Of a stretch of 44,539 nucleotides of DNA, positions 1 through 44,539 are shown one piece after another. The stretch comes from a virus, in the IMG/VR virus record IMGVR_UViG_3300023109_000042, positions 1 through 44,539 of that record, one strand, 5' to 3'. A program made the position numbers and the translations under genes. Below the pieces are notes generated by a model. The model ran no database searches. It saw only the letters and a program-made list of their open reading frames with translations, and was not told the DNA's origin. Numbering within the stretch: position 1 is the stretch's first letter; every line of letters begins with the position of its first letter.

Positions 1-399
1 ATGATTAGTATCACGCAACCCGTCTACACTGAATATAACTGCGCCTTTGTTATTAATAACATGAGCAAGCTCTGACCACCATTCAACACTCTTTGCTCCG
101 GCGTTGGTATTCATACTTAACCACATTGTAGGATTATGTAGTCTAAAGTATTTGAATATATCAAGTGTGTCTCTTGCAACAATAGGATCGCCTAAGTTAC
201 CACACATATACATAGTACCTAACTGTTTTATAAATTCAGGCTCAAATATACGTTTGCAATCTTCTAGTGTAAGCTCACTAAGATCGATATGAGGATTTAG
301 TCCTTCGCCACTCATATTACGATCACACATAGGACAGTTGGCTTGACAATTCTGTGTGTTTTCTAAATGAATTGTTTTTATATCATAATAACTATACAT
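1..399 (-). CDS. Radical SAM protein without twitch domain, 3' part outside the window
   Basis: The frame is open from an ATG at 399 to the left window edge (133 codons), so the C-terminus is missing. A CxxxCxxC motif (C18, C22, C25, read NCQANCPMC) is the [4Fe-4S] cluster site of the radical SAM superfamily. It is followed by GNLGDP at about 67-72, in the place of the usual GGEP SAM-binding motif, and by FSVDG near residue 126, typical of the barrel. The cluster motif lies at the very N-terminus, so this protein lacks the N-terminal cysteine-rich twitch domain of the five radical SAM proteins at 4053-10264 and belongs to a different subfamily. The ATG overlaps the end of the upstream gene by 8 nt and has AAGG 7 nt before it. 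The substrate is unknown. Superfamily assignment is firm; function is not. Confidence 0.85.
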   Translation of the reverse strand, partial: MYSYYDIKTIHLENTQNCQANCPMCDRNMSGEGLNPHIDLSELTLEDCKRIFEPEFIKQLGTMYMCGNLGDPIVARDTLDIFKYFRLHNPTMWLSMNTNAGAKSVEWWSELAHVINNKGAVIFSVDGLRDTNH

Positions 400-910
400 G
401 ATCTAACCTTGAATAATATGTTTGTAAATTTGACATTAGATTTATTTGTGCCATGTAGTATTTTTCTGTGTATTCTAAATTATTAACAAATACATACGAT
501 TCAGGATCAATTATTCGAACTTTTCCATCTGTTGTTAAAACCATATTTGCTAATTGTAAGTCACAATTTACAAAAAATTTATTATCTTCTAATTTCTTTG
601 ATGCTTCTATTGCTTGACTCCAACTATCATTAACTGTTGTAATAATATCGCAAATTACATTTTTGTTTATTAAATGATAATATTCTTTTCGTTTTAATAT
701 GTTTTCAATATTATTAACAATATCTAATCTTTCCATAGTATATGTTTCGTGATCAACTAATTCAAAAACCTTTACAAGTGCAGGATTAATATCTGATAAT
801 TGTTTATAGTGTAAAATCCATTGCTCACCGATTTCTTGCCATTCGATATTTCTAACTTTTTTAATTACTATATCATCTTTAAATGTTATAACTGATTGTT
901 CTTCTATCAT
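392..910 (-). CDS. Minimal protein-kinase-like / aminoglycoside-phosphotransferase-like protein
   Basis: This 172-residue protein reads like a compressed kinase fold. VIKK (K17/K18) is in the place of the beta-3 lysine. NPALVKVFELVD (about 42-53) resembles the alpha-C/beta-4 stretch of kinases, and TMERLD (58-63) resembles the hinge. NCDLQLAN (115-122) matches the catalytic loop HxDxxxxN with D117 and N122 kept and His replaced by Asn. IIDPE (133-137) is in the place of the metal-binding DFG/IDF motif. Known kinases are about 250-300 residues, so most of the C-lobe after the metal-binding motif is absent. It starts with an ATGA overlap with the upstream 74-residue gene. It may phosphorylate a sugar or protein in the tailoring island, or be a degenerate binding protein. 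The motif match is seen; activity is inferred. Confidence 0.55.
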   Translation of the reverse strand: MIEEQSVITFKDDIVIKKVRNIEWQEIGEQWILHYKQLSDINPALVKVFELVDHETYTMERLDIVNNIENILKRKEYYHLINKNVICDIITTVNDSWSQAIEASKKLEDNKFFVNCDLQLANMVLTTDGKVRIIDPESYVFVNNLEYTEKYYMAQINLMSNLQTYYSRLDHV

Positions 911-1131
911 TCTGCTAATACCAATTTTATATCTTTGCCAGGCCCTACTTTACTAGGCAAATCTCCATATTGGGTTATATACCATTCTATTACAGCACAA
1001 TACCAATTTTGACTGTTATGGTGTGCTAGTTTATTAAACTGATGTATATTATTATTTGTTGCTTCCATAGTACTTAATGCTCTTGCGCTTTCTATTTGCA
1101 ATTCTCTAAGTGACAATTTTTCTAAATTCAT
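907..1131 (-). CDS. Small protein of unknown function (74 aa)
   Basis: The gene lies between the kinase-like gene and the GT10-like gene and overlaps both by 4 nt (ATGA type), which argues that it is translated as part of the operon. The protein is soluble-looking. It has a helical, charged N-terminal half (LEKLSLRELQIESARAL) followed by an Asn/His-rich middle and a Trp/Tyr patch (NWYCAVIEWYITQYG). It has a single cysteine, no signal peptide, no membrane segment and no motif that I recognise. It is not obviously a RiPP precursor, because it lacks a leader/core division or a residue-rich core. It could be a small adaptor or carrier subunit for a neighbouring enzyme. Confidence 0.6.
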   Translation of the reverse strand: MNLEKLSLRELQIESARALSTMEATNNNIHQFNKLAHHNSQNWYCAVIEWYITQYGDLPSKVGPGKDIKLVLAE

Positions 1132-1988
1132 TTTAAATACTCTATCATTTCTTTGTCAAGATAAATCATATCTTTTAAATTTTCTAATTGATCCTCAAAT
1201 ATTTTTAAATCTTTTAAATTATCATTATACAACTGTCTAGCAACTTTTTTATTATTTTTTACTATTATAACATCGATCGATGTATTAATCAATCTAATTA
1301 TCTCGTTAATATACAAATCAAATCTATTATCAACATTTTCATCAAAACTTAAATCACAATCAAAGGTAAATCCGTACTCTATTAATTTTTTGTACATACC
1401 CGGATAACCGTAATTAAGAAAAGGTTTTCCACTTAATAATGGTCTAAATGTTTTTTCTGATATAAACAAATACGGAACACCTGATATACTACATGTTTCT
1501 ATTTGGAATTCATACAAACTACGATACCATTCTTTTGGCAGTGTTTTTTTAACATGATAGTGAGAAGTAACATCTTTCTCAGAAGGCAAAGATATATTTG
1601 GCCACAAACTATATACGCCCTGATTTAGCACCTCAGCAGATTTTAACCTAGATATTAATTTAGATCTAGTTGTACTAGCTGCTCCATTCATTGTTATGAA
1701 TTTATAAGAGTTATTAGGAACATAATCTACTAAAGGACGTCCGTACATCCAAAACAAAGGAAAATTAATTATATTATCCGATGCAGCAGATATACTTGAA
1801 CAGTATATTTTAGAATTATTAATTACCGAAGAATTAATATTATGTCGCACAGTTAATTCTTCTAATGGTTCTGCTGAAATATCTATATAATTGTTTATTT
1901 CAAAAAACCTATCAAATAAATCTTGCCTATCTATAAACTTTTTATGTATGCAACAACTATGTAAATTAAGCTCACGTAGTGTTTTCAT
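1128..1988 (-). CDS. Putative glycosyltransferase, GT10/fucosyltransferase-like C-terminus
   Basis: The 286-residue protein has SEKTFRPLLSGKPFL (177-191) followed by GFTFD (206-210). This pattern resembles the nucleotide-sugar-binding segment of GT10 fucosyltransferases (SEK.(F/Y)..LL.G..P) and is shared by many unnamed marine-phage proteins. An earlier FITMNGAASTTRSKL stretch (about 98-111) also fits that phage family, where an N..xR pattern precedes the nucleotide-binding half. There is no signal peptide or membrane helix, so it should act in the host cytoplasm. The ATG overlaps the upstream oxygenase-like gene by 17 nt and has AGGA 8 nt before it. Donor and acceptor are unknown. An alternative is a non-catalytic member of the same fold. 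Confidence 0.5.
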   Translation of the reverse strand: MKTLRELNLHSCCIHKKFIDRQDLFDRFFEINNYIDISAEPLEELTVRHNINSSVINNSKIYCSSISAASDNIINFPLFWMYGRPLVDYVPNNSYKFITMNGAASTTRSKLISRLKSAEVLNQGVYSLWPNISLPSEKDVTSHYHVKKTLPKEWYRSLYEFQIETCSISGVPYLFISEKTFRPLLSGKPFLNYGYPGMYKKLIEYGFTFDCDLSFDENVDNRFDLYINEIIRLINTSIDVIIVKNNKKVARQLYNDNLKDLKIFEDQLENLKDMIYLDKEMIEYLK

Positions 1989-2517
1989 TTAAAAATCCTG
2001 ATACTTGTAAAGTATATTTGTTATTCATTCCAGCATTTGCACTTAAATGCAAATGATTACTATCCCAAACAAATCCCTGGTTTGCTTTCCAGTGTGTGCT
2101 ACTATGCCAATCGTTGTTTATTTGATATTGTAAAAAATGTCCAACTTTCCAGTCTTCTAAATAAATGTTTGCACGTACTTTGCGTCTAGTATCATTTGGA
2201 AACCTTTTGTTAATTTGAAAAAAAGTATCTCTATGTATAGGTATACTATTACCAGGTGGTTGTAATATAGTACTTACCGTTACAACTTCCATCCGTAATT
2301 GATTTCCTAAATCTTTAAAATCAACTTGTTTTTCGTTCCACCAAAGTTGCCGTATCAAAGTATTACCGATATCATAGCTATCTGGAAATCCGCCATAGCT
2401 TTCATGTAAATCTTTAAGCTCATGTACTTGATGAGATATACAACTACCACTATGTACATTATAATCTGCACTGAGAAAAATATCAGTATTATAGTCAAGT
2501 GTTATTTCGTAAATCAT
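1972..2517 (-). CDS. 2-oxoglutarate/Fe(II)-dependent oxygenase-like protein (Asp/Asn hydroxylase type)
   Basis: The 181-residue protein fits a double-stranded beta-helix oxygenase. PPGNSIPIHRD (87-97) supplies the HxD iron ligands H95 and D97. HLSANAG (157-163) supplies the distal His (H157) in an H...N arrangement as in aspartyl/asparaginyl beta-hydroxylases. K167, in KYTLQ, sits where an Arg normally binds 2-oxoglutarate, so the co-substrate contact may be altered. The length is close to that of compact phage members. It follows the methyltransferase gene by 2 nt and overlaps the GT10-like gene. The likely role is hydroxylation of a protein side chain or a small molecule in the same pathway. 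The substrate cannot be read from the sequence. Confidence 0.6.
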   Translation of the reverse strand: MIYEITLDYNTDIFLSADYNVHSGSCISHQVHELKDLHESYGGFPDSYDIGNTLIRQLWWNEKQVDFKDLGNQLRMEVVTVSTILQPPGNSIPIHRDTFFQINKRFPNDTRRKVRANIYLEDWKVGHFLQYQINNDWHSSTHWKANQGFVWDSNHLHLSANAGMNNKYTLQVSGFLNENTT

Positions 2518-2519
2518 TT

Positions 2520-3365
2520 TTACTTATATCCAATTTTCATAAACCTTGAGTATTTTTCTAATTGTAATTCTCCTAGATAAAGACAATTATTCATAGGTAT
2601 AGATAAACTAAATTCCTCAGCATCTTTTGCACAATTTACATGTTCTTCTACTTCATAATAGTTATTGCTTTGTAACACCACTAATTTACCATTTGGAATT
2701 TTTGCATACCAGTTGGCAAAGTGTTCTATATGCTCGCAACTGGTATTAATAACTGTATCAGGAGAATCTGTAATAGGATAACTCATTCTATTATTTTTGT
2801 TAGACCAATACTGCCATGTATGTTCATTATAATTTATATCTTGTATATCTTCTACTAATGCTTTAAATTTCCATTGATTTGCAAACCAAGGTTTATTGAA
2901 GGTCTCGGCTATATCAACAGTTGTCTCGTCAATGTCAAAACTACGAATTTTATCTACCTTAATACCGCTTTCAAATATCATAGTAGCAAGAGTACCATAC
3001 CATCCTGCACACAAAAATACTGTACCAAGTTCTACATCTATTTTTTTTAATTGTTCAATTAACCATAGTTTGCTTTGTAATTGCCCTCTACTAAAACAAT
3101 CATTGTCAATATCAATATGATTTACAAAAAAACTTTTAAAAGCTGCAATAAATTGGGTATCAATTTGTTCATTTAATAACAGCCATAACTTCCAAGTATT
3201 ATCTTCCATTATTAATTTGCGTAAATCTTCTTTGTTTTTGTCAGTAACTAAACGTAATATACTAGACAAATCTTTATCAATATAAGATCTACGTAAGTCT
3301 GCAAGCTTACTTTTAGTAGGATACATTAATTCAAATCTATCTAATAACTCAAATGTTTGTAGCAT
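2520..3365 (-). CDS. Class I SAM-dependent methyltransferase
   Basis: A Rossmann-type motif I (TVFLCAGWYGT, about 115-125) is followed by an acidic strand end (SFDID, 142-146), the normal adenosyl-methionine site. NTSCEHIEHF further on resembles the motif IV region. About 110 residues of mainly helical N-terminal extension precede the core. I place the start at 3365 and not at the upstream ATG at 3395, because AGGAG lies 7 nt before 3365 while the upstream ATG has no ribosome binding site. This gives 281 residues and a 17-nt overlap with the preceding glycosyltransferase-like gene. The target is unknown; a sugar, peptide or small metabolite handled by the neighbouring enzymes is plausible. 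Confidence 0.7.
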   Translation of the reverse strand: MLQTFELLDRFELMYPTKSKLADLRRSYIDKDLSSILRLVTDKNKEDLRKLIMEDNTWKLWLLLNEQIDTQFIAAFKSFFVNHIDIDNDCFSRGQLQSKLWLIEQLKKIDVELGTVFLCAGWYGTLATMIFESGIKVDKIRSFDIDETTVDIAETFNKPWFANQWKFKALVEDIQDINYNEHTWQYWSNKNNRMSYPITDSPDTVINTSCEHIEHFANWYAKIPNGKLVVLQSNNYYEVEEHVNCAKDAEEFSLSIPMNNCLYLGELQLEKYSRFMKIGYK

Positions 3366-4032
3366 CAAACTGCTCCTGCAACCAATCAAAGTCATTTATT
3401 CTACGCAAGTCATCAGGCGATTGTGAGTGTTTTTCACCGTATTTTGTGCCTTGAATAGCACCCTGGATAGCATACTCTCCAAAGTCTCTATCAGAGCCTA
3501 CCGTAGTCCAAATTTTAAGTCTTTCATTTGTTTCGTCATCTTTTTGTCTATCAATTACTTTTGCACTTAATTTAGCACACTCTCTAAAAGCACTTTTCCA
3601 TGTTTCAAAAGGTGATATATTATATTGTGTAATATTAGATATCTCAGGCATTGGTTTAAACTTATCTGTAATACTAGTTGTCATATCAGGCTTACTGGTA
3701 TCCATGTCAATTGTTGCCTGACGTGGAAATAATTTTATGCCACCGTACCCATACACAAGATCATTAATAGGATTTTGACTTCTCCATACATGCACATGAT
3801 CTAACTGATGCTCCGGGACTTCATAATTAAAATCAAAATCATCTACAATTCTTGCATCTGCATCTACAATCCAAAACATTTTTGTAAAGCATTTTTTAGC
3901 CGCGGCAATATGTGCTTGATGTATTCCTTTTACACCATGCACACGCTTTGCAGTTGGAAAATCTTCTTTTAATCTTTTCCAGTTCTGTTCAGCATTAATT
4001 TCTTTATAACTTATATAAACTATATCATACAT
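3349..4032 (-). CDS. DxD glycosyltransferase-like protein, paralogue of 10264-11181
   Basis: The 227-residue protein starts with a Rossmann-like strand (DIVYISYKEINAEQNW). It has RVHGVKG at about 30-36 and VDADAR with a DxD (D57, D59), the metal and nucleotide-sugar site of GT-A enzymes. The gene at 10264-11181 repeats the same order (DIIYLSYDEPNAEKNY, RVHGVEG, VDADN), so the two are paralogues and they bracket the five radical SAM genes. Later shared segments include GYGGIKLFPR and a W.aaFRE motif. The ATG at 4032 has no clear Shine-Dalgarno sequence, and a perfect sigma70-type promoter ends 5 nt upstream, so its message could be leaderless. Donor and acceptor are unknown. Confidence 0.65.
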   Translation of the reverse strand: MYDIVYISYKEINAEQNWKRLKEDFPTAKRVHGVKGIHQAHIAAAKKCFTKMFWIVDADARIVDDFDFNYEVPEHQLDHVHVWRSQNPINDLVYGYGGIKLFPRQATIDMDTSKPDMTTSITDKFKPMPEISNITQYNISPFETWKSAFRECAKLSAKVIDRQKDDETNERLKIWTTVGSDRDFGEYAIQGAIQGTKYGEKHSQSPDDLRRINDFDWLQEQFDATNI

Positions 4033-4037
4033 ACTTT

Positions 4038-4066
4038 ATTATACTTTATTTTTTATTGTTTGTCAA
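4038..4066 (-). promoter_or_regulatory. Sigma70-type consensus promoter inside the tailoring island
   Basis: On the minus strand TTGACA (4061-4066) and TATAAT (4038-4043) are separated by exactly 17 nt, a perfect match to the host vegetative promoter consensus. The -35 box overlaps the last codons of the upstream radical SAM gene and the -10 box lies in the 20-nt gap. The predicted start of transcription (about 4031-4032) falls on the ATG of the downstream gene. It would allow separate expression of the genes from 4032 leftwards. Confidence 0.6.
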
Positions 4067-5279
4067 GATATAACCACGGTAGGTATTTTTTTGTATCTTG
4101 TTTTCTATAATTGTCTTGTTTTTCAACATGAGCTTTAAACTGTTCTATCTCCATTTTAGGTTTTGTAGTTTCCATTAAATTAATACATGCAATGAGTTGG
4201 TTATAAAGATATGTGTTTCGATCATTTTTCATTTTATCTGCATGTTTAAGTATTTGATTCTTAAGTTTTTGTTTATGTTTCTTTCTTAATATACTTGTAC
4301 AAGAATGCGACGGACTATATGGCCAAATAAAATACGGAATAGTTCTAAAATTCTCTATATGCGAAAACTGATTAAAGTATTTTAATATATCTACAAATCC
4401 ATGAATTCCGTAAGTTTGAAATACAGTGTGTATTTCAACTTCATAAGTAGGATGATTTTCAATCAATTCTATTAACTTCCTAAAGTTCCTATCAACAACA
4501 CTCCATTTGCCTGGATACCTTACATATTCGTATAAATCTCCTACAGCATCTATACTTATATGCATACGTACCATTTTAAATTTAGACAATCTGTCAAAAA
4601 ATTTCTTAGGCATAATAGTTAAATTTGTATGAAACGTAAATATAATATTTTTGCTTAAATCATTATTATGTAAGTAATCGCAAAATTCTAAAAAATCATT
4701 GTTTAGTAAAGGTTCGCCGCCTGTTACTAGTAATTCTGTAACAGTAGCCGATATTTTATCTAATGTTATTTTTAAATTTTTGTAAGACCATTTATTATTA
4801 TCAAGAGGCTCAAAAAATTTATACAAATCATTGTATTCTGTTTCAAGCTGATTTGATGCCCAAGGACCGCACATTTTACATTGTAGATTGCATTTATTGC
4901 TCCAAGACAAATCTAGACTTTCTACTGATAAATTAATAATTTCTCCAGTTTCTAAATCTGTATTATCAGTAAATTTTTCAACTTCAAAAGATTGCAAAAC
5001 ACCATTACGAACACTTGTTCCATTTTTATCTTCTATAGAATAACATGCACTACATATATTAGGCCTATCTCCATTTAACATTTGTTTGCGTATATTTTTA
5101 TAAAAATCTTGATTAAAATAATCTTTAATATTTTTTATTTCATCGATGTATATAGGATTACCGTCTGAATCTAGTATATCACCACTAGTACTAGTATTAC
5201 AACAGATTCTCATTCTGCCGTCAGTATGTGTGCTAAAATGTGTCCAGGGATATGGACAAATAACATCTTTAGAATTCAT
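4053..5279 (-). CDS. Twitch-domain radical SAM protein
   Basis: The 408-residue protein has an N-terminal cysteine module with C8 (CPYPWTH), C26-C27 (RICCN) and C76/C79 (CSACY). This fits the twitch/SPASM-like auxiliary [4Fe-4S] site of N-terminal-twitch radical SAM proteins. The catalytic cluster motif CNLQCKMC follows (C130, C134, C137), with TGGEPLL after it. A barrel strand (MHISIDAVGDLYEYVR) and a C-terminal tail (KQDNYRKQDTKKYLP) match those of its four neighbours. Such enzymes usually modify peptides or proteins by radical chemistry. GGAG lies 8 nt before the ATG, which overlaps the preceding stop by 4 nt (ATGA). It is the last gene of the tandem array. The substrate is unknown. Confidence 0.9.
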   Translation of the reverse strand: MNSKDVICPYPWTHFSTHTDGRMRICCNTSTSGDILDSDGNPIYIDEIKNIKDYFNQDFYKNIRKQMLNGDRPNICSACYSIEDKNGTSVRNGVLQSFEVEKFTDNTDLETGEIINLSVESLDLSWSNKCNLQCKMCGPWASNQLETEYNDLYKFFEPLDNNKWSYKNLKITLDKISATVTELLVTGGEPLLNNDFLEFCDYLHNNDLSKNIIFTFHTNLTIMPKKFFDRLSKFKMVRMHISIDAVGDLYEYVRYPGKWSVVDRNFRKLIELIENHPTYEVEIHTVFQTYGIHGFVDILKYFNQFSHIENFRTIPYFIWPYSPSHSCTSILRKKHKQKLKNQILKHADKMKNDRNTYLYNQLIACINLMETTKPKMEIEQFKAHVEKQDNYRKQDTKKYLPWLYLDKQ

Positions 5280-6616
5280 AAATCTAACTCCGGTATATAT
5301 TGTTTATGATCAATTTTTCTAAAATTATCTAATACTTTTATTCTATTTTTAAAACTTTCAAAGTGCTTTTCATTACGAGGAGTTTGTATTTCGTGTATTA
5401 CTAGATCTATTTTATGAACAATTTCAGGAAACTCTTTAAGTATCAATGAGTTTTTCTTATATTCTTCTAATCTATCTATTGCAAGTATTTTATTTCTTTC
5501 AGAAAGATTATTTACTGCCTGTCCTTCTGGAAAGTAAAGTAAGTTTATGTTATAAGGCCATTCTTTGAAATACGGATATTCTGTACTTTGTTCTTCTATC
5601 CAATATAACAAATCAGTTAAATTTAATACGTTTAATAAATTTACTGTGATATTAGTTGTTAATTTAACATTATTAGCACTTAAATATGATTTTGCTTTTT
5701 TATAATTAGTCGAAAGTGCCGACCACTTACTAGGAAATCTACAATATTCTTGAACTTTTTCCGTACCGTCAATACTAGCAATGAGTTCAAACTTTTTAAA
5801 ATGTGGCATAAAATCTAGAAAACTCTGATGTATGTTTGTTAAATTAGTAGCAACATGTACGTTAATATTTTGACTTAACCCATTATCAACTGCATATTGT
5901 AGTGCTTTGCTTACCCAAGGCATTAACGGTGGTTCGCCTCCGGCAAAACTTAATGTTTCTATGCCAGGTAATATTTTACAGAAACTATTCCATATGTTTT
6001 CGTCATCACTCCAGTCTGGAACATCTATTCCTGCAAAATCTTTGTTGTTTTCTATTATGCCAGGCTTGTCTGATATCTTTTCAAATCTTCCTGTATTAAC
6101 TTCAATTCCGCCATGTGTTTTTGCAAGTGCTTTTAATTCTTTTGCTATCTGACTGCTATCATAACTGTTGCACATTACACATTTTAAGTTACATAAGTTG
6201 TTAGGTTTTAGTTCTAATCTCTTTGGAGTCTTATCAGAGTGTCCGTTGTTATCTAATATATCGCTCACTCTGTTTAACACTTCTCTGTTATTTTTATATT
6301 CATTAACAGACCGTTGTCTCATACTTGCAATGCCATCTCTATAACAAATGTCACATGCAGATAATTTTTCACCTTTATGCATTTTAGTTCTAATATCTTT
6401 TAAACTATTGCTATTCCAAACTTCTTCAAATGTATTGCCGTGAGATATAACAAACTGATCATCAACGCCGCTGTCAAGTTCTGGTTTTAATGTATCAGCG
6501 TAATAGCAGCAAGGTTTTACATGTCCTGCAGGATTAGTGCTTAGTTCTAAAAAAGGATAAAAACAAAAAGTATCACTTTCGATTATTTCTTTACGTAACT
6601 TATCTACCTTATCCAT
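5276..6616 (-). CDS. Twitch-domain radical SAM protein
   Basis: I start this gene at 6616 because GGAG lies 7 nt upstream and the protein then begins MDKVDKLRKE. A longer frame to 6685 has 23 additional residues that read as overlap with the upstream gene. In the 446-residue form the twitch cysteines are C18 (FCFYPF), C36-C37 (KPCCYY) and C88/C91 (CDICY). The radical SAM cluster is C142, C146, C149 (CNLKCVMC) and FAGGEPPL is the SAM-binding motif. SIDGTEKVQEYCRFPSKW is a segment common to the set. It is the longest member, with an insertion of about 30 residues after the cluster (GGIEVNTGRFEKISDKPG). It overlaps the upstream gene by 8 nt and the downstream one by 4 nt. Confidence 0.9.
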   Translation of the reverse strand: MDKVDKLRKEIIESDTFCFYPFLELSTNPAGHVKPCCYYADTLKPELDSGVDDQFVISHGNTFEEVWNSNSLKDIRTKMHKGEKLSACDICYRDGIASMRQRSVNEYKNNREVLNRVSDILDNNGHSDKTPKRLELKPNNLCNLKCVMCNSYDSSQIAKELKALAKTHGGIEVNTGRFEKISDKPGIIENNKDFAGIDVPDWSDDENIWNSFCKILPGIETLSFAGGEPPLMPWVSKALQYAVDNGLSQNINVHVATNLTNIHQSFLDFMPHFKKFELIASIDGTEKVQEYCRFPSKWSALSTNYKKAKSYLSANNVKLTTNITVNLLNVLNLTDLLYWIEEQSTEYPYFKEWPYNINLLYFPEGQAVNNLSERNKILAIDRLEEYKKNSLILKEFPEIVHKIDLVIHEIQTPRNEKHFESFKNRIKVLDNFRKIDHKQYIPELDL

Positions 6617-7868
6617 TATATTGCTCCAATATATTGTGAAACTCTGGAAATGTATCTTGAAAACTTGTGTTTCGAATCTTATCAAGACCTTGAATATAAT
6701 CTAGGTATTGCGGATATAACTCCGACAAGTCTTCTTGATACATAAAATCTATTTGATGAGAAATCTTTTCATTCCATTGTTTGTTGTCGGGCAATTTTAA
6801 GCTAGCCCATTTGTCTTTTATTTTATCTTTTATTTCTTTAGGAAACATTTGCGTACAAAGATATCTCGGCCAATGTACTGTTCCTGCATGGAATAATCCA
6901 TTATGGTGTCTTATACCTATTTTTTTAAAGTTTTGTTCAAGTAACGATGTAGCAAAGTCTGGAATATAAAATATATTCATTGCATGTACTGTGCAAAGTA
7001 TTTTTACTTCAATATTATCAGGTGTATTATCTAATGTATTTAGATTTTCTTGTATAACATTCCAGTCAGCCGGATATCTCACATAATCATGATGCTTGCC
7101 CCAGGCATCCATACTAATCATTAGTTCTACATATCCAAACTCTTTCCAAAGTTCTAATACTTCTTCTGGCAATACTGTACCGTTTGTATGATATCTTAGA
7201 TTAATATGCTTACTATGTCCTGTCTCTACAAGTTTTCGTAGCATTCTATGATGTTCTTTTATAAGCAGAGGTTCGCCACCGGCAAAAATCATATGACGTA
7301 TGTTTGCAAACATAGGCTCAAAGTCTTGCCATAGTTTTTCTTTTTTGTACCATTCGAACTTTGTAGTATCAATTTCTAGTTTGTGCTTCCAATCCCACTT
7401 TGCATCTGACTTTAATTCTTCTGCTAGTTTTTTAGCAGGATTTAACCACATACTGCTGTCTTGAGGCCTACACATCACACATTGTAGATTACAAGTATTG
7501 CCTAATCTAAAGTCTAGTGTTACTAAATCTTCTTCGAGTGTGCCGTCTTCTTGTGTAGCTTCAACTAAACTGTTGATTTTATCCTCGCCTAGTTCTCGTT
7601 TCCATAATGTATTTTCATTAATACGATGACTGCGGATGCCTGCTGATTCTTCTTTATAGCAGTGTTCGCATGCCATGACTTTTTGTCCAGACAACATCTT
7701 TTTTCGAGCATCTTTCCAATGTTCGCTGTTCCATATTTCACTTACTGTTTGATCGTTTAAGTTATGCTTATAACTGTTCTTAGCAACACAGCATAGTAAG
7801 GCACTGCCGTCAGTCCATGTAGCCATGTGTGTCCAAGGTAAAACGCAAAATGTTTTCGATTCAGTCAT
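6609..7868 (-). CDS. Twitch-domain radical SAM protein
   Basis: The 419-residue protein has all the family marks: twitch cysteines C8 (FCVLPWTH), C26-C27 (LLCCVAK) and C67/C70 (CEHCY); cluster C126, C130, C133 (CNLQCVMC); FAGGEPLL; and a SMDAWGKHHDYVRYP segment in the barrel. An EIWNSEHWKDARKKML segment between the twitch cysteines recurs in the neighbours as (V/E).WNS..(F/W)K..R..ML.G and is typical of N-terminal-twitch radical SAM proteins. The C-terminus has LDKIRNTSFQDTFPE, which is shared with the proteins encoded at 7861 and 8975. It begins ATGACTGA and overlaps the preceding stop by 8 nt. It probably acts in the cytoplasm; substrate unknown. Confidence 0.9.
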   Translation of the reverse strand: MTESKTFCVLPWTHMATWTDGSALLCCVAKNSYKHNLNDQTVSEIWNSEHWKDARKKMLSGQKVMACEHCYKEESAGIRSHRINENTLWKRELGEDKINSLVEATQEDGTLEEDLVTLDFRLGNTCNLQCVMCRPQDSSMWLNPAKKLAEELKSDAKWDWKHKLEIDTTKFEWYKKEKLWQDFEPMFANIRHMIFAGGEPLLIKEHHRMLRKLVETGHSKHINLRYHTNGTVLPEEVLELWKEFGYVELMISMDAWGKHHDYVRYPADWNVIQENLNTLDNTPDNIEVKILCTVHAMNIFYIPDFATSLLEQNFKKIGIRHHNGLFHAGTVHWPRYLCTQMFPKEIKDKIKDKWASLKLPDNKQWNEKISHQIDFMYQEDLSELYPQYLDYIQGLDKIRNTSFQDTFPEFHNILEQYNG

Positions 7869-8982
7869 TTAAATTCCATATCTCTTTAAAAGAAGGTACC
7901 ATTTCTAAAAAGTTTAAGTTTCGTTCTTTATCTAGACTACTAATATTTTCTTTTACTAGCTGCCAGCTATCTATTTGATCCTCACTTAATCTTTCGATCG
8001 TAACTTTGTAGGGATTATCAATTATAGCATAGTTATAGTCTAAATTCAACCGATTAAATTTTTCTATAAGATTATGTTTGGTACTACTAGGCAACGAACT
8101 TAGTTGTTGCCAATGCGGCCATCTAATCCAATCCCATTCTACCTTCCACAAAGGCAAATTATTGTGTATGTAATCTACCAATTTATCTAGTTCTAATACA
8201 TTAACTAAATTTACTACAGTGTGAATAATAAAATGCACGTTACTTTTATGTTGCCACCATTCTTCAAATGTTTTAATTATCGAAATACAATCATCAAATT
8301 TAGAAGGCCATCTATACCAATCGTTTGCAGTATATATACCGTCCATGCTTACACACAAATATACATTATTACATTGTTCGATTAAATCTTTTAGTTCTTG
8401 ATCAGGTAATATAGTTCCGTTAGTACAAATTTGTAAATTTACTTTAGTTAAATCTAAACTACGTAACAGTTTCTTAAATTTAGCACCTTCCATAAAAGGC
8501 TCGCCGCCTATAATCTTTAGATCAGTTACATCTAATAAATCCCACTTTTCAAAATCAAAGTCATTTTTTAAAAATCCCTTTGTTTCTACTCTATTTGCTT
8601 TTTTATCTTCAGCTTGCCATTTACTACTAAAAAATCCACTACAATGCGCACATGCTAAGTTACATAGATTGCTAAAACTTACTTCTAATTGTTGTACTGG
8701 CACAGTTTTATTTTCAGTAGGTGTAAATTTTGAAAGACTATGCTGTCTCATACTGCGTAGGCCGTTGCGCTCATCTTGATAGCACCCGTGACAACCTTCT
8801 ACAGATTCTCCAGATAGCATTTTATCTCTAATGTCTTTCCAATGCGCTGTATTACGCACACGATCATTCCAAACATAGCTATCTTCTTCGTCAATGTGAG
8901 GATATCTACAGCAAGGTATTGTTAAGCCGTTTGGCCTAATAGCCGCTGCAAAAAAAGGATATGAACAAATAGTCTTATTCAA
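7861..8982 (-). CDS. Twitch-domain radical SAM protein with TTG start
   Basis: This is the shortest of the five (373 residues). Twitch cysteines are C6 (CSYPFFAAA), C24-C25 (PCCRYP) and C64/C67 (CHGCY). The radical SAM cluster is C107, C111, C114 (CNLACAHC) with IIGGEPFM after it. CAHC in place of (C/K)MC marks it as the most divergent in the cluster loop. The C-terminal LDKERNLNFLEMVP tail is conserved. No ATG is available near the N-terminus; a TTG at 8982 has AAAGGA 8 nt before it and gives the same 8-nt overlap with the preceding gene seen at other junctions, so I accept TTG. The IRPNGLTIPCC segment fits the twitch pattern (..T.G....CC). Substrate unknown. Confidence 0.88.
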   Translation of the reverse strand: MNKTICSYPFFAAAIRPNGLTIPCCRYPHIDEEDSYVWNDRVRNTAHWKDIRDKMLSGESVEGCHGCYQDERNGLRSMRQHSLSKFTPTENKTVPVQQLEVSFSNLCNLACAHCSGFFSSKWQAEDKKANRVETKGFLKNDFDFEKWDLLDVTDLKIIGGEPFMEGAKFKKLLRSLDLTKVNLQICTNGTILPDQELKDLIEQCNNVYLCVSMDGIYTANDWYRWPSKFDDCISIIKTFEEWWQHKSNVHFIIHTVVNLVNVLELDKLVDYIHNNLPLWKVEWDWIRWPHWQQLSSLPSSTKHNLIEKFNRLNLDYNYAIIDNPYKVTIERLSEDQIDSWQLVKENISSLDKERNLNFLEMVPSFKEIWNLND

Positions 8983-10264
8983 CGCCTAGTTCCTTTGCAA
9001 GTTCAGGAATAGCATCTTTAAAACTTTCGTTTCTAGTCTTGTCTAGCATACGAGTATAATTTAAAAAGTTTTTCATTAGTGTTTCATGATCTTGATGCTG
9101 TTCTTTGCGCATTAGATTAATGATGCCCTGAATTGTAGTTTTAATTCTCGGTTCATTTAATAGCTTACCTTGATACGACTCTAAATTAAGTGCAGCCTTT
9201 TCTCTAATATGCTGCGGTAGTATTGTTACATCTAAGTAAAACGGATGATCGTTTATCAAATAGTCAATGCCAATTGGCCTGTCGTATTTTTCACTAATAG
9301 AATCTACATAATATAGCATATTATGACAATCTAAAACATTATAAGTTTGTACAACTGGTGAAACGTCTAAATTAACATTTTTTAGTTGTGCAATCTTTTG
9401 AAAGTTTTCATCAATTTTTTTCCACTTGCTAGGCGAGCGTATATAATCATTTACTTTTTCGTATCCATCTAGGCTACAATTAATTTTTATGTTAGAAAAC
9501 TTACTAATTAGACTTAAAAATTTATCAGTTACGTTTGTGCAGTTAATGTTAAAGAATATTTCAATCTTATCTTGATATCCTGCTGCAACTATTTCTTCCA
9601 TAAATCTATAATTGTTGTTTATAAGAGTAGGCTCGCCGCCGGTCATATAAACTTTACTTAAATTTGGAATAAGACCTATAATCTCATTCCATAAAAAGTT
9701 ACTATCAAAATTTAAGTCGCTGTCTTTTAAGAAAGTAGGATTTGGTCCCCAGTTATTATTCCAAAATTCTTTGTATTCTTCACTTTTTTCGTATGAGCTA
9801 AAGTGTTCTTTAGCAATTTGACTGCTATTAAACGGATTACACATACGACATTTAAGATTACACAAGTTTCCTAGTCTAAGATCTAAATATACAGGTGGTA
9901 ATTTTACTTCGTAGTTATTTTCTTTTGCACTATTAATAAAGTTGTGCAGTTCGGGTCCTAGTCTATTACGCCACTCAGCAGTCATTCTAGTTCTAAAGCT
10001 ATCTAAGCCTATACTTTCTTGTTTGTAACAATGCTTACACGCTTCTACTTGAACACCGTTGAGCATATCTTTTCTAGCATTTTTAAAAACTTCACTGTTC
10101 CATGCATCTTCTACACTGTTTTTGCCAACCATCATAGGAGATCCATCTGCATTACGTGCAAAGGCTGTTGGGCCGCTTGCAATACAGCAATAACGCATTT
10201 TACCATCAGTGTTTAACATAGTACTAATAAATGGCATAGCACAAAAGGTTTTTGATTTTCTCAT
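8975..10264 (-). CDS. Twitch-domain radical SAM protein, first of the tandem array
   Basis: The 429-residue protein has twitch cysteines C8 (FCAMPFI), C26-C27 (RYCCIAS) and C76/C79 (CKHCY). The catalytic cluster is C135, C139, C142 (CNLKCRMC), followed by MTGGEPTL. LDLRLGNLCNLKC resembles the LDFRLGNTCNLQC of the protein encoded at 6609, which suggests those two are the closest pair. The C-terminal LDKTRNESFKDAIPEL tail is the clearest copy of the shared tail. The start overlaps the stop of the upstream glycosyltransferase-like gene by 1 nt (TAATG), so the enzyme should be made together with it. Confidence 0.9.
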   Translation of the reverse strand: MRKSKTFCAMPFISTMLNTDGKMRYCCIASGPTAFARNADGSPMMVGKNSVEDAWNSEVFKNARKDMLNGVQVEACKHCYKQESIGLDSFRTRMTAEWRNRLGPELHNFINSAKENNYEVKLPPVYLDLRLGNLCNLKCRMCNPFNSSQIAKEHFSSYEKSEEYKEFWNNNWGPNPTFLKDSDLNFDSNFLWNEIIGLIPNLSKVYMTGGEPTLINNNYRFMEEIVAAGYQDKIEIFFNINCTNVTDKFLSLISKFSNIKINCSLDGYEKVNDYIRSPSKWKKIDENFQKIAQLKNVNLDVSPVVQTYNVLDCHNMLYYVDSISEKYDRPIGIDYLINDHPFYLDVTILPQHIREKAALNLESYQGKLLNEPRIKTTIQGIINLMRKEQHQDHETLMKNFLNYTRMLDKTRNESFKDAIPELAKELGVE

Positions 10265-11181
10265 TACTTTTCGATATCTATAAGTTTTCTAGAATTTCTA
10301 GATGGATTTTGGTAAACTGATTTAAAGAATTTACTTTGTTGTGCATTCAACGGCTGTTCTGCAATAGGAATGTTTAGTTCATTAATTAATTTAATTCCAT
10401 ATTCTTCTATTTCATAATCAACATCTTCAATTGATTCGAAAGACACTTTCCATAAATCATTTAAGTATTCAAAATCTCTCACATTTATAAAATCCCAATC
10501 TGTACACATTGTCATATGCAATCCTGCACGGGCGCCGAGAATTGCCCATTCACCATGTTCTGCATCAGCACCTATCATTAACCAAATATATAAACGTTGT
10601 AAATTTTTCCAATGTCCTTTTACTAAATCATATTTGCTAGTACGCACACCTTCGTCCAGCGTCATCTTAACACCTTCACGGAAACCTGCACGCCATGCTT
10701 GCTGCGGTGTTGCATTATTATGCACAGTTGAAAAACAACTATTTTGTTGAATATAATTTAAATCCCAACAAAAGTCTACTTGTGCATGTGGATTATCGTC
10801 TGGCGCATTTTCATGCGTTTTCATATTAAGAACATAATCTTTAGGCCAACATTTTATGCCGCCGTTGCCGTACATTAACCCGTTAATTATATTTTTGCCG
10901 CACCAACTTATTACACTATTTTCTAAATTAGATAATTGATCAAACGGTATTTCTTGATTTATAAACGAACCATCTATTTTATTATCGGCGTCTACTGTAA
11001 TAAAACGTTCTGTTTCACTTAGTTTTGCACATGCTTTATGCGCTGCATCTGATCCTTCTACCCCGTGTACACGTTTAGCCCAAGGAACTTTACTACACAA
11101 ATCTGCATAGTTTTTTTCTGCATTTGGTTCATCATATGACAAATAAATAATATCACAGTCTGCTACTCTAAAGTTATTCAT
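10264..11181 (-). CDS. DxD glycosyltransferase-like protein, paralogue of 3349-4032
   Basis: I start at 11181 (MNNFRVADCDIIYLS): AAAGG lies 6 nt upstream and the 8-nt overlap with the preceding gene matches other junctions. The longer frame to 11211 lacks such a site. The 305-residue protein has DIIYLSYDE at about 10-18, RVHGVEG at 37-43 and VDADN with D64 and D66 as the DxD. GNGGIKCWP, QAWRAGFREGVKMTL and a GEWAILGARAG segment match its paralogue. About 80 residues more than the paralogue are spread over the middle and a C-terminal tail. It precedes the five radical SAM genes and probably transfers a sugar to the same substrate or substrate class. Confidence 0.65.
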   Translation of the reverse strand: MNNFRVADCDIIYLSYDEPNAEKNYADLCSKVPWAKRVHGVEGSDAAHKACAKLSETERFITVDADNKIDGSFINQEIPFDQLSNLENSVISWCGKNIINGLMYGNGGIKCWPKDYVLNMKTHENAPDDNPHAQVDFCWDLNYIQQNSCFSTVHNNATPQQAWRAGFREGVKMTLDEGVRTSKYDLVKGHWKNLQRLYIWLMIGADAEHGEWAILGARAGLHMTMCTDWDFINVRDFEYLNDLWKVSFESIEDVDYEIEEYGIKLINELNIPIAEQPLNAQQSKFFKSVYQNPSRNSRKLIDIEK

Positions 11182-12010
11182 TTTGTGCCTTTCTATTACA
11201 ATCATATGCAACTGTTGTATATATACTTAATTGTTCTAGGTCAGATTCTTGATCAAATATGAAAGGAATTTTTGCAGTAATTTCTTCTCTTTTCTCTAAA
11301 ATTAACCATATCAAATTGTCCTTTATGTATAAACCGCCTGTAGGTGTATCTTTCCTATTAGTAAATACACTATCAATTACAACCTTATCTAAATCAATAT
11401 CTAAATAATCATTAGTTAAACAATAAATTTTGTTATTGTGAAATACATGATCTCCAGGGTAGTATACTGAATCTTTTTTATTATCCTTTACTTTAATACC
11501 TTTGTATACATGTTCGTCTTTATAATCTTTAGAGGTTTGATAAAGGTCAAACTCTAAAAGTCTTATTAATTTACGAGGATCATGTCTTTTTGTTATACTA
11601 CATTTGAAAAGTCTATGATTGCCTATATTCTTCGATATAACAGTATTATAAAACTCTGTGCCTATCGTAATTTTCCATACTTTTGAGTCAACTATTTGTT
11701 CAATTGTAATATCACCGTGTTTTTTAAACAAAATTTCTTTAAAATTATTCCAGTTTAATAAATCTTCTGAAGCAGTTTTACTTATTAGTTGATACAATTT
11801 ATCTTTTTTATTATACTGTACACAAAAATCATTTAGAGATTTTTCTTTTGATTTAATTTGTTTTTCTTCTAACTCATTAATTTCTACTTTGGAAGTATTT
11901 TTATCATTATCGTCAGGTCCAACTTTCCATACATCGCCTGATTTAGTATCATAGTATGCAAAAGTTTTATTTGGAACTTGTGTATTTTTTATAAGGTCAA
12001 GTAGATCCAT
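11174..12010 (-). CDS. Unknown protein (278 aa) between glycosyltransferase-like genes
   Basis: I do not recognise this protein. It opens with LLDLIKNTQVPNKTFAYYDTKSGDVWKVGP, then a lysine- and glutamate-rich stretch (about 37-60). The rest is rich in alternating hydrophobic and charged residues suggestive of beta structure (IVDSKVWKITIG, NNKIYCLTNDYLDIDLD). It has no signal peptide, no membrane helix and few cysteines. It starts with a TAATG overlap of 1 nt with the upstream glycosyltransferase-like gene and ends 8 nt inside the downstream one, so it is clearly part of the operon. Repeated short strand-turn-strand units would suit a virion or acceptor protein, but nothing here proves either. 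Confidence 0.6.
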   Translation of the reverse strand: MDLLDLIKNTQVPNKTFAYYDTKSGDVWKVGPDDNDKNTSKVEINELEEKQIKSKEKSLNDFCVQYNKKDKLYQLISKTASEDLLNWNNFKEILFKKHGDITIEQIVDSKVWKITIGTEFYNTVISKNIGNHRLFKCSITKRHDPRKLIRLLEFDLYQTSKDYKDEHVYKGIKVKDNKKDSVYYPGDHVFHNNKIYCLTNDYLDIDLDKVVIDSVFTNRKDTPTGGLYIKDNLIWLILEKREEITAKIPFIFDQESDLEQLSIYTTVAYDCNRKAQNE

Positions 12011-12849
12011 TAATTTTCTCGCTTTGATTCATAAAGAGATATAAGTTTATCGTTACAAAAATCTTTTTCAGTATAATGAAATATTCCAGTTTGTATATAA
12101 TTTCCGACAATAAGTTCTACTTCATCATTTACAAAATAGTCAATTCTGTCTTGCCAGGTATCTGCTATCTTTTTCCAACCCTGTACATTATTTTTCATAT
12201 GTGTAAATGTAGGTATACTTATTCTATCATTTGTTACTTGATCTTCGATATTAAGAATTTTAATAACCAACGATGCTGCTACATCTATACTTAAAAATTT
12301 AGGAGTATTCTTTGATATAAATTTAAAATAAAACGCTTCATAGTTATTACAAACTATTTCTAACATCTTATAAAAATTCATTGCAGTATCACATTTTTTA
12401 AAATAATGAAATCCTACATATGTATTAGGTAAGTCATTTAATTGAAATGCCTTTCTATAATAACTATTTTGTATACGATCACCTCTATATGTTTTTACAT
12501 TTTTTACAAAATACAATTCATAATTATTTAAAATTTTCCACCACGAAGAAATGTCTTGTAATACAATCATATCAGTATCCATTACAATAGTTTCGTCATA
12601 TGGTGATGCATGATAAATCTTCCAACGATTTGAAACTTTCCATGTATCATTAACAGCTGAATCATTCCAGGGAATATCAATTATTTTATCAAATATATTT
12701 TTATAGTTTTTATCTACAGGATCATTTGTAATTAAGCTTACTTTTGTATTAGGATTAGTATGTATTATACTTAACGCATTTAAATATGCTTGTTTGACAT
12801 AGTCGGTTTCATCTGTATTCTGTGCCAACATTACTATGCCCTTAGTCAT
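12010..12849 (-). CDS. GT-A-type glycosyltransferase-like protein, tandem paralogue of 12842-13684
   Basis: I start at the ATG at 12849 (MTKGIVMLAQN): AGGAG lies 7 nt upstream, while the longer frame needs a TTG. The 279-residue protein has an N-terminal strand (KGIVMLAQN), DYVKQAYLNAL, then SPYDETIVMDTDMIV with the DxD at D91/D93. This arrangement fits GT8-like or related GT-A enzymes, where the DxD binds Mn2+ and the nucleotide sugar. The upstream neighbour has the same start (MTKGI), DYVKQA and SPYDETIVMDTD, so the two arose by duplication. There is no membrane segment. Sugar donor and acceptor are unknown. Confidence 0.68.
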   Translation of the reverse strand: MTKGIVMLAQNTDETDYVKQAYLNALSIIHTNPNTKVSLITNDPVDKNYKNIFDKIIDIPWNDSAVNDTWKVSNRWKIYHASPYDETIVMDTDMIVLQDISSWWKILNNYELYFVKNVKTYRGDRIQNSYYRKAFQLNDLPNTYVGFHYFKKCDTAMNFYKMLEIVCNNYEAFYFKFISKNTPKFLSIDVAASLVIKILNIEDQVTNDRISIPTFTHMKNNVQGWKKIADTWQDRIDYFVNDEVELIVGNYIQTGIFHYTEKDFCNDKLISLYESKREN

Positions 12850-13684
12850 TTTCAAACTCCTTATTAATAGCCCTACCTAAACTAAATTTATTCATAGCAT
12901 GAATAGTTAAATCTTTTGTTTTAATAAGTGTATATTCTCCAGTATAATTTTCTTTTTGTATTAAAAATATAATCTCATTATTATCTAATTTTATTACAAC
13001 ATCTCTATCTAAAATATGATATAGTCTACCAGATAACGGTGCTGCAAACGTTCCTTTTTGAAATCCATTCATTATGTGAATAGCAATACTAAAAACAAAA
13101 TCGTTTCTAAACAGAGCTGGTACTTGATATGAAGATTTATAGTGCCACCAGTTATGTTCGATATGTTTAGCTAAATTAAAAAATATGTCATTATTTTTAG
13201 TTTTCCTAAAGAAAAATATAGTTGCCCAGTAAAACTCAACACTAGCATCACTTATATGCTTAAACTCAGATTGATCTCTCCAGTCAGCTAAATCAAAAGA
13301 GTCTTTATATATCTGAAAATCTTGTAGGCTAGAAAAGGCTTCCTTTAATTTATCATTACATATTATTATGTCAGTATCCATTACAATTGTTTCGTCATAC
13401 GGACTTAACTCATATGACAAAGTTCGAGAATTATTGCGCCATGGAAGTCGATACTGAGATAAAGAACCGTCAAAATAAGTTTTAATATTTGATTTTAAAT
13501 TTTCTTCATTTAATTTAATAACATTATCAAAAACTTCAAAAGATTCTGCATAACCTACAGAATCTGTCACAACGGATACTGGAAGATCTAAATAAGTTTT
13601 ACACCTTTTGGCAACAAACGCTGCTTGCTTTACATAATCTACTTTTTCGTTATTATTTGCAAATAATAATATACCTTTAGTCAT
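12842..13684 (-). CDS. GT-A-type glycosyltransferase-like protein, tandem paralogue of 12010-12849
   Basis: The 280-residue protein begins MTKGILLFANN, has DYVKQAAFVAKRC at about 16-28 and SPYDETIVMDTDII with the DxD at D103/D105. The part before the DxD is about 12 residues longer than in the paralogue. The C-terminal half differs more, which suggests different acceptors. An ending rich in charged strands (DRDVVIKLDNNEIIFLI) may be a separate small beta domain. The ATG overlaps the preceding small gene by 8 nt but has no strong Shine-Dalgarno sequence, so translation may depend on coupling. It is the first enzyme gene of the tailoring island. Confidence 0.68.
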   Translation of the reverse strand: MTKGILLFANNNEKVDYVKQAAFVAKRCKTYLDLPVSVVTDSVGYAESFEVFDNVIKLNEENLKSNIKTYFDGSLSQYRLPWRNNSRTLSYELSPYDETIVMDTDIIICNDKLKEAFSSLQDFQIYKDSFDLADWRDQSEFKHISDASVEFYWATIFFFRKTKNNDIFFNLAKHIEHNWWHYKSSYQVPALFRNDFVFSIAIHIMNGFQKGTFAAPLSGRLYHILDRDVVIKLDNNEIIFLIQKENYTGEYTLIKTKDLTIHAMNKFSLGRAINKEFEND

Positions 13685-14027
13685 AATCTACTAATTTTTC
13701 TACTGATCTTTGAGATTTTAATTTGTTATACTCGGTTAGGTAAGTATTAGATGCAGAAAAGTATACATCGAGTATATCAACTAAGAAAGAATTTATATTA
13801 TCTACATTTACAGGTATATTATTATCATCTATTAAAACTGTATTGTCATTGTCGTTTTCATTTAATAAATTTACAAAATTTATTAATTCTTTAGTTACAG
13901 TAAACTGACATCCATTATAATAATACAACGTATTTTCTATAAATTGTTCATTTAAAATACGCTTTTGATTTGATAATGTTACCATGTAATTAGAAAAGTT
14001 TAGTGCTTTTTCTAAACGCTCGTCCAT
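13677..14027 (-). CDS. Small conserved T4-like marine phage protein of unknown function
   Basis: I place the start at 14027 (MDERLEKALNFSNYM), because GGAG lies 6 nt before it. An ATG at 14039 has no ribosome binding site and would leave a leader of only about 8 nt after the promoter at 14054-14082. The 116-residue protein is acidic and probably mostly helical, with TVTKELINFVNLL, VLIDDNNIPV and a C-terminal YLTEYNKLKSQRSVEKLVDYD. From memory, proteins of this pattern are conserved in T4-like cyanophages and relatives, without a known role. It is the first gene after the promoter and heads the accessory operon, although it may itself be a core phage gene. Confidence 0.7.
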   Translation of the reverse strand: MDERLEKALNFSNYMVTLSNQKRILNEQFIENTLYYYNGCQFTVTKELINFVNLLNENDNDNTVLIDDNNIPVNVDNINSFLVDILDVYFSASNTYLTEYNKLKSQRSVEKLVDYD

Positions 14028-14042
14028 ATATTTCTCCATATA

Positions 14043-14056
14043 ACTGTAGTTACAGT
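14043..14056. repeat. 14-bp inverted repeat over the start of the island promoter
   Basis: ACTGTA-GT-TACAGT is a perfect 6-bp inverted repeat with a 2-nt centre. It overlaps the -10 box (14054-14059) and the predicted transcription start (about 14047) of the promoter at 14054-14082. That position suits an operator. It has no following T-run on the minus strand, so it does not look like a terminator. Short dyads also arise by chance in AT-rich DNA. Confidence 0.35.
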
Positions 14057-14082
14057 ATATAACAGAAATATATATTTGTCAA
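14054..14082 (-). promoter_or_regulatory. Sigma70-type promoter at the head of the tailoring island
   Basis: TTGACA (14077-14082) and TATACT (14054-14059) are separated by 17 nt in the 54-66 nt gap before the small conserved gene. One mismatch from the vegetative consensus. Transcription would start near 14047, giving a leader of about 20 nt that holds the GGAG of the start at 14027. It is well placed to drive the whole island leftwards. Confidence 0.6.
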
Positions 14083-14093
14083 ACAATAAATGA

Positions 14094-15290
14094 CTACAAA
14101 GATTGTACTGTAAGCCCAGTTACATTAAATGTTACTGTATTATATGTTACACCGTTAATAATCATTGTACCTAGTGGTCTATAAAGCTCTACTAGACTCG
14201 TTAATGTACCATTAACATTTTCATCAACACCAAAGCCACCTGGACTATCTAGGTCAGCAAACTCTACTTTAAATCCTAACTGATTATTAGAATTTCTTTT
14301 AGCGTATATTCTAAATCTGTTATTTGCATAACTTGCTCCGAATCTTTCAGCTAATAACTGATAGCTAGTTGTTAAATTATAAGGAGTAATAGTTGAATCA
14401 ACAAAGTTTGCTACACCTGATACGTTTACGCCTGTTCTATCAAAAGTTATAGAACCTATACCCGATAACATTGTAGACCAATCACCTGATTTAGATCCGC
14501 TATACCCTGTTAGCGATGGGGTGAAAATTATCTCGCCAGCGGCATTCCAATATCCAGTTTGTTGTCCTTGTGTAGGAAATGTAAGATTTATTTCATGTGA
14601 CCGTGTGCCGTTCCATGCTGATGTTCTAACACTAGTTACTGGAGTATTAGTCCCGTCTCTTAATATTTCTTCTGAAACCTGGGACGGGTCTGCAATTAAT
14701 GCCCTATCAGTTTCAACACTAGACATAAGTGTTTCTAAATCTTGTAAATATGGTTCTGCAATTACATCACCGATTGCAAGTGCTGCACTATTACCTATTG
14801 TAAATGCAGGTCCTACTTGATGTATACGTGCGCTTACTATATCTTTATATAAATTAAAGTAATCTTCAGCTTCTACAGATTCTGCATCTAGTTCTGTTAA
14901 AATATGTGTATTAGAAGCACCTGAAATAAAATTTAATTGTCTAGTAAAAGATTCATCTAAGTATAATTGTATATTATTTCCATCTATTACTTTTACATAA
15001 TAATGAGAATGCTCATTCATTTCTTCTACAATAGGAGTATTTCCATTTGCATTATATCTTACAAATTGTTTGTCAATTAAATTATGACCGCTAATAGTAA
15101 TTGTATCAGTAGAATAGTTTACATCTGTACTCGGATCAAAAGTTTTATCTACAAATGTAAGAGGAACAACTTGAGACGAGCGAACTGTTTGTCCATATCC
15201 GGTGCCAGAAGATAAGCTAATTGCATTGCCGTATACAGCTTGTATTCGACTTTGTAAATTATTATATCTTGTTGCTAAAATCGATACCAA
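14094..15290 (-). CDS. Virion structural / tail-fibre-associated protein with an inserted domain
   Basis: The 398-residue protein is a paralogue of the upstream one (15356-16279). Shared segments are ARYNNLQ-like (TRYNNLQ) near the start, SARIHQVG, a W(N)GT..H..N.TF segment, (N/S)GGEI-like AAGEIIF, GSKSGDWSTMLSGIGSITFD, and a C-terminal FADLDSPG..VDENVNGTLTSL. It has an additional block at about 42-135 (DTITISGHNLIDKQFVRY, then HYYVKVIDGNNIQLYLD) that resembles a small beta module repeated in marine T4-like structural proteins. No ATG fits: a TTG at 15290 has GGAG 7 nt before it, so I accept TTG. The protein is likely a virion component near the fibres. Confidence 0.7.
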   Translation of the reverse strand: MVSILATRYNNLQSRIQAVYGNAISLSSGTGYGQTVRSSQVVPLTFVDKTFDPSTDVNYSTDTITISGHNLIDKQFVRYNANGNTPIVEEMNEHSHYYVKVIDGNNIQLYLDESFTRQLNFISGASNTHILTELDAESVEAEDYFNLYKDIVSARIHQVGPAFTIGNSAALAIGDVIAEPYLQDLETLMSSVETDRALIADPSQVSEEILRDGTNTPVTSVRTSAWNGTRSHEINLTFPTQGQQTGYWNAAGEIIFTPSLTGYSGSKSGDWSTMLSGIGSITFDRTGVNVSGVANFVDSTITPYNLTTSYQLLAERFGASYANNRFRIYAKRNSNNQLGFKVEFADLDSPGGFGVDENVNGTLTSLVELYRPLGTMIINGVTYNTVTFNVTGLTVQSL

Positions 15291-15313
15291 AAAACTTCTC
15301 CAATTCCTACTAT

Positions 15314-15344
15314 ATTATATAGCACATTTTATAGCATATGTCAA
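15314..15344 (-). promoter_or_regulatory. Sigma70-like promoter before the second structural paralogue
   Basis: In the 65-nt gap TTGACA (15339-15344) is followed 17 nt later by TATATA (15316-15321), or 19 nt later by TATAAT (15314-15319). TATAGCA occurs twice in the spacer as a direct repeat 12 nt apart. Transcription would start near 15308 and lead into the TTG-start gene at 15290. The spacing is less certain than for the two other sigma70-like sites. Confidence 0.45.
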
Positions 15345-15355
15345 CTGATTAGAAT

Positions 15356-16279
15356 TTAAATATACGAAATGGTAGTAAACAGCGGAGTAGGCACATCAAC
15401 GTGTACACCTGAAGCTCTTTGTACTTGTATTATATTTGAAAGAGATCCTTGTACATTTTCGTCATAGTTTGGATCACCTGTATCAAAATCATTATATTCA
15501 ACTCTAAAATTAATTGTTGCCGAGCCTTCAACGGCCCCTGCAGATACTTTATATATGTTTTCGCTATATACAGAAGAACCAGATTTTTGAAAAATTGTTG
15601 TAAATCCTGGTGTCAAATCAAAATAACCAATTAGTGAACCTGTACCTGAACCTGCTGGTGTTGTTGATGTATGATCAAAACTAATTATACCAGTATTACT
15701 TAACATACTTGCCCAATCAGAACCTTTGGCTCCGACAGTATTACTCAAATTACTAGAAATTCTTATTTCGCCGCCGCTGTTAAAGAAGTGTCTAATATGA
15801 TCTTGAGGAGTTACCGAACTGCCATCTGATAAGTTATATCCGCCAAAAACTACATTAAAATCATGTTGTATTGTACCATTCCAAGAAGTTGTTCTTGTTA
15901 CACTTAATCCTGACTGTACCGTCGACTGTTGCGGGCTTAATAAAAATTTATCAGATTCAATATCGATCATTAATTCTTCAAATGCTCTAAACGAAGTTAT
16001 ATTATACGGAGCATCATCGTCATCTGTAATGACATCTAAGTTTGCAACAAGTTGTCCTATACTATTAGGAATAGTACCTGTTTGATGTACTCTAGCATTA
16101 ATCATATCGGTATATAAACTATTCATATCACTTGCTTGTACTAATGTGTTAGTTAAAACAGAAGAACTTTGTAAAAGTTGTCCATAACCTTCATTATTTG
16201 CGCCTGAACCTAAAATTGTTTCAGCTCTTGCTTGTAAATTATTATATCGTGCTGCTGTAACTAAATTATTAACGGCCAT
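15356..16279 (-). CDS. Virion structural / tail-fibre-associated protein
   Basis: The 307-residue protein opens with NNLVTAARYNNLQARAE, then NARVHQTG (about 86-93), TSWNGTIQHDFNVVF, FNSGGEIRIS, GSDWASMLSNTGIISFD and a C-terminal VEYNDFDTG...DENVQGSLSN. The same order occurs in the downstream protein, so they are paralogues; this one lacks the inserted module. Proteins of this kind are annotated as structural in T4-like cyanophages. The ATG at 16279 has AAGGA 7 nt before it. It follows a fibre gene by 10 nt and so belongs to the fibre module. Exact location in the virion is unknown. Confidence 0.68.
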   Translation of the reverse strand: MAVNNLVTAARYNNLQARAETILGSGANNEGYGQLLQSSSVLTNTLVQASDMNSLYTDMINARVHQTGTIPNSIGQLVANLDVITDDDDAPYNITSFRAFEELMIDIESDKFLLSPQQSTVQSGLSVTRTTSWNGTIQHDFNVVFGGYNLSDGSSVTPQDHIRHFFNSGGEIRISSNLSNTVGAKGSDWASMLSNTGIISFDHTSTTPAGSGTGSLIGYFDLTPGFTTIFQKSGSSVYSENIYKVSAGAVEGSATINFRVEYNDFDTGDPNYDENVQGSLSNIIQVQRASGVHVDVPTPLFTTISYI

Positions 16280-16289
16280 AAACGTTTCC

Positions 16290-17804
16290 TTATACTTTTA
16301 ATACACACTCTACTAGTTTTTCGCCCTCATCATTATTGCTTTCAAGTGCAATGCCCACTAATGCCGACGAAGCAATAGTTGTACTTACGCCATCTTCCCA
16401 TGCATATACTGCTTGACCTTTTGAAACTGGACCTTTTACTCTTACTGGCAAACGTCCTTTAAGACCAATGTACTGGCCTTCTGCTTCGCTGTTCATCATA
16501 TATGCTGGATCAGTTGAAACAACTCCGATACACATATTGCTTGCACTTGCTGGTTTAACTTCTGCTTCACCGCCGACTGCAACTGCTGTACCTGCTGGTA
16601 ATTCTTCTGCTGTTGTATATTTTTCTGCTAAGTCAGCATATCTAGCCGATGTTGCAGTACCCTGAAACAGATTTGCATATATGTCGCCTTGTGCGTCTCT
16701 TACTGCTACAGTATTCGGTGTAGAGGCTGTGGAGCCTGCAGCTAAATTTGCATCTGAATTATCATATTTTAGATTTTGAGCATTTAATGCCATTCCATTA
16801 AATTGTGTTGCATATACTGTTTGCCATTTTCTAGTGCTAGATCCTAAAATGTAAGCATTATCAACACCCGGTGTTATACCTAATTGTGTTCCGCTTACTG
16901 TTCCGATACTAACTACATCTGTTAATGCTCCTAGATTGTCATTTGTTTTTATAGAAATTTTTGTTGAAGCTCCAGTATCATGTTGTAATATTCCATGATT
17001 TAAAGTAGGACCAGCTAATCTGTCAACATAGATTTTGAAGTCTTCACTGTATACTCCTGATGAACCGCCTATCGAAAGCCCAGCATCAACAAACTTACTT
17101 CTTACATTAAACTCTGGAGTAATTTTAGATACAAAATTATCTGCTGAAATTCCGCCTAAATTTTCAGCATTAGATGCTGTACCGTAAAATCTATGGTTTG
17201 AGCTTGTTATGCCGTTGGATCCGAGCATAGTATTAACTAATGTAATACCTTGTTTTAGTCTATCAAATCCTGTTATAGGGTTTGCTGGGCCAATATCAAA
17301 TTCGTCAGCACTTACAACTTGAATTACTTCATCATTTACATACGCTAATATAACAGAGTGTGGATTACTTGCTGTGTCAAGTAGGGTAGCACTTAACATA
17401 GTTGTAACACCTTCGCCTGCATTTTGCGGACCTATTAATATAAATCGTGTACCGTTATATACATACAATTGTTCATTTAAAGTATCCCACCAAAAATCAC
17501 CAGTTGCTAATCCTGTAGGTTCAGTATCTGATGTTTCAGAACCTCCTGTTGTACGCCATTTATTTCCATCATAAAACTTTAATTTAGTTGCATTACTATC
17601 ATACCATCCTTGACCGCTTACTGCTCTCGGTGGTGGATTAGCGCCGCTAAAGTTTTCTAGCAAATACAAAAAGTTTTCATTTTGAATTTCGCCGTATCCT
17701 GCATAGTTTTTACCTATAAATTTTAGATCAGTTGTTGTATCAATTGTACCATCTTCTACAACAGCTAAAATAGTATTGTTGTATCTATCAATTTGATATG
17801 CCAT
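16290..17804 (-). CDS. Tail fibre protein with shared N-terminal attachment domain
   Basis: The 504-residue protein begins with a domain of about 125 residues found in all three fibre proteins here: GYGEIQNENFLYLLENF, then GQGWYDS, LKFYDGNKW and LYVYNGTRFILIGP. The middle is low in motif content and rich in Gly, Asn and Thr, as in fibre shafts. From about 390 the C-terminus has DLAEKYTTAEELPAGT, ..VGGEAEV, GVVSTDPAYMMN and KGRLPVRVKGPVSKGQ. This is a module that recurs at the ends of marine-phage fibre proteins and probably forms the distal or trimerisation domain. AAGGG lies 9 nt before the ATG, and a GATAAATA late-type motif lies 29 nt upstream. Confidence 0.78.
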   Translation of the reverse strand: MAYQIDRYNNTILAVVEDGTIDTTTDLKFIGKNYAGYGEIQNENFLYLLENFSGANPPPRAVSGQGWYDSNATKLKFYDGNKWRTTGGSETSDTEPTGLATGDFWWDTLNEQLYVYNGTRFILIGPQNAGEGVTTMLSATLLDTASNPHSVILAYVNDEVIQVVSADEFDIGPANPITGFDRLKQGITLVNTMLGSNGITSSNHRFYGTASNAENLGGISADNFVSKITPEFNVRSKFVDAGLSIGGSSGVYSEDFKIYVDRLAGPTLNHGILQHDTGASTKISIKTNDNLGALTDVVSIGTVSGTQLGITPGVDNAYILGSSTRKWQTVYATQFNGMALNAQNLKYDNSDANLAAGSTASTPNTVAVRDAQGDIYANLFQGTATSARYADLAEKYTTAEELPAGTAVAVGGEAEVKPASASNMCIGVVSTDPAYMMNSEAEGQYIGLKGRLPVRVKGPVSKGQAVYAWEDGVSTTIASSALVGIALESNNDEGEKLVECVLKV

Positions 17805-17832
17805 TTAGTTCTACCCTTCGACTGTATTATAT

Positions 17833-17840
17833 TATTTATC
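17833..17840 (-). promoter_or_regulatory. Late-type promoter motif (GATAAATA)
   Basis: GATAAATA on the minus strand matches seven of eight bases of the T4 late promoter TATAAATA and lies in the 48-nt gap 29 nt before the fibre gene start at 17804. The same motif with one changed first base occurs before gp6 and the small structural gene, which supports it. Confidence 0.5.
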
Positions 17841-17852
17841 GTATTTTTGTTA

Positions 17853-19754
17853 TTAAGGCCAACCAGGCGCTAATGTGTAATCTGTATACACATCACTGCT
17901 AAATTGCCACGTATTTCCTACTACTGTAAACTTTTTCAATCCTCTAGATATGCTAACTGCAACGTTTCCTGTAGCAGGGAAGAAGTTAATATCTTGTACA
18001 ACTGATTCGTTTTGTGTGCCATTTGAGTCAACAGCAACAAACGACACATTTTTTACAGAATCAATGTCAATATTTGTTGCAGTAGAACCTGCAAGGTTTT
18101 GTGTAACTACAAAGGCTTCTGTGCCTTCTTCTCTTAATCTGTATTCTGCTATTTGTGGTTGACCAGGAACGTATACCGGATATACACTCGACATAATATA
18201 TCCGATTTGATTATCTGTTAATCCTGTAGTATCTAGTGTTAGAGATAAACGTTCGCTTCTATTTTGTATATCAACATAATTTTTTGTAGCAACATCTTGA
18301 AGTTTTGTTGGATCAGCTAATCCTGTCATTCTTTGATTGTTAACAGTAATTGCGCCAGTTGATGTAATGTTTAGCGGTGAACTTGTAGTAATAGTTGCTG
18401 CGTTTAAATTAATATTGTCGACATTTAAATATTGAAGTGTACCTATTCTCACAAGACCTTCAGCATATAGAACACTGTTATCTATACTATCTGCAGAAAT
18501 CTTATTAACTCCGTTAATTTTATAAGATCGGCCTTGAACTACGTCAAAATTAACATTACTTGTCCATGCATTGTTTACTCTATTCCATAAAATAGACTTT
18601 TCAACTCCGCTTGCTCTTAATATTACGCCACCGCCGTCAACGAATTGATCATCTAAAAGTGTACTATCTTCAGTAATACCTAATTCTATATTAATATCTT
18701 GTACTTTTAGCACGTTTACATCTACTGAAGTAGATTCTCCTCTTACAGTAAGGTTTCCTTCTATAATAACATCTGTAGAAACTCCTACTGGAGTATTCGG
18801 TGCACCGATATGTAACATTGCTTCAGGAGCACCATTGAAAATACCTACTCTAGCTTCGCTAGAATCAATATATAAAGCATCAGTAGATACAGTGTCATAT
18901 GCTGTACCTTTAACTCTAATAGAATAATCGTGATCTGTAAGTTGGTTTTCAGTAATATATGTAGTACCTACAATTTTTTGCACATTGTTAAGATCGGCAC
19001 CGATAATAATACCACCATTATTTCTGATAGTTAGTGTGCCTGATGTTTCACCAGCAGCATCATTTGGAAGAAACTGGTTTGCTGTTAGCACATCACCAGC
19101 TTCGTTAATAAGTGCTTCGGACGAAGTTGCTGTTCCTCTAAACTTAAAGTTAGTAGTATCTAATACATTTACACCTTTTCGAATTGTTCCTGTAGGATTA
19201 GATGCTGTTACAAGGTCAGCAATTCTTTCCTCAGGCGTTGGAGTGAAGTCTATATTACTTGTTACAGAAACTAAGTTACCTGCAACAAATGTTTTTGCAA
19301 CAGGTCTTGCTCTACTTTGAACGTCTTTAATAGAATCAATTTGAAATCCACTAATACCTTGTAAGGAACTGTACGCCGGTCCTATAAGAACTAAATTAGA
19401 ACCGTCATAGAAATAAATCTGTCTTGTTTCTGAATTAATCCATAAGTCGCCAGCAACCATTTGTGGTCTAGTTGGCGTTACAAATGGTCCTCCACTTACT
19501 TTCCATTCTTCTCCATTAAATACTTGTAGTCTTTTACCAGTTACATCCCACCATAGCTGTCCTTCTAAAGGATTACTAGGAGGTGCAGTGTTTGAAAAAT
19601 TTTCTAAAACTTTTATAAAGTTTTCATTTATAAATTCTCCAAATCCCTCATAGTTTCGACCAACTAATACAAGATTAGTTGACGAAGTATCAATTTGTCC
19701 ATCAATTAAATCTGTAAGTAGCGATCCGTTTGTTTTATTAAGTTTGTAACTCAT
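17853..19754 (-). CDS. Tail fibre protein with shared N-terminal attachment domain
   Basis: The 633-residue protein starts with the same attachment domain as its neighbours (GFGEFINENFIKVLENF, EGQLWWD, LQVFNGEEW, GDLWINSETRQIYFYDG..LVLIGP, residues about 30-130). The shaft has Gly/Asn-rich strands and a MLHIGAPN segment. At about 475-495 it has RMTGLADPT..QDVATKNYVD, a motif typical of phage fibre shafts just before the tip. The C-terminus (TVVGNTWQFSSDVYTD) is not one I recognise and may be the receptor-binding tip. It lies 1 nt after the collar-domain fibre gene, so the pair is co-translated. It probably forms part of a fibre with the other two. Confidence 0.75.
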   Translation of the reverse strand: MSYKLNKTNGSLLTDLIDGQIDTSSTNLVLVGRNYEGFGEFINENFIKVLENFSNTAPPSNPLEGQLWWDVTGKRLQVFNGEEWKVSGGPFVTPTRPQMVAGDLWINSETRQIYFYDGSNLVLIGPAYSSLQGISGFQIDSIKDVQSRARPVAKTFVAGNLVSVTSNIDFTPTPEERIADLVTASNPTGTIRKGVNVLDTTNFKFRGTATSSEALINEAGDVLTANQFLPNDAAGETSGTLTIRNNGGIIIGADLNNVQKIVGTTYITENQLTDHDYSIRVKGTAYDTVSTDALYIDSSEARVGIFNGAPEAMLHIGAPNTPVGVSTDVIIEGNLTVRGESTSVDVNVLKVQDINIELGITEDSTLLDDQFVDGGGVILRASGVEKSILWNRVNNAWTSNVNFDVVQGRSYKINGVNKISADSIDNSVLYAEGLVRIGTLQYLNVDNINLNAATITTSSPLNITSTGAITVNNQRMTGLADPTKLQDVATKNYVDIQNRSERLSLTLDTTGLTDNQIGYIMSSVYPVYVPGQPQIAEYRLREEGTEAFVVTQNLAGSTATNIDIDSVKNVSFVAVDSNGTQNESVVQDINFFPATGNVAVSISRGLKKFTVVGNTWQFSSDVYTDYTLAPGWP

Positions 19755-19755
19755 A

Positions 19756-21819
19756 TTAGTTTCCAGTATAGATAATATAATTTAATGCCAAGTAAGGATT
19801 CATAATGTCCATAGGCGTACCTAAATTTTGTGTAGTTTTGATACCGCCACTTGAGGGCAAAGCTTGACCGGCTTGTGACCCTGTAGGTGCATCATATTGA
19901 ATAGCTTGAGTATCTAATGGAGCACCAGTATTGTCTCTAATTGCATAGTATTGTGAACCTGCATCGCCTCTAAGATCGTGTTCGTGTTCAGGTAAATTAG
20001 AAACATCAATTGTAGCTTTTTCGTTACCTAAATTGTTGCCTACTGCTGTGGCACCACTACTAGTAACTCTGCCCGCGGCACTATCATTCATATTGTCTAA
20101 ACCTAAAGGAAATCTACCTCTCATATCAGGTAATGCAAATAAGTTCACGCCGCCGTCATCTAAGAAGTCTGGATCTAAGAACGAATATCCTATTTTTTGG
20201 AATAGTGCAGTAAACTCTGATTTTAAAACCTGTCTTCCATCACAAAGTAACCATCCATTTGGTTCTTCGGCGCCACCAAATGGCAAAATAATGCCAATCG
20301 GCAAAGTAGGTAATCCACTTAAAAAATTAAGTCTATTTACTTTATAAATGCCTTGATCTGATCCGTAATTTTTATTTACTAAAACTTCTAATCTATCATC
20401 AGTAGAAAATAATTCTTCTTTTGTAGATATGAATCCATCTCCAACTGTAGTAACAAATGTTTTTGTATTTTCTCCTGATTTACCATCAAAGGAAAAACTT
20501 GATGCACTTACATCGCCTTCCATTCTAAAAGTTGTAGCAGTAGTTAATCTCTCCGATGATCCAGATCTACCCGATACAGTTCCGTCTAAATTTCCTTGGA
20601 ATTGACCGAAAAATGTGTTAGCATAAATTTGATCAAATCTATTAATATTTGTACCTATATTAAATACGCCATTTTCACTCGGTGAAATATTGCCTGACGA
20701 AAGTACACCTTTAATTATTGCATCGCCATTAACATATATATTTCTACCTACACCGATTCCGCCTAATGTAGTAATAGACCCTTCATCTTCTGCAAGACTG
20801 TTTTCGCTATTCTTAACAATTATCCTGCCTAATGTAGTGTCTGTCGACGAAGGACTTAATTGTATATTACCTATGACATCTAACGCTTGATCAGGATCTA
20901 AGTTATTAATACCTACATTTTGCGAAGAATCAACTCTAATAACAGTTTTAGTAGTTGCGCCATCTTTTACTCTAATATCTAAATTACTACCCGAAGATGT
21001 ATGCTGTATAATACCTTGATTACCTTCAGCTTGAATTTTAAGTTGTCCTGTTGTTCCGACTTCTAATCCTAAATCATTTTTTACTCTTAAACTAAAATTT
21101 GTTGTACTAGGAGAATCTGAACGCAATAAGTCATTTGCACTAACAACTTTTGTACCATCAGTAGGGTCATTTGTTACTTTTACATTTAATGCTTGCTCAG
21201 CAACTCCATTAAATTTATAAGCATCGTTTGTATTACTTAAATTAAATCCTTTTTTGATTCCGGCAGTAAACCCTTGTATCGTAGTTTTAGGAAAAAATTC
21301 ATCGTTGGATATTATACCTACAGTTACATCTCTTATATCAATTTTTAATACAGTATATTCTACATTATCTTGGCCTATTAATGTTACAGGAGTTGCGCCT
21401 GTAACTAATCCATCTGAGAAACTAGGGCCAACTAATACCCAGCCAGCGCCTGTATATAAATATAATTGTTGGTTATCTGTGTCTACCCAAAGGTCACCGC
21501 TATTAGATATACTAGCAATCGGTTCTGACGTTCCCTTTTTTAGACCTGAAGCAGAAAGCCAGCTTGTTCCGTCATATATTTTAAGCTGATCTACTCCCTC
21601 TGAACTGTCGTACCATAGTTGACCTTCTACAGGTCTTTCAGGAGCATTTGGTGCTGCAAAGTTTTCAAGCAAGTGTAAAAAATTTTCACCTATTACTTGT
21701 CCGTAGTCAGTTCTAAATCTACCCGGAATGCTTAAACTAGTATCAGTGTTAATGGTATTATCCTGTACTGTTATTTCACCTTTATTTGCTTCGTCTGTGT
21801 ATCTTATTTCATATGCCAT
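19756..21819 (-). CDS. Short-tail-fibre-like protein with phage collar domain
   Basis: The 687-residue protein has the shared attachment domain at 1-135 (DYGQVIGENFLHLLENF, EGQLWYDS, LKIYDGTSW, GDLWVDTDNQQLYLYTG). A Gly-rich shaft with ALDVIGNIQLS and fibre repeats (GQFQGNLDGTVSGR) follows. From about 505 there is a phage collar domain: LPIGIILPFGG, PNGWLLCDGR, FALPDMRGRFPLG; then LPEHEHD and a final MNPYLALNYIIY. T4 gp12, the short tail fibre that binds lipopolysaccharide, has this collar-to-tip organisation with a metal-binding HxH; here HEH could play that part. It is the first of the three fibre genes and the best candidate for irreversible host binding. Confidence 0.85.
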   Translation of the reverse strand: MAYEIRYTDEANKGEITVQDNTINTDTSLSIPGRFRTDYGQVIGENFLHLLENFAAPNAPERPVEGQLWYDSSEGVDQLKIYDGTSWLSASGLKKGTSEPIASISNSGDLWVDTDNQQLYLYTGAGWVLVGPSFSDGLVTGATPVTLIGQDNVEYTVLKIDIRDVTVGIISNDEFFPKTTIQGFTAGIKKGFNLSNTNDAYKFNGVAEQALNVKVTNDPTDGTKVVSANDLLRSDSPSTTNFSLRVKNDLGLEVGTTGQLKIQAEGNQGIIQHTSSGSNLDIRVKDGATTKTVIRVDSSQNVGINNLDPDQALDVIGNIQLSPSSTDTTLGRIIVKNSENSLAEDEGSITTLGGIGVGRNIYVNGDAIIKGVLSSGNISPSENGVFNIGTNINRFDQIYANTFFGQFQGNLDGTVSGRSGSSERLTTATTFRMEGDVSASSFSFDGKSGENTKTFVTTVGDGFISTKEELFSTDDRLEVLVNKNYGSDQGIYKVNRLNFLSGLPTLPIGIILPFGGAEEPNGWLLCDGRQVLKSEFTALFQKIGYSFLDPDFLDDGGVNLFALPDMRGRFPLGLDNMNDSAAGRVTSSGATAVGNNLGNEKATIDVSNLPEHEHDLRGDAGSQYYAIRDNTGAPLDTQAIQYDAPTGSQAGQALPSSGGIKTTQNLGTPMDIMNPYLALNYIIYTGN

Positions 21820-21822
21820 TTA

Positions 21823-22425
21823 TTAGACTCCTGACAAACTTTGGATTCTTACAGTGTAGTCAATTTGTATTAATCGGTTTAAACTTTTTTGTACAGGATG
21901 GAAGATAACATGTGTTATTAATCTTCCGTCGCCTGTAGGACTATAACTACGTAATCCTAACTCGTCGAACACAAATGGACTTTCTTGAGTATTTGCATTA
22001 TCAAATGCATCTTGTCCAGCTGGTTCGCCATAATCAAGTAAGCATGATACAAAAACATCTGTATAGTTTGTGCCACTTACGTGTCTAATTTCTAGTTTAT
22101 TACGTGCAGGATCTGTATTATTAGCATTTCTGTCATCTACAATTTTGCTAAATGTTTGTCTATATAAACTGGCATTAGTTCCAGTTGTGTTTGGTGTTAG
22201 ATATGTAATTATACCAGTTGGGTCTACACTAGTCCCACCACTTCCAAAACTCATTTCACTAATAAAACCTTGTCCTGCATTACTTAAACTTTCTGCAAGA
22301 GCAATACTCATATTCTCATAGTGGATTGCATTTCGCTTATCGATTAAAATCTCGTTAGATTCTGGATCAAAGATCTTTATATGTCCTTGTACAAGAATAC
22401 CACTTTTATCATTAATATCTGTCAT
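21823..22425 (-). CDS. Small virion structural protein (baseplate/fibre region)
   Basis: The 200-residue protein has GHIKIFDPESNEILIDKRNAIHYENMSIA near the start (about 14-41) and EMSFGSGGTSVDPTG at about 58-72, a pattern I associate with structural proteins of several myoviruses located between baseplate and fibre genes. The C-terminal half has FVFDELGLRSY, HVIFHPVQKSLNR and IQIDYTVRI strands. AGGA precedes the ATG and an AATAAATA late-type motif lies 18 nt upstream. The gene sits between the giant structural gene (21 nt away) and the collar-domain fibre gene (3 nt away). It may link fibre to baseplate; the exact role is not known. Confidence 0.65.
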   Translation of the reverse strand: MTDINDKSGILVQGHIKIFDPESNEILIDKRNAIHYENMSIALAESLSNAGQGFISEMSFGSGGTSVDPTGIITYLTPNTTGTNASLYRQTFSKIVDDRNANNTDPARNKLEIRHVSGTNYTDVFVSCLLDYGEPAGQDAFDNANTQESPFVFDELGLRSYSPTGDGRLITHVIFHPVQKSLNRLIQIDYTVRIQSLSGV

Positions 22426-22443
22426 TTTTGTTTTCCTACAACG

Positions 22444-22451
22444 TATTTATT
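22444..22451 (-). promoter_or_regulatory. Late-type promoter motif (AATAAATA)
   Basis: AATAAATA overlaps the last codons and stop of the giant gene and lies 18 nt before the start of the 200-residue structural gene. It matches TATAAATA except for the first base, as do the sites at 17833 and 41673. Confidence 0.45.
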
Positions 22452-25400
22452 CCAATAACCCACTGTCACTGTCACGTACGAATCTAGCTATATTATTATT
22501 AGATTCAACAAGTGATTCCCCAGGAGTTGTCCATGTTTTTCCGATTTTTCTTACTACTGTTACTTGTAAATTTTCTTGTGGTACAAAATTTAGTATTAAA
22601 GAATTTGATTTCCAAGATATTCCATTCCATGTAAATATATATTCACTTTGCATATGCTGTGTGCCTATAGTTGGACTTAGTGGTCTTGTATTATCTGTAA
22701 AGTCAAACTCTGGTAATATAAATTCTCCTGGAGTTAAAACATCTCCTTCGCTCGAATCTAATGCCAATGTTTGATCAAAAATATCTATTTCATTTTTTCT
22801 AAGTCTTCTACCCGCATAAAATACTTCAAATTCATTTAAATTATTAGGCACAAAATCTAAAGCAAAGTTACTCGATATGCCATCAGTTGTAAAGTTTTGT
22901 GTAATTATTTGATCTCTGTACGGAATTGTTTTTGATATTCCTTGATCAAAAACATTAGTTCCTGCATTGATTATATCCTTTGTACCAGTACCGAGTGTTC
23001 CTCGTCTTAGCTGTCTTAATAAATTACCTTCTTTTACTAGATATTCAATACGTTCGCCTTCAATAAAAATTACACCAGGTATATTTTTACCTTTATTAGG
23101 TTCAGGTAATTTAGTTCCGTCTATAACTTCAATACGCAAGTCATAATAATTTAAATCTTGTGATAATGTAGTAGTAGCACTATCTAATCTTTTAAAGTGT
23201 GTTCTGTTTAACATATCTTTAAACTGTCTAAATGCAAAGGTATTAGTTACTACTGGTGCAGCAAAATGTATAATATCTATTACATCGTTAGGATTAGGTA
23301 ATTCTAAAAGTTGTACTTTTTTCAAGTCACTAGTTATATGATAATCTACAGTAGGTGATAATAATTCACCATTTATACTTACCCAAACATATTGTGCATC
23401 TATAGCAGGATAACGTAGTTCAATTTCACCTCTAGTAAGTCTATGATAAATTACAAACTCATCTTGACCTTCGGAAATAATCGATCTAGCAACAACGTCT
23501 AAATTGATTCTTTCAGTTTGTAATATATCGTGATTTGTAAATTTAATCACTTCAATTAAACTATTATCTGCGGGCGGCACTTTAAATGTTACATCTGTTC
23601 CATCTATTGTATATTCGCCGTCTGTTACAACATATATTTCAAGAATATCACCTTCATTTCCTGTGCCAGGTGTTAATTCTATAGCATTATTAAATATATC
23701 AAATCTCCACTGTGCAGGGAAAGTTATAGTTTCTCCATTTAATATTACAAGTAAATCGTTAACAGTAATAGATGCTCCGGGCTGCTGGAACAAATCTAAA
23801 CTATACTGTGTAGTACCTACTAGTTCTTCGCTTAATTCGTCATACTCAACTATTCGATTATTAGAATCAACAACAAACTGTTTGTTATATCCTGGATTTA
23901 ATATTTTATTATCTACTTTTATAATTGTATTATGTTGAGTTGGTAATTTATACAAAGGAGATTGTGTTAAATTATATAATACACTCGAACCATCACCTTT
24001 AAATACGTCTTTTGTAACTTGACTATAATTTATTTTTGTGTTATCATAAAATACAATATAATTTACCTGAGCATTCTCTGAAGGCGGAGTATCAAATCGT
24101 ATTAAAAGATTTCCTTTTAAGTTTTTGTTGGTACTATCAGTTGAGTCGTAATTTACTAGAGTAGTGCTTACTTGTACGCCGTCAATAGTTGCAAATACAT
24201 CTAATAGATCTGTGTAATCAACATCAACAATAACTTCGTATTTTACGCCATCGCCGACAAATGCATCAGCTGTTAGTATTTTTTGTTGTCCTGCACTAAT
24301 AGTAATAATGTTAAGTTCTTTTTCACTATCTGGTACTTCATTTAATGTTACTGTGTTATTAACAAAATCAATAGTATACTTGTCATTTGATAATATTACA
24401 TTATCTAATTTTACTATTACAGCATCTTTAGTACTAGGAGTAAGTTCTAAATTAAATTCTACAGTACCGTCAGTTTTATAACTTTGTGAATAAATTTTTC
24501 CTTGTCCGTCACCTTCTCTATGATATACTTTAATATCAAGAGTATCTACTAGTTGTCCTGGAACAAGTTCTTCAGGACCTTTAGACGTTGTAGGTGTAAC
24601 AAAGCCGTCACCGTCAACAATAATATCTTCTGCATTTATACCCTGGGCAGTTTGATAGTTTAAATCTCCGCCACTAAGTGCCGTATCGTAACTTTCTGTA
24701 TCCGGAGTAACACTGCCGTCACTTGTATTTTTTCTTATAATTAATACATCTCCATCAGCAACAATAATACCCAACTCATCTAGGAAAATTGTATCTGTTG
24801 TGCCGTCGCCGATCAAGCTATTAATTATTACACCGGTATAATCAAATTTGCCGCTATCAAAATTTGGATCATCAATTCTTACACCGTTAAGATATACATT
24901 ATATTCTGTATCTTGTTCTAATGGCTGGCTTAATTTTATACTAATAGTTGAACCGTCAAATGTAAATATTTCATCTTCATATGTATTATCATATATGTCC
25001 CATGAAGTACTATACCATTCTCCAGATCCCCAACCAGCAGGTCCTTCAAAATCAAAACTTCTTACTTCAACGCCGCCGTAATCAACACCGTCCATAAGTT
25101 GTGCAAAATTCATCGAACCATCATTGTTTTCACCTATACCAAACATTCCTGTAGTAGGATTGTATCCGTATGCTAATCTATCTTGTGCAGTAAGCATACT
25201 AATAGGCTTATAATAATCAATTACAATTTCTGCACCTACATTAGGCGGAGTAGTAAATATTATTTGTCCTTGTTCTCTTGTATAAGTTTTATCTAAATTT
25301 TCTGTATTTGCAAATGTATAACGACTTCTTAATTGTTCTTTATTATCTATTAATACTTTTACTTTGGTATTATTTAGATCCATAGGAAAATTTAAGTCAA

Positions 25401-28400
25401 AAACAAATTTAGATCCTGTTCCGTAGTAAGTTTCTGATTCAGTTAATTCAGCAATATATACGTTGCCACTAATTCTATCAAATTTTACTTTAATATTTGC
25501 TGTACGTGCAAGACCGTTACCTAAAATTACACTTGCTGTTGCAGATGTACCATCGTCTTCTTGTGAGCCTATAATTTCAATATCTGGTTTAGATATGTAT
25601 CCTGATCCAGCATTAGTAACTTTGATTTCTACAATTTTTCCTTGGCTTATATAAGCTTCGGCTGTTGCATTCTGGCCGCCGCCGCCGGTTATAATAACTT
25701 TTGGCTTTGTAAGATATCCTGATCCTGGATTTGCTATTTTAATTTGTGTAATTTCGTATCCTACATTATCTAACCAGTGCTTCCTTGGATACTCGAGCAT
25801 AATATCATCTATGCCTATAAGTTGTGTTTCTTGTGCTTTAACTTTAGAAGTTTGTATACTTTTTGTATTTTCAGAATAAAAAGGAGGTAAATCAAAATCT
25901 GTTGTGGAGCTTCTTGTATTATCAAAAGCATCATAATCTGTTACAAATTCTCGTATAGTCGAACTATATGGTTTTGCTTCATTAATAAAATCTGTATAAC
26001 TTGGTAAAGTATTGTTTTGGAAGTTTCTAGGCTGATCTAAAACTCCTTTATTATGTTTACCTTTTATAAAGCTAGTCTTAAATGCCCAATCTACATTATT
26101 TTGTTCTGAGAATATATATCTTAAACTTGCAAACCATAACTTATTATATTCTACAGATAAGTTATCTACAAACAAATTATCTCTTATTGTTTCTAATATA
26201 ATTCTTGTTTCTTTAATAGGCTGAGAATCGTAAAAATAACTATCGTATGAACGATTGTCATATCCGATAGAGTTACCTGCTAAATCATATAATGCATCTG
26301 AGAATTGTATAGAACCGTTTTGTCTGCCTATAGTTTCATAATTTACTGTATAGTCATCTACAGATTCATTTGCTATTTTACGCAATAATAACCAACCGCC
26401 TGTACTAATATTAGCAATTTTTACTGTATCGCCTATTGTAGCCTCTAATCCTAATAATTCATAACTTTGGTCTACTTCGTAATCGATATCAGTAAATTCA
26501 TTTATACCTTCTTGGTACCAATCAATATAATTCCAAAATAAGTTAACATCAAATTCTTGTACTTGATATCTAAACCAGGTTTTTTCATCATAGTTTAATC
26601 TATAAATTGACCACTTGCCGAATACTGTTGAATCATTATTAACTAATACAGAAAATGGTCTAACACTTATTAATGTATTGCTTTCATAATTATTACCTTG
26701 TGATTCTACATTTATATTTGTAATTTGTCCTAGATTATTAATTGTAATATCAAAAGAGGCACCATTACCGTTACCTATAATAGAATATGTAGGAGCAACT
26801 TTGTAGCCTCTACCAGGATTTATAATTCTAACTCTTACAATTCTACCATTTTGTATAACAGGTTCAAGTATTGCCTGTTCTGCTTTCGATATACCTACAA
26901 ATTGTAATTCTGATGTTGTATCAATTACTGCATCATATTGACTACTTAATTGAGTAGGTGCAACTTGTGCTTGTGATAATGGACTTAAATTATATAAATC
27001 AGCAATGATATTCTTTTTGAGTATCATATTCACACGTTCTATTACTTGCTTCAATGCTTCTTCACGGTTAACAAACATACTTTGTCTTGGTCTAAATTTG
27101 TTTCCATATCTATATTTTGGAGAAAGTGTGATATCCGGAACTACTTTAAGATTTGTATCATATCCAACAAGACTATCAAACCATTTTTGTTCTATTTCTG
27201 TATTCAATCTACTTGTTTCAAGACCTTCACTTATAATCTGATACTGATTATGTACATTTTGGTCTATTGTATCTTCAGTCCATCTTATCGATAAAACAAT
27301 ATCTTTGTTATTAATAAAAGAACTAATATTGTGCATTGTTAGTCGATTAGCTGAAAGAAAGTTTACATGTCGATACCCTTGTGCAGAAGGATTAGTAATT
27401 AATTTTGTAACATCTAATGCACTAATTGTTCTATCTTCTAAAGACGGAACTGTTGCTTTGTTCTTTACCCAGAAGTAGTTTTTAACAAAATATGCATTAG
27501 ATACAGAATCATAAAACGTTTTTTGTGTATAGATTGCATCACTGTATATACTCTGGCCGCTGACGCCTTTTAATAATCCTTCTTCGGTATCAGCAATTTC
27601 GTCATACTCACTAGGTGTAAATTCTGATTCTACCCATTCGTATACATCTACACTTGTATTAAATTCTAATTTATTAAATGCACCATTTTGATAAATCGTG
27701 TCGCCTTGATAAGGGTATGTAAATCTAGCTTCGCTAATGTCCCACCATAATTTTCCAACGTTTTCTTCAGCCCAAAATTTCTCTTCATCGTATACACCTG
27801 CAACTGCACTTACATTATATCGAGCAGGATCAAACGGAATCTTATATGTTAATTCTTGTTCTGCAGGACCTGCAATTTTTCCTTGTATCGGATCTATCCA
27901 ATCTAAGTAAGTTAGTATTTGATCTGTTCTTTTGTTATAAAGGAAAATATTTTCAATTTTACTTGTATCAACTGGAGCAATTTTTTCTCTTGTTTTAGTC
28001 CATGCTGTTTTACCCGAATCTTTACGATATTCTAAAACTGTTCCTCTAGACTTTTGATTTAATGTTCCGTCTGGCAATATAATAGGAGCAGTACGTGTCC
28101 ACTCTGTATTATCAAAGTCTCTATCTTCAATAACTAAGCCTGGAGTAATATCAGCGTTAGCAACATATGCTATACCGTCATATTCTACTATAGAGCCTTT
28201 TTTGTACGATTTATTTTTTGAAAATACATCGTAATCGTTTAAGATCATATTTGTCATACCCATATAGACATGATTATTATTAATTTTTAAATTTTCACCT
28301 AACAATATTGCATCTTTATCACGTAAGACTAGATCTTCTGCAAAAAGATATTTCTGTTCAATTTTTTCATAGTGATAAACTACACCCGAATCTTTATTAG

Positions 28401-31400
28401 AACCTGCAAATCTAGTAAAGTTATTATCAAACGCAGTTTCGCCTGTATCAAAAATAGTAGGTATTACACTATCGCCGTTTGCACTAGTAATAAAAATGCC
28501 ATTATTAGTTGCAGCTACAGTAAAGCCAAACAATTCAGATTCTTCATTGCTAGGACTATATAGCATTTGACCTTTTGTAAATCTTGTTCCATTAAACTGA
28601 TATACATGGACCTTACCTTGATCTATTTTATTAATATCATCAAATGGTTCGCCGATTGCTATAGTGTTTCCGTCTGGACTGATTGATATAGAATTAGCAA
28701 AACCGGTATTTGGTATATCTGGATAGATAGACTGATCTAAATAAAATTTATCATTAATCTTTCTATATACTAAAACTATAGTTTCAGGAGTTGAATTTGT
28801 TTCTTGTGTACTAGTTGTAATTAGAACGTCACCTGTAGTACTTAATTCAAATTTTTCACCAAATCTAATTATGTTAGTTTCTGGATCAAAAAATACTTCA
28901 TCTTTAGCATTAAATTGCTCTGTCCATTCATTTGGATTAAACCTGCGATTTAATTCAATACTATTAGGAGTTATATCATCATTTGCTTTATACAGTTTTT
29001 CGTTATACACTACAATCGAATCAACATTATACGATGCATTTTTATCAAAATCTGCAAAATCATATGCAACAAATCCACTATTGTTAGGAATGTAACCTAA
29101 ATAATCGATTCCAGTTGGAACAATATCCCATTGAAAATAGTTAAATGACGAATTTGCCGAAATGTTAGTTTTTGCAACAAATAACCTATTGTTTCCGCTA
29201 TCAGGACCATCATATTTTACTATTTCACCAGCTCTGTATGGTATTACAGGATCATATTCTCCTCTATAATCTTTATCAATACCGTAAACAAAGCTTATAT
29301 TTTTCCAGTATAAATTATTTGTAACTAATATAGGATTATTAATATCTTGAATAAAATTAATTAATGTTTCGTAGTATTCACCTCTAAATACTACAATATC
29401 TCCTTGCACATAATCTAAGTTTAAATCAAACTTACCGCGATATCTTAATGATTGCTCATCATCAAGACCATGTGTTAAAAATTCTATAGTACCAAAGTTA
29501 TTTAAAGACTCGTCGCCTTCTGAACTTACAGAAATATAATATTTACTATTAACTTGTTTTACATTTATTCTAGATCCAAACTTTCTGTCATTTCCTCTAT
29601 ACCTAGAAACTATACTTCTAATGTATGTATATGCGCCGTTTTCACTACGTCTATATACAGATATAACACCTTCATTATCAAATTTCTTTTCGCCAAAACT
29701 ATCAACCGGTATGTTATATACTTGTGTATAATCTTTATTAAACGAACTAGGTAAACTTGCACTTCTCGAATCACCACTTCTAGTTTGCTCATTATATAAC
29801 CAGTATTCGTCATTTACTAAGTCTGCATTCTCCACAAGTGGCATAAAGAATGTTCCTGTTGAATCATTTATTACGTTATTTTTTACAACAAAAAGTTTGC
29901 CTATATTATCAGCTGTGTTTACAAGTGAAAATCCTACATCAACACTATCAATAACTCCCATATCTCTATCTGGATCAGCTGCTCCTCTATATAAGTCATT
30001 ACCTAATCTAGTAAATTCATATCTAGCAATATTAGTATTGTATAATTCAAAGTTTCCGCCATAGGTAGTACCGTCGTACTCTTGTAGGATTTTTACATAC
30101 ACTCTTACACGTAGGAAATCTCTTTGATAGAACATTACTTCTGCTGCACTAGTATTGTAACTGGTTAATGCAAGTCCGCCAAATTCATTAAAAGGTATTT
30201 GTTTATCAACAATTATATCTCCACCATTTGGTCTTTCTGTAAGAACATTTCCTACATAATGATATCTAGCCTGCGGTTCAAATGGATCTCCATTAAAATC
30301 AAATTCTGAATATTCAAATTCAATAAATCCATCCCAGATATCAAATACATCATGAGATTTATTTATAATACTATCTTGAAATCCAAATTGTGTTAAATCA
30401 GTAGTAAAGTTTTCGTTTGACTGTAGTTCTAATTTTATACTTTCTCCTGAAACTATAGAATTAAATTCATCAGTGTTTGGAGTTCTAAATACAAATATAT
30501 CTGCAGGATAATCTGCTGGGGTATTATAAGGATTTCCTGAATAAGATAAATTTAATATTTGACTTGCTTGTTTTTTTATTCCTGTATAATCGCCTATTGT
30601 AGATGTTGTATTAAGTAAATTAAAATATTGATTCTTAACTCTAGATTCTTCAGATCTTACTAAGTCTACATATACTAAACCATTTCCAGTATCATAAAAC
30701 TCAGTACCATTATTATAAGGGTCTGTTTCAATAAGCCAAAATCCTCCTACTACATCAGGTGTAAGATTTTCTGCTATTAATGAATATGTACCAACTAGGT
30801 TATCATCATTTACAAACATAACTCCTGTTTGTTCAAAAACTCCGGTTGTATTTTCTAGATATAAAACAGTAGTTCCGCCTTGTTCTCCTACAAAAACAAC
30901 TGTTCCGGCTGCTGTTGTAGTTTCTAAAAAATCTCCTATTATTGGAAGAACAGTATATTCCGGGATACGTACTATAACTTCTACCTTGTTTTTAATTTCA
31001 AACGCACCTGTTAAGTCTGTAGCTTTAATATCTAATAAGTTATTCCATGGCTCGTATGCATCATTTATATTTGGATTGTTTTTCGAATATAAATTATATT
31101 GTAAATGTATAGTGTCTCCAACTGATGATGCAAGATACTGTTGTAGAGGTGCTCTAACTAATACATGTCCTCTTCCTGTCTCAGGGTTATTGACATAGTT
31201 ATTATTAAGACCAGGAGTTCCAGTAATTAATAATGCTAATAATGTACTATCAACTGTATCGTCATTAATAAAATCAGTGTAACTACCGAAAGTGTTATAC
31301 GACTGGCTGCCGATTGCTGGTAAAATATCTCTATTTGCTCTCCATAAACTTTCTTTATAATTTACAATATCAGATTTACTATATGGCAAAAATGGATCAA

Positions 31401-34400
31401 AGTTTTCTTTATATCTAGTTCTTACATTTGACGCTGTTGGAGAGCCTACAAACAAATAATTTCCGTCAGGTGTATATGCAACCGAAGTACCGTATCCTGA
31501 TTCTGCCTCATCACTACTAAAAATATCTCCACCTGATGTTAAAGTTTGATCTAAGGTCCATGAACTAATATCATTTGATCTACGATAAACGTGTACTCTA
31601 CCATCTAATTCTTTAGGAGATCCTACAACCATATTTCTGTTATTAGATGTTACATCTAATGTCGATGCATAATCATGAAAGGAGCCGTCGTCAGTTGTAG
31701 GATTTTCTACACTACTTTGTAGATTGTATACTTCTTCATTTCTATATACTCCCCAGTTAGAATCTCCGTCAATATCATCTACCCAAATCTGTTGATTAAG
31801 TGCTTTATTTTGTTGTAGGATAGCATTTGCACTATCTAAATCTGTACTTCTTACTGATCGTAGTCCGACTACTTTTAAATCTAAATCATCGTTATGATCA
31901 ACATCTACAAACTCTGGAAAATCTTTTTGTAACGGCCATTCAACTATCACGTCATTTCTATTTTTTTGTATTACTTTGTAGAAATTTACTATACCAAATA
32001 GTTCTGCATTAATAACAGAAATATAATCGCCTATTGCAATATCTGTAGGAAATTTATTAAACGTAAATCTTACTAACGGATAATCCGAGTCTGGAGTAGT
32101 AGTAAGATTTAAATTAACTTCTGATGTTCCAACTAATGTTAGATTTAATCTTGTAAATTGATGAACATTCCAAGTATTATTATCAATAGGAGACCAAATA
32201 TATTGATCTTCTATTAATTGATTTACGTTAGCATAAATTATGTCTTCAAAATTTACTACTTTAAAATCTACGTCTCCATTATATACATATCCGCTAGATT
32301 TTATATACTCGTCAAATTTAGCCGTTGTAGGGAATGGTGAATTGTTATAATTTTTTGATTTGTGATATAGCTCAAACGGACGTTGTCTATAAACTTTATC
32401 TGTATTATCTTGTGGTAGATAATCAACAAGTTCAATAGGTTGCGGCGAAAGTAGCATACTCTGTTCATCTAATACAATTTCTAATTCTTCTTTTTTATCA
32501 ACTGATCCGTATCTGCCTACTTGAATTGCCCATTCTTCATAGAACTCTAAACTATCTTTGTCTGCTGTATTCAGTGCATCAAATAATTTATCAAGTGCAT
32601 TTTTTGTGCCTTTTTCTTGTATAAATCCTTGATAGAATTTATACTGACTAACATCATCGTTGATTATATTTGACAAATATTTTCTATTTTGATATCCTAA
32701 TAGATGTTGAGCAAGTTTTTGTTTTTCTATATCAAAATTGTCACTATCTAAATCATAAAAATCTGTAAATTCACTAATTCTATAATCAAAATTTGTAAGT
32801 AACTGTGATTTTGGTCTTTCATCGAGTATTTGCCATTTAGATGTACTAAATGTTTCATTACCAGGAATATTTTCTAAAGCTACATAATAAAATTCTTTAT
32901 ATTTTATCAAATCACCGATAACATAATCTTGCCATTCTTGCCATTCAGTTACTTTTGCATCGTCGAAAACAAACCCAGGTGCATTAAGTGTACCATTCCA
33001 TTTATCGCTTCTGTATCCTGAAACTTTTATTCTTTCTTGTCTATAACCTGTAGACGGTTTATATATAATATCGCTAAATTGTGTAGTATTATCTAGCAGC
33101 ACAACATGCTCTTTTTGCACGAGAGGAAGTTTTATGTGATATACTCCGTCTTCAGTGTTTGCTAATCCTATGCTAAATCCCGTCGCGGATCTAGCTATTC
33201 TACTAATATCTGATTTAATTTGATTGCCATCTGCATTTAGAATTAATCCATAATCATAAAAATTATTATTAAGATTATCTACGGTTACAAAAGCTCTTTC
33301 AAAATCTATTAATTCTGCACTAGGACTTATAGATAATGCATTTCCTGGTGCCCAGTTTTGAGTTGTCCAGAATAAAAATTCTCTTACTGCATATGTCCAG
33401 TTTTTAATATTATTAGAGCCAGCAAATTGTTCAAACTTGAAGCCTAGTTTATTTAAATATTCTCCATAACCTATTAAAAAGTCTACTACTTCTTGACTAG
33501 TTCTTAATGTTTCACCGTAGTTAAGATAACTTGTAATAGAACTAAATTTTTGCGCTACGGTTGCAGATTTTCCACCTACAACTGGTGCTTCGGAAAGTCG
33601 AGCTAAATTAGTATCATCAAATTGCGCATTACTTTTATAATTTTTTATTACTCTATAAAATACTGTTCCGTCTTCGACAACTTGACCTTTATAATAATTT
33701 TTTTCCGGTTGCCACTTAACAAATTCTTCGCTAACTCCTCCTACCGAAATTGCCGGATCTGAAAATGAAGTAATCGGTTTATAATATGAAAATTGCGGTT
33801 TAGCCGGATCATAACCTTTAATTATATAACCAGATGCACTTTTTTCTACAATTACACCACTGTAACTAGCAATATCGATCGGTGTACTTTTATGTAAGAA
33901 TATTTTATAGTTTTCTTCAGGTACAAATACATTACCTTGATTATAAGGTGTTCTACTGTCTAGTATTAATTTAAACTTATCTTTATTACTAAACCCAGCT
34001 ATTTTAAAACCCATTTTGTTTTTAATTGATTTAACATTGTTAGTATAATCTTCGTATACTTTTGTTACATAACCTGAAATATAATTATACTGGTAATTCA
34101 CTAACCCACTTGTATAAATTCTTTCATCATCATTATACGTATTAGGAAATTTAATTTTTTCTAATTCTATACTTTTTCCTGTAGGAGTGTAAACTAATTG
34201 TCCGCAGAAATTTCTAGACATTCTAGAAATATCAAAAGCAGTACCAAGTACTTTAGCTGGTTGATTTAGTAAGTAACTAAGAAGTATTGCAAAAGGATAT
34301 TCGCTTGAATTTCTCCATGCTGCTTCTACTGGAGCAGAATCTCCAAATGTAAATCGTTGACGTGTATAACTTGCAACATAATTCTTTGCAAAATTACTTT

Positions 34401-37400
34401 CTAACGGAGCAGTTAAATTTCCTCTATCGTCTACAGGAATATGAGATACTAATCCCGGTCTTATATATTTTGGATTTCTAATAGGTAATTTTCCTGGCTC
34501 TCTTATCAAGCCTTCTTGTAAATCTTCCCATAATACTAAATTATTTTTTGTATACGGAGCTACTCCATAAACTTCGTCCCACCAAGAAGGTTTGATTGTA
34601 AACCCTATCATTTCCCATGGATGACTGTGTGGTCGATCTGTATCATATGCTTGCTTATAAATACCTCTCCAAAATCCTGGCAAGGTTTCATCATTAGGTC
34701 CGGTCATTGAAGAATAATTTATTAAAAATTTATCTGATCTATTATAAAAACTATTTTCTGTATAATCTTCATCAACTATTTGATTCCATTGCAAGAAATC
34801 AATCAATAATGTATTATCTATTTCCTGTTTAGTAAATTTAGTATCTCTATAAAATCCTCCAACATAATCATTAATGTCAAAGATATTAGGATTATAATCT
34901 ACTTTAATATTATTAAATATTCGTTTTTCAAATTCTAATAATAAATCATCTCGATAGTCGTTAAATGCTACAGTAATACTTCCGTCGTGTCCTTGTATTA
35001 CTCGTGTAGGTTCTCTAAATCTATCATCAATATAAATTTTTGGTTCGTAACTAGGATATAATCCTAATTTTGTAGGTGTAGGCGGAACATACGATCCATC
35101 TGTCGAACTATACTCATAAATTTCAATAGTATCGCCAACTTCTTTATCGGCTACGATAACAGCAAATCCTTCAGAACTAAATGTATAATCACGTCCTTTT
35201 AATAATTGAGTACCGTTCAAATAAACATTAACCGCAGTAGTGCTTATTATGCTGTCGTCATAAGCGTTGCTTATTGCAAAAAACGGATTTGAGTCATCTA
35301 GTACTTCGTAAACTAATCGTTTACCTGTATTATAAGATATCATATCACTAAAATAAAATGGCATATTAGATGTTTTATCTTTATTAATTTCTAATAATAT
35401 TTTATTTAAATGCTGTATTACTGGCCCTGAATATCCTAATTTTGTAGAAGTTTGTATAAGCTGTCTTTTAAATTTTGCATACTCTTGTTTAGAAAATCGT
35501 AAAGCACTTACAATGTTATGTTCTTGAGAATTTAAATGATAATTTGCTAAATTTACAGGTCCAGAATGTTTCATAAATCTAGTACCAAACTTATCAAGAT
35601 CTCCTAAATCTCTTAAATTACTTTTTCCAGGATATGTACCGTCAAATTTAGGAATTTCACCTATCATTGTATTGACATGGTCTACAACTTCTCCTAATGT
35701 AAAATCAACTACATTTTCATTTAATGGATTTCTTTCTAAGTTATTAGGTATTTCATAAAATCCATTTTTAGATTTAGGACTATTTGATAAAGTTTTTATA
35801 ATTACAATTTGATTTTCTTTTAAATCATTTGTAAATGTTACAAAAGTTTTTTTATTAATTCTATCTATTTGATAATCTACATTTTCTTTTTGAAATCTGT
35901 CATTAACAAATACCTTGACTTTTAAATCTGTTAGCAAAGTTGAATTTTCGTAAACATCAATTTCAAAGTTATTATTTTGTTGTAATGTAGATGTATATTG
36001 TCTAATAACATACTGTTTTGTTATTGTAGGTTGAGATGCCCAGCCGTTTTGATATTTAAAATCTTCTCGACTTGTATATTTTCTTAAATATGCATTATCT
36101 GTATAGACTGTACTAGTACCAGTTTCACTTTGTATAGTAAATGTATCTGATAATAAATTAAAGTCAAACACAATATCGCCACTATTATCTATAGTTCTAT
36201 AGCTTAAAGGAAATCCTAATTCTTCATCAGGAGTTCCGGTTCCTTCTCTATAACTAAAAAGCTTTGTTCCTGTAAAATTTGAACCTTCAAATATAGTAGA
36301 GTCGCCAAAATCGTTTCCATTAGGACAACATAAATCAAATTTAGGAGGCTGGTTAGTTTTTGTTTTTAATTGTCCTAGATTCCATTTGTTATTAGTAAAA
36401 TGATAACTTTTACCTGCATTATTAGTACCCTTTGTAACTAAAACAGTTTCTAAATCTAATGGATTAGAGTCATCAGTTTCAAATAAACTTATTTGTCTAT
36501 AACCTTGGAAGTTCAAAAACTTTACAGTGTATATTTTGTCTTTGACAAGTATATCTGTATCAGCAGTAAAAAGTATTCTCATACCTTCAGTTATGTCAAC
36601 ACCGTCGATATTATAGCCAGATGAGCCTTCTATAATAGAAAATACATCTGTTGTAAAATCATCAATAAGATCAATATCTTTTTTTGCAAATGTTCCAAAA
36701 TTAAATAATTTTAATCCTGATTCAAATTCAATAATAGGACGTTTAGCTCTAGCATCTTCATCAATATTAACTTGTGTTAAATTAATTTCAGCACTTTTAT
36801 CTATAACATCTCTATGAATCCATCTATTATATCTAGACCAGGCGTTTTTATCAATTGCTGCACGATTAGAAACAATATAATCTTTTGTTGCAGGATATGA
36901 ATTATTATTACTCCATGGTAATATATCAAATCCTTGGGAGTCAAACGGCACTAATTTATTTTCAGAATATGATGCAGGAATAATTAAATCTATAGTGTTT
37001 ACTAATCTAATCTTGTCACCAACACCCTCAACATAATACTGACCTGTTTCGTAACTTTGTGGCACTGTATCCCCAAGGAAGTATACTTTCATTCCATTTG
37101 AAACACTCCAGCCATCTTTTGTTGTATATTCTTTTTTACCTAATATTTCTGCTGCTATATCGATAGTTGTATTTTCTTCAATATCATATACTCGGATATT
37201 GCCACTAGTATTCACATCATTTTTTGATATGTAAAATAATTTATCAGGCGCATTATCAGGAATAGTAAATTCTATAGTTCCCTTTTCGATATATAAAGTT
37301 GCAATTTCTTCATCGTCTTCATTCAGTTTTCTTATTCCATCTGGATAAAGTGTAGAAATATTTTCAGCATCGTCTTGAAAACTAACTATACCGTCTGCAG

Positions 37401-38193
37401 GTATTACAAAAAAATCACCTGGTTCAGACACAGCACCCTCTTCGTTATATATAACTGAATTATATAAATCGGGGCCACTTGAATCATCTCTTCTGCCAGT
37501 TAGTAATGCTGACCCGGGTGTAAAAGTTCGTGATAACGCAAATGCCATAGGATGACCCGGAGTATCTATTTCAAATTTATAAGTCTGTCCTCTATATAAT
37601 TTTAAGTTAGGATTTCTACTAAATCCATTTGGAGAAAATACATAAGCAAAATTATCGTCGTCTTCTTCTAATGTAACTGTGTATGTACTCTCAATTCCTC
37701 TTTCTTGACCTTGTATTGCAACAGGCTGCGGTCCTTCAGGTATCCAGTAATATTCACGAAAGTTTACAAATTTATCCCAGTCAATGCCAGGGTTCCATGC
37801 ATACGACTCTTGAGAGTTTAATTTGCTGTGATTAGCAACTGATCCTGAAAAATTATTTACAGAATTGATATAATCAACATAGTCTCCATAAAATTTTACA
37901 TTGCCTAAATTATCTTCTATTACAGTTGCAGGTTCAAATTGATAGTTTTCTCTATCTGATGATATATCTCCGATATAATTATCTGTAGTAGTATTATATG
38001 ATTTGGCATGCTTTCTTCCAAAATATCCTGATAGTTTTTCTGCTGTGCCTGGTTGTGTTAATTGATCTAGTGTTGCTTGTAAAAAATTAATATTTGCAGT
38101 AGTTCTAAAGAATTTTGGTAATAGATTACTTGTTTTTCTTTCAGAATCTCCAGGAACTGGCAAACTGTATTCGTTTTGATTATTATTAGACAT
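22447..38193 (-). CDS. Giant modular virion structural protein (5,248 aa), in the gp7 position
   Basis: One uninterrupted frame of 15.7 kb starts 1 nt inside the end of gp6 (TAATG, with AGGAGG 12 nt upstream). The position after gp6 is that of T4 gp7 (about 1,030 residues), but I see no gp7 signature. The N-terminus (to about 180) has WDKFVNFREYYWIPEGP, which I associate with huge structural proteins of marine myoviruses. Then come a cupredoxin-like region (about 195-335), a FDLCCPNGNDFGDS / ELGFPLSYR region (about 610-660), a probable FG-GAP propeller with inserted CBM5/12-like repeats (about 2175-3400), GxGY repeats (about 3775-3850 and 4147-4232) and beta-sandwich repeats (about 4257-4976). 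The end has FYAGRRL and FVPQENLQVTVVRK. I see no protease, hydrolase or membrane segment. It is likely a baseplate or tail-surface adhesin. Confidence 0.85.
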   Translation of the reverse strand: MSNNNQNEYSLPVPGDSERKTSNLLPKFFRTTANINFLQATLDQLTQPGTAEKLSGYFGRKHAKSYNTTTDNYIGDISSDRENYQFEPATVIEDNLGNVKFYGDYVDYINSVNNFSGSVANHSKLNSQESYAWNPGIDWDKFVNFREYYWIPEGPQPVAIQGQERGIESTYTVTLEEDDDNFAYVFSPNGFSRNPNLKLYRGQTYKFEIDTPGHPMAFALSRTFTPGSALLTGRRDDSSGPDLYNSVIYNEEGAVSEPGDFFVIPADGIVSFQDDAENISTLYPDGIRKLNEDDEEIATLYIEKGTIEFTIPDNAPDKLFYISKNDVNTSGNIRVYDIEENTTIDIAAEILGKKEYTTKDGWSVSNGMKVYFLGDTVPQSYETGQYYVEGVGDKIRLVNTIDLIIPASYSENKLVPFDSQGFDILPWSNNNSYPATKDYIVSNRAAIDKNAWSRYNRWIHRDVIDKSAEINLTQVNIDEDARAKRPIIEFESGLKLFNFGTFAKKDIDLIDDFTTDVFSIIEGSSGYNIDGVDITEGMRILFTADTDILVKDKIYTVKFLNFQGYRQISLFETDDSNPLDLETVLVTKGTNNAGKSYHFTNNKWNLGQLKTKTNQPPKFDLCCPNGNDFGDSTIFEGSNFTGTKLFSYREGTGTPDEELGFPLSYRTIDNSGDIVFDFNLLSDTFTIQSETGTSTVYTDNAYLRKYTSREDFKYQNGWASQPTITKQYVIRQYTSTLQQNNNFEIDVYENSTLLTDLKVKVFVNDRFQKENVDYQIDRINKKTFVTFTNDLKENQIVIIKTLSNSPKSKNGFYEIPNNLERNPLNENVVDFTLGEVVDHVNTMIGEIPKFDGTYPGKSNLRDLGDLDKFGTRFMKHSGPVNLANYHLNSQEHNIVSALRFSKQEYAKFKRQLIQTSTKLGYSGPVIQHLNKILLEINKDKTSNMPFYFSDMISYNTGKRLVYEVLDDSNPFFAISNAYDDSIISTTAVNVYLNGTQLLKGRDYTFSSEGFAVIVADKEVGDTIEIYEYSSTDGSYVPPTPTKLGLYPSYEPKIYIDDRFREPTRVIQGHDGSITVAFNDYRDDLLLEFEKRIFNNIKVDYNPNIFDINDYVGGFYRDTKFTKQEIDNTLLIDFLQWNQIVDEDYTENSFYNRSDKFLINYSSMTGPNDETLPGFWRGIYKQAYDTDRPHSHPWEMIGFTIKPSWWDEVYGVAPYTKNNLVLWEDLQEGLIREPGKLPIRNPKYIRPGLVSHIPVDDRGNLTAPLESNFAKNYVASYTRQRFTFGDSAPVEAAWRNSSEYPFAILLSYLLNQPAKVLGTAFDISRMSRNFCGQLVYTPTGKSIELEKIKFPNTYNDDERIYTSGLVNYQYNYISGYVTKVYEDYTNNVKSIKNKMGFKIAGFSNKDKFKLILDSRTPYNQGNVFVPEENYKIFLHKSTPIDIASYSGVIVEKSASGYIIKGYDPAKPQFSYYKPITSFSDPAISVGGVSEEFVKWQPEKNYYKGQVVEDGTVFYRVIKNYKSNAQFDDTNLARLSEAPVVGGKSATVAQKFSSITSYLNYGETLRTSQEVVDFLIGYGEYLNKLGFKFEQFAGSNNIKNWTYAVREFLFWTTQNWAPGNALSISPSAELIDFERAFVTVDNLNNNFYDYGLILNADGNQIKSDISRIARSATGFSIGLANTEDGVYHIKLPLVQKEHVVLLDNTTQFSDIIYKPSTGYRQERIKVSGYRSDKWNGTLNAPGFVFDDAKVTEWQEWQDYVIGDLIKYKEFYYVALENIPGNETFSTSKWQILDERPKSQLLTNFDYRISEFTDFYDLDSDNFDIEKQKLAQHLLGYQNRKYLSNIINDDVSQYKFYQGFIQEKGTKNALDKLFDALNTADKDSLEFYEEWAIQVGRYGSVDKKEELEIVLDEQSMLLSPQPIELVDYLPQDNTDKVYRQRPFELYHKSKNYNNSPFPTTAKFDEYIKSSGYVYNGDVDFKVVNFEDIIYANVNQLIEDQYIWSPIDNNTWNVHQFTRLNLTLVGTSEVNLNLTTTPDSDYPLVRFTFNKFPTDIAIGDYISVINAELFGIVNFYKVIQKNRNDVIVEWPLQKDFPEFVDVDHNDDLDLKVVGLRSVRSTDLDSANAILQQNKALNQQIWVDDIDGDSNWGVYRNEEVYNLQSSVENPTTDDGSFHDYASTLDVTSNNRNMVVGSPKELDGRVHVYRRSNDISSWTLDQTLTSGGDIFSSDEAESGYGTSVAYTPDGNYLFVGSPTASNVRTRYKENFDPFLPYSKSDIVNYKESLWRANRDILPAIGSQSYNTFGSYTDFINDDTVDSTLLALLITGTPGLNNNYVNNPETGRGHVLVRAPLQQYLASSVGDTIHLQYNLYSKNNPNINDAYEPWNNLLDIKATDLTGAFEIKNKVEVIVRIPEYTVLPIIGDFLETTTAAGTVVFVGEQGGTTVLYLENTTGVFEQTGVMFVNDDNLVGTYSLIAENLTPDVVGGFWLIETDPYNNGTEFYDTGNGLVYVDLVRSEESRVKNQYFNLLNTTSTIGDYTGIKKQASQILNLSYSGNPYNTPADYPADIFVFRTPNTDEFNSIVSGESIKLELQSNENFTTDLTQFGFQDSIINKSHDVFDIWDGFIEFEYSEFDFNGDPFEPQARYHYVGNVLTERPNGGDIIVDKQIPFNEFGGLALTSYNTSAAEVMFYQRDFLRVRVYVKILQEYDGTTYGGNFELYNTNIARYEFTRLGNDLYRGAADPDRDMGVIDSVDVGFSLVNTADNIGKLFVVKNNVINDSTGTFFMPLVENADLVNDEYWLYNEQTRSGDSRSASLPSSFNKDYTQVYNIPVDSFGEKKFDNEGVISVYRRSENGAYTYIRSIVSRYRGNDRKFGSRINVKQVNSKYYISVSSEGDESLNNFGTIEFLTHGLDDEQSLRYRGKFDLNLDYVQGDIVVFRGEYYETLINFIQDINNPILVTNNLYWKNISFVYGIDKDYRGEYDPVIPYRAGEIVKYDGPDSGNNRLFVAKTNISANSSFNYFQWDIVPTGIDYLGYIPNNSGFVAYDFADFDKNASYNVDSIVVYNEKLYKANDDITPNSIELNRRFNPNEWTEQFNAKDEVFFDPETNIIRFGEKFELSTTGDVLITTSTQETNSTPETIVLVYRKINDKFYLDQSIYPDIPNTGFANSISISPDGNTIAIGEPFDDINKIDQGKVHVYQFNGTRFTKGQMLYSPSNEESELFGFTVAATNNGIFITSANGDSVIPTIFDTGETAFDNNFTRFAGSNKDSGVVYHYEKIEQKYLFAEDLVLRDKDAILLGENLKINNNHVYMGMTNMILNDYDVFSKNKSYKKGSIVEYDGIAYVANADITPGLVIEDRDFDNTEWTRTAPIILPDGTLNQKSRGTVLEYRKDSGKTAWTKTREKIAPVDTSKIENIFLYNKRTDQILTYLDWIDPIQGKIAGPAEQELTYKIPFDPARYNVSAVAGVYDEEKFWAEENVGKLWWDISEARFTYPYQGDTIYQNGAFNKLEFNTSVDVYEWVESEFTPSEYDEIADTEEGLLKGVSGQSIYSDAIYTQKTFYDSVSNAYFVKNYFWVKNKATVPSLEDRTISALDVTKLITNPSAQGYRHVNFLSANRLTMHNISSFINNKDIVLSIRWTEDTIDQNVHNQYQIISEGLETSRLNTEIEQKWFDSLVGYDTNLKVVPDITLSPKYRYGNKFRPRQSMFVNREEALKQVIERVNMILKKNIIADLYNLSPLSQAQVAPTQLSSQYDAVIDTTSELQFVGISKAEQAILEPVIQNGRIVRVRIINPGRGYKVAPTYSIIGNGNGASFDITINNLGQITNINVESQGNNYESNTLISVRPFSVLVNNDSTVFGKWSIYRLNYDEKTWFRYQVQEFDVNLFWNYIDWYQEGINEFTDIDYEVDQSYELLGLEATIGDTVKIANISTGGWLLLRKIANESVDDYTVNYETIGRQNGSIQFSDALYDLAGNSIGYDNRSYDSYFYDSQPIKETRIILETIRDNLFVDNLSVEYNKLWFASLRYIFSEQNNVDWAFKTSFIKGKHNKGVLDQPRNFQNNTLPSYTDFINEAKPYSSTIREFVTDYDAFDNTRSSTTDFDLPPFYSENTKSIQTSKVKAQETQLIGIDDIMLEYPRKHWLDNVGYEITQIKIANPGSGYLTKPKVIITGGGGQNATAEAYISQGKIVEIKVTNAGSGYISKPDIEIIGSQEDDGTSATASVILGNGLARTANIKVKFDRISGNVYIAELTESETYYGTGSKFVFDLNFPMDLNNTKVKVLIDNKEQLRSRYTFANTENLDKTYTREQGQIIFTTPPNVGAEIVIDYYKPISMLTAQDRLAYGYNPTTGMFGIGENNDGSMNFAQLMDGVDYGGVEVRSFDFEGPAGWGSGEWYSTSWDIYDNTYEDEIFTFDGSTISIKLSQPLEQDTEYNVYLNGVRIDDPNFDSGKFDYTGVIINSLIGDGTTDTIFLDELGIIVADGDVLIIRKNTSDGSVTPDTESYDTALSGGDLNYQTAQGINAEDIIVDGDGFVTPTTSKGPEELVPGQLVDTLDIKVYHREGDGQGKIYSQSYKTDGTVEFNLELTPSTKDAVIVKLDNVILSNDKYTIDFVNNTVTLNEVPDSEKELNIITISAGQQKILTADAFVGDGVKYEVIVDVDYTDLLDVFATIDGVQVSTTLVNYDSTDSTNKNLKGNLLIRFDTPPSENAQVNYIVFYDNTKINYSQVTKDVFKGDGSSVLYNLTQSPLYKLPTQHNTIIKVDNKILNPGYNKQFVVDSNNRIVEYDELSEELVGTTQYSLDLFQQPGASITVNDLLVILNGETITFPAQWRFDIFNNAIELTPGTGNEGDILEIYVVTDGEYTIDGTDVTFKVPPADNSLIEVIKFTNHDILQTERINLDVVARSIISEGQDEFVIYHRLTRGEIELRYPAIDAQYVWVSINGELLSPTVDYHITSDLKKVQLLELPNPNDVIDIIHFAAPVVTNTFAFRQFKDMLNRTHFKRLDSATTTLSQDLNYYDLRIEVIDGTKLPEPNKGKNIPGVIFIEGERIEYLVKEGNLLRQLRRGTLGTGTKDIINAGTNVFDQGISKTIPYRDQIITQNFTTDGISSNFALDFVPNNLNEFEVFYAGRRLRKNEIDIFDQTLALDSSEGDVLTPGEFILPEFDFTDNTRPLSPTIGTQHMQSEYIFTWNGISWKSNSLILNFVPQENLQVTVVRKIGKTWTTPGESLVESNNNIARFVRDSDSGLLE
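23266..25425 (-). other. C-terminal beta-sandwich repeat region of the giant protein (about residues 4257-4976)
   Basis: At least six units share one layout: a G(D/T)G or xDG start, a (F/Y).L strand, a strand ending in a (L/I)(D/N)G or DN(K/V) turn, a Y.(I/F) strand, and a closing I.F..(P/V)P or similar strand. Examples are YGTGSKFVFDLNFP, KTDGTVEFNLELTP, FVGDGVKYEVIVDVD, FKGDGSSVLYNLTQSP and RLTRGEIELRYP. The same type of unit ends phage fibre proteins. Confidence 0.5.
27994..31671 (-). other. Probable seven-bladed FG-GAP-type beta-propeller with inserted sugar-binding-like modules (about residues 2175-3400)
   Basis: Seven units have the FG-GAP order of a (F/Y)G.S.a.s.dG strand, a (V/I)G.P or equivalent strand, and a G.v.VY strand. 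They start at about residues 2175 (YASTLDVTSNN), 2234 (YGTSVAYTPDGN), 2872 (FGSRINVKQ), 3111 (FGEKFELSTTGD), 3165 (FANSISISPDGN), 3222 (FGFTVAATNNG) and 3299 (LGENLKINNN). Blade 2 is split by about 580 residues, and blades 2, 3 and 7 carry CBM5/12-like repeats of the Y..G.iV.y.g..Y.A....W type. Confidence 0.55.
37189..37611 (-). other. Cupredoxin-like region of the giant protein (about residues 195-335)
   Basis: LKLYRGQTYKFEIDTPGHPMAF followed, after an insertion, by GTIEFTIPDNAPDKLFYIS and SGNIRVYD resembles the cupredoxin-like modules of marine phage fibres (LYRG.TY.F ... GHP ... vP..AP..LyY ... G.I.v). The usual C..H..M copper-ligand segment is replaced by SKNDVNTSG, so it should not bind copper in the classical way. 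Confidence 0.45.
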
Positions 38194-41100
38194 TAGTAAC
38201 TATAACCTCCTGAAGAGCTACTTGAATTTGATACAAGAACATTCGATTGTACTCCTGTATTATTTTGTGCAGTTGCACTAACTACTTTTCCATCTACTTT
38301 TAATTTTTTAGCTGAAATTTCATTAATTACTTCAATGTCCGAAACAGTTGCAGCATTAATGAATACTTCGTCTGGTTCAGATTTTATTTCAAACAAACTT
38401 CCAAATACCTGTGAATCTTGTTTTGGTACAATTAATAAACTTGCAATATTAGGACTCATATTACTCATAATATATGTGCTAAGTTCTTGGAAGTAAAATG
38501 TATCTCCAAAATCCCAGTTTTCAGATGCAAAAAACTTATTAATATAATCAACTACTGTTGACTTTAATTGATTATCATTTAAAACTATACTAGGATTTTT
38601 TACAATTTTAAATGTTACTTGTAATTCTTCGATTGCTTTATCTCCAAATAATGGTTTATATTTTACAGGATGATAAATTATTTCATCGCTTATACTTTTT
38701 ATTTGGTTCAGTTGACCACTGTAATTTAAGAATAATTGATCACTACTTTGAGGTATAGGTTTTATATCTAATTCATTAGAAAGCCAAAGCCTATACTGTA
38801 CATCATAATCTCTTGTTAAAAGGTAGGTATCTATAATATTTGATAACGCAGGATCAATACGTTGATCATTGTCAGCTGTATGTAAATAATGAAACTTAAT
38901 TTTTTCTCTACCCACATATGCTCTGTAGTCACTTGTAACATAAGTATTATTCTTTATTTTATCAATATACTTGAATACATTTGTCTCAATAATATAAAAG
39001 ACTTGCTTATCATTATATACACTAAAAGATCCTATGTTAGATTCTGTCGAAACTATTATAATTGTGTTATTACTGTTATCGAAATATTTAAAATCTTCTG
39101 TTTTATCCTCAGTAATATATTTTTCTTGGAATATAAACTTATTAGCAATATTAGTTGAAGGGCTAACAATTTCTTCAAATAATTCTATATCGTCATATAC
39201 ACCATCATCGTCAGAATCAAAGAATGTAACTTCAATTTTTTTACTTTCGATATATCCTGAACTATCTCTATACGCATCTGATATTGACCATGCAAAATCT
39301 CTTGTAAACGGCATTAATTCATCAGGCTTTTTATTAATATTCAATACATTAATTTTATCTTTAATTGTTTTACCTGTTTTACTATCATATATTTTATCAG
39401 CACTATCAAAATAAAATTTAATTTCACTGTCACTTTCAAAAATGTATCTTAAATTTCTATAATTTACATTATAAGTCTCGCCGTCAGTTTTAAAGTAAAA
39501 AATCCAACTTGAATCTAAATTTTGTTCACTAGTGTTTCCGGCTTTTCCTAAATTAAATTCGTTTACGGTATCAATGTTTTCTGCTAAAATAATTTTCCAC
39601 TGTCTATCAAATTGATCGTAACGTAATCCAAAATCATTATATGCAAATGTTTGATCGATAATTTGAACAATTACATCTGGTAAAAGATTTTCAGCAAGCT
39701 TTGGTCTTATTTCTGTAAGTACTGCTCCTTGAGGTACATTGTCGTTTAAGTATATCGGTCCTAATGTAGAATCTAAATCTTTACCGTCATCGGTTATACT
39801 AATAACTTTAGTCCATATGTATTCTTTGCTTCCTGGATGATCAGCATCGCCTAGCATAAGAGTATTGTCTTCCATAAAATGATAACCGGACGGTGCTAAA
39901 AACTTTAACATAGTTTCTGCTTCTAATAGTCTTAGACTATTAGCAGTAAATGTACCTACTGCTAACGGATCTCCGTCAGTATCACTCAAATTACCTGTGG
40001 TTAAATTAGTATCATTTGTACGTGAATTCCATGAAGCATTTAAATCATCAACTATAATTTTATTGTACTTAGAAAGATAAAAATTCTTAATATTGTTTGA
40101 AGATAAAATTGGTGTTATAGTATTGTATATAAATCCTTCAATATCTGACTGTGTAGTAAAATTAAATTTCTTTAAAATATTATAATCTTCTTTATACAGA
40201 ATTCCATCGTTAGCATATAAATTTGTAGAACTATATTTTCCAGTAGTGTCTTTTAAATCAAAATATCTACTTATTCCACTACTTAATCTGTTAACTGATT
40301 TTACCTTTGTTATGTCTTGACTCACTGCGAGTGGGCCTACATTATAATCTTCAGCTGTAATCATTCTATTTTGAGTGTAGTAAGTAGCTGGAGCATTTTG
40401 TTTAATTTCAGCATTAGTTTCAGCAGGTGAAGAATTTGATACATTTGTTTTTAAACTAAGTGTAATTGTAAGTGTTTCTGAATTATTAGCTTTTGAAATA
40501 TAAGGTATTTCAATGTTTATATTTGCCATACCTGCTGGAGATATATTCATAAATCTATTAGCACTTGTTCTATAATATAGCTTATAATTCCCGCCTGGAA
40601 TATTGCCAAAGACACCGTCTGCAAAAATTAAATTAATTCTGTCATCAACTCTTGACCCTACAGCAAAAATATTTTTAATTTTTTTGAATAAACTATTATA
40701 AATTACATTGTTACCTTCAACAGTATCAACCTTAGTCCATAATTCTGTTTCAAATCCGTTTAGATCTAACCCGTATAACCAAACATCACTATTATTAATA
40801 TTAGGAGTGTCTATAGATACAATTTGATTTGGCGTAGGATTACTAACAGCAAAATTTCCAATTTTCAAATCTCCTTGACGGAAATGCATAAAAAATCCTG
40901 TATTAGAACTACCGGCGCCTTTGCCATCGTCTCTATATAAAAATGCTGGATTATTTCCAGGTAATGGTGGTTCTTCACTAATTAAATTATTGTCAATATC
41001 AGTAGAAACTATTTCAAATTTTTCCGATTTTCCCTGAACTGATCTTGTAAATTTATAAACAGGAATATCAGTATTCAATGCATTAAATCGATATTGTTCA

Positions 41101-41651
41101 GTCGGTACTCCAGAAATATTTGCACTCTTTAGTGGCTTTCCTACAGGATTTGTAACAGGCAAAGCAGCGTTAATTATTTTTGTAAATTGTTCTAACCATA
41201 AGTTATTAGAAGGATCATTCCATTTAGCAGTAATGCCATTCATATTAACACCGCTACTATCAAAAATTGATTCACTTGTTTTAACTGCTTCAATTTTTAA
41301 AAGACCATTTGCTGCTTGATTTCTTTTGGGATTATAACTTATTAATCTAGCAAGTCTTAATACACTTTCTCTACGCTCTGCTGTTTCTAAAAAGTTTTCT
41401 CTTGCATTAAGATCAACACGGAAAGATAAATTTTGTCCTAAAAATGCTATTAGATCAATAAGAGCTACATATTCTGATGTTTCAATATAATCGTTAAAAT
41501 TTTCTGGATAATTTTCTCTTAGATATTGAATCATTGTTCTACGTAGATTATCAAAATCATAACTTTGAAAATCAGCATTACGAAAACTTTGATAGATTCT
41601 TTTCCAATCCTGATTTAACAATAATCTATTTTGTCTGTCAGATATAGACAT
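38193..41651 (-). CDS. gp6: Baseplate wedge protein gp6
   Basis: The N-terminal segment SYDFDNLRRTMIQYLRENYPE, SSEY-type (TSEYVALIDLIAFLGQ), FRVDLNARENFLETAERR and LRLARLISYNPKRN (residues about 30-115) is characteristic of T4 gp6 and its marine relatives. The C-terminal FASENWDFGDTFYFQEL and APVSDIEVI-like (FINAATVSDIEVI) segments also fit. gp6 forms the dimeric ring that joins baseplate wedges around the hub and drives the hexagon-to-star change. T4 gp6 has 660 residues and this protein has 1,152; the additional length lies in the middle (about 330-950), as beta-rich sequence. It ends with a Ser-rich tail. AAGGA lies 7 nt before the ATG, and GATAAATA lies 21 nt upstream. Confidence 0.92.
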   Translation of the reverse strand: MSISDRQNRLLLNQDWKRIYQSFRNADFQSYDFDNLRRTMIQYLRENYPENFNDYIETSEYVALIDLIAFLGQNLSFRVDLNARENFLETAERRESVLRLARLISYNPKRNQAANGLLKIEAVKTSESIFDSSGVNMNGITAKWNDPSNNLWLEQFTKIINAALPVTNPVGKPLKSANISGVPTEQYRFNALNTDIPVYKFTRSVQGKSEKFEIVSTDIDNNLISEEPPLPGNNPAFLYRDDGKGAGSSNTGFFMHFRQGDLKIGNFAVSNPTPNQIVSIDTPNINNSDVWLYGLDLNGFETELWTKVDTVEGNNVIYNSLFKKIKNIFAVGSRVDDRINLIFADGVFGNIPGGNYKLYYRTSANRFMNISPAGMANINIEIPYISKANNSETLTITLSLKTNVSNSSPAETNAEIKQNAPATYYTQNRMITAEDYNVGPLAVSQDITKVKSVNRLSSGISRYFDLKDTTGKYSSTNLYANDGILYKEDYNILKKFNFTTQSDIEGFIYNTITPILSSNNIKNFYLSKYNKIIVDDLNASWNSRTNDTNLTTGNLSDTDGDPLAVGTFTANSLRLLEAETMLKFLAPSGYHFMEDNTLMLGDADHPGSKEYIWTKVISITDDGKDLDSTLGPIYLNDNVPQGAVLTEIRPKLAENLLPDVIVQIIDQTFAYNDFGLRYDQFDRQWKIILAENIDTVNEFNLGKAGNTSEQNLDSSWIFYFKTDGETYNVNYRNLRYIFESDSEIKFYFDSADKIYDSKTGKTIKDKINVLNINKKPDELMPFTRDFAWSISDAYRDSSGYIESKKIEVTFFDSDDDGVYDDIELFEEIVSPSTNIANKFIFQEKYITEDKTEDFKYFDNSNNTIIIVSTESNIGSFSVYNDKQVFYIIETNVFKYIDKIKNNTYVTSDYRAYVGREKIKFHYLHTADNDQRIDPALSNIIDTYLLTRDYDVQYRLWLSNELDIKPIPQSSDQLFLNYSGQLNQIKSISDEIIYHPVKYKPLFGDKAIEELQVTFKIVKNPSIVLNDNQLKSTVVDYINKFFASENWDFGDTFYFQELSTYIMSNMSPNIASLLIVPKQDSQVFGSLFEIKSEPDEVFINAATVSDIEVINEISAKKLKVDGKVVSATAQNNTGVQSNVLVSNSSSSSGGYSY

Positions 41652-41672
41652 AGCGGTTTCCTTAATTTAATG

Positions 41673-41680
41673 TATTTATC
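41673..41680 (-). promoter_or_regulatory. Late-type promoter motif (GATAAATA)
   Basis: GATAAATA on the minus strand lies in the 54-nt gap between gp25 and gp6, 21 nt before the gp6 start. It differs from the T4 late consensus TATAAATA only at the first base and is followed by an AAGGA ribosome binding site. Confidence 0.5.
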
Positions 41681-41705
41681 AGGTTTAGAAAAGTGCGTAT
41701 TTAAT

Positions 41706-42146
41706 TTACGCAAGATTAGCAGATTGGTCAAATTTAAATTCTAAAGACTCTTGAATTCCGTAAGCAATATATTCTATAGTTGCTTCTATTTGTATGCCTG
41801 ATTCATATGTAGTTACAGATATTGATTTTGATATTACTCTAGGATCATAATTTATAATTTCTGTTACATTTGTAATAATAGCTTCTTCAATTTCAGGAGT
41901 TAATTGTTCAAATAAAACATCCCATATAATTGTACCAAAACTAGGATCACTAAGTTTTTCTCCCTGCCTAATATGAAAATGATTTATTACGTCTTGTTTT
42001 ATAAGTTCTAAATCATATAAATTAAATCCAGATCTTGTAATATCAGTGGTGCTAAATCCTCTATAGGCAATTCCTTGACTACTAGGATTTATTCCGTTAC
42101 TAGTAACACTTACTCGTTTATATAAATTTTTTTCTAATGTACTCAT
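41706..42146 (-). CDS. gp25: Baseplate wedge protein gp25
   Basis: The 146-residue protein is close to the 132 residues of T4 gp25 and has its main hallmark, RQGEKLSDPSFGTIIWDVLFE (about 60-80), the conserved EKL..P.FG..(I/L).D segment that interacts with gp6 and starts sheath assembly. The rest follows the family: an ITN.T.IINYDPRV helix-strand segment and I.IEATIEY near the end. The ATG has GAGGA upstream and lies 1 nt after the hub gene. The gene order hub, gp25, gp6 supports the assignment. Confidence 0.93.
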   Translation of the reverse strand: MSTLEKNLYKRVSVTSNGINPSSQGIAYRGFSTTDITRSGFNLYDLELIKQDVINHFHIRQGEKLSDPSFGTIIWDVLFEQLTPEIEEAIITNVTEIINYDPRVISKSISVTTYESGIQIEATIEYIAYGIQESLEFKFDQSANLA

Positions 42147-42147
42147 T

Positions 42148-44539
42148 TTAACTTCCTCGTATTGCTCTCGAACCTATAGAATAATATTCGTCGCCTGTAG
42201 TTCCGTATGCATCAGCGCCGCCATTTCCATTTCTCCAGTTAGTCATTCCTCCAGCACCTAATAAATGAGAGCCTGCTAACATGCCGCCAACTGTCTCTAA
42301 ATTATCACTAGATCTAATTCCACCTTTATTTTGTAAATATTTGTAATTAAGATTTGTGTATTTGAGCATTGCAGTTTCTTGTTCAGTAGTATTTGACAAA
42401 AAGTCGTTAAGATTATTTACGCCGCCAACTCCAGTCCAATTAGCTGGATTTCTAAGTGACGAATTATTATTACTTGCGTCAGCCCTAATATATCCTAAAT
42501 CTTTAAGTGCCATTGTACCCATTTGATATTTTCCTACAAATCCTATACTATTAATTGCCGAATAATTATTATTACTTTCACGCTGTCCTACTGCTCCTAA
42601 GTATGCTGCGGTTTGTTCTTGTGTAAGTCCGGCAATAGTGCCTTGTAGCTGATCAGTACTTAATGGTAATCCTATATTTGGAGCAATATTTGGAAGTGCT
42701 TCGATACCGGCTGCCTTAGCAAGTGCAGGATCTATTTGTCCTATGTCATATCCGATAGACGGAGCAAAAGTGTTTCCGCCGCTACTTAATGCAGGAGGAG
42801 TTTTAGACGCTGCGCCAGAACCTTTAGCAAAAGTATCAGGAGTTAAAGGAGCAAAAGTATTACCAGCAAGCCTACCAGGTTTTTCTCTATCAGTTTCTTT
42901 AGTTTTAAACACTAACGGGTTCATATTTTCATGATGTGGCCAAGGTTCGTGTTGCGGTGCTCTTGCAAGAATACTAGGATAATATGTAGGAACTTCGCTT
43001 CCTGGTAACATATAAGGTAATTGTATAGTTGTTAAGTGTATAACTTCGGTTGCATCTAATGGAGGTTCAGCATCAACAGCAGGTAGTGCTGCAAGTCCTA
43101 CAGACGGATCGCCGCCTGCACGAGCTGAATTACTAAGATTGCTATTCCAGTGAATTTGTCCTGCATCGCCTGCAATAATGCCTGCACCTTGTATATTAAC
43201 ATTAGAACCTGAATTATGATAAGAACTTTGTCCTGCAATTACATGATGTGTAGTGCCTGCTTCTTGATGTATTGTAGTTGCAGATATAATTGTAGTATCA
43301 TCAGCTGATTGAGATCTAATATTAGCATCTGATATTAGATGAACTTCGCCTGTGATTTTTTCTCGTCTGTATCCTTCTACAATTCCTTCTACATTTCCTT
43401 TTGCATAATATCTAATATCACCGCCATCGCCATCTTCGCCGCCGATAGATCTTATACTTAAACTTGCATTTTGTATATGATGTATTCCTACTGCAATGTC
43501 ATGTATATTAGTATCGCTTTTTCTATACCAACTTTGCCCGCTAGTTTCGTGTGTTTTTTCATCTGATCTTTGATATCTGCTTTTATTAGTATGGAAGTGA
43601 TAATTTTCTTTTACTAAAACTTTCATTTCGCTATCAACAGTTGTATCACTCAAATTATGAACTGTTAATTTATAATCATTTCCGACATCTATATTAGTAT
43701 TCCATGCACTTTCGACTTGTATTCTTCCAGCTTCATTTTCGTTAACATCATATTGATCGCCACCACTATATCTTGCTGTGGCTTTCATATTGATGTTTCG
43801 ACCTGCTTCCATATTAATATCACGCTCTGCTGTAATATTTAAATCAGCCCCAGTCATAATACTAATACTATCATCGGCATGAATATCTATTTTACCATCA
43901 CTTGTTAATTCTATCCAAGCAGTCCCTCTACTATTACCTATATAAATTAAATCTTCTGCATTATGCAGTAATATTTGATGTCCGGTTCTTGTCCTTAATC
44001 TAATATGTTCATTGTGAGGTATAGTAGCATCGCCTTGTATATCACCGGCTTCAACATTTGCATATACAGGCGGGCCATCTTCTGCATGAGTCTTTCGTAT
44101 ATACTTGTCGTCTCCATCGTCAAATACTAAACTAGATCCGCCTAGTCTACTAAAAAACTGTTCTGCTTTTGTTTTTTGATTCCCGTATTGATGTTTAGGA
44201 GCACCATTTCTTTTATCTAAAGGACCTGGAGTGTTCATTCCAAATACCATACTAGGAACTTCTCTTCTAGCACTAGAAGTAGTAGTACCTCTTATTTCAT
44301 CATCTAATAATCCTTGATTTTCTAAAACTTGTGTAAAATCTTTATTATAAGGTTTATTAAATTTAGTAGGATCTTTACCTTCGCCGGTTTCGATTTTTTT
44401 GTTATATTCTGCTGTAGGTAGTTTTTTACCTTTTAATGGTCCTGGAGTATCTGATCTAGTAAATTTAGTACTAGGACTATAACCAGGTAATTGATAATTC
44501 ATAAAGTTATCTTGAATACATCCAATCCAGTATCCATAA
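42148..44539 (-). CDS. gp5: Baseplate hub/spike protein gp5-like with C-terminal lysozyme-like domain, 5' end outside the window
   Basis: The frame is open through the right edge: upstream of the ATG at 44502 it continues as GYWIGCIQDNF-MNYQLPG, the end of the gp5 N-terminal OB-fold, so that ATG is not the true start. About 170-260 from it lies a beta-helix region (IYIGNSRGTAWIEL, SDGKIDIHADDSI, ITAERDINMEAGRNI) like the T4 gp5 spike. A Pro/Ala-rich linker (about 450-600) leads to a lysozyme/transglycosylase-like end (YLGAVGQRESNNNYSAINS, GKYQMG; catalytic-type Glu at about 642). T4 gp5 has its lysozyme before the spike, so the domain order differs. Phages use this protein to pierce the outer membrane and cut peptidoglycan. 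The sequence seen supports hub, spike and lyase; the missing N-terminus is not visible. Confidence 0.85.
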   Translation of the reverse strand, partial: YGYWIGCIQDNFMNYQLPGYSPSTKFTRSDTPGPLKGKKLPTAEYNKKIETGEGKDPTKFNKPYNKDFTQVLENQGLLDDEIRGTTTSSARREVPSMVFGMNTPGPLDKRNGAPKHQYGNQKTKAEQFFSRLGGSSLVFDDGDDKYIRKTHAEDGPPVYANVEAGDIQGDATIPHNEHIRLRTRTGHQILLHNAEDLIYIGNSRGTAWIELTSDGKIDIHADDSISIMTGADLNITAERDINMEAGRNINMKATARYSGGDQYDVNENEAGRIQVESAWNTNIDVGNDYKLTVHNLSDTTVDSEMKVLVKENYHFHTNKSRYQRSDEKTHETSGQSWYRKSDTNIHDIAVGIHHIQNASLSIRSIGGEDGDGGDIRYYAKGNVEGIVEGYRREKITGEVHLISDANIRSQSADDTTIISATTIHQEAGTTHHVIAGQSSYHNSGSNVNIQGAGIIAGDAGQIHWNSNLSNSARAGGDPSVGLAALPAVDAEPPLDATEVIHLTTIQLPYMLPGSEVPTYYPSILARAPQHEPWPHHENMNPLVFKTKETDREKPGRLAGNTFAPLTPDTFAKGSGAASKTPPALSSGGNTFAPSIGYDIGQIDPALAKAAGIEALPNIAPNIGLPLSTDQLQGTIAGLTQEQTAAYLGAVGQRESNNNYSAINSIGFVGKYQMGTMALKDLGYIRADASNNNSSLRNPANWTGVGGVNNLNDFLSNTTEQETAMLKYTNLNYKYLQNKGGIRSSDNLETVGGMLAGSHLLGAGGMTNWRNGNGGADAYGTTGDEYYSIGSRAIRGS

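Follow-up and report, generated by a model that had tools for sequence, protein, structure and literature searches.

A fibre-linked island rich in radical SAM enzymes in a jumbo-phage-like lineage that may tailor a host-envelope glycan

The window analysed here is the whole 44,539-nucleotide stretch of IMG/VR virus record IMGVR_UViG_3300023109_000042. As the preliminary description had stated, positions 1-14039 hold a tightly packed block of 17 minus-strand open reading frames (ORFs; 99.8% coding), counting the ORF at 1-399 that is truncated by the window end. The 14-kb extent given there needs revision: the block does run through to 14039, but position 1 is a mere window edge, and in a longer record with identical proteins (G001) the island continues for about 18 kb further. 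There it spans about 32 kb with 12 radical SAM (rSAM) genes, so that the window holds only a part of it. The features of the window are as follows.

1-399, minus: RS43, rSAM enzyme of another subfamily, truncated at the window edge and complete in G001
392-910, minus: kinase-like protein (weak match to phrog_3297, E 1.1e-5)
400-2521, minus: cassette exchanged in a near-identical phage (G002); equals G001 45024-47145 (offset 44624)
907-1131, minus: sml74, 74 aa, conserved over its whole length
1128-1988, minus: GT10-like protein (label from a motif); its family recurs often in the islands
1972-2517, minus: putative 2OG-Fe(II) oxygenase with an invariant HxD...H (8/8)
2520-3395, minus: MT, putative methyltransferase (label from a motif)
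3349-4032, minus: GTb, GTa paralogue with relatives in Bdellovibrionota-phylum genomes
4038-4066, minus: second sigma70-type promoter, TTGACA-17-TATAAT (12/12), ending 5 nt before GTb
4053-5279, minus: N-Twitch rSAM 5 (NT48), NF033640 304.7 bits
5276-6685, minus: N-Twitch rSAM 4 (NT49), NF033640 309.3 bits
6609-7868, minus: N-Twitch rSAM 3 (NT51), NF033640 394.6 bits
7861-8982, minus: N-Twitch rSAM 2 (NT52), NF033640 229.5 bits
8975-10264, minus: N-Twitch rSAM 1 (NT53), NF033640 356.5 bits
10264-11211, minus: GTa, DxD protein whose predicted structure is GT-A-like
11174-12010, minus: X, 278 aa (150-459 aa in relatives), N-terminus conserved, length variable
12010-12855, minus: GTd, GTc paralogue, matching the glycogenin profile with it
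12842-13684, minus: GTc, glycogenin-like glycosyltransferase (profile A3 to glycogenin, E 2e-4)
13677-14039, minus: o120, small phage-specific core protein opening the island
14054-14082, minus: island sigma70-type promoter, TTGACA-17-TATACT, within the 54-nt gap upstream of o120
14094-21819, minus: fib1 to fib5, five fibre-like genes that precede the island
17833-17840, minus: late-promoter-like motif GATAAATA before fib3
22447-38193, minus: giant virion protein, 5248 aa, upstream of the island (context)
38193-44538, minus: gp6-, gp25- and gp5-like baseplate genes (context)
41673-41680, minus: motif GATAAATA before the gp6-like gene

All six genes previously read as rSAM enzymes match Pfam Radical_SAM, three of them above Pfam's own cut-off. 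The five complete ones are N_Twi_rSAM proteins (NCBIfam NF033640, curated cut-off 170 bits) that score 230-395 bits over nearly the whole model, and full-length RS43 from G001 scores 30.6 bits against a Pfam cut-off of 29.5. An alignment of N-Twitch proteins shows the CxxxCxxC motif (C126/C130/C133) and the N-terminal cysteines C8, C27, C67 and C70 to be invariant in all 14 members. The weak matches of the island rSAM enzymes include peptide maturases. A literature search, judged by titles and abstract openings, returned no paper describing the N-Twitch family as such.

The four DxD proteins formerly grouped as glycosyltransferase (GT)-like proved to be two pairs. GTc and GTd are tied to glycogenin by profile, while GTa and GTb gave no significant sequence match; the predicted structure of GTa (mean pLDDT 71) can be aligned with GT-A folds, the best alignment reaching Z 10.5 across 133 residues. 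Since many of these fold matches are nucleotidyltransferases, a GT-A-like fold is no proof of GT activity. In Photorhabdus, a GTb relative adjoins a GT2 gene. Between GTd and GTa lies X, for which three of the four long forms scanned show a sub-threshold resemblance to CBM5/12 and the window copy shows none.

The labels first given to the remaining enzymes are less firm. For the putative 2OG oxygenase, H95, D97 and H157 are kept in 8/8 proteins, and a 74% identical relative matches an Asp/Arg hydroxylase below threshold (E 0.022). The kinase-like protein, weakly matched in PHROG, conserves K, E, D, N and D in 8/8, which we take to be catalytic residues. We call MT a methyltransferase on the assumption that a putative SAM-binding motif is diagnostic; Pfam and PDB profile searches yielded no useful match for it, and MT is fused with GTa into one ORF at three loci (L113, L116 and L117). 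The GT10 label likewise presumes that a motif is diagnostic; neither Pfam nor PDB profiles matched the protein, and its predicted model was unusable (pLDDT 45). A sulfotransferase, a desaturase and a weakly matched PP-loop protein are also encoded in the island, and the same phage encodes UDP-glucose dehydrogenase, an epimerase, PMM and a cytidylyltransferase outside the island. Apart from a remnant of sml74, G002 has in place of the cassette another GT10-family protein, a UDP-glucose dehydrogenase and two further genes; the flanks are 90-95% identical in DNA between G001 and G002, and fib1-fib3 are 94-96% identical despite the swap.

To learn whether this arrangement recurs, we looked for the same gene set and order in relatives and found it co-conserved and not scattered. 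The order o120, two GTc/d genes, X and GTa is kept in 71/71 testable loci, and an rSAM gene lies within 5 kb downstream of the core in all 59 loci having 5 kb there, an N-Twitch one in 57; after merging near-copies, the counts are 53/53 and 45/45. A fibre gene directly precedes the core in 69/71 loci and lies within four genes in 71/71. Four virion genes find their best relatives in jumbo phages such as Phosso, Atu_ph07, PA5oct and RaK2, and gp6, the giant virion protein, phrog_11259 and the fibre gene are homologous and in the same order as in RaK2/Atu_ph07-type phages. The window and G001 are fragments, and the record of one relative is as long as 275 kb. Evidence on the host is mixed: binning placed phage-like contigs with Bdellovibrionales, Neomarinimicrobiota and Pacearchaeota.

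The island also differs from its neighbours in promoter motifs. In 44 of 62 distinct sequences upstream of o120, 11 or 12 of the 12 promoter positions were matched, and a sigma70-type site precedes GTb in 11/41. Such sites are absent before GTc/d (0/130), X (0/68) and fib3-5 (0/108) and occur once before N-Twitch genes (1/138); the contrast is not clean, as they also precede 5/91 fib1/fib2 genes and 9/66 GTa genes, and the window's fib1 gap has a sigma70-like site whose spacer is 19 nt long. Positions 1-20000 hold 127 sigma70-like matches against 112.4 expected (sd 9.1). With no overall excess, placement and conservation alone favour island promoters. The GATAAATA motif precedes fib3 in 27/47 and o120 in 0/61, and is rare before the other fibre genes (fib1 0/24, fib2 1/66, fib4 1/42, fib5 0/16). 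With sigma70-type promoters of its own, the island probably belongs to another, earlier expression class than most virion genes.

Accessory families of the island recur in bacteria. The NF033640 cut-off was exceeded in 54/191 Bdellovibrionota-phylum genomes, 2/299 Pseudomonadota and 2/199 Neomarinimicrobiota, and NT39 finds 62% identical proteins in the first of these. Ten bacterial regions, picked via N-Twitch matches, contain RS43-type genes in nine, RS35-type in eight, GTa/b in five and MT in four; two (L162 and L168) have N-Twitch genes without RS35, GTa/b or MT. The Bdellovibrionota-phylum modules share the NT39, RS35, RS43, GTa/b and MT families with the island, and none of the ten regions holds o120, X, GTc/d, sml74 or fibre genes. 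These families also sit together on contigs that measure 937 kb and 1.62 Mb. The NT39 tree gathers all 15 phage rows in a single clade (97/95) amid bacterial ones, and in the RS35 tree the nesting is not clean. One bacterial locus combines four N-Twitch rSAM genes with Wzt, an ABC-2 permease, RmlC, RmlD and WbsX, and a second bacterium has one near a GT2 and an epimerase.

The GT folds, the nucleotide-sugar genes and the neighbourhoods of the bacterial relatives support a product that contains sugar, and the island probably remodels the sugar coat of the infected cell or of the virus itself. The earlier proposal of a dedicated modification pathway gains from the core synteny and the rSAM co-conservation; its fibre or giant-protein target gains less, since an own sigma70-type promoter, unlike fib3-fib5, and a module common to Bdellovibrionota-phylum genomes lean toward a host molecule. 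The tailored molecule is most likely sugar-containing and probably a host-envelope glycan, with fibre decoration as the main rival. We tentatively propose, at somewhat below an even chance, a fibre-linked glycan- or glycoconjugate-tailoring locus with its own early-type promoters, directed at the host envelope and serving phage exclusion. A fixed phage-specific core (o120-GTc-GTd-X-GTa) would work with exchangeable rSAM, GT, MT, oxygenase and sugar-nucleotide cassettes; soluble enzymes would build or decorate the molecule in the host cytoplasm, and unactivated C-H positions would be changed in rSAM and oxygenase steps. Export machinery of the host itself would then place the product in the envelope, giving a serotype-like change of the infected cell surface that would shut out competing phages.

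No flippase, polymerase or transporter was recognisable in the G001 and G002 islands, where a simple hydropathy scan found the desaturase to be the only transmembrane protein; by the same scan, one of 621 genes downstream of GTa (77 loci) has at least two predicted transmembrane segments. With none of these recognisable, the island could not export a glycan without help from outside it. An autonomous O-antigen or capsule locus, considered separately, is ruled against by the missing flippase, polymerase and ABC exporter in these two islands.

Decoration of virion proteins, most likely the fibres, in which soluble GTs glycosylate fibre residues and rSAM and 2OG enzymes prepare or edit them so that receptor choice changes or the virion is shielded, is somewhat unlikely. 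The constant fibre neighbour, the soluble look of nearly all island enzymes and the weakly CBM5/12-like long forms of X within the core speak for it, as does the reported glycosylation of mycobacteriophage virions (Freeman 2023, as cited in the part of PMC12619734 drawn on here). However, the promoter motifs of the island and fib3-fib5 differ, G001 and G002 swap cassettes while keeping nearly the same fib1-fib3, and bacterial regions that lack both fibre and core genes carry the accessory module. An antibiotic-like or signalling metabolite or modified peptide made for use in infection is improbable. Jumbo cyanophage clusters have been read in this way (PMC7824862, in part), and many rSAM enzymes, oxygenases, sulfotransferase and desaturase do resemble a natural-product cluster, with peptide maturases among the weak rSAM matches and a GT2 beside the Photorhabdus GTb relative; yet inspection by eye noticed no carrier-protein or peptide-synthetase genes, the simple hydropathy scan made no exporter evident, and sml74 is conserved throughout, unlike a precursor with a variable core.

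Hypermodification of phage DNA, building on the phage's own 7-deazaguanine genes, is very improbable. G001 encodes GTP cyclohydrolase I and proteins that we presume, from motifs, to be QueE- and TGT/DpdA-like, for which Pfam gave no match, and the PP-loop protein would fit with these. Glycosylation of DNA by GTs of viruses is known (cited in PMC12619734, in part). Against this, the island is linked to fibres rather than to the 7-deazaguanine genes, it has a large rSAM set that varies, and polysaccharide-type loci hold N-Twitch rSAM genes in two bacteria.

Within the host-envelope reading, Bdellovibrionota are the probable source from which the rSAM/GT/MT module was captured, and they may be hosts as well. 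The full version, in which giant marine phages took an rSAM/GT pathway from predatory Bdellovibrionota, set it next to their fibre genes under host-type promoters, enlarged it to at least a dozen rSAM enzymes and shuffle its cassettes to switch a predator-host surface sugar of unprecedented chemistry, is unlikely. If the proposal is true, this would be a very dense phage rSAM set (12 in about 32 kb, a figure for this phage alone), tied to a fixed GT core and drawn from a pathway that a phylum of predatory bacteria has too, and it would offer a concrete way of finding out what the N-Twitch family does.

That no such set was characterised, as first supposed, holds for biochemistry, where we found none in the sources consulted in part; fibre-linked GT/rSAM islands have been published for pelagimyophages (PMC7029224). 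The nearest known kind is their host recognition cluster (HRC), described in the portion of that paper used here as a fibre-linked hypervariable island in the structural region, between VrlC and gp14, of T4-like phages with complete genomes of 132-164 kb. It holds GTs, with GT8 most represented, UDP-glucose 6-dehydrogenase among its LPS genes, and rSAM cassettes that vary between related phages (PMC7029224). The present island is likewise hypervariable and tail-fibre-linked, with GTs, sugar-nucleotide genes and rSAM cassettes. Unlike the HRC, as partly described, it lies in a different, jumbo-phage-like lineage and has a fixed five-gene core; its large N-Twitch set, own sigma70-type promoter and Bdellovibrionota-phylum module may be further differences. 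Jumbo cyanophages (P-SSM2, S-SSM6a) carry LPS/O-antigen and secondary-metabolite clusters, polymorphic between relatives, for which a role in keeping out other phages or in producing a metabolite has been proposed (PMC7824862). These share paralogous GTs, epimerases, a carbamoyltransferase and 2OG oxygenases with the island, whereas the consulted part of that text mentions no radical enzymes and describes no fixed fibre-linked core.

In cultured phages, Sinorhizobium phage Phosso and Agrobacterium phage Atu_ph07 each carry three rSAM-annotated genes close behind the homologous fibre-like gene. With rSAM operons at the corresponding place, the idea is testable at the bench. No core genes were detected in either at E 1e-3, and their rSAM enzymes, unlike those of the island, belong to other subfamilies with weak N-Twitch similarity (best E 4e-7). 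Those of Phosso are weakly peptide-maturase-like.

The window is a virus record of 44,539 bases whose main genes all lie on the minus strand. They encode gp5-, gp25- and gp6-like baseplate proteins, a giant protein of 5248 aa, a phrog_11259 protein and five fibre-like proteins (fib1 to fib5), followed by the 17-ORF island (window 1-14039). For the gp6-like, gp25-like, giant and phrog_11259 proteins, the nearest kin were found, at low identity, in jumbo phages such as Phosso, Atu_ph07, PA5oct, RaK2 and 121Q. Six radical SAM (rSAM) enzymes had been proposed for the 17-gene block, and this was borne out: six island genes are of this type and all five complete ones exceed the cut-off of the N-Twitch family NF033640. 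The phage record G001 (85,585 bp), which matches the window's proteins at 100% identity throughout their shared stretch (window position = G001 position - 44624), carries the full island at 26698-58663. At about 32 kb it is larger than the window's part, and its end abuts an opposite-strand gene of fibre-like appearance, as judged by eye. Among its genes are 12 for rSAM enzymes (11 with Pfam matches, plus NT49 recognized via NF033640), together with two TauD proteins, an Asp/Arg hydroxylase, a sulfotransferase, a desaturase and a nitroreductase; several further small proteins are 2OG-oxygenase-like by eye only. NF033640 also matched 21 proteins in a 117-kb record (12 above the cut-off) and 15 in a 275-kb record (11 above it). 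On the strength of the NF033640 scores and the conserved locus order, we rejected the idea that the island is a product of chance or misreading. The GT10 identity of the GT10-like protein found no backing in Pfam, PDB profiles or AlphaFold. Against PDB profiles, the putative methyltransferase (MT) and the 2OG protein gave no result and the kinase-like protein gave weak catalytic-loop matches only (best E 0.31), while o120, X and the glycosyltransferase-like (GT) protein GTa gave no result against phage records.

Relatives of GTa and GTb are present in at least 584 IMG/VR stretches, on which basis a single-phage oddity was rejected. For the comparison of gene order we used 77 GTa loci, the new ones among the best 80 of these stretches, leaving out L016, L021 and L023; the set contains near-copies, and the labelling HMMs were built from the same loci. 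The core, consisting of o120, two GTc/d-type genes, X and GTa, was kept in all 71 loci with at least four upstream genes, a count that excludes L114 and L115, which start at GTa. A fibre gene stands immediately before o120 in 69 of the 71, the remaining two (L073 and L088) having two other genes in between. Where at least 5 kb of downstream sequence was available, an rSAM gene was found there in 59/59 loci and an N-Twitch rSAM gene in 57/59; merging near-copies by shared 5-mers reduces the 71 loci to 53 and the 59 to 45. Among the 41 loci with at least 9 kb downstream, GTb is present in 24 and MT in 26, and each has 1 to 10 rSAM genes. Thus, the core is fixed and the remainder variable. GTa and MT form a single ORF in L113 and in the near-copies L116 and L117, which suggests that the two enzymes act together.

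The site behind the fibres houses rSAM operons in cultured jumbo relatives too, as seen close behind the homologous fibre gene in Phosso (20272-27396) and Atu_ph07 (18909-25070), although their rSAM subfamilies are other than the island's. In Vibrio phage K566 (17846-35219), profile searches recognized five N-Twitch-like genes, of which four are annotated as radical SAM and one as hypothetical.

Variation is also visible between G001 and the near-identical record G002, whose DNA is about 95% identical to that of G001 across the fibre and core genes and about 90% identical along much of the distal stretch. One segment, G001 45024-47145 (window 400-2521), has been replaced. G002 has no counterpart of the kinase-like and 2OG genes and, in place of the GT10-like gene, carries a remote relative from its family (26% identity over 205 aa; full length 381 aa) next to a UDP-glucose dehydrogenase; its version of sml74, a 74-aa protein (window 907-1131), is 76% identical. 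In relatives, sml74 is 72-83% identical and the adjoining MT 54-73%.

The island has only two gaps of at least 20 nt, before o120 and before GTb, and both contain a strong sigma70-like site. The counts for this type of site and for the motif GATAAATA are of distinct upstream sequences, take in the MAG loci L122-L126 and differ slightly owing to scan lengths of 100 versus 80 nt. A sigma70 score of 11 or 12 out of 12 was reached at the o120 site in 44/62 relatives and at the GTb site in 11/41. Such sites also occur at fib1/2 (5/91) and GTa (9/66), and at the other genes they number 0/130 for GTc/d, 0/68 for X, 1/138 for N-Twitch and 0/108 for fib3-5; fib1 of the window may share the sigma70 class. 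G001 contains 17 sites scoring at least 11, the counts for five resampled sequences being 5, 11, 11, 7 and 4, and three plus-strand genes there likewise have a strong site in front. Over window 1-20000, sigma70-like matches as a whole show no excess. The motif GATAAATA lies upstream of fib3 in 27/47 relatives and of o120 in 0/61, is rare at other fibre genes, and occurs in the window only twice, immediately before gp6 and fib3. It is likely to be the late promoter motif of this lineage, and the distribution of the two motifs suggests that the island belongs to an expression class different from that of most virion genes. We rejected TATAAATA, which we take to be the T4 late motif, as a late signal, as it is depleted in the window (3 versus 15.6 expected) and none stands directly before a main gene. 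The nitroreductase gene (G001 36386-37028), inside the island on the opposite strand, has its own GATAAATA 28 nt upstream.

Parts of the island have bacterial relatives. Matches above the NF033640 cut-off were found in 54/191 genomes from the phylum to which the Bdellovibrionales bin L123 (itself with a phage-like contig) belongs, in 2/299 from that of the Rhodobacteraceae bin G015, and in 2/199 from that of a Neomarinimicrobiota bin, one of the two being the bin holding phage contigs; in the class of G096, the single NF033640 genome among 78 is G096 itself. GTa/GTb relatives occur in 11/191 genomes of L123's phylum versus 1/299 of G015's, each count including the centre genome, chosen for having GTa/GTb. 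Relatives of the N-Twitch gene NT39 (51-63% identity) occur in 10/183, one of these being the centre genome's phage-like contig. In one genome of G015's phylum, a single locus combines four N-Twitch rSAM genes with Wzt (sharing its ORF with an rSAM), an ABC-2 permease, RmlD, RmlC and WbsX, and a second genome has an N-Twitch rSAM near a GT2 and an epimerase. Ten Bdellovibrionota-phylum regions (174,042 bp, 156 genes), chosen from N-Twitch hits and including four contigs of merely 30-56 kb, hold N-Twitch in 10, other rSAM genes of the RS43 type in 9 and of the RS35 type in 8, GTa/b in 5, MT in 4, PP-loop in 2 and GT10 in 1; o120, X, GTc/d, sml74 and fibres are absent from all ten. The L159 contig (937 kb) and the L161 contig (1.62 Mb) each combine N-Twitch, RS35-type, RS43-type and GTa/b genes, and their sizes make these two unlikely to be phage.

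Top identities to G001 were 65% for RS35, 62% for NT39, 47% for RS43, 43% for MT (194 aa) and 41% for GTb. In the NT39 tree, whose root is unsure because of long outgroup branches and in which only L123's phylum was sampled closely, 15 phage rows form a single clade (97/95) within a bacterial grade. In the RS35 tree (FastTree, 13 rows, after removal of near-copies from ten loci or records and of rows below 250 aa), three phage rows fall among the bacterial ones and three others stand apart. An expansion was noted in four Bdellovibrionota-phylum genomes (G403, G417, G432 and G471), each with over 30 N-Twitch candidates at first look. Photorhabdus genomes (L128, L129 and L130) carry a GTb relative at 39-40% identity, adjoining a GT2 in L128, and other proteins there are glycosyltransferase- and exporter-like by eye. 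Two contigs of the Neomarinimicrobiota bin (L122 and L126; 335 and 153 kb) carry seemingly the same phage island and are perhaps pieces of one giant phage.

We read the island as tailoring a host-envelope glycan, and that its product contains sugar is the best-supported step of this reading. The host envelope as target is consistent with the promoter motifs and the modules seen in bacteria, with this phage's nucleotide-sugar genes and with how similar islands have been viewed in print; we nevertheless propose it only tentatively, as the lack of an export protein and the tight fibre linkage weaken it. That same linkage speaks for decoration of the virion itself, which we consider rather unlikely. 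An autonomous O-antigen factory was rejected, since a hydropathy scan, albeit a crude one, revealed no export protein.

As for published islands, the pelagimyophage host recognition cluster includes rSAM cassettes and has the same layout as ours (PMC7029224). By title or abstract opening, none of the other papers listed for rSAM together with marine phage, glycosyltransferase and tail fibre, with jumbo phages or with Bdellovibrio presented such a gene set. Jumbo cyanophage clusters follow a similar logic (PMC7824862). A marine jumbo phage survey reports that 76% of one group carry LPS genes (PMC9123017), and LPS clusters in jumbo phages are mentioned in a 2026 review (PMC13282480). Moraphages share core glycosyltransferases (PMC12619734).

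Outside the island, G001 9058-17631 contains a GTP cyclohydrolase I gene. The same stretch encodes what we take, by motif and with no Pfam match, to be TGT/DpdA-like and QueE-like proteins, a combination from which the phage DNA may carry 7-deazaguanine.
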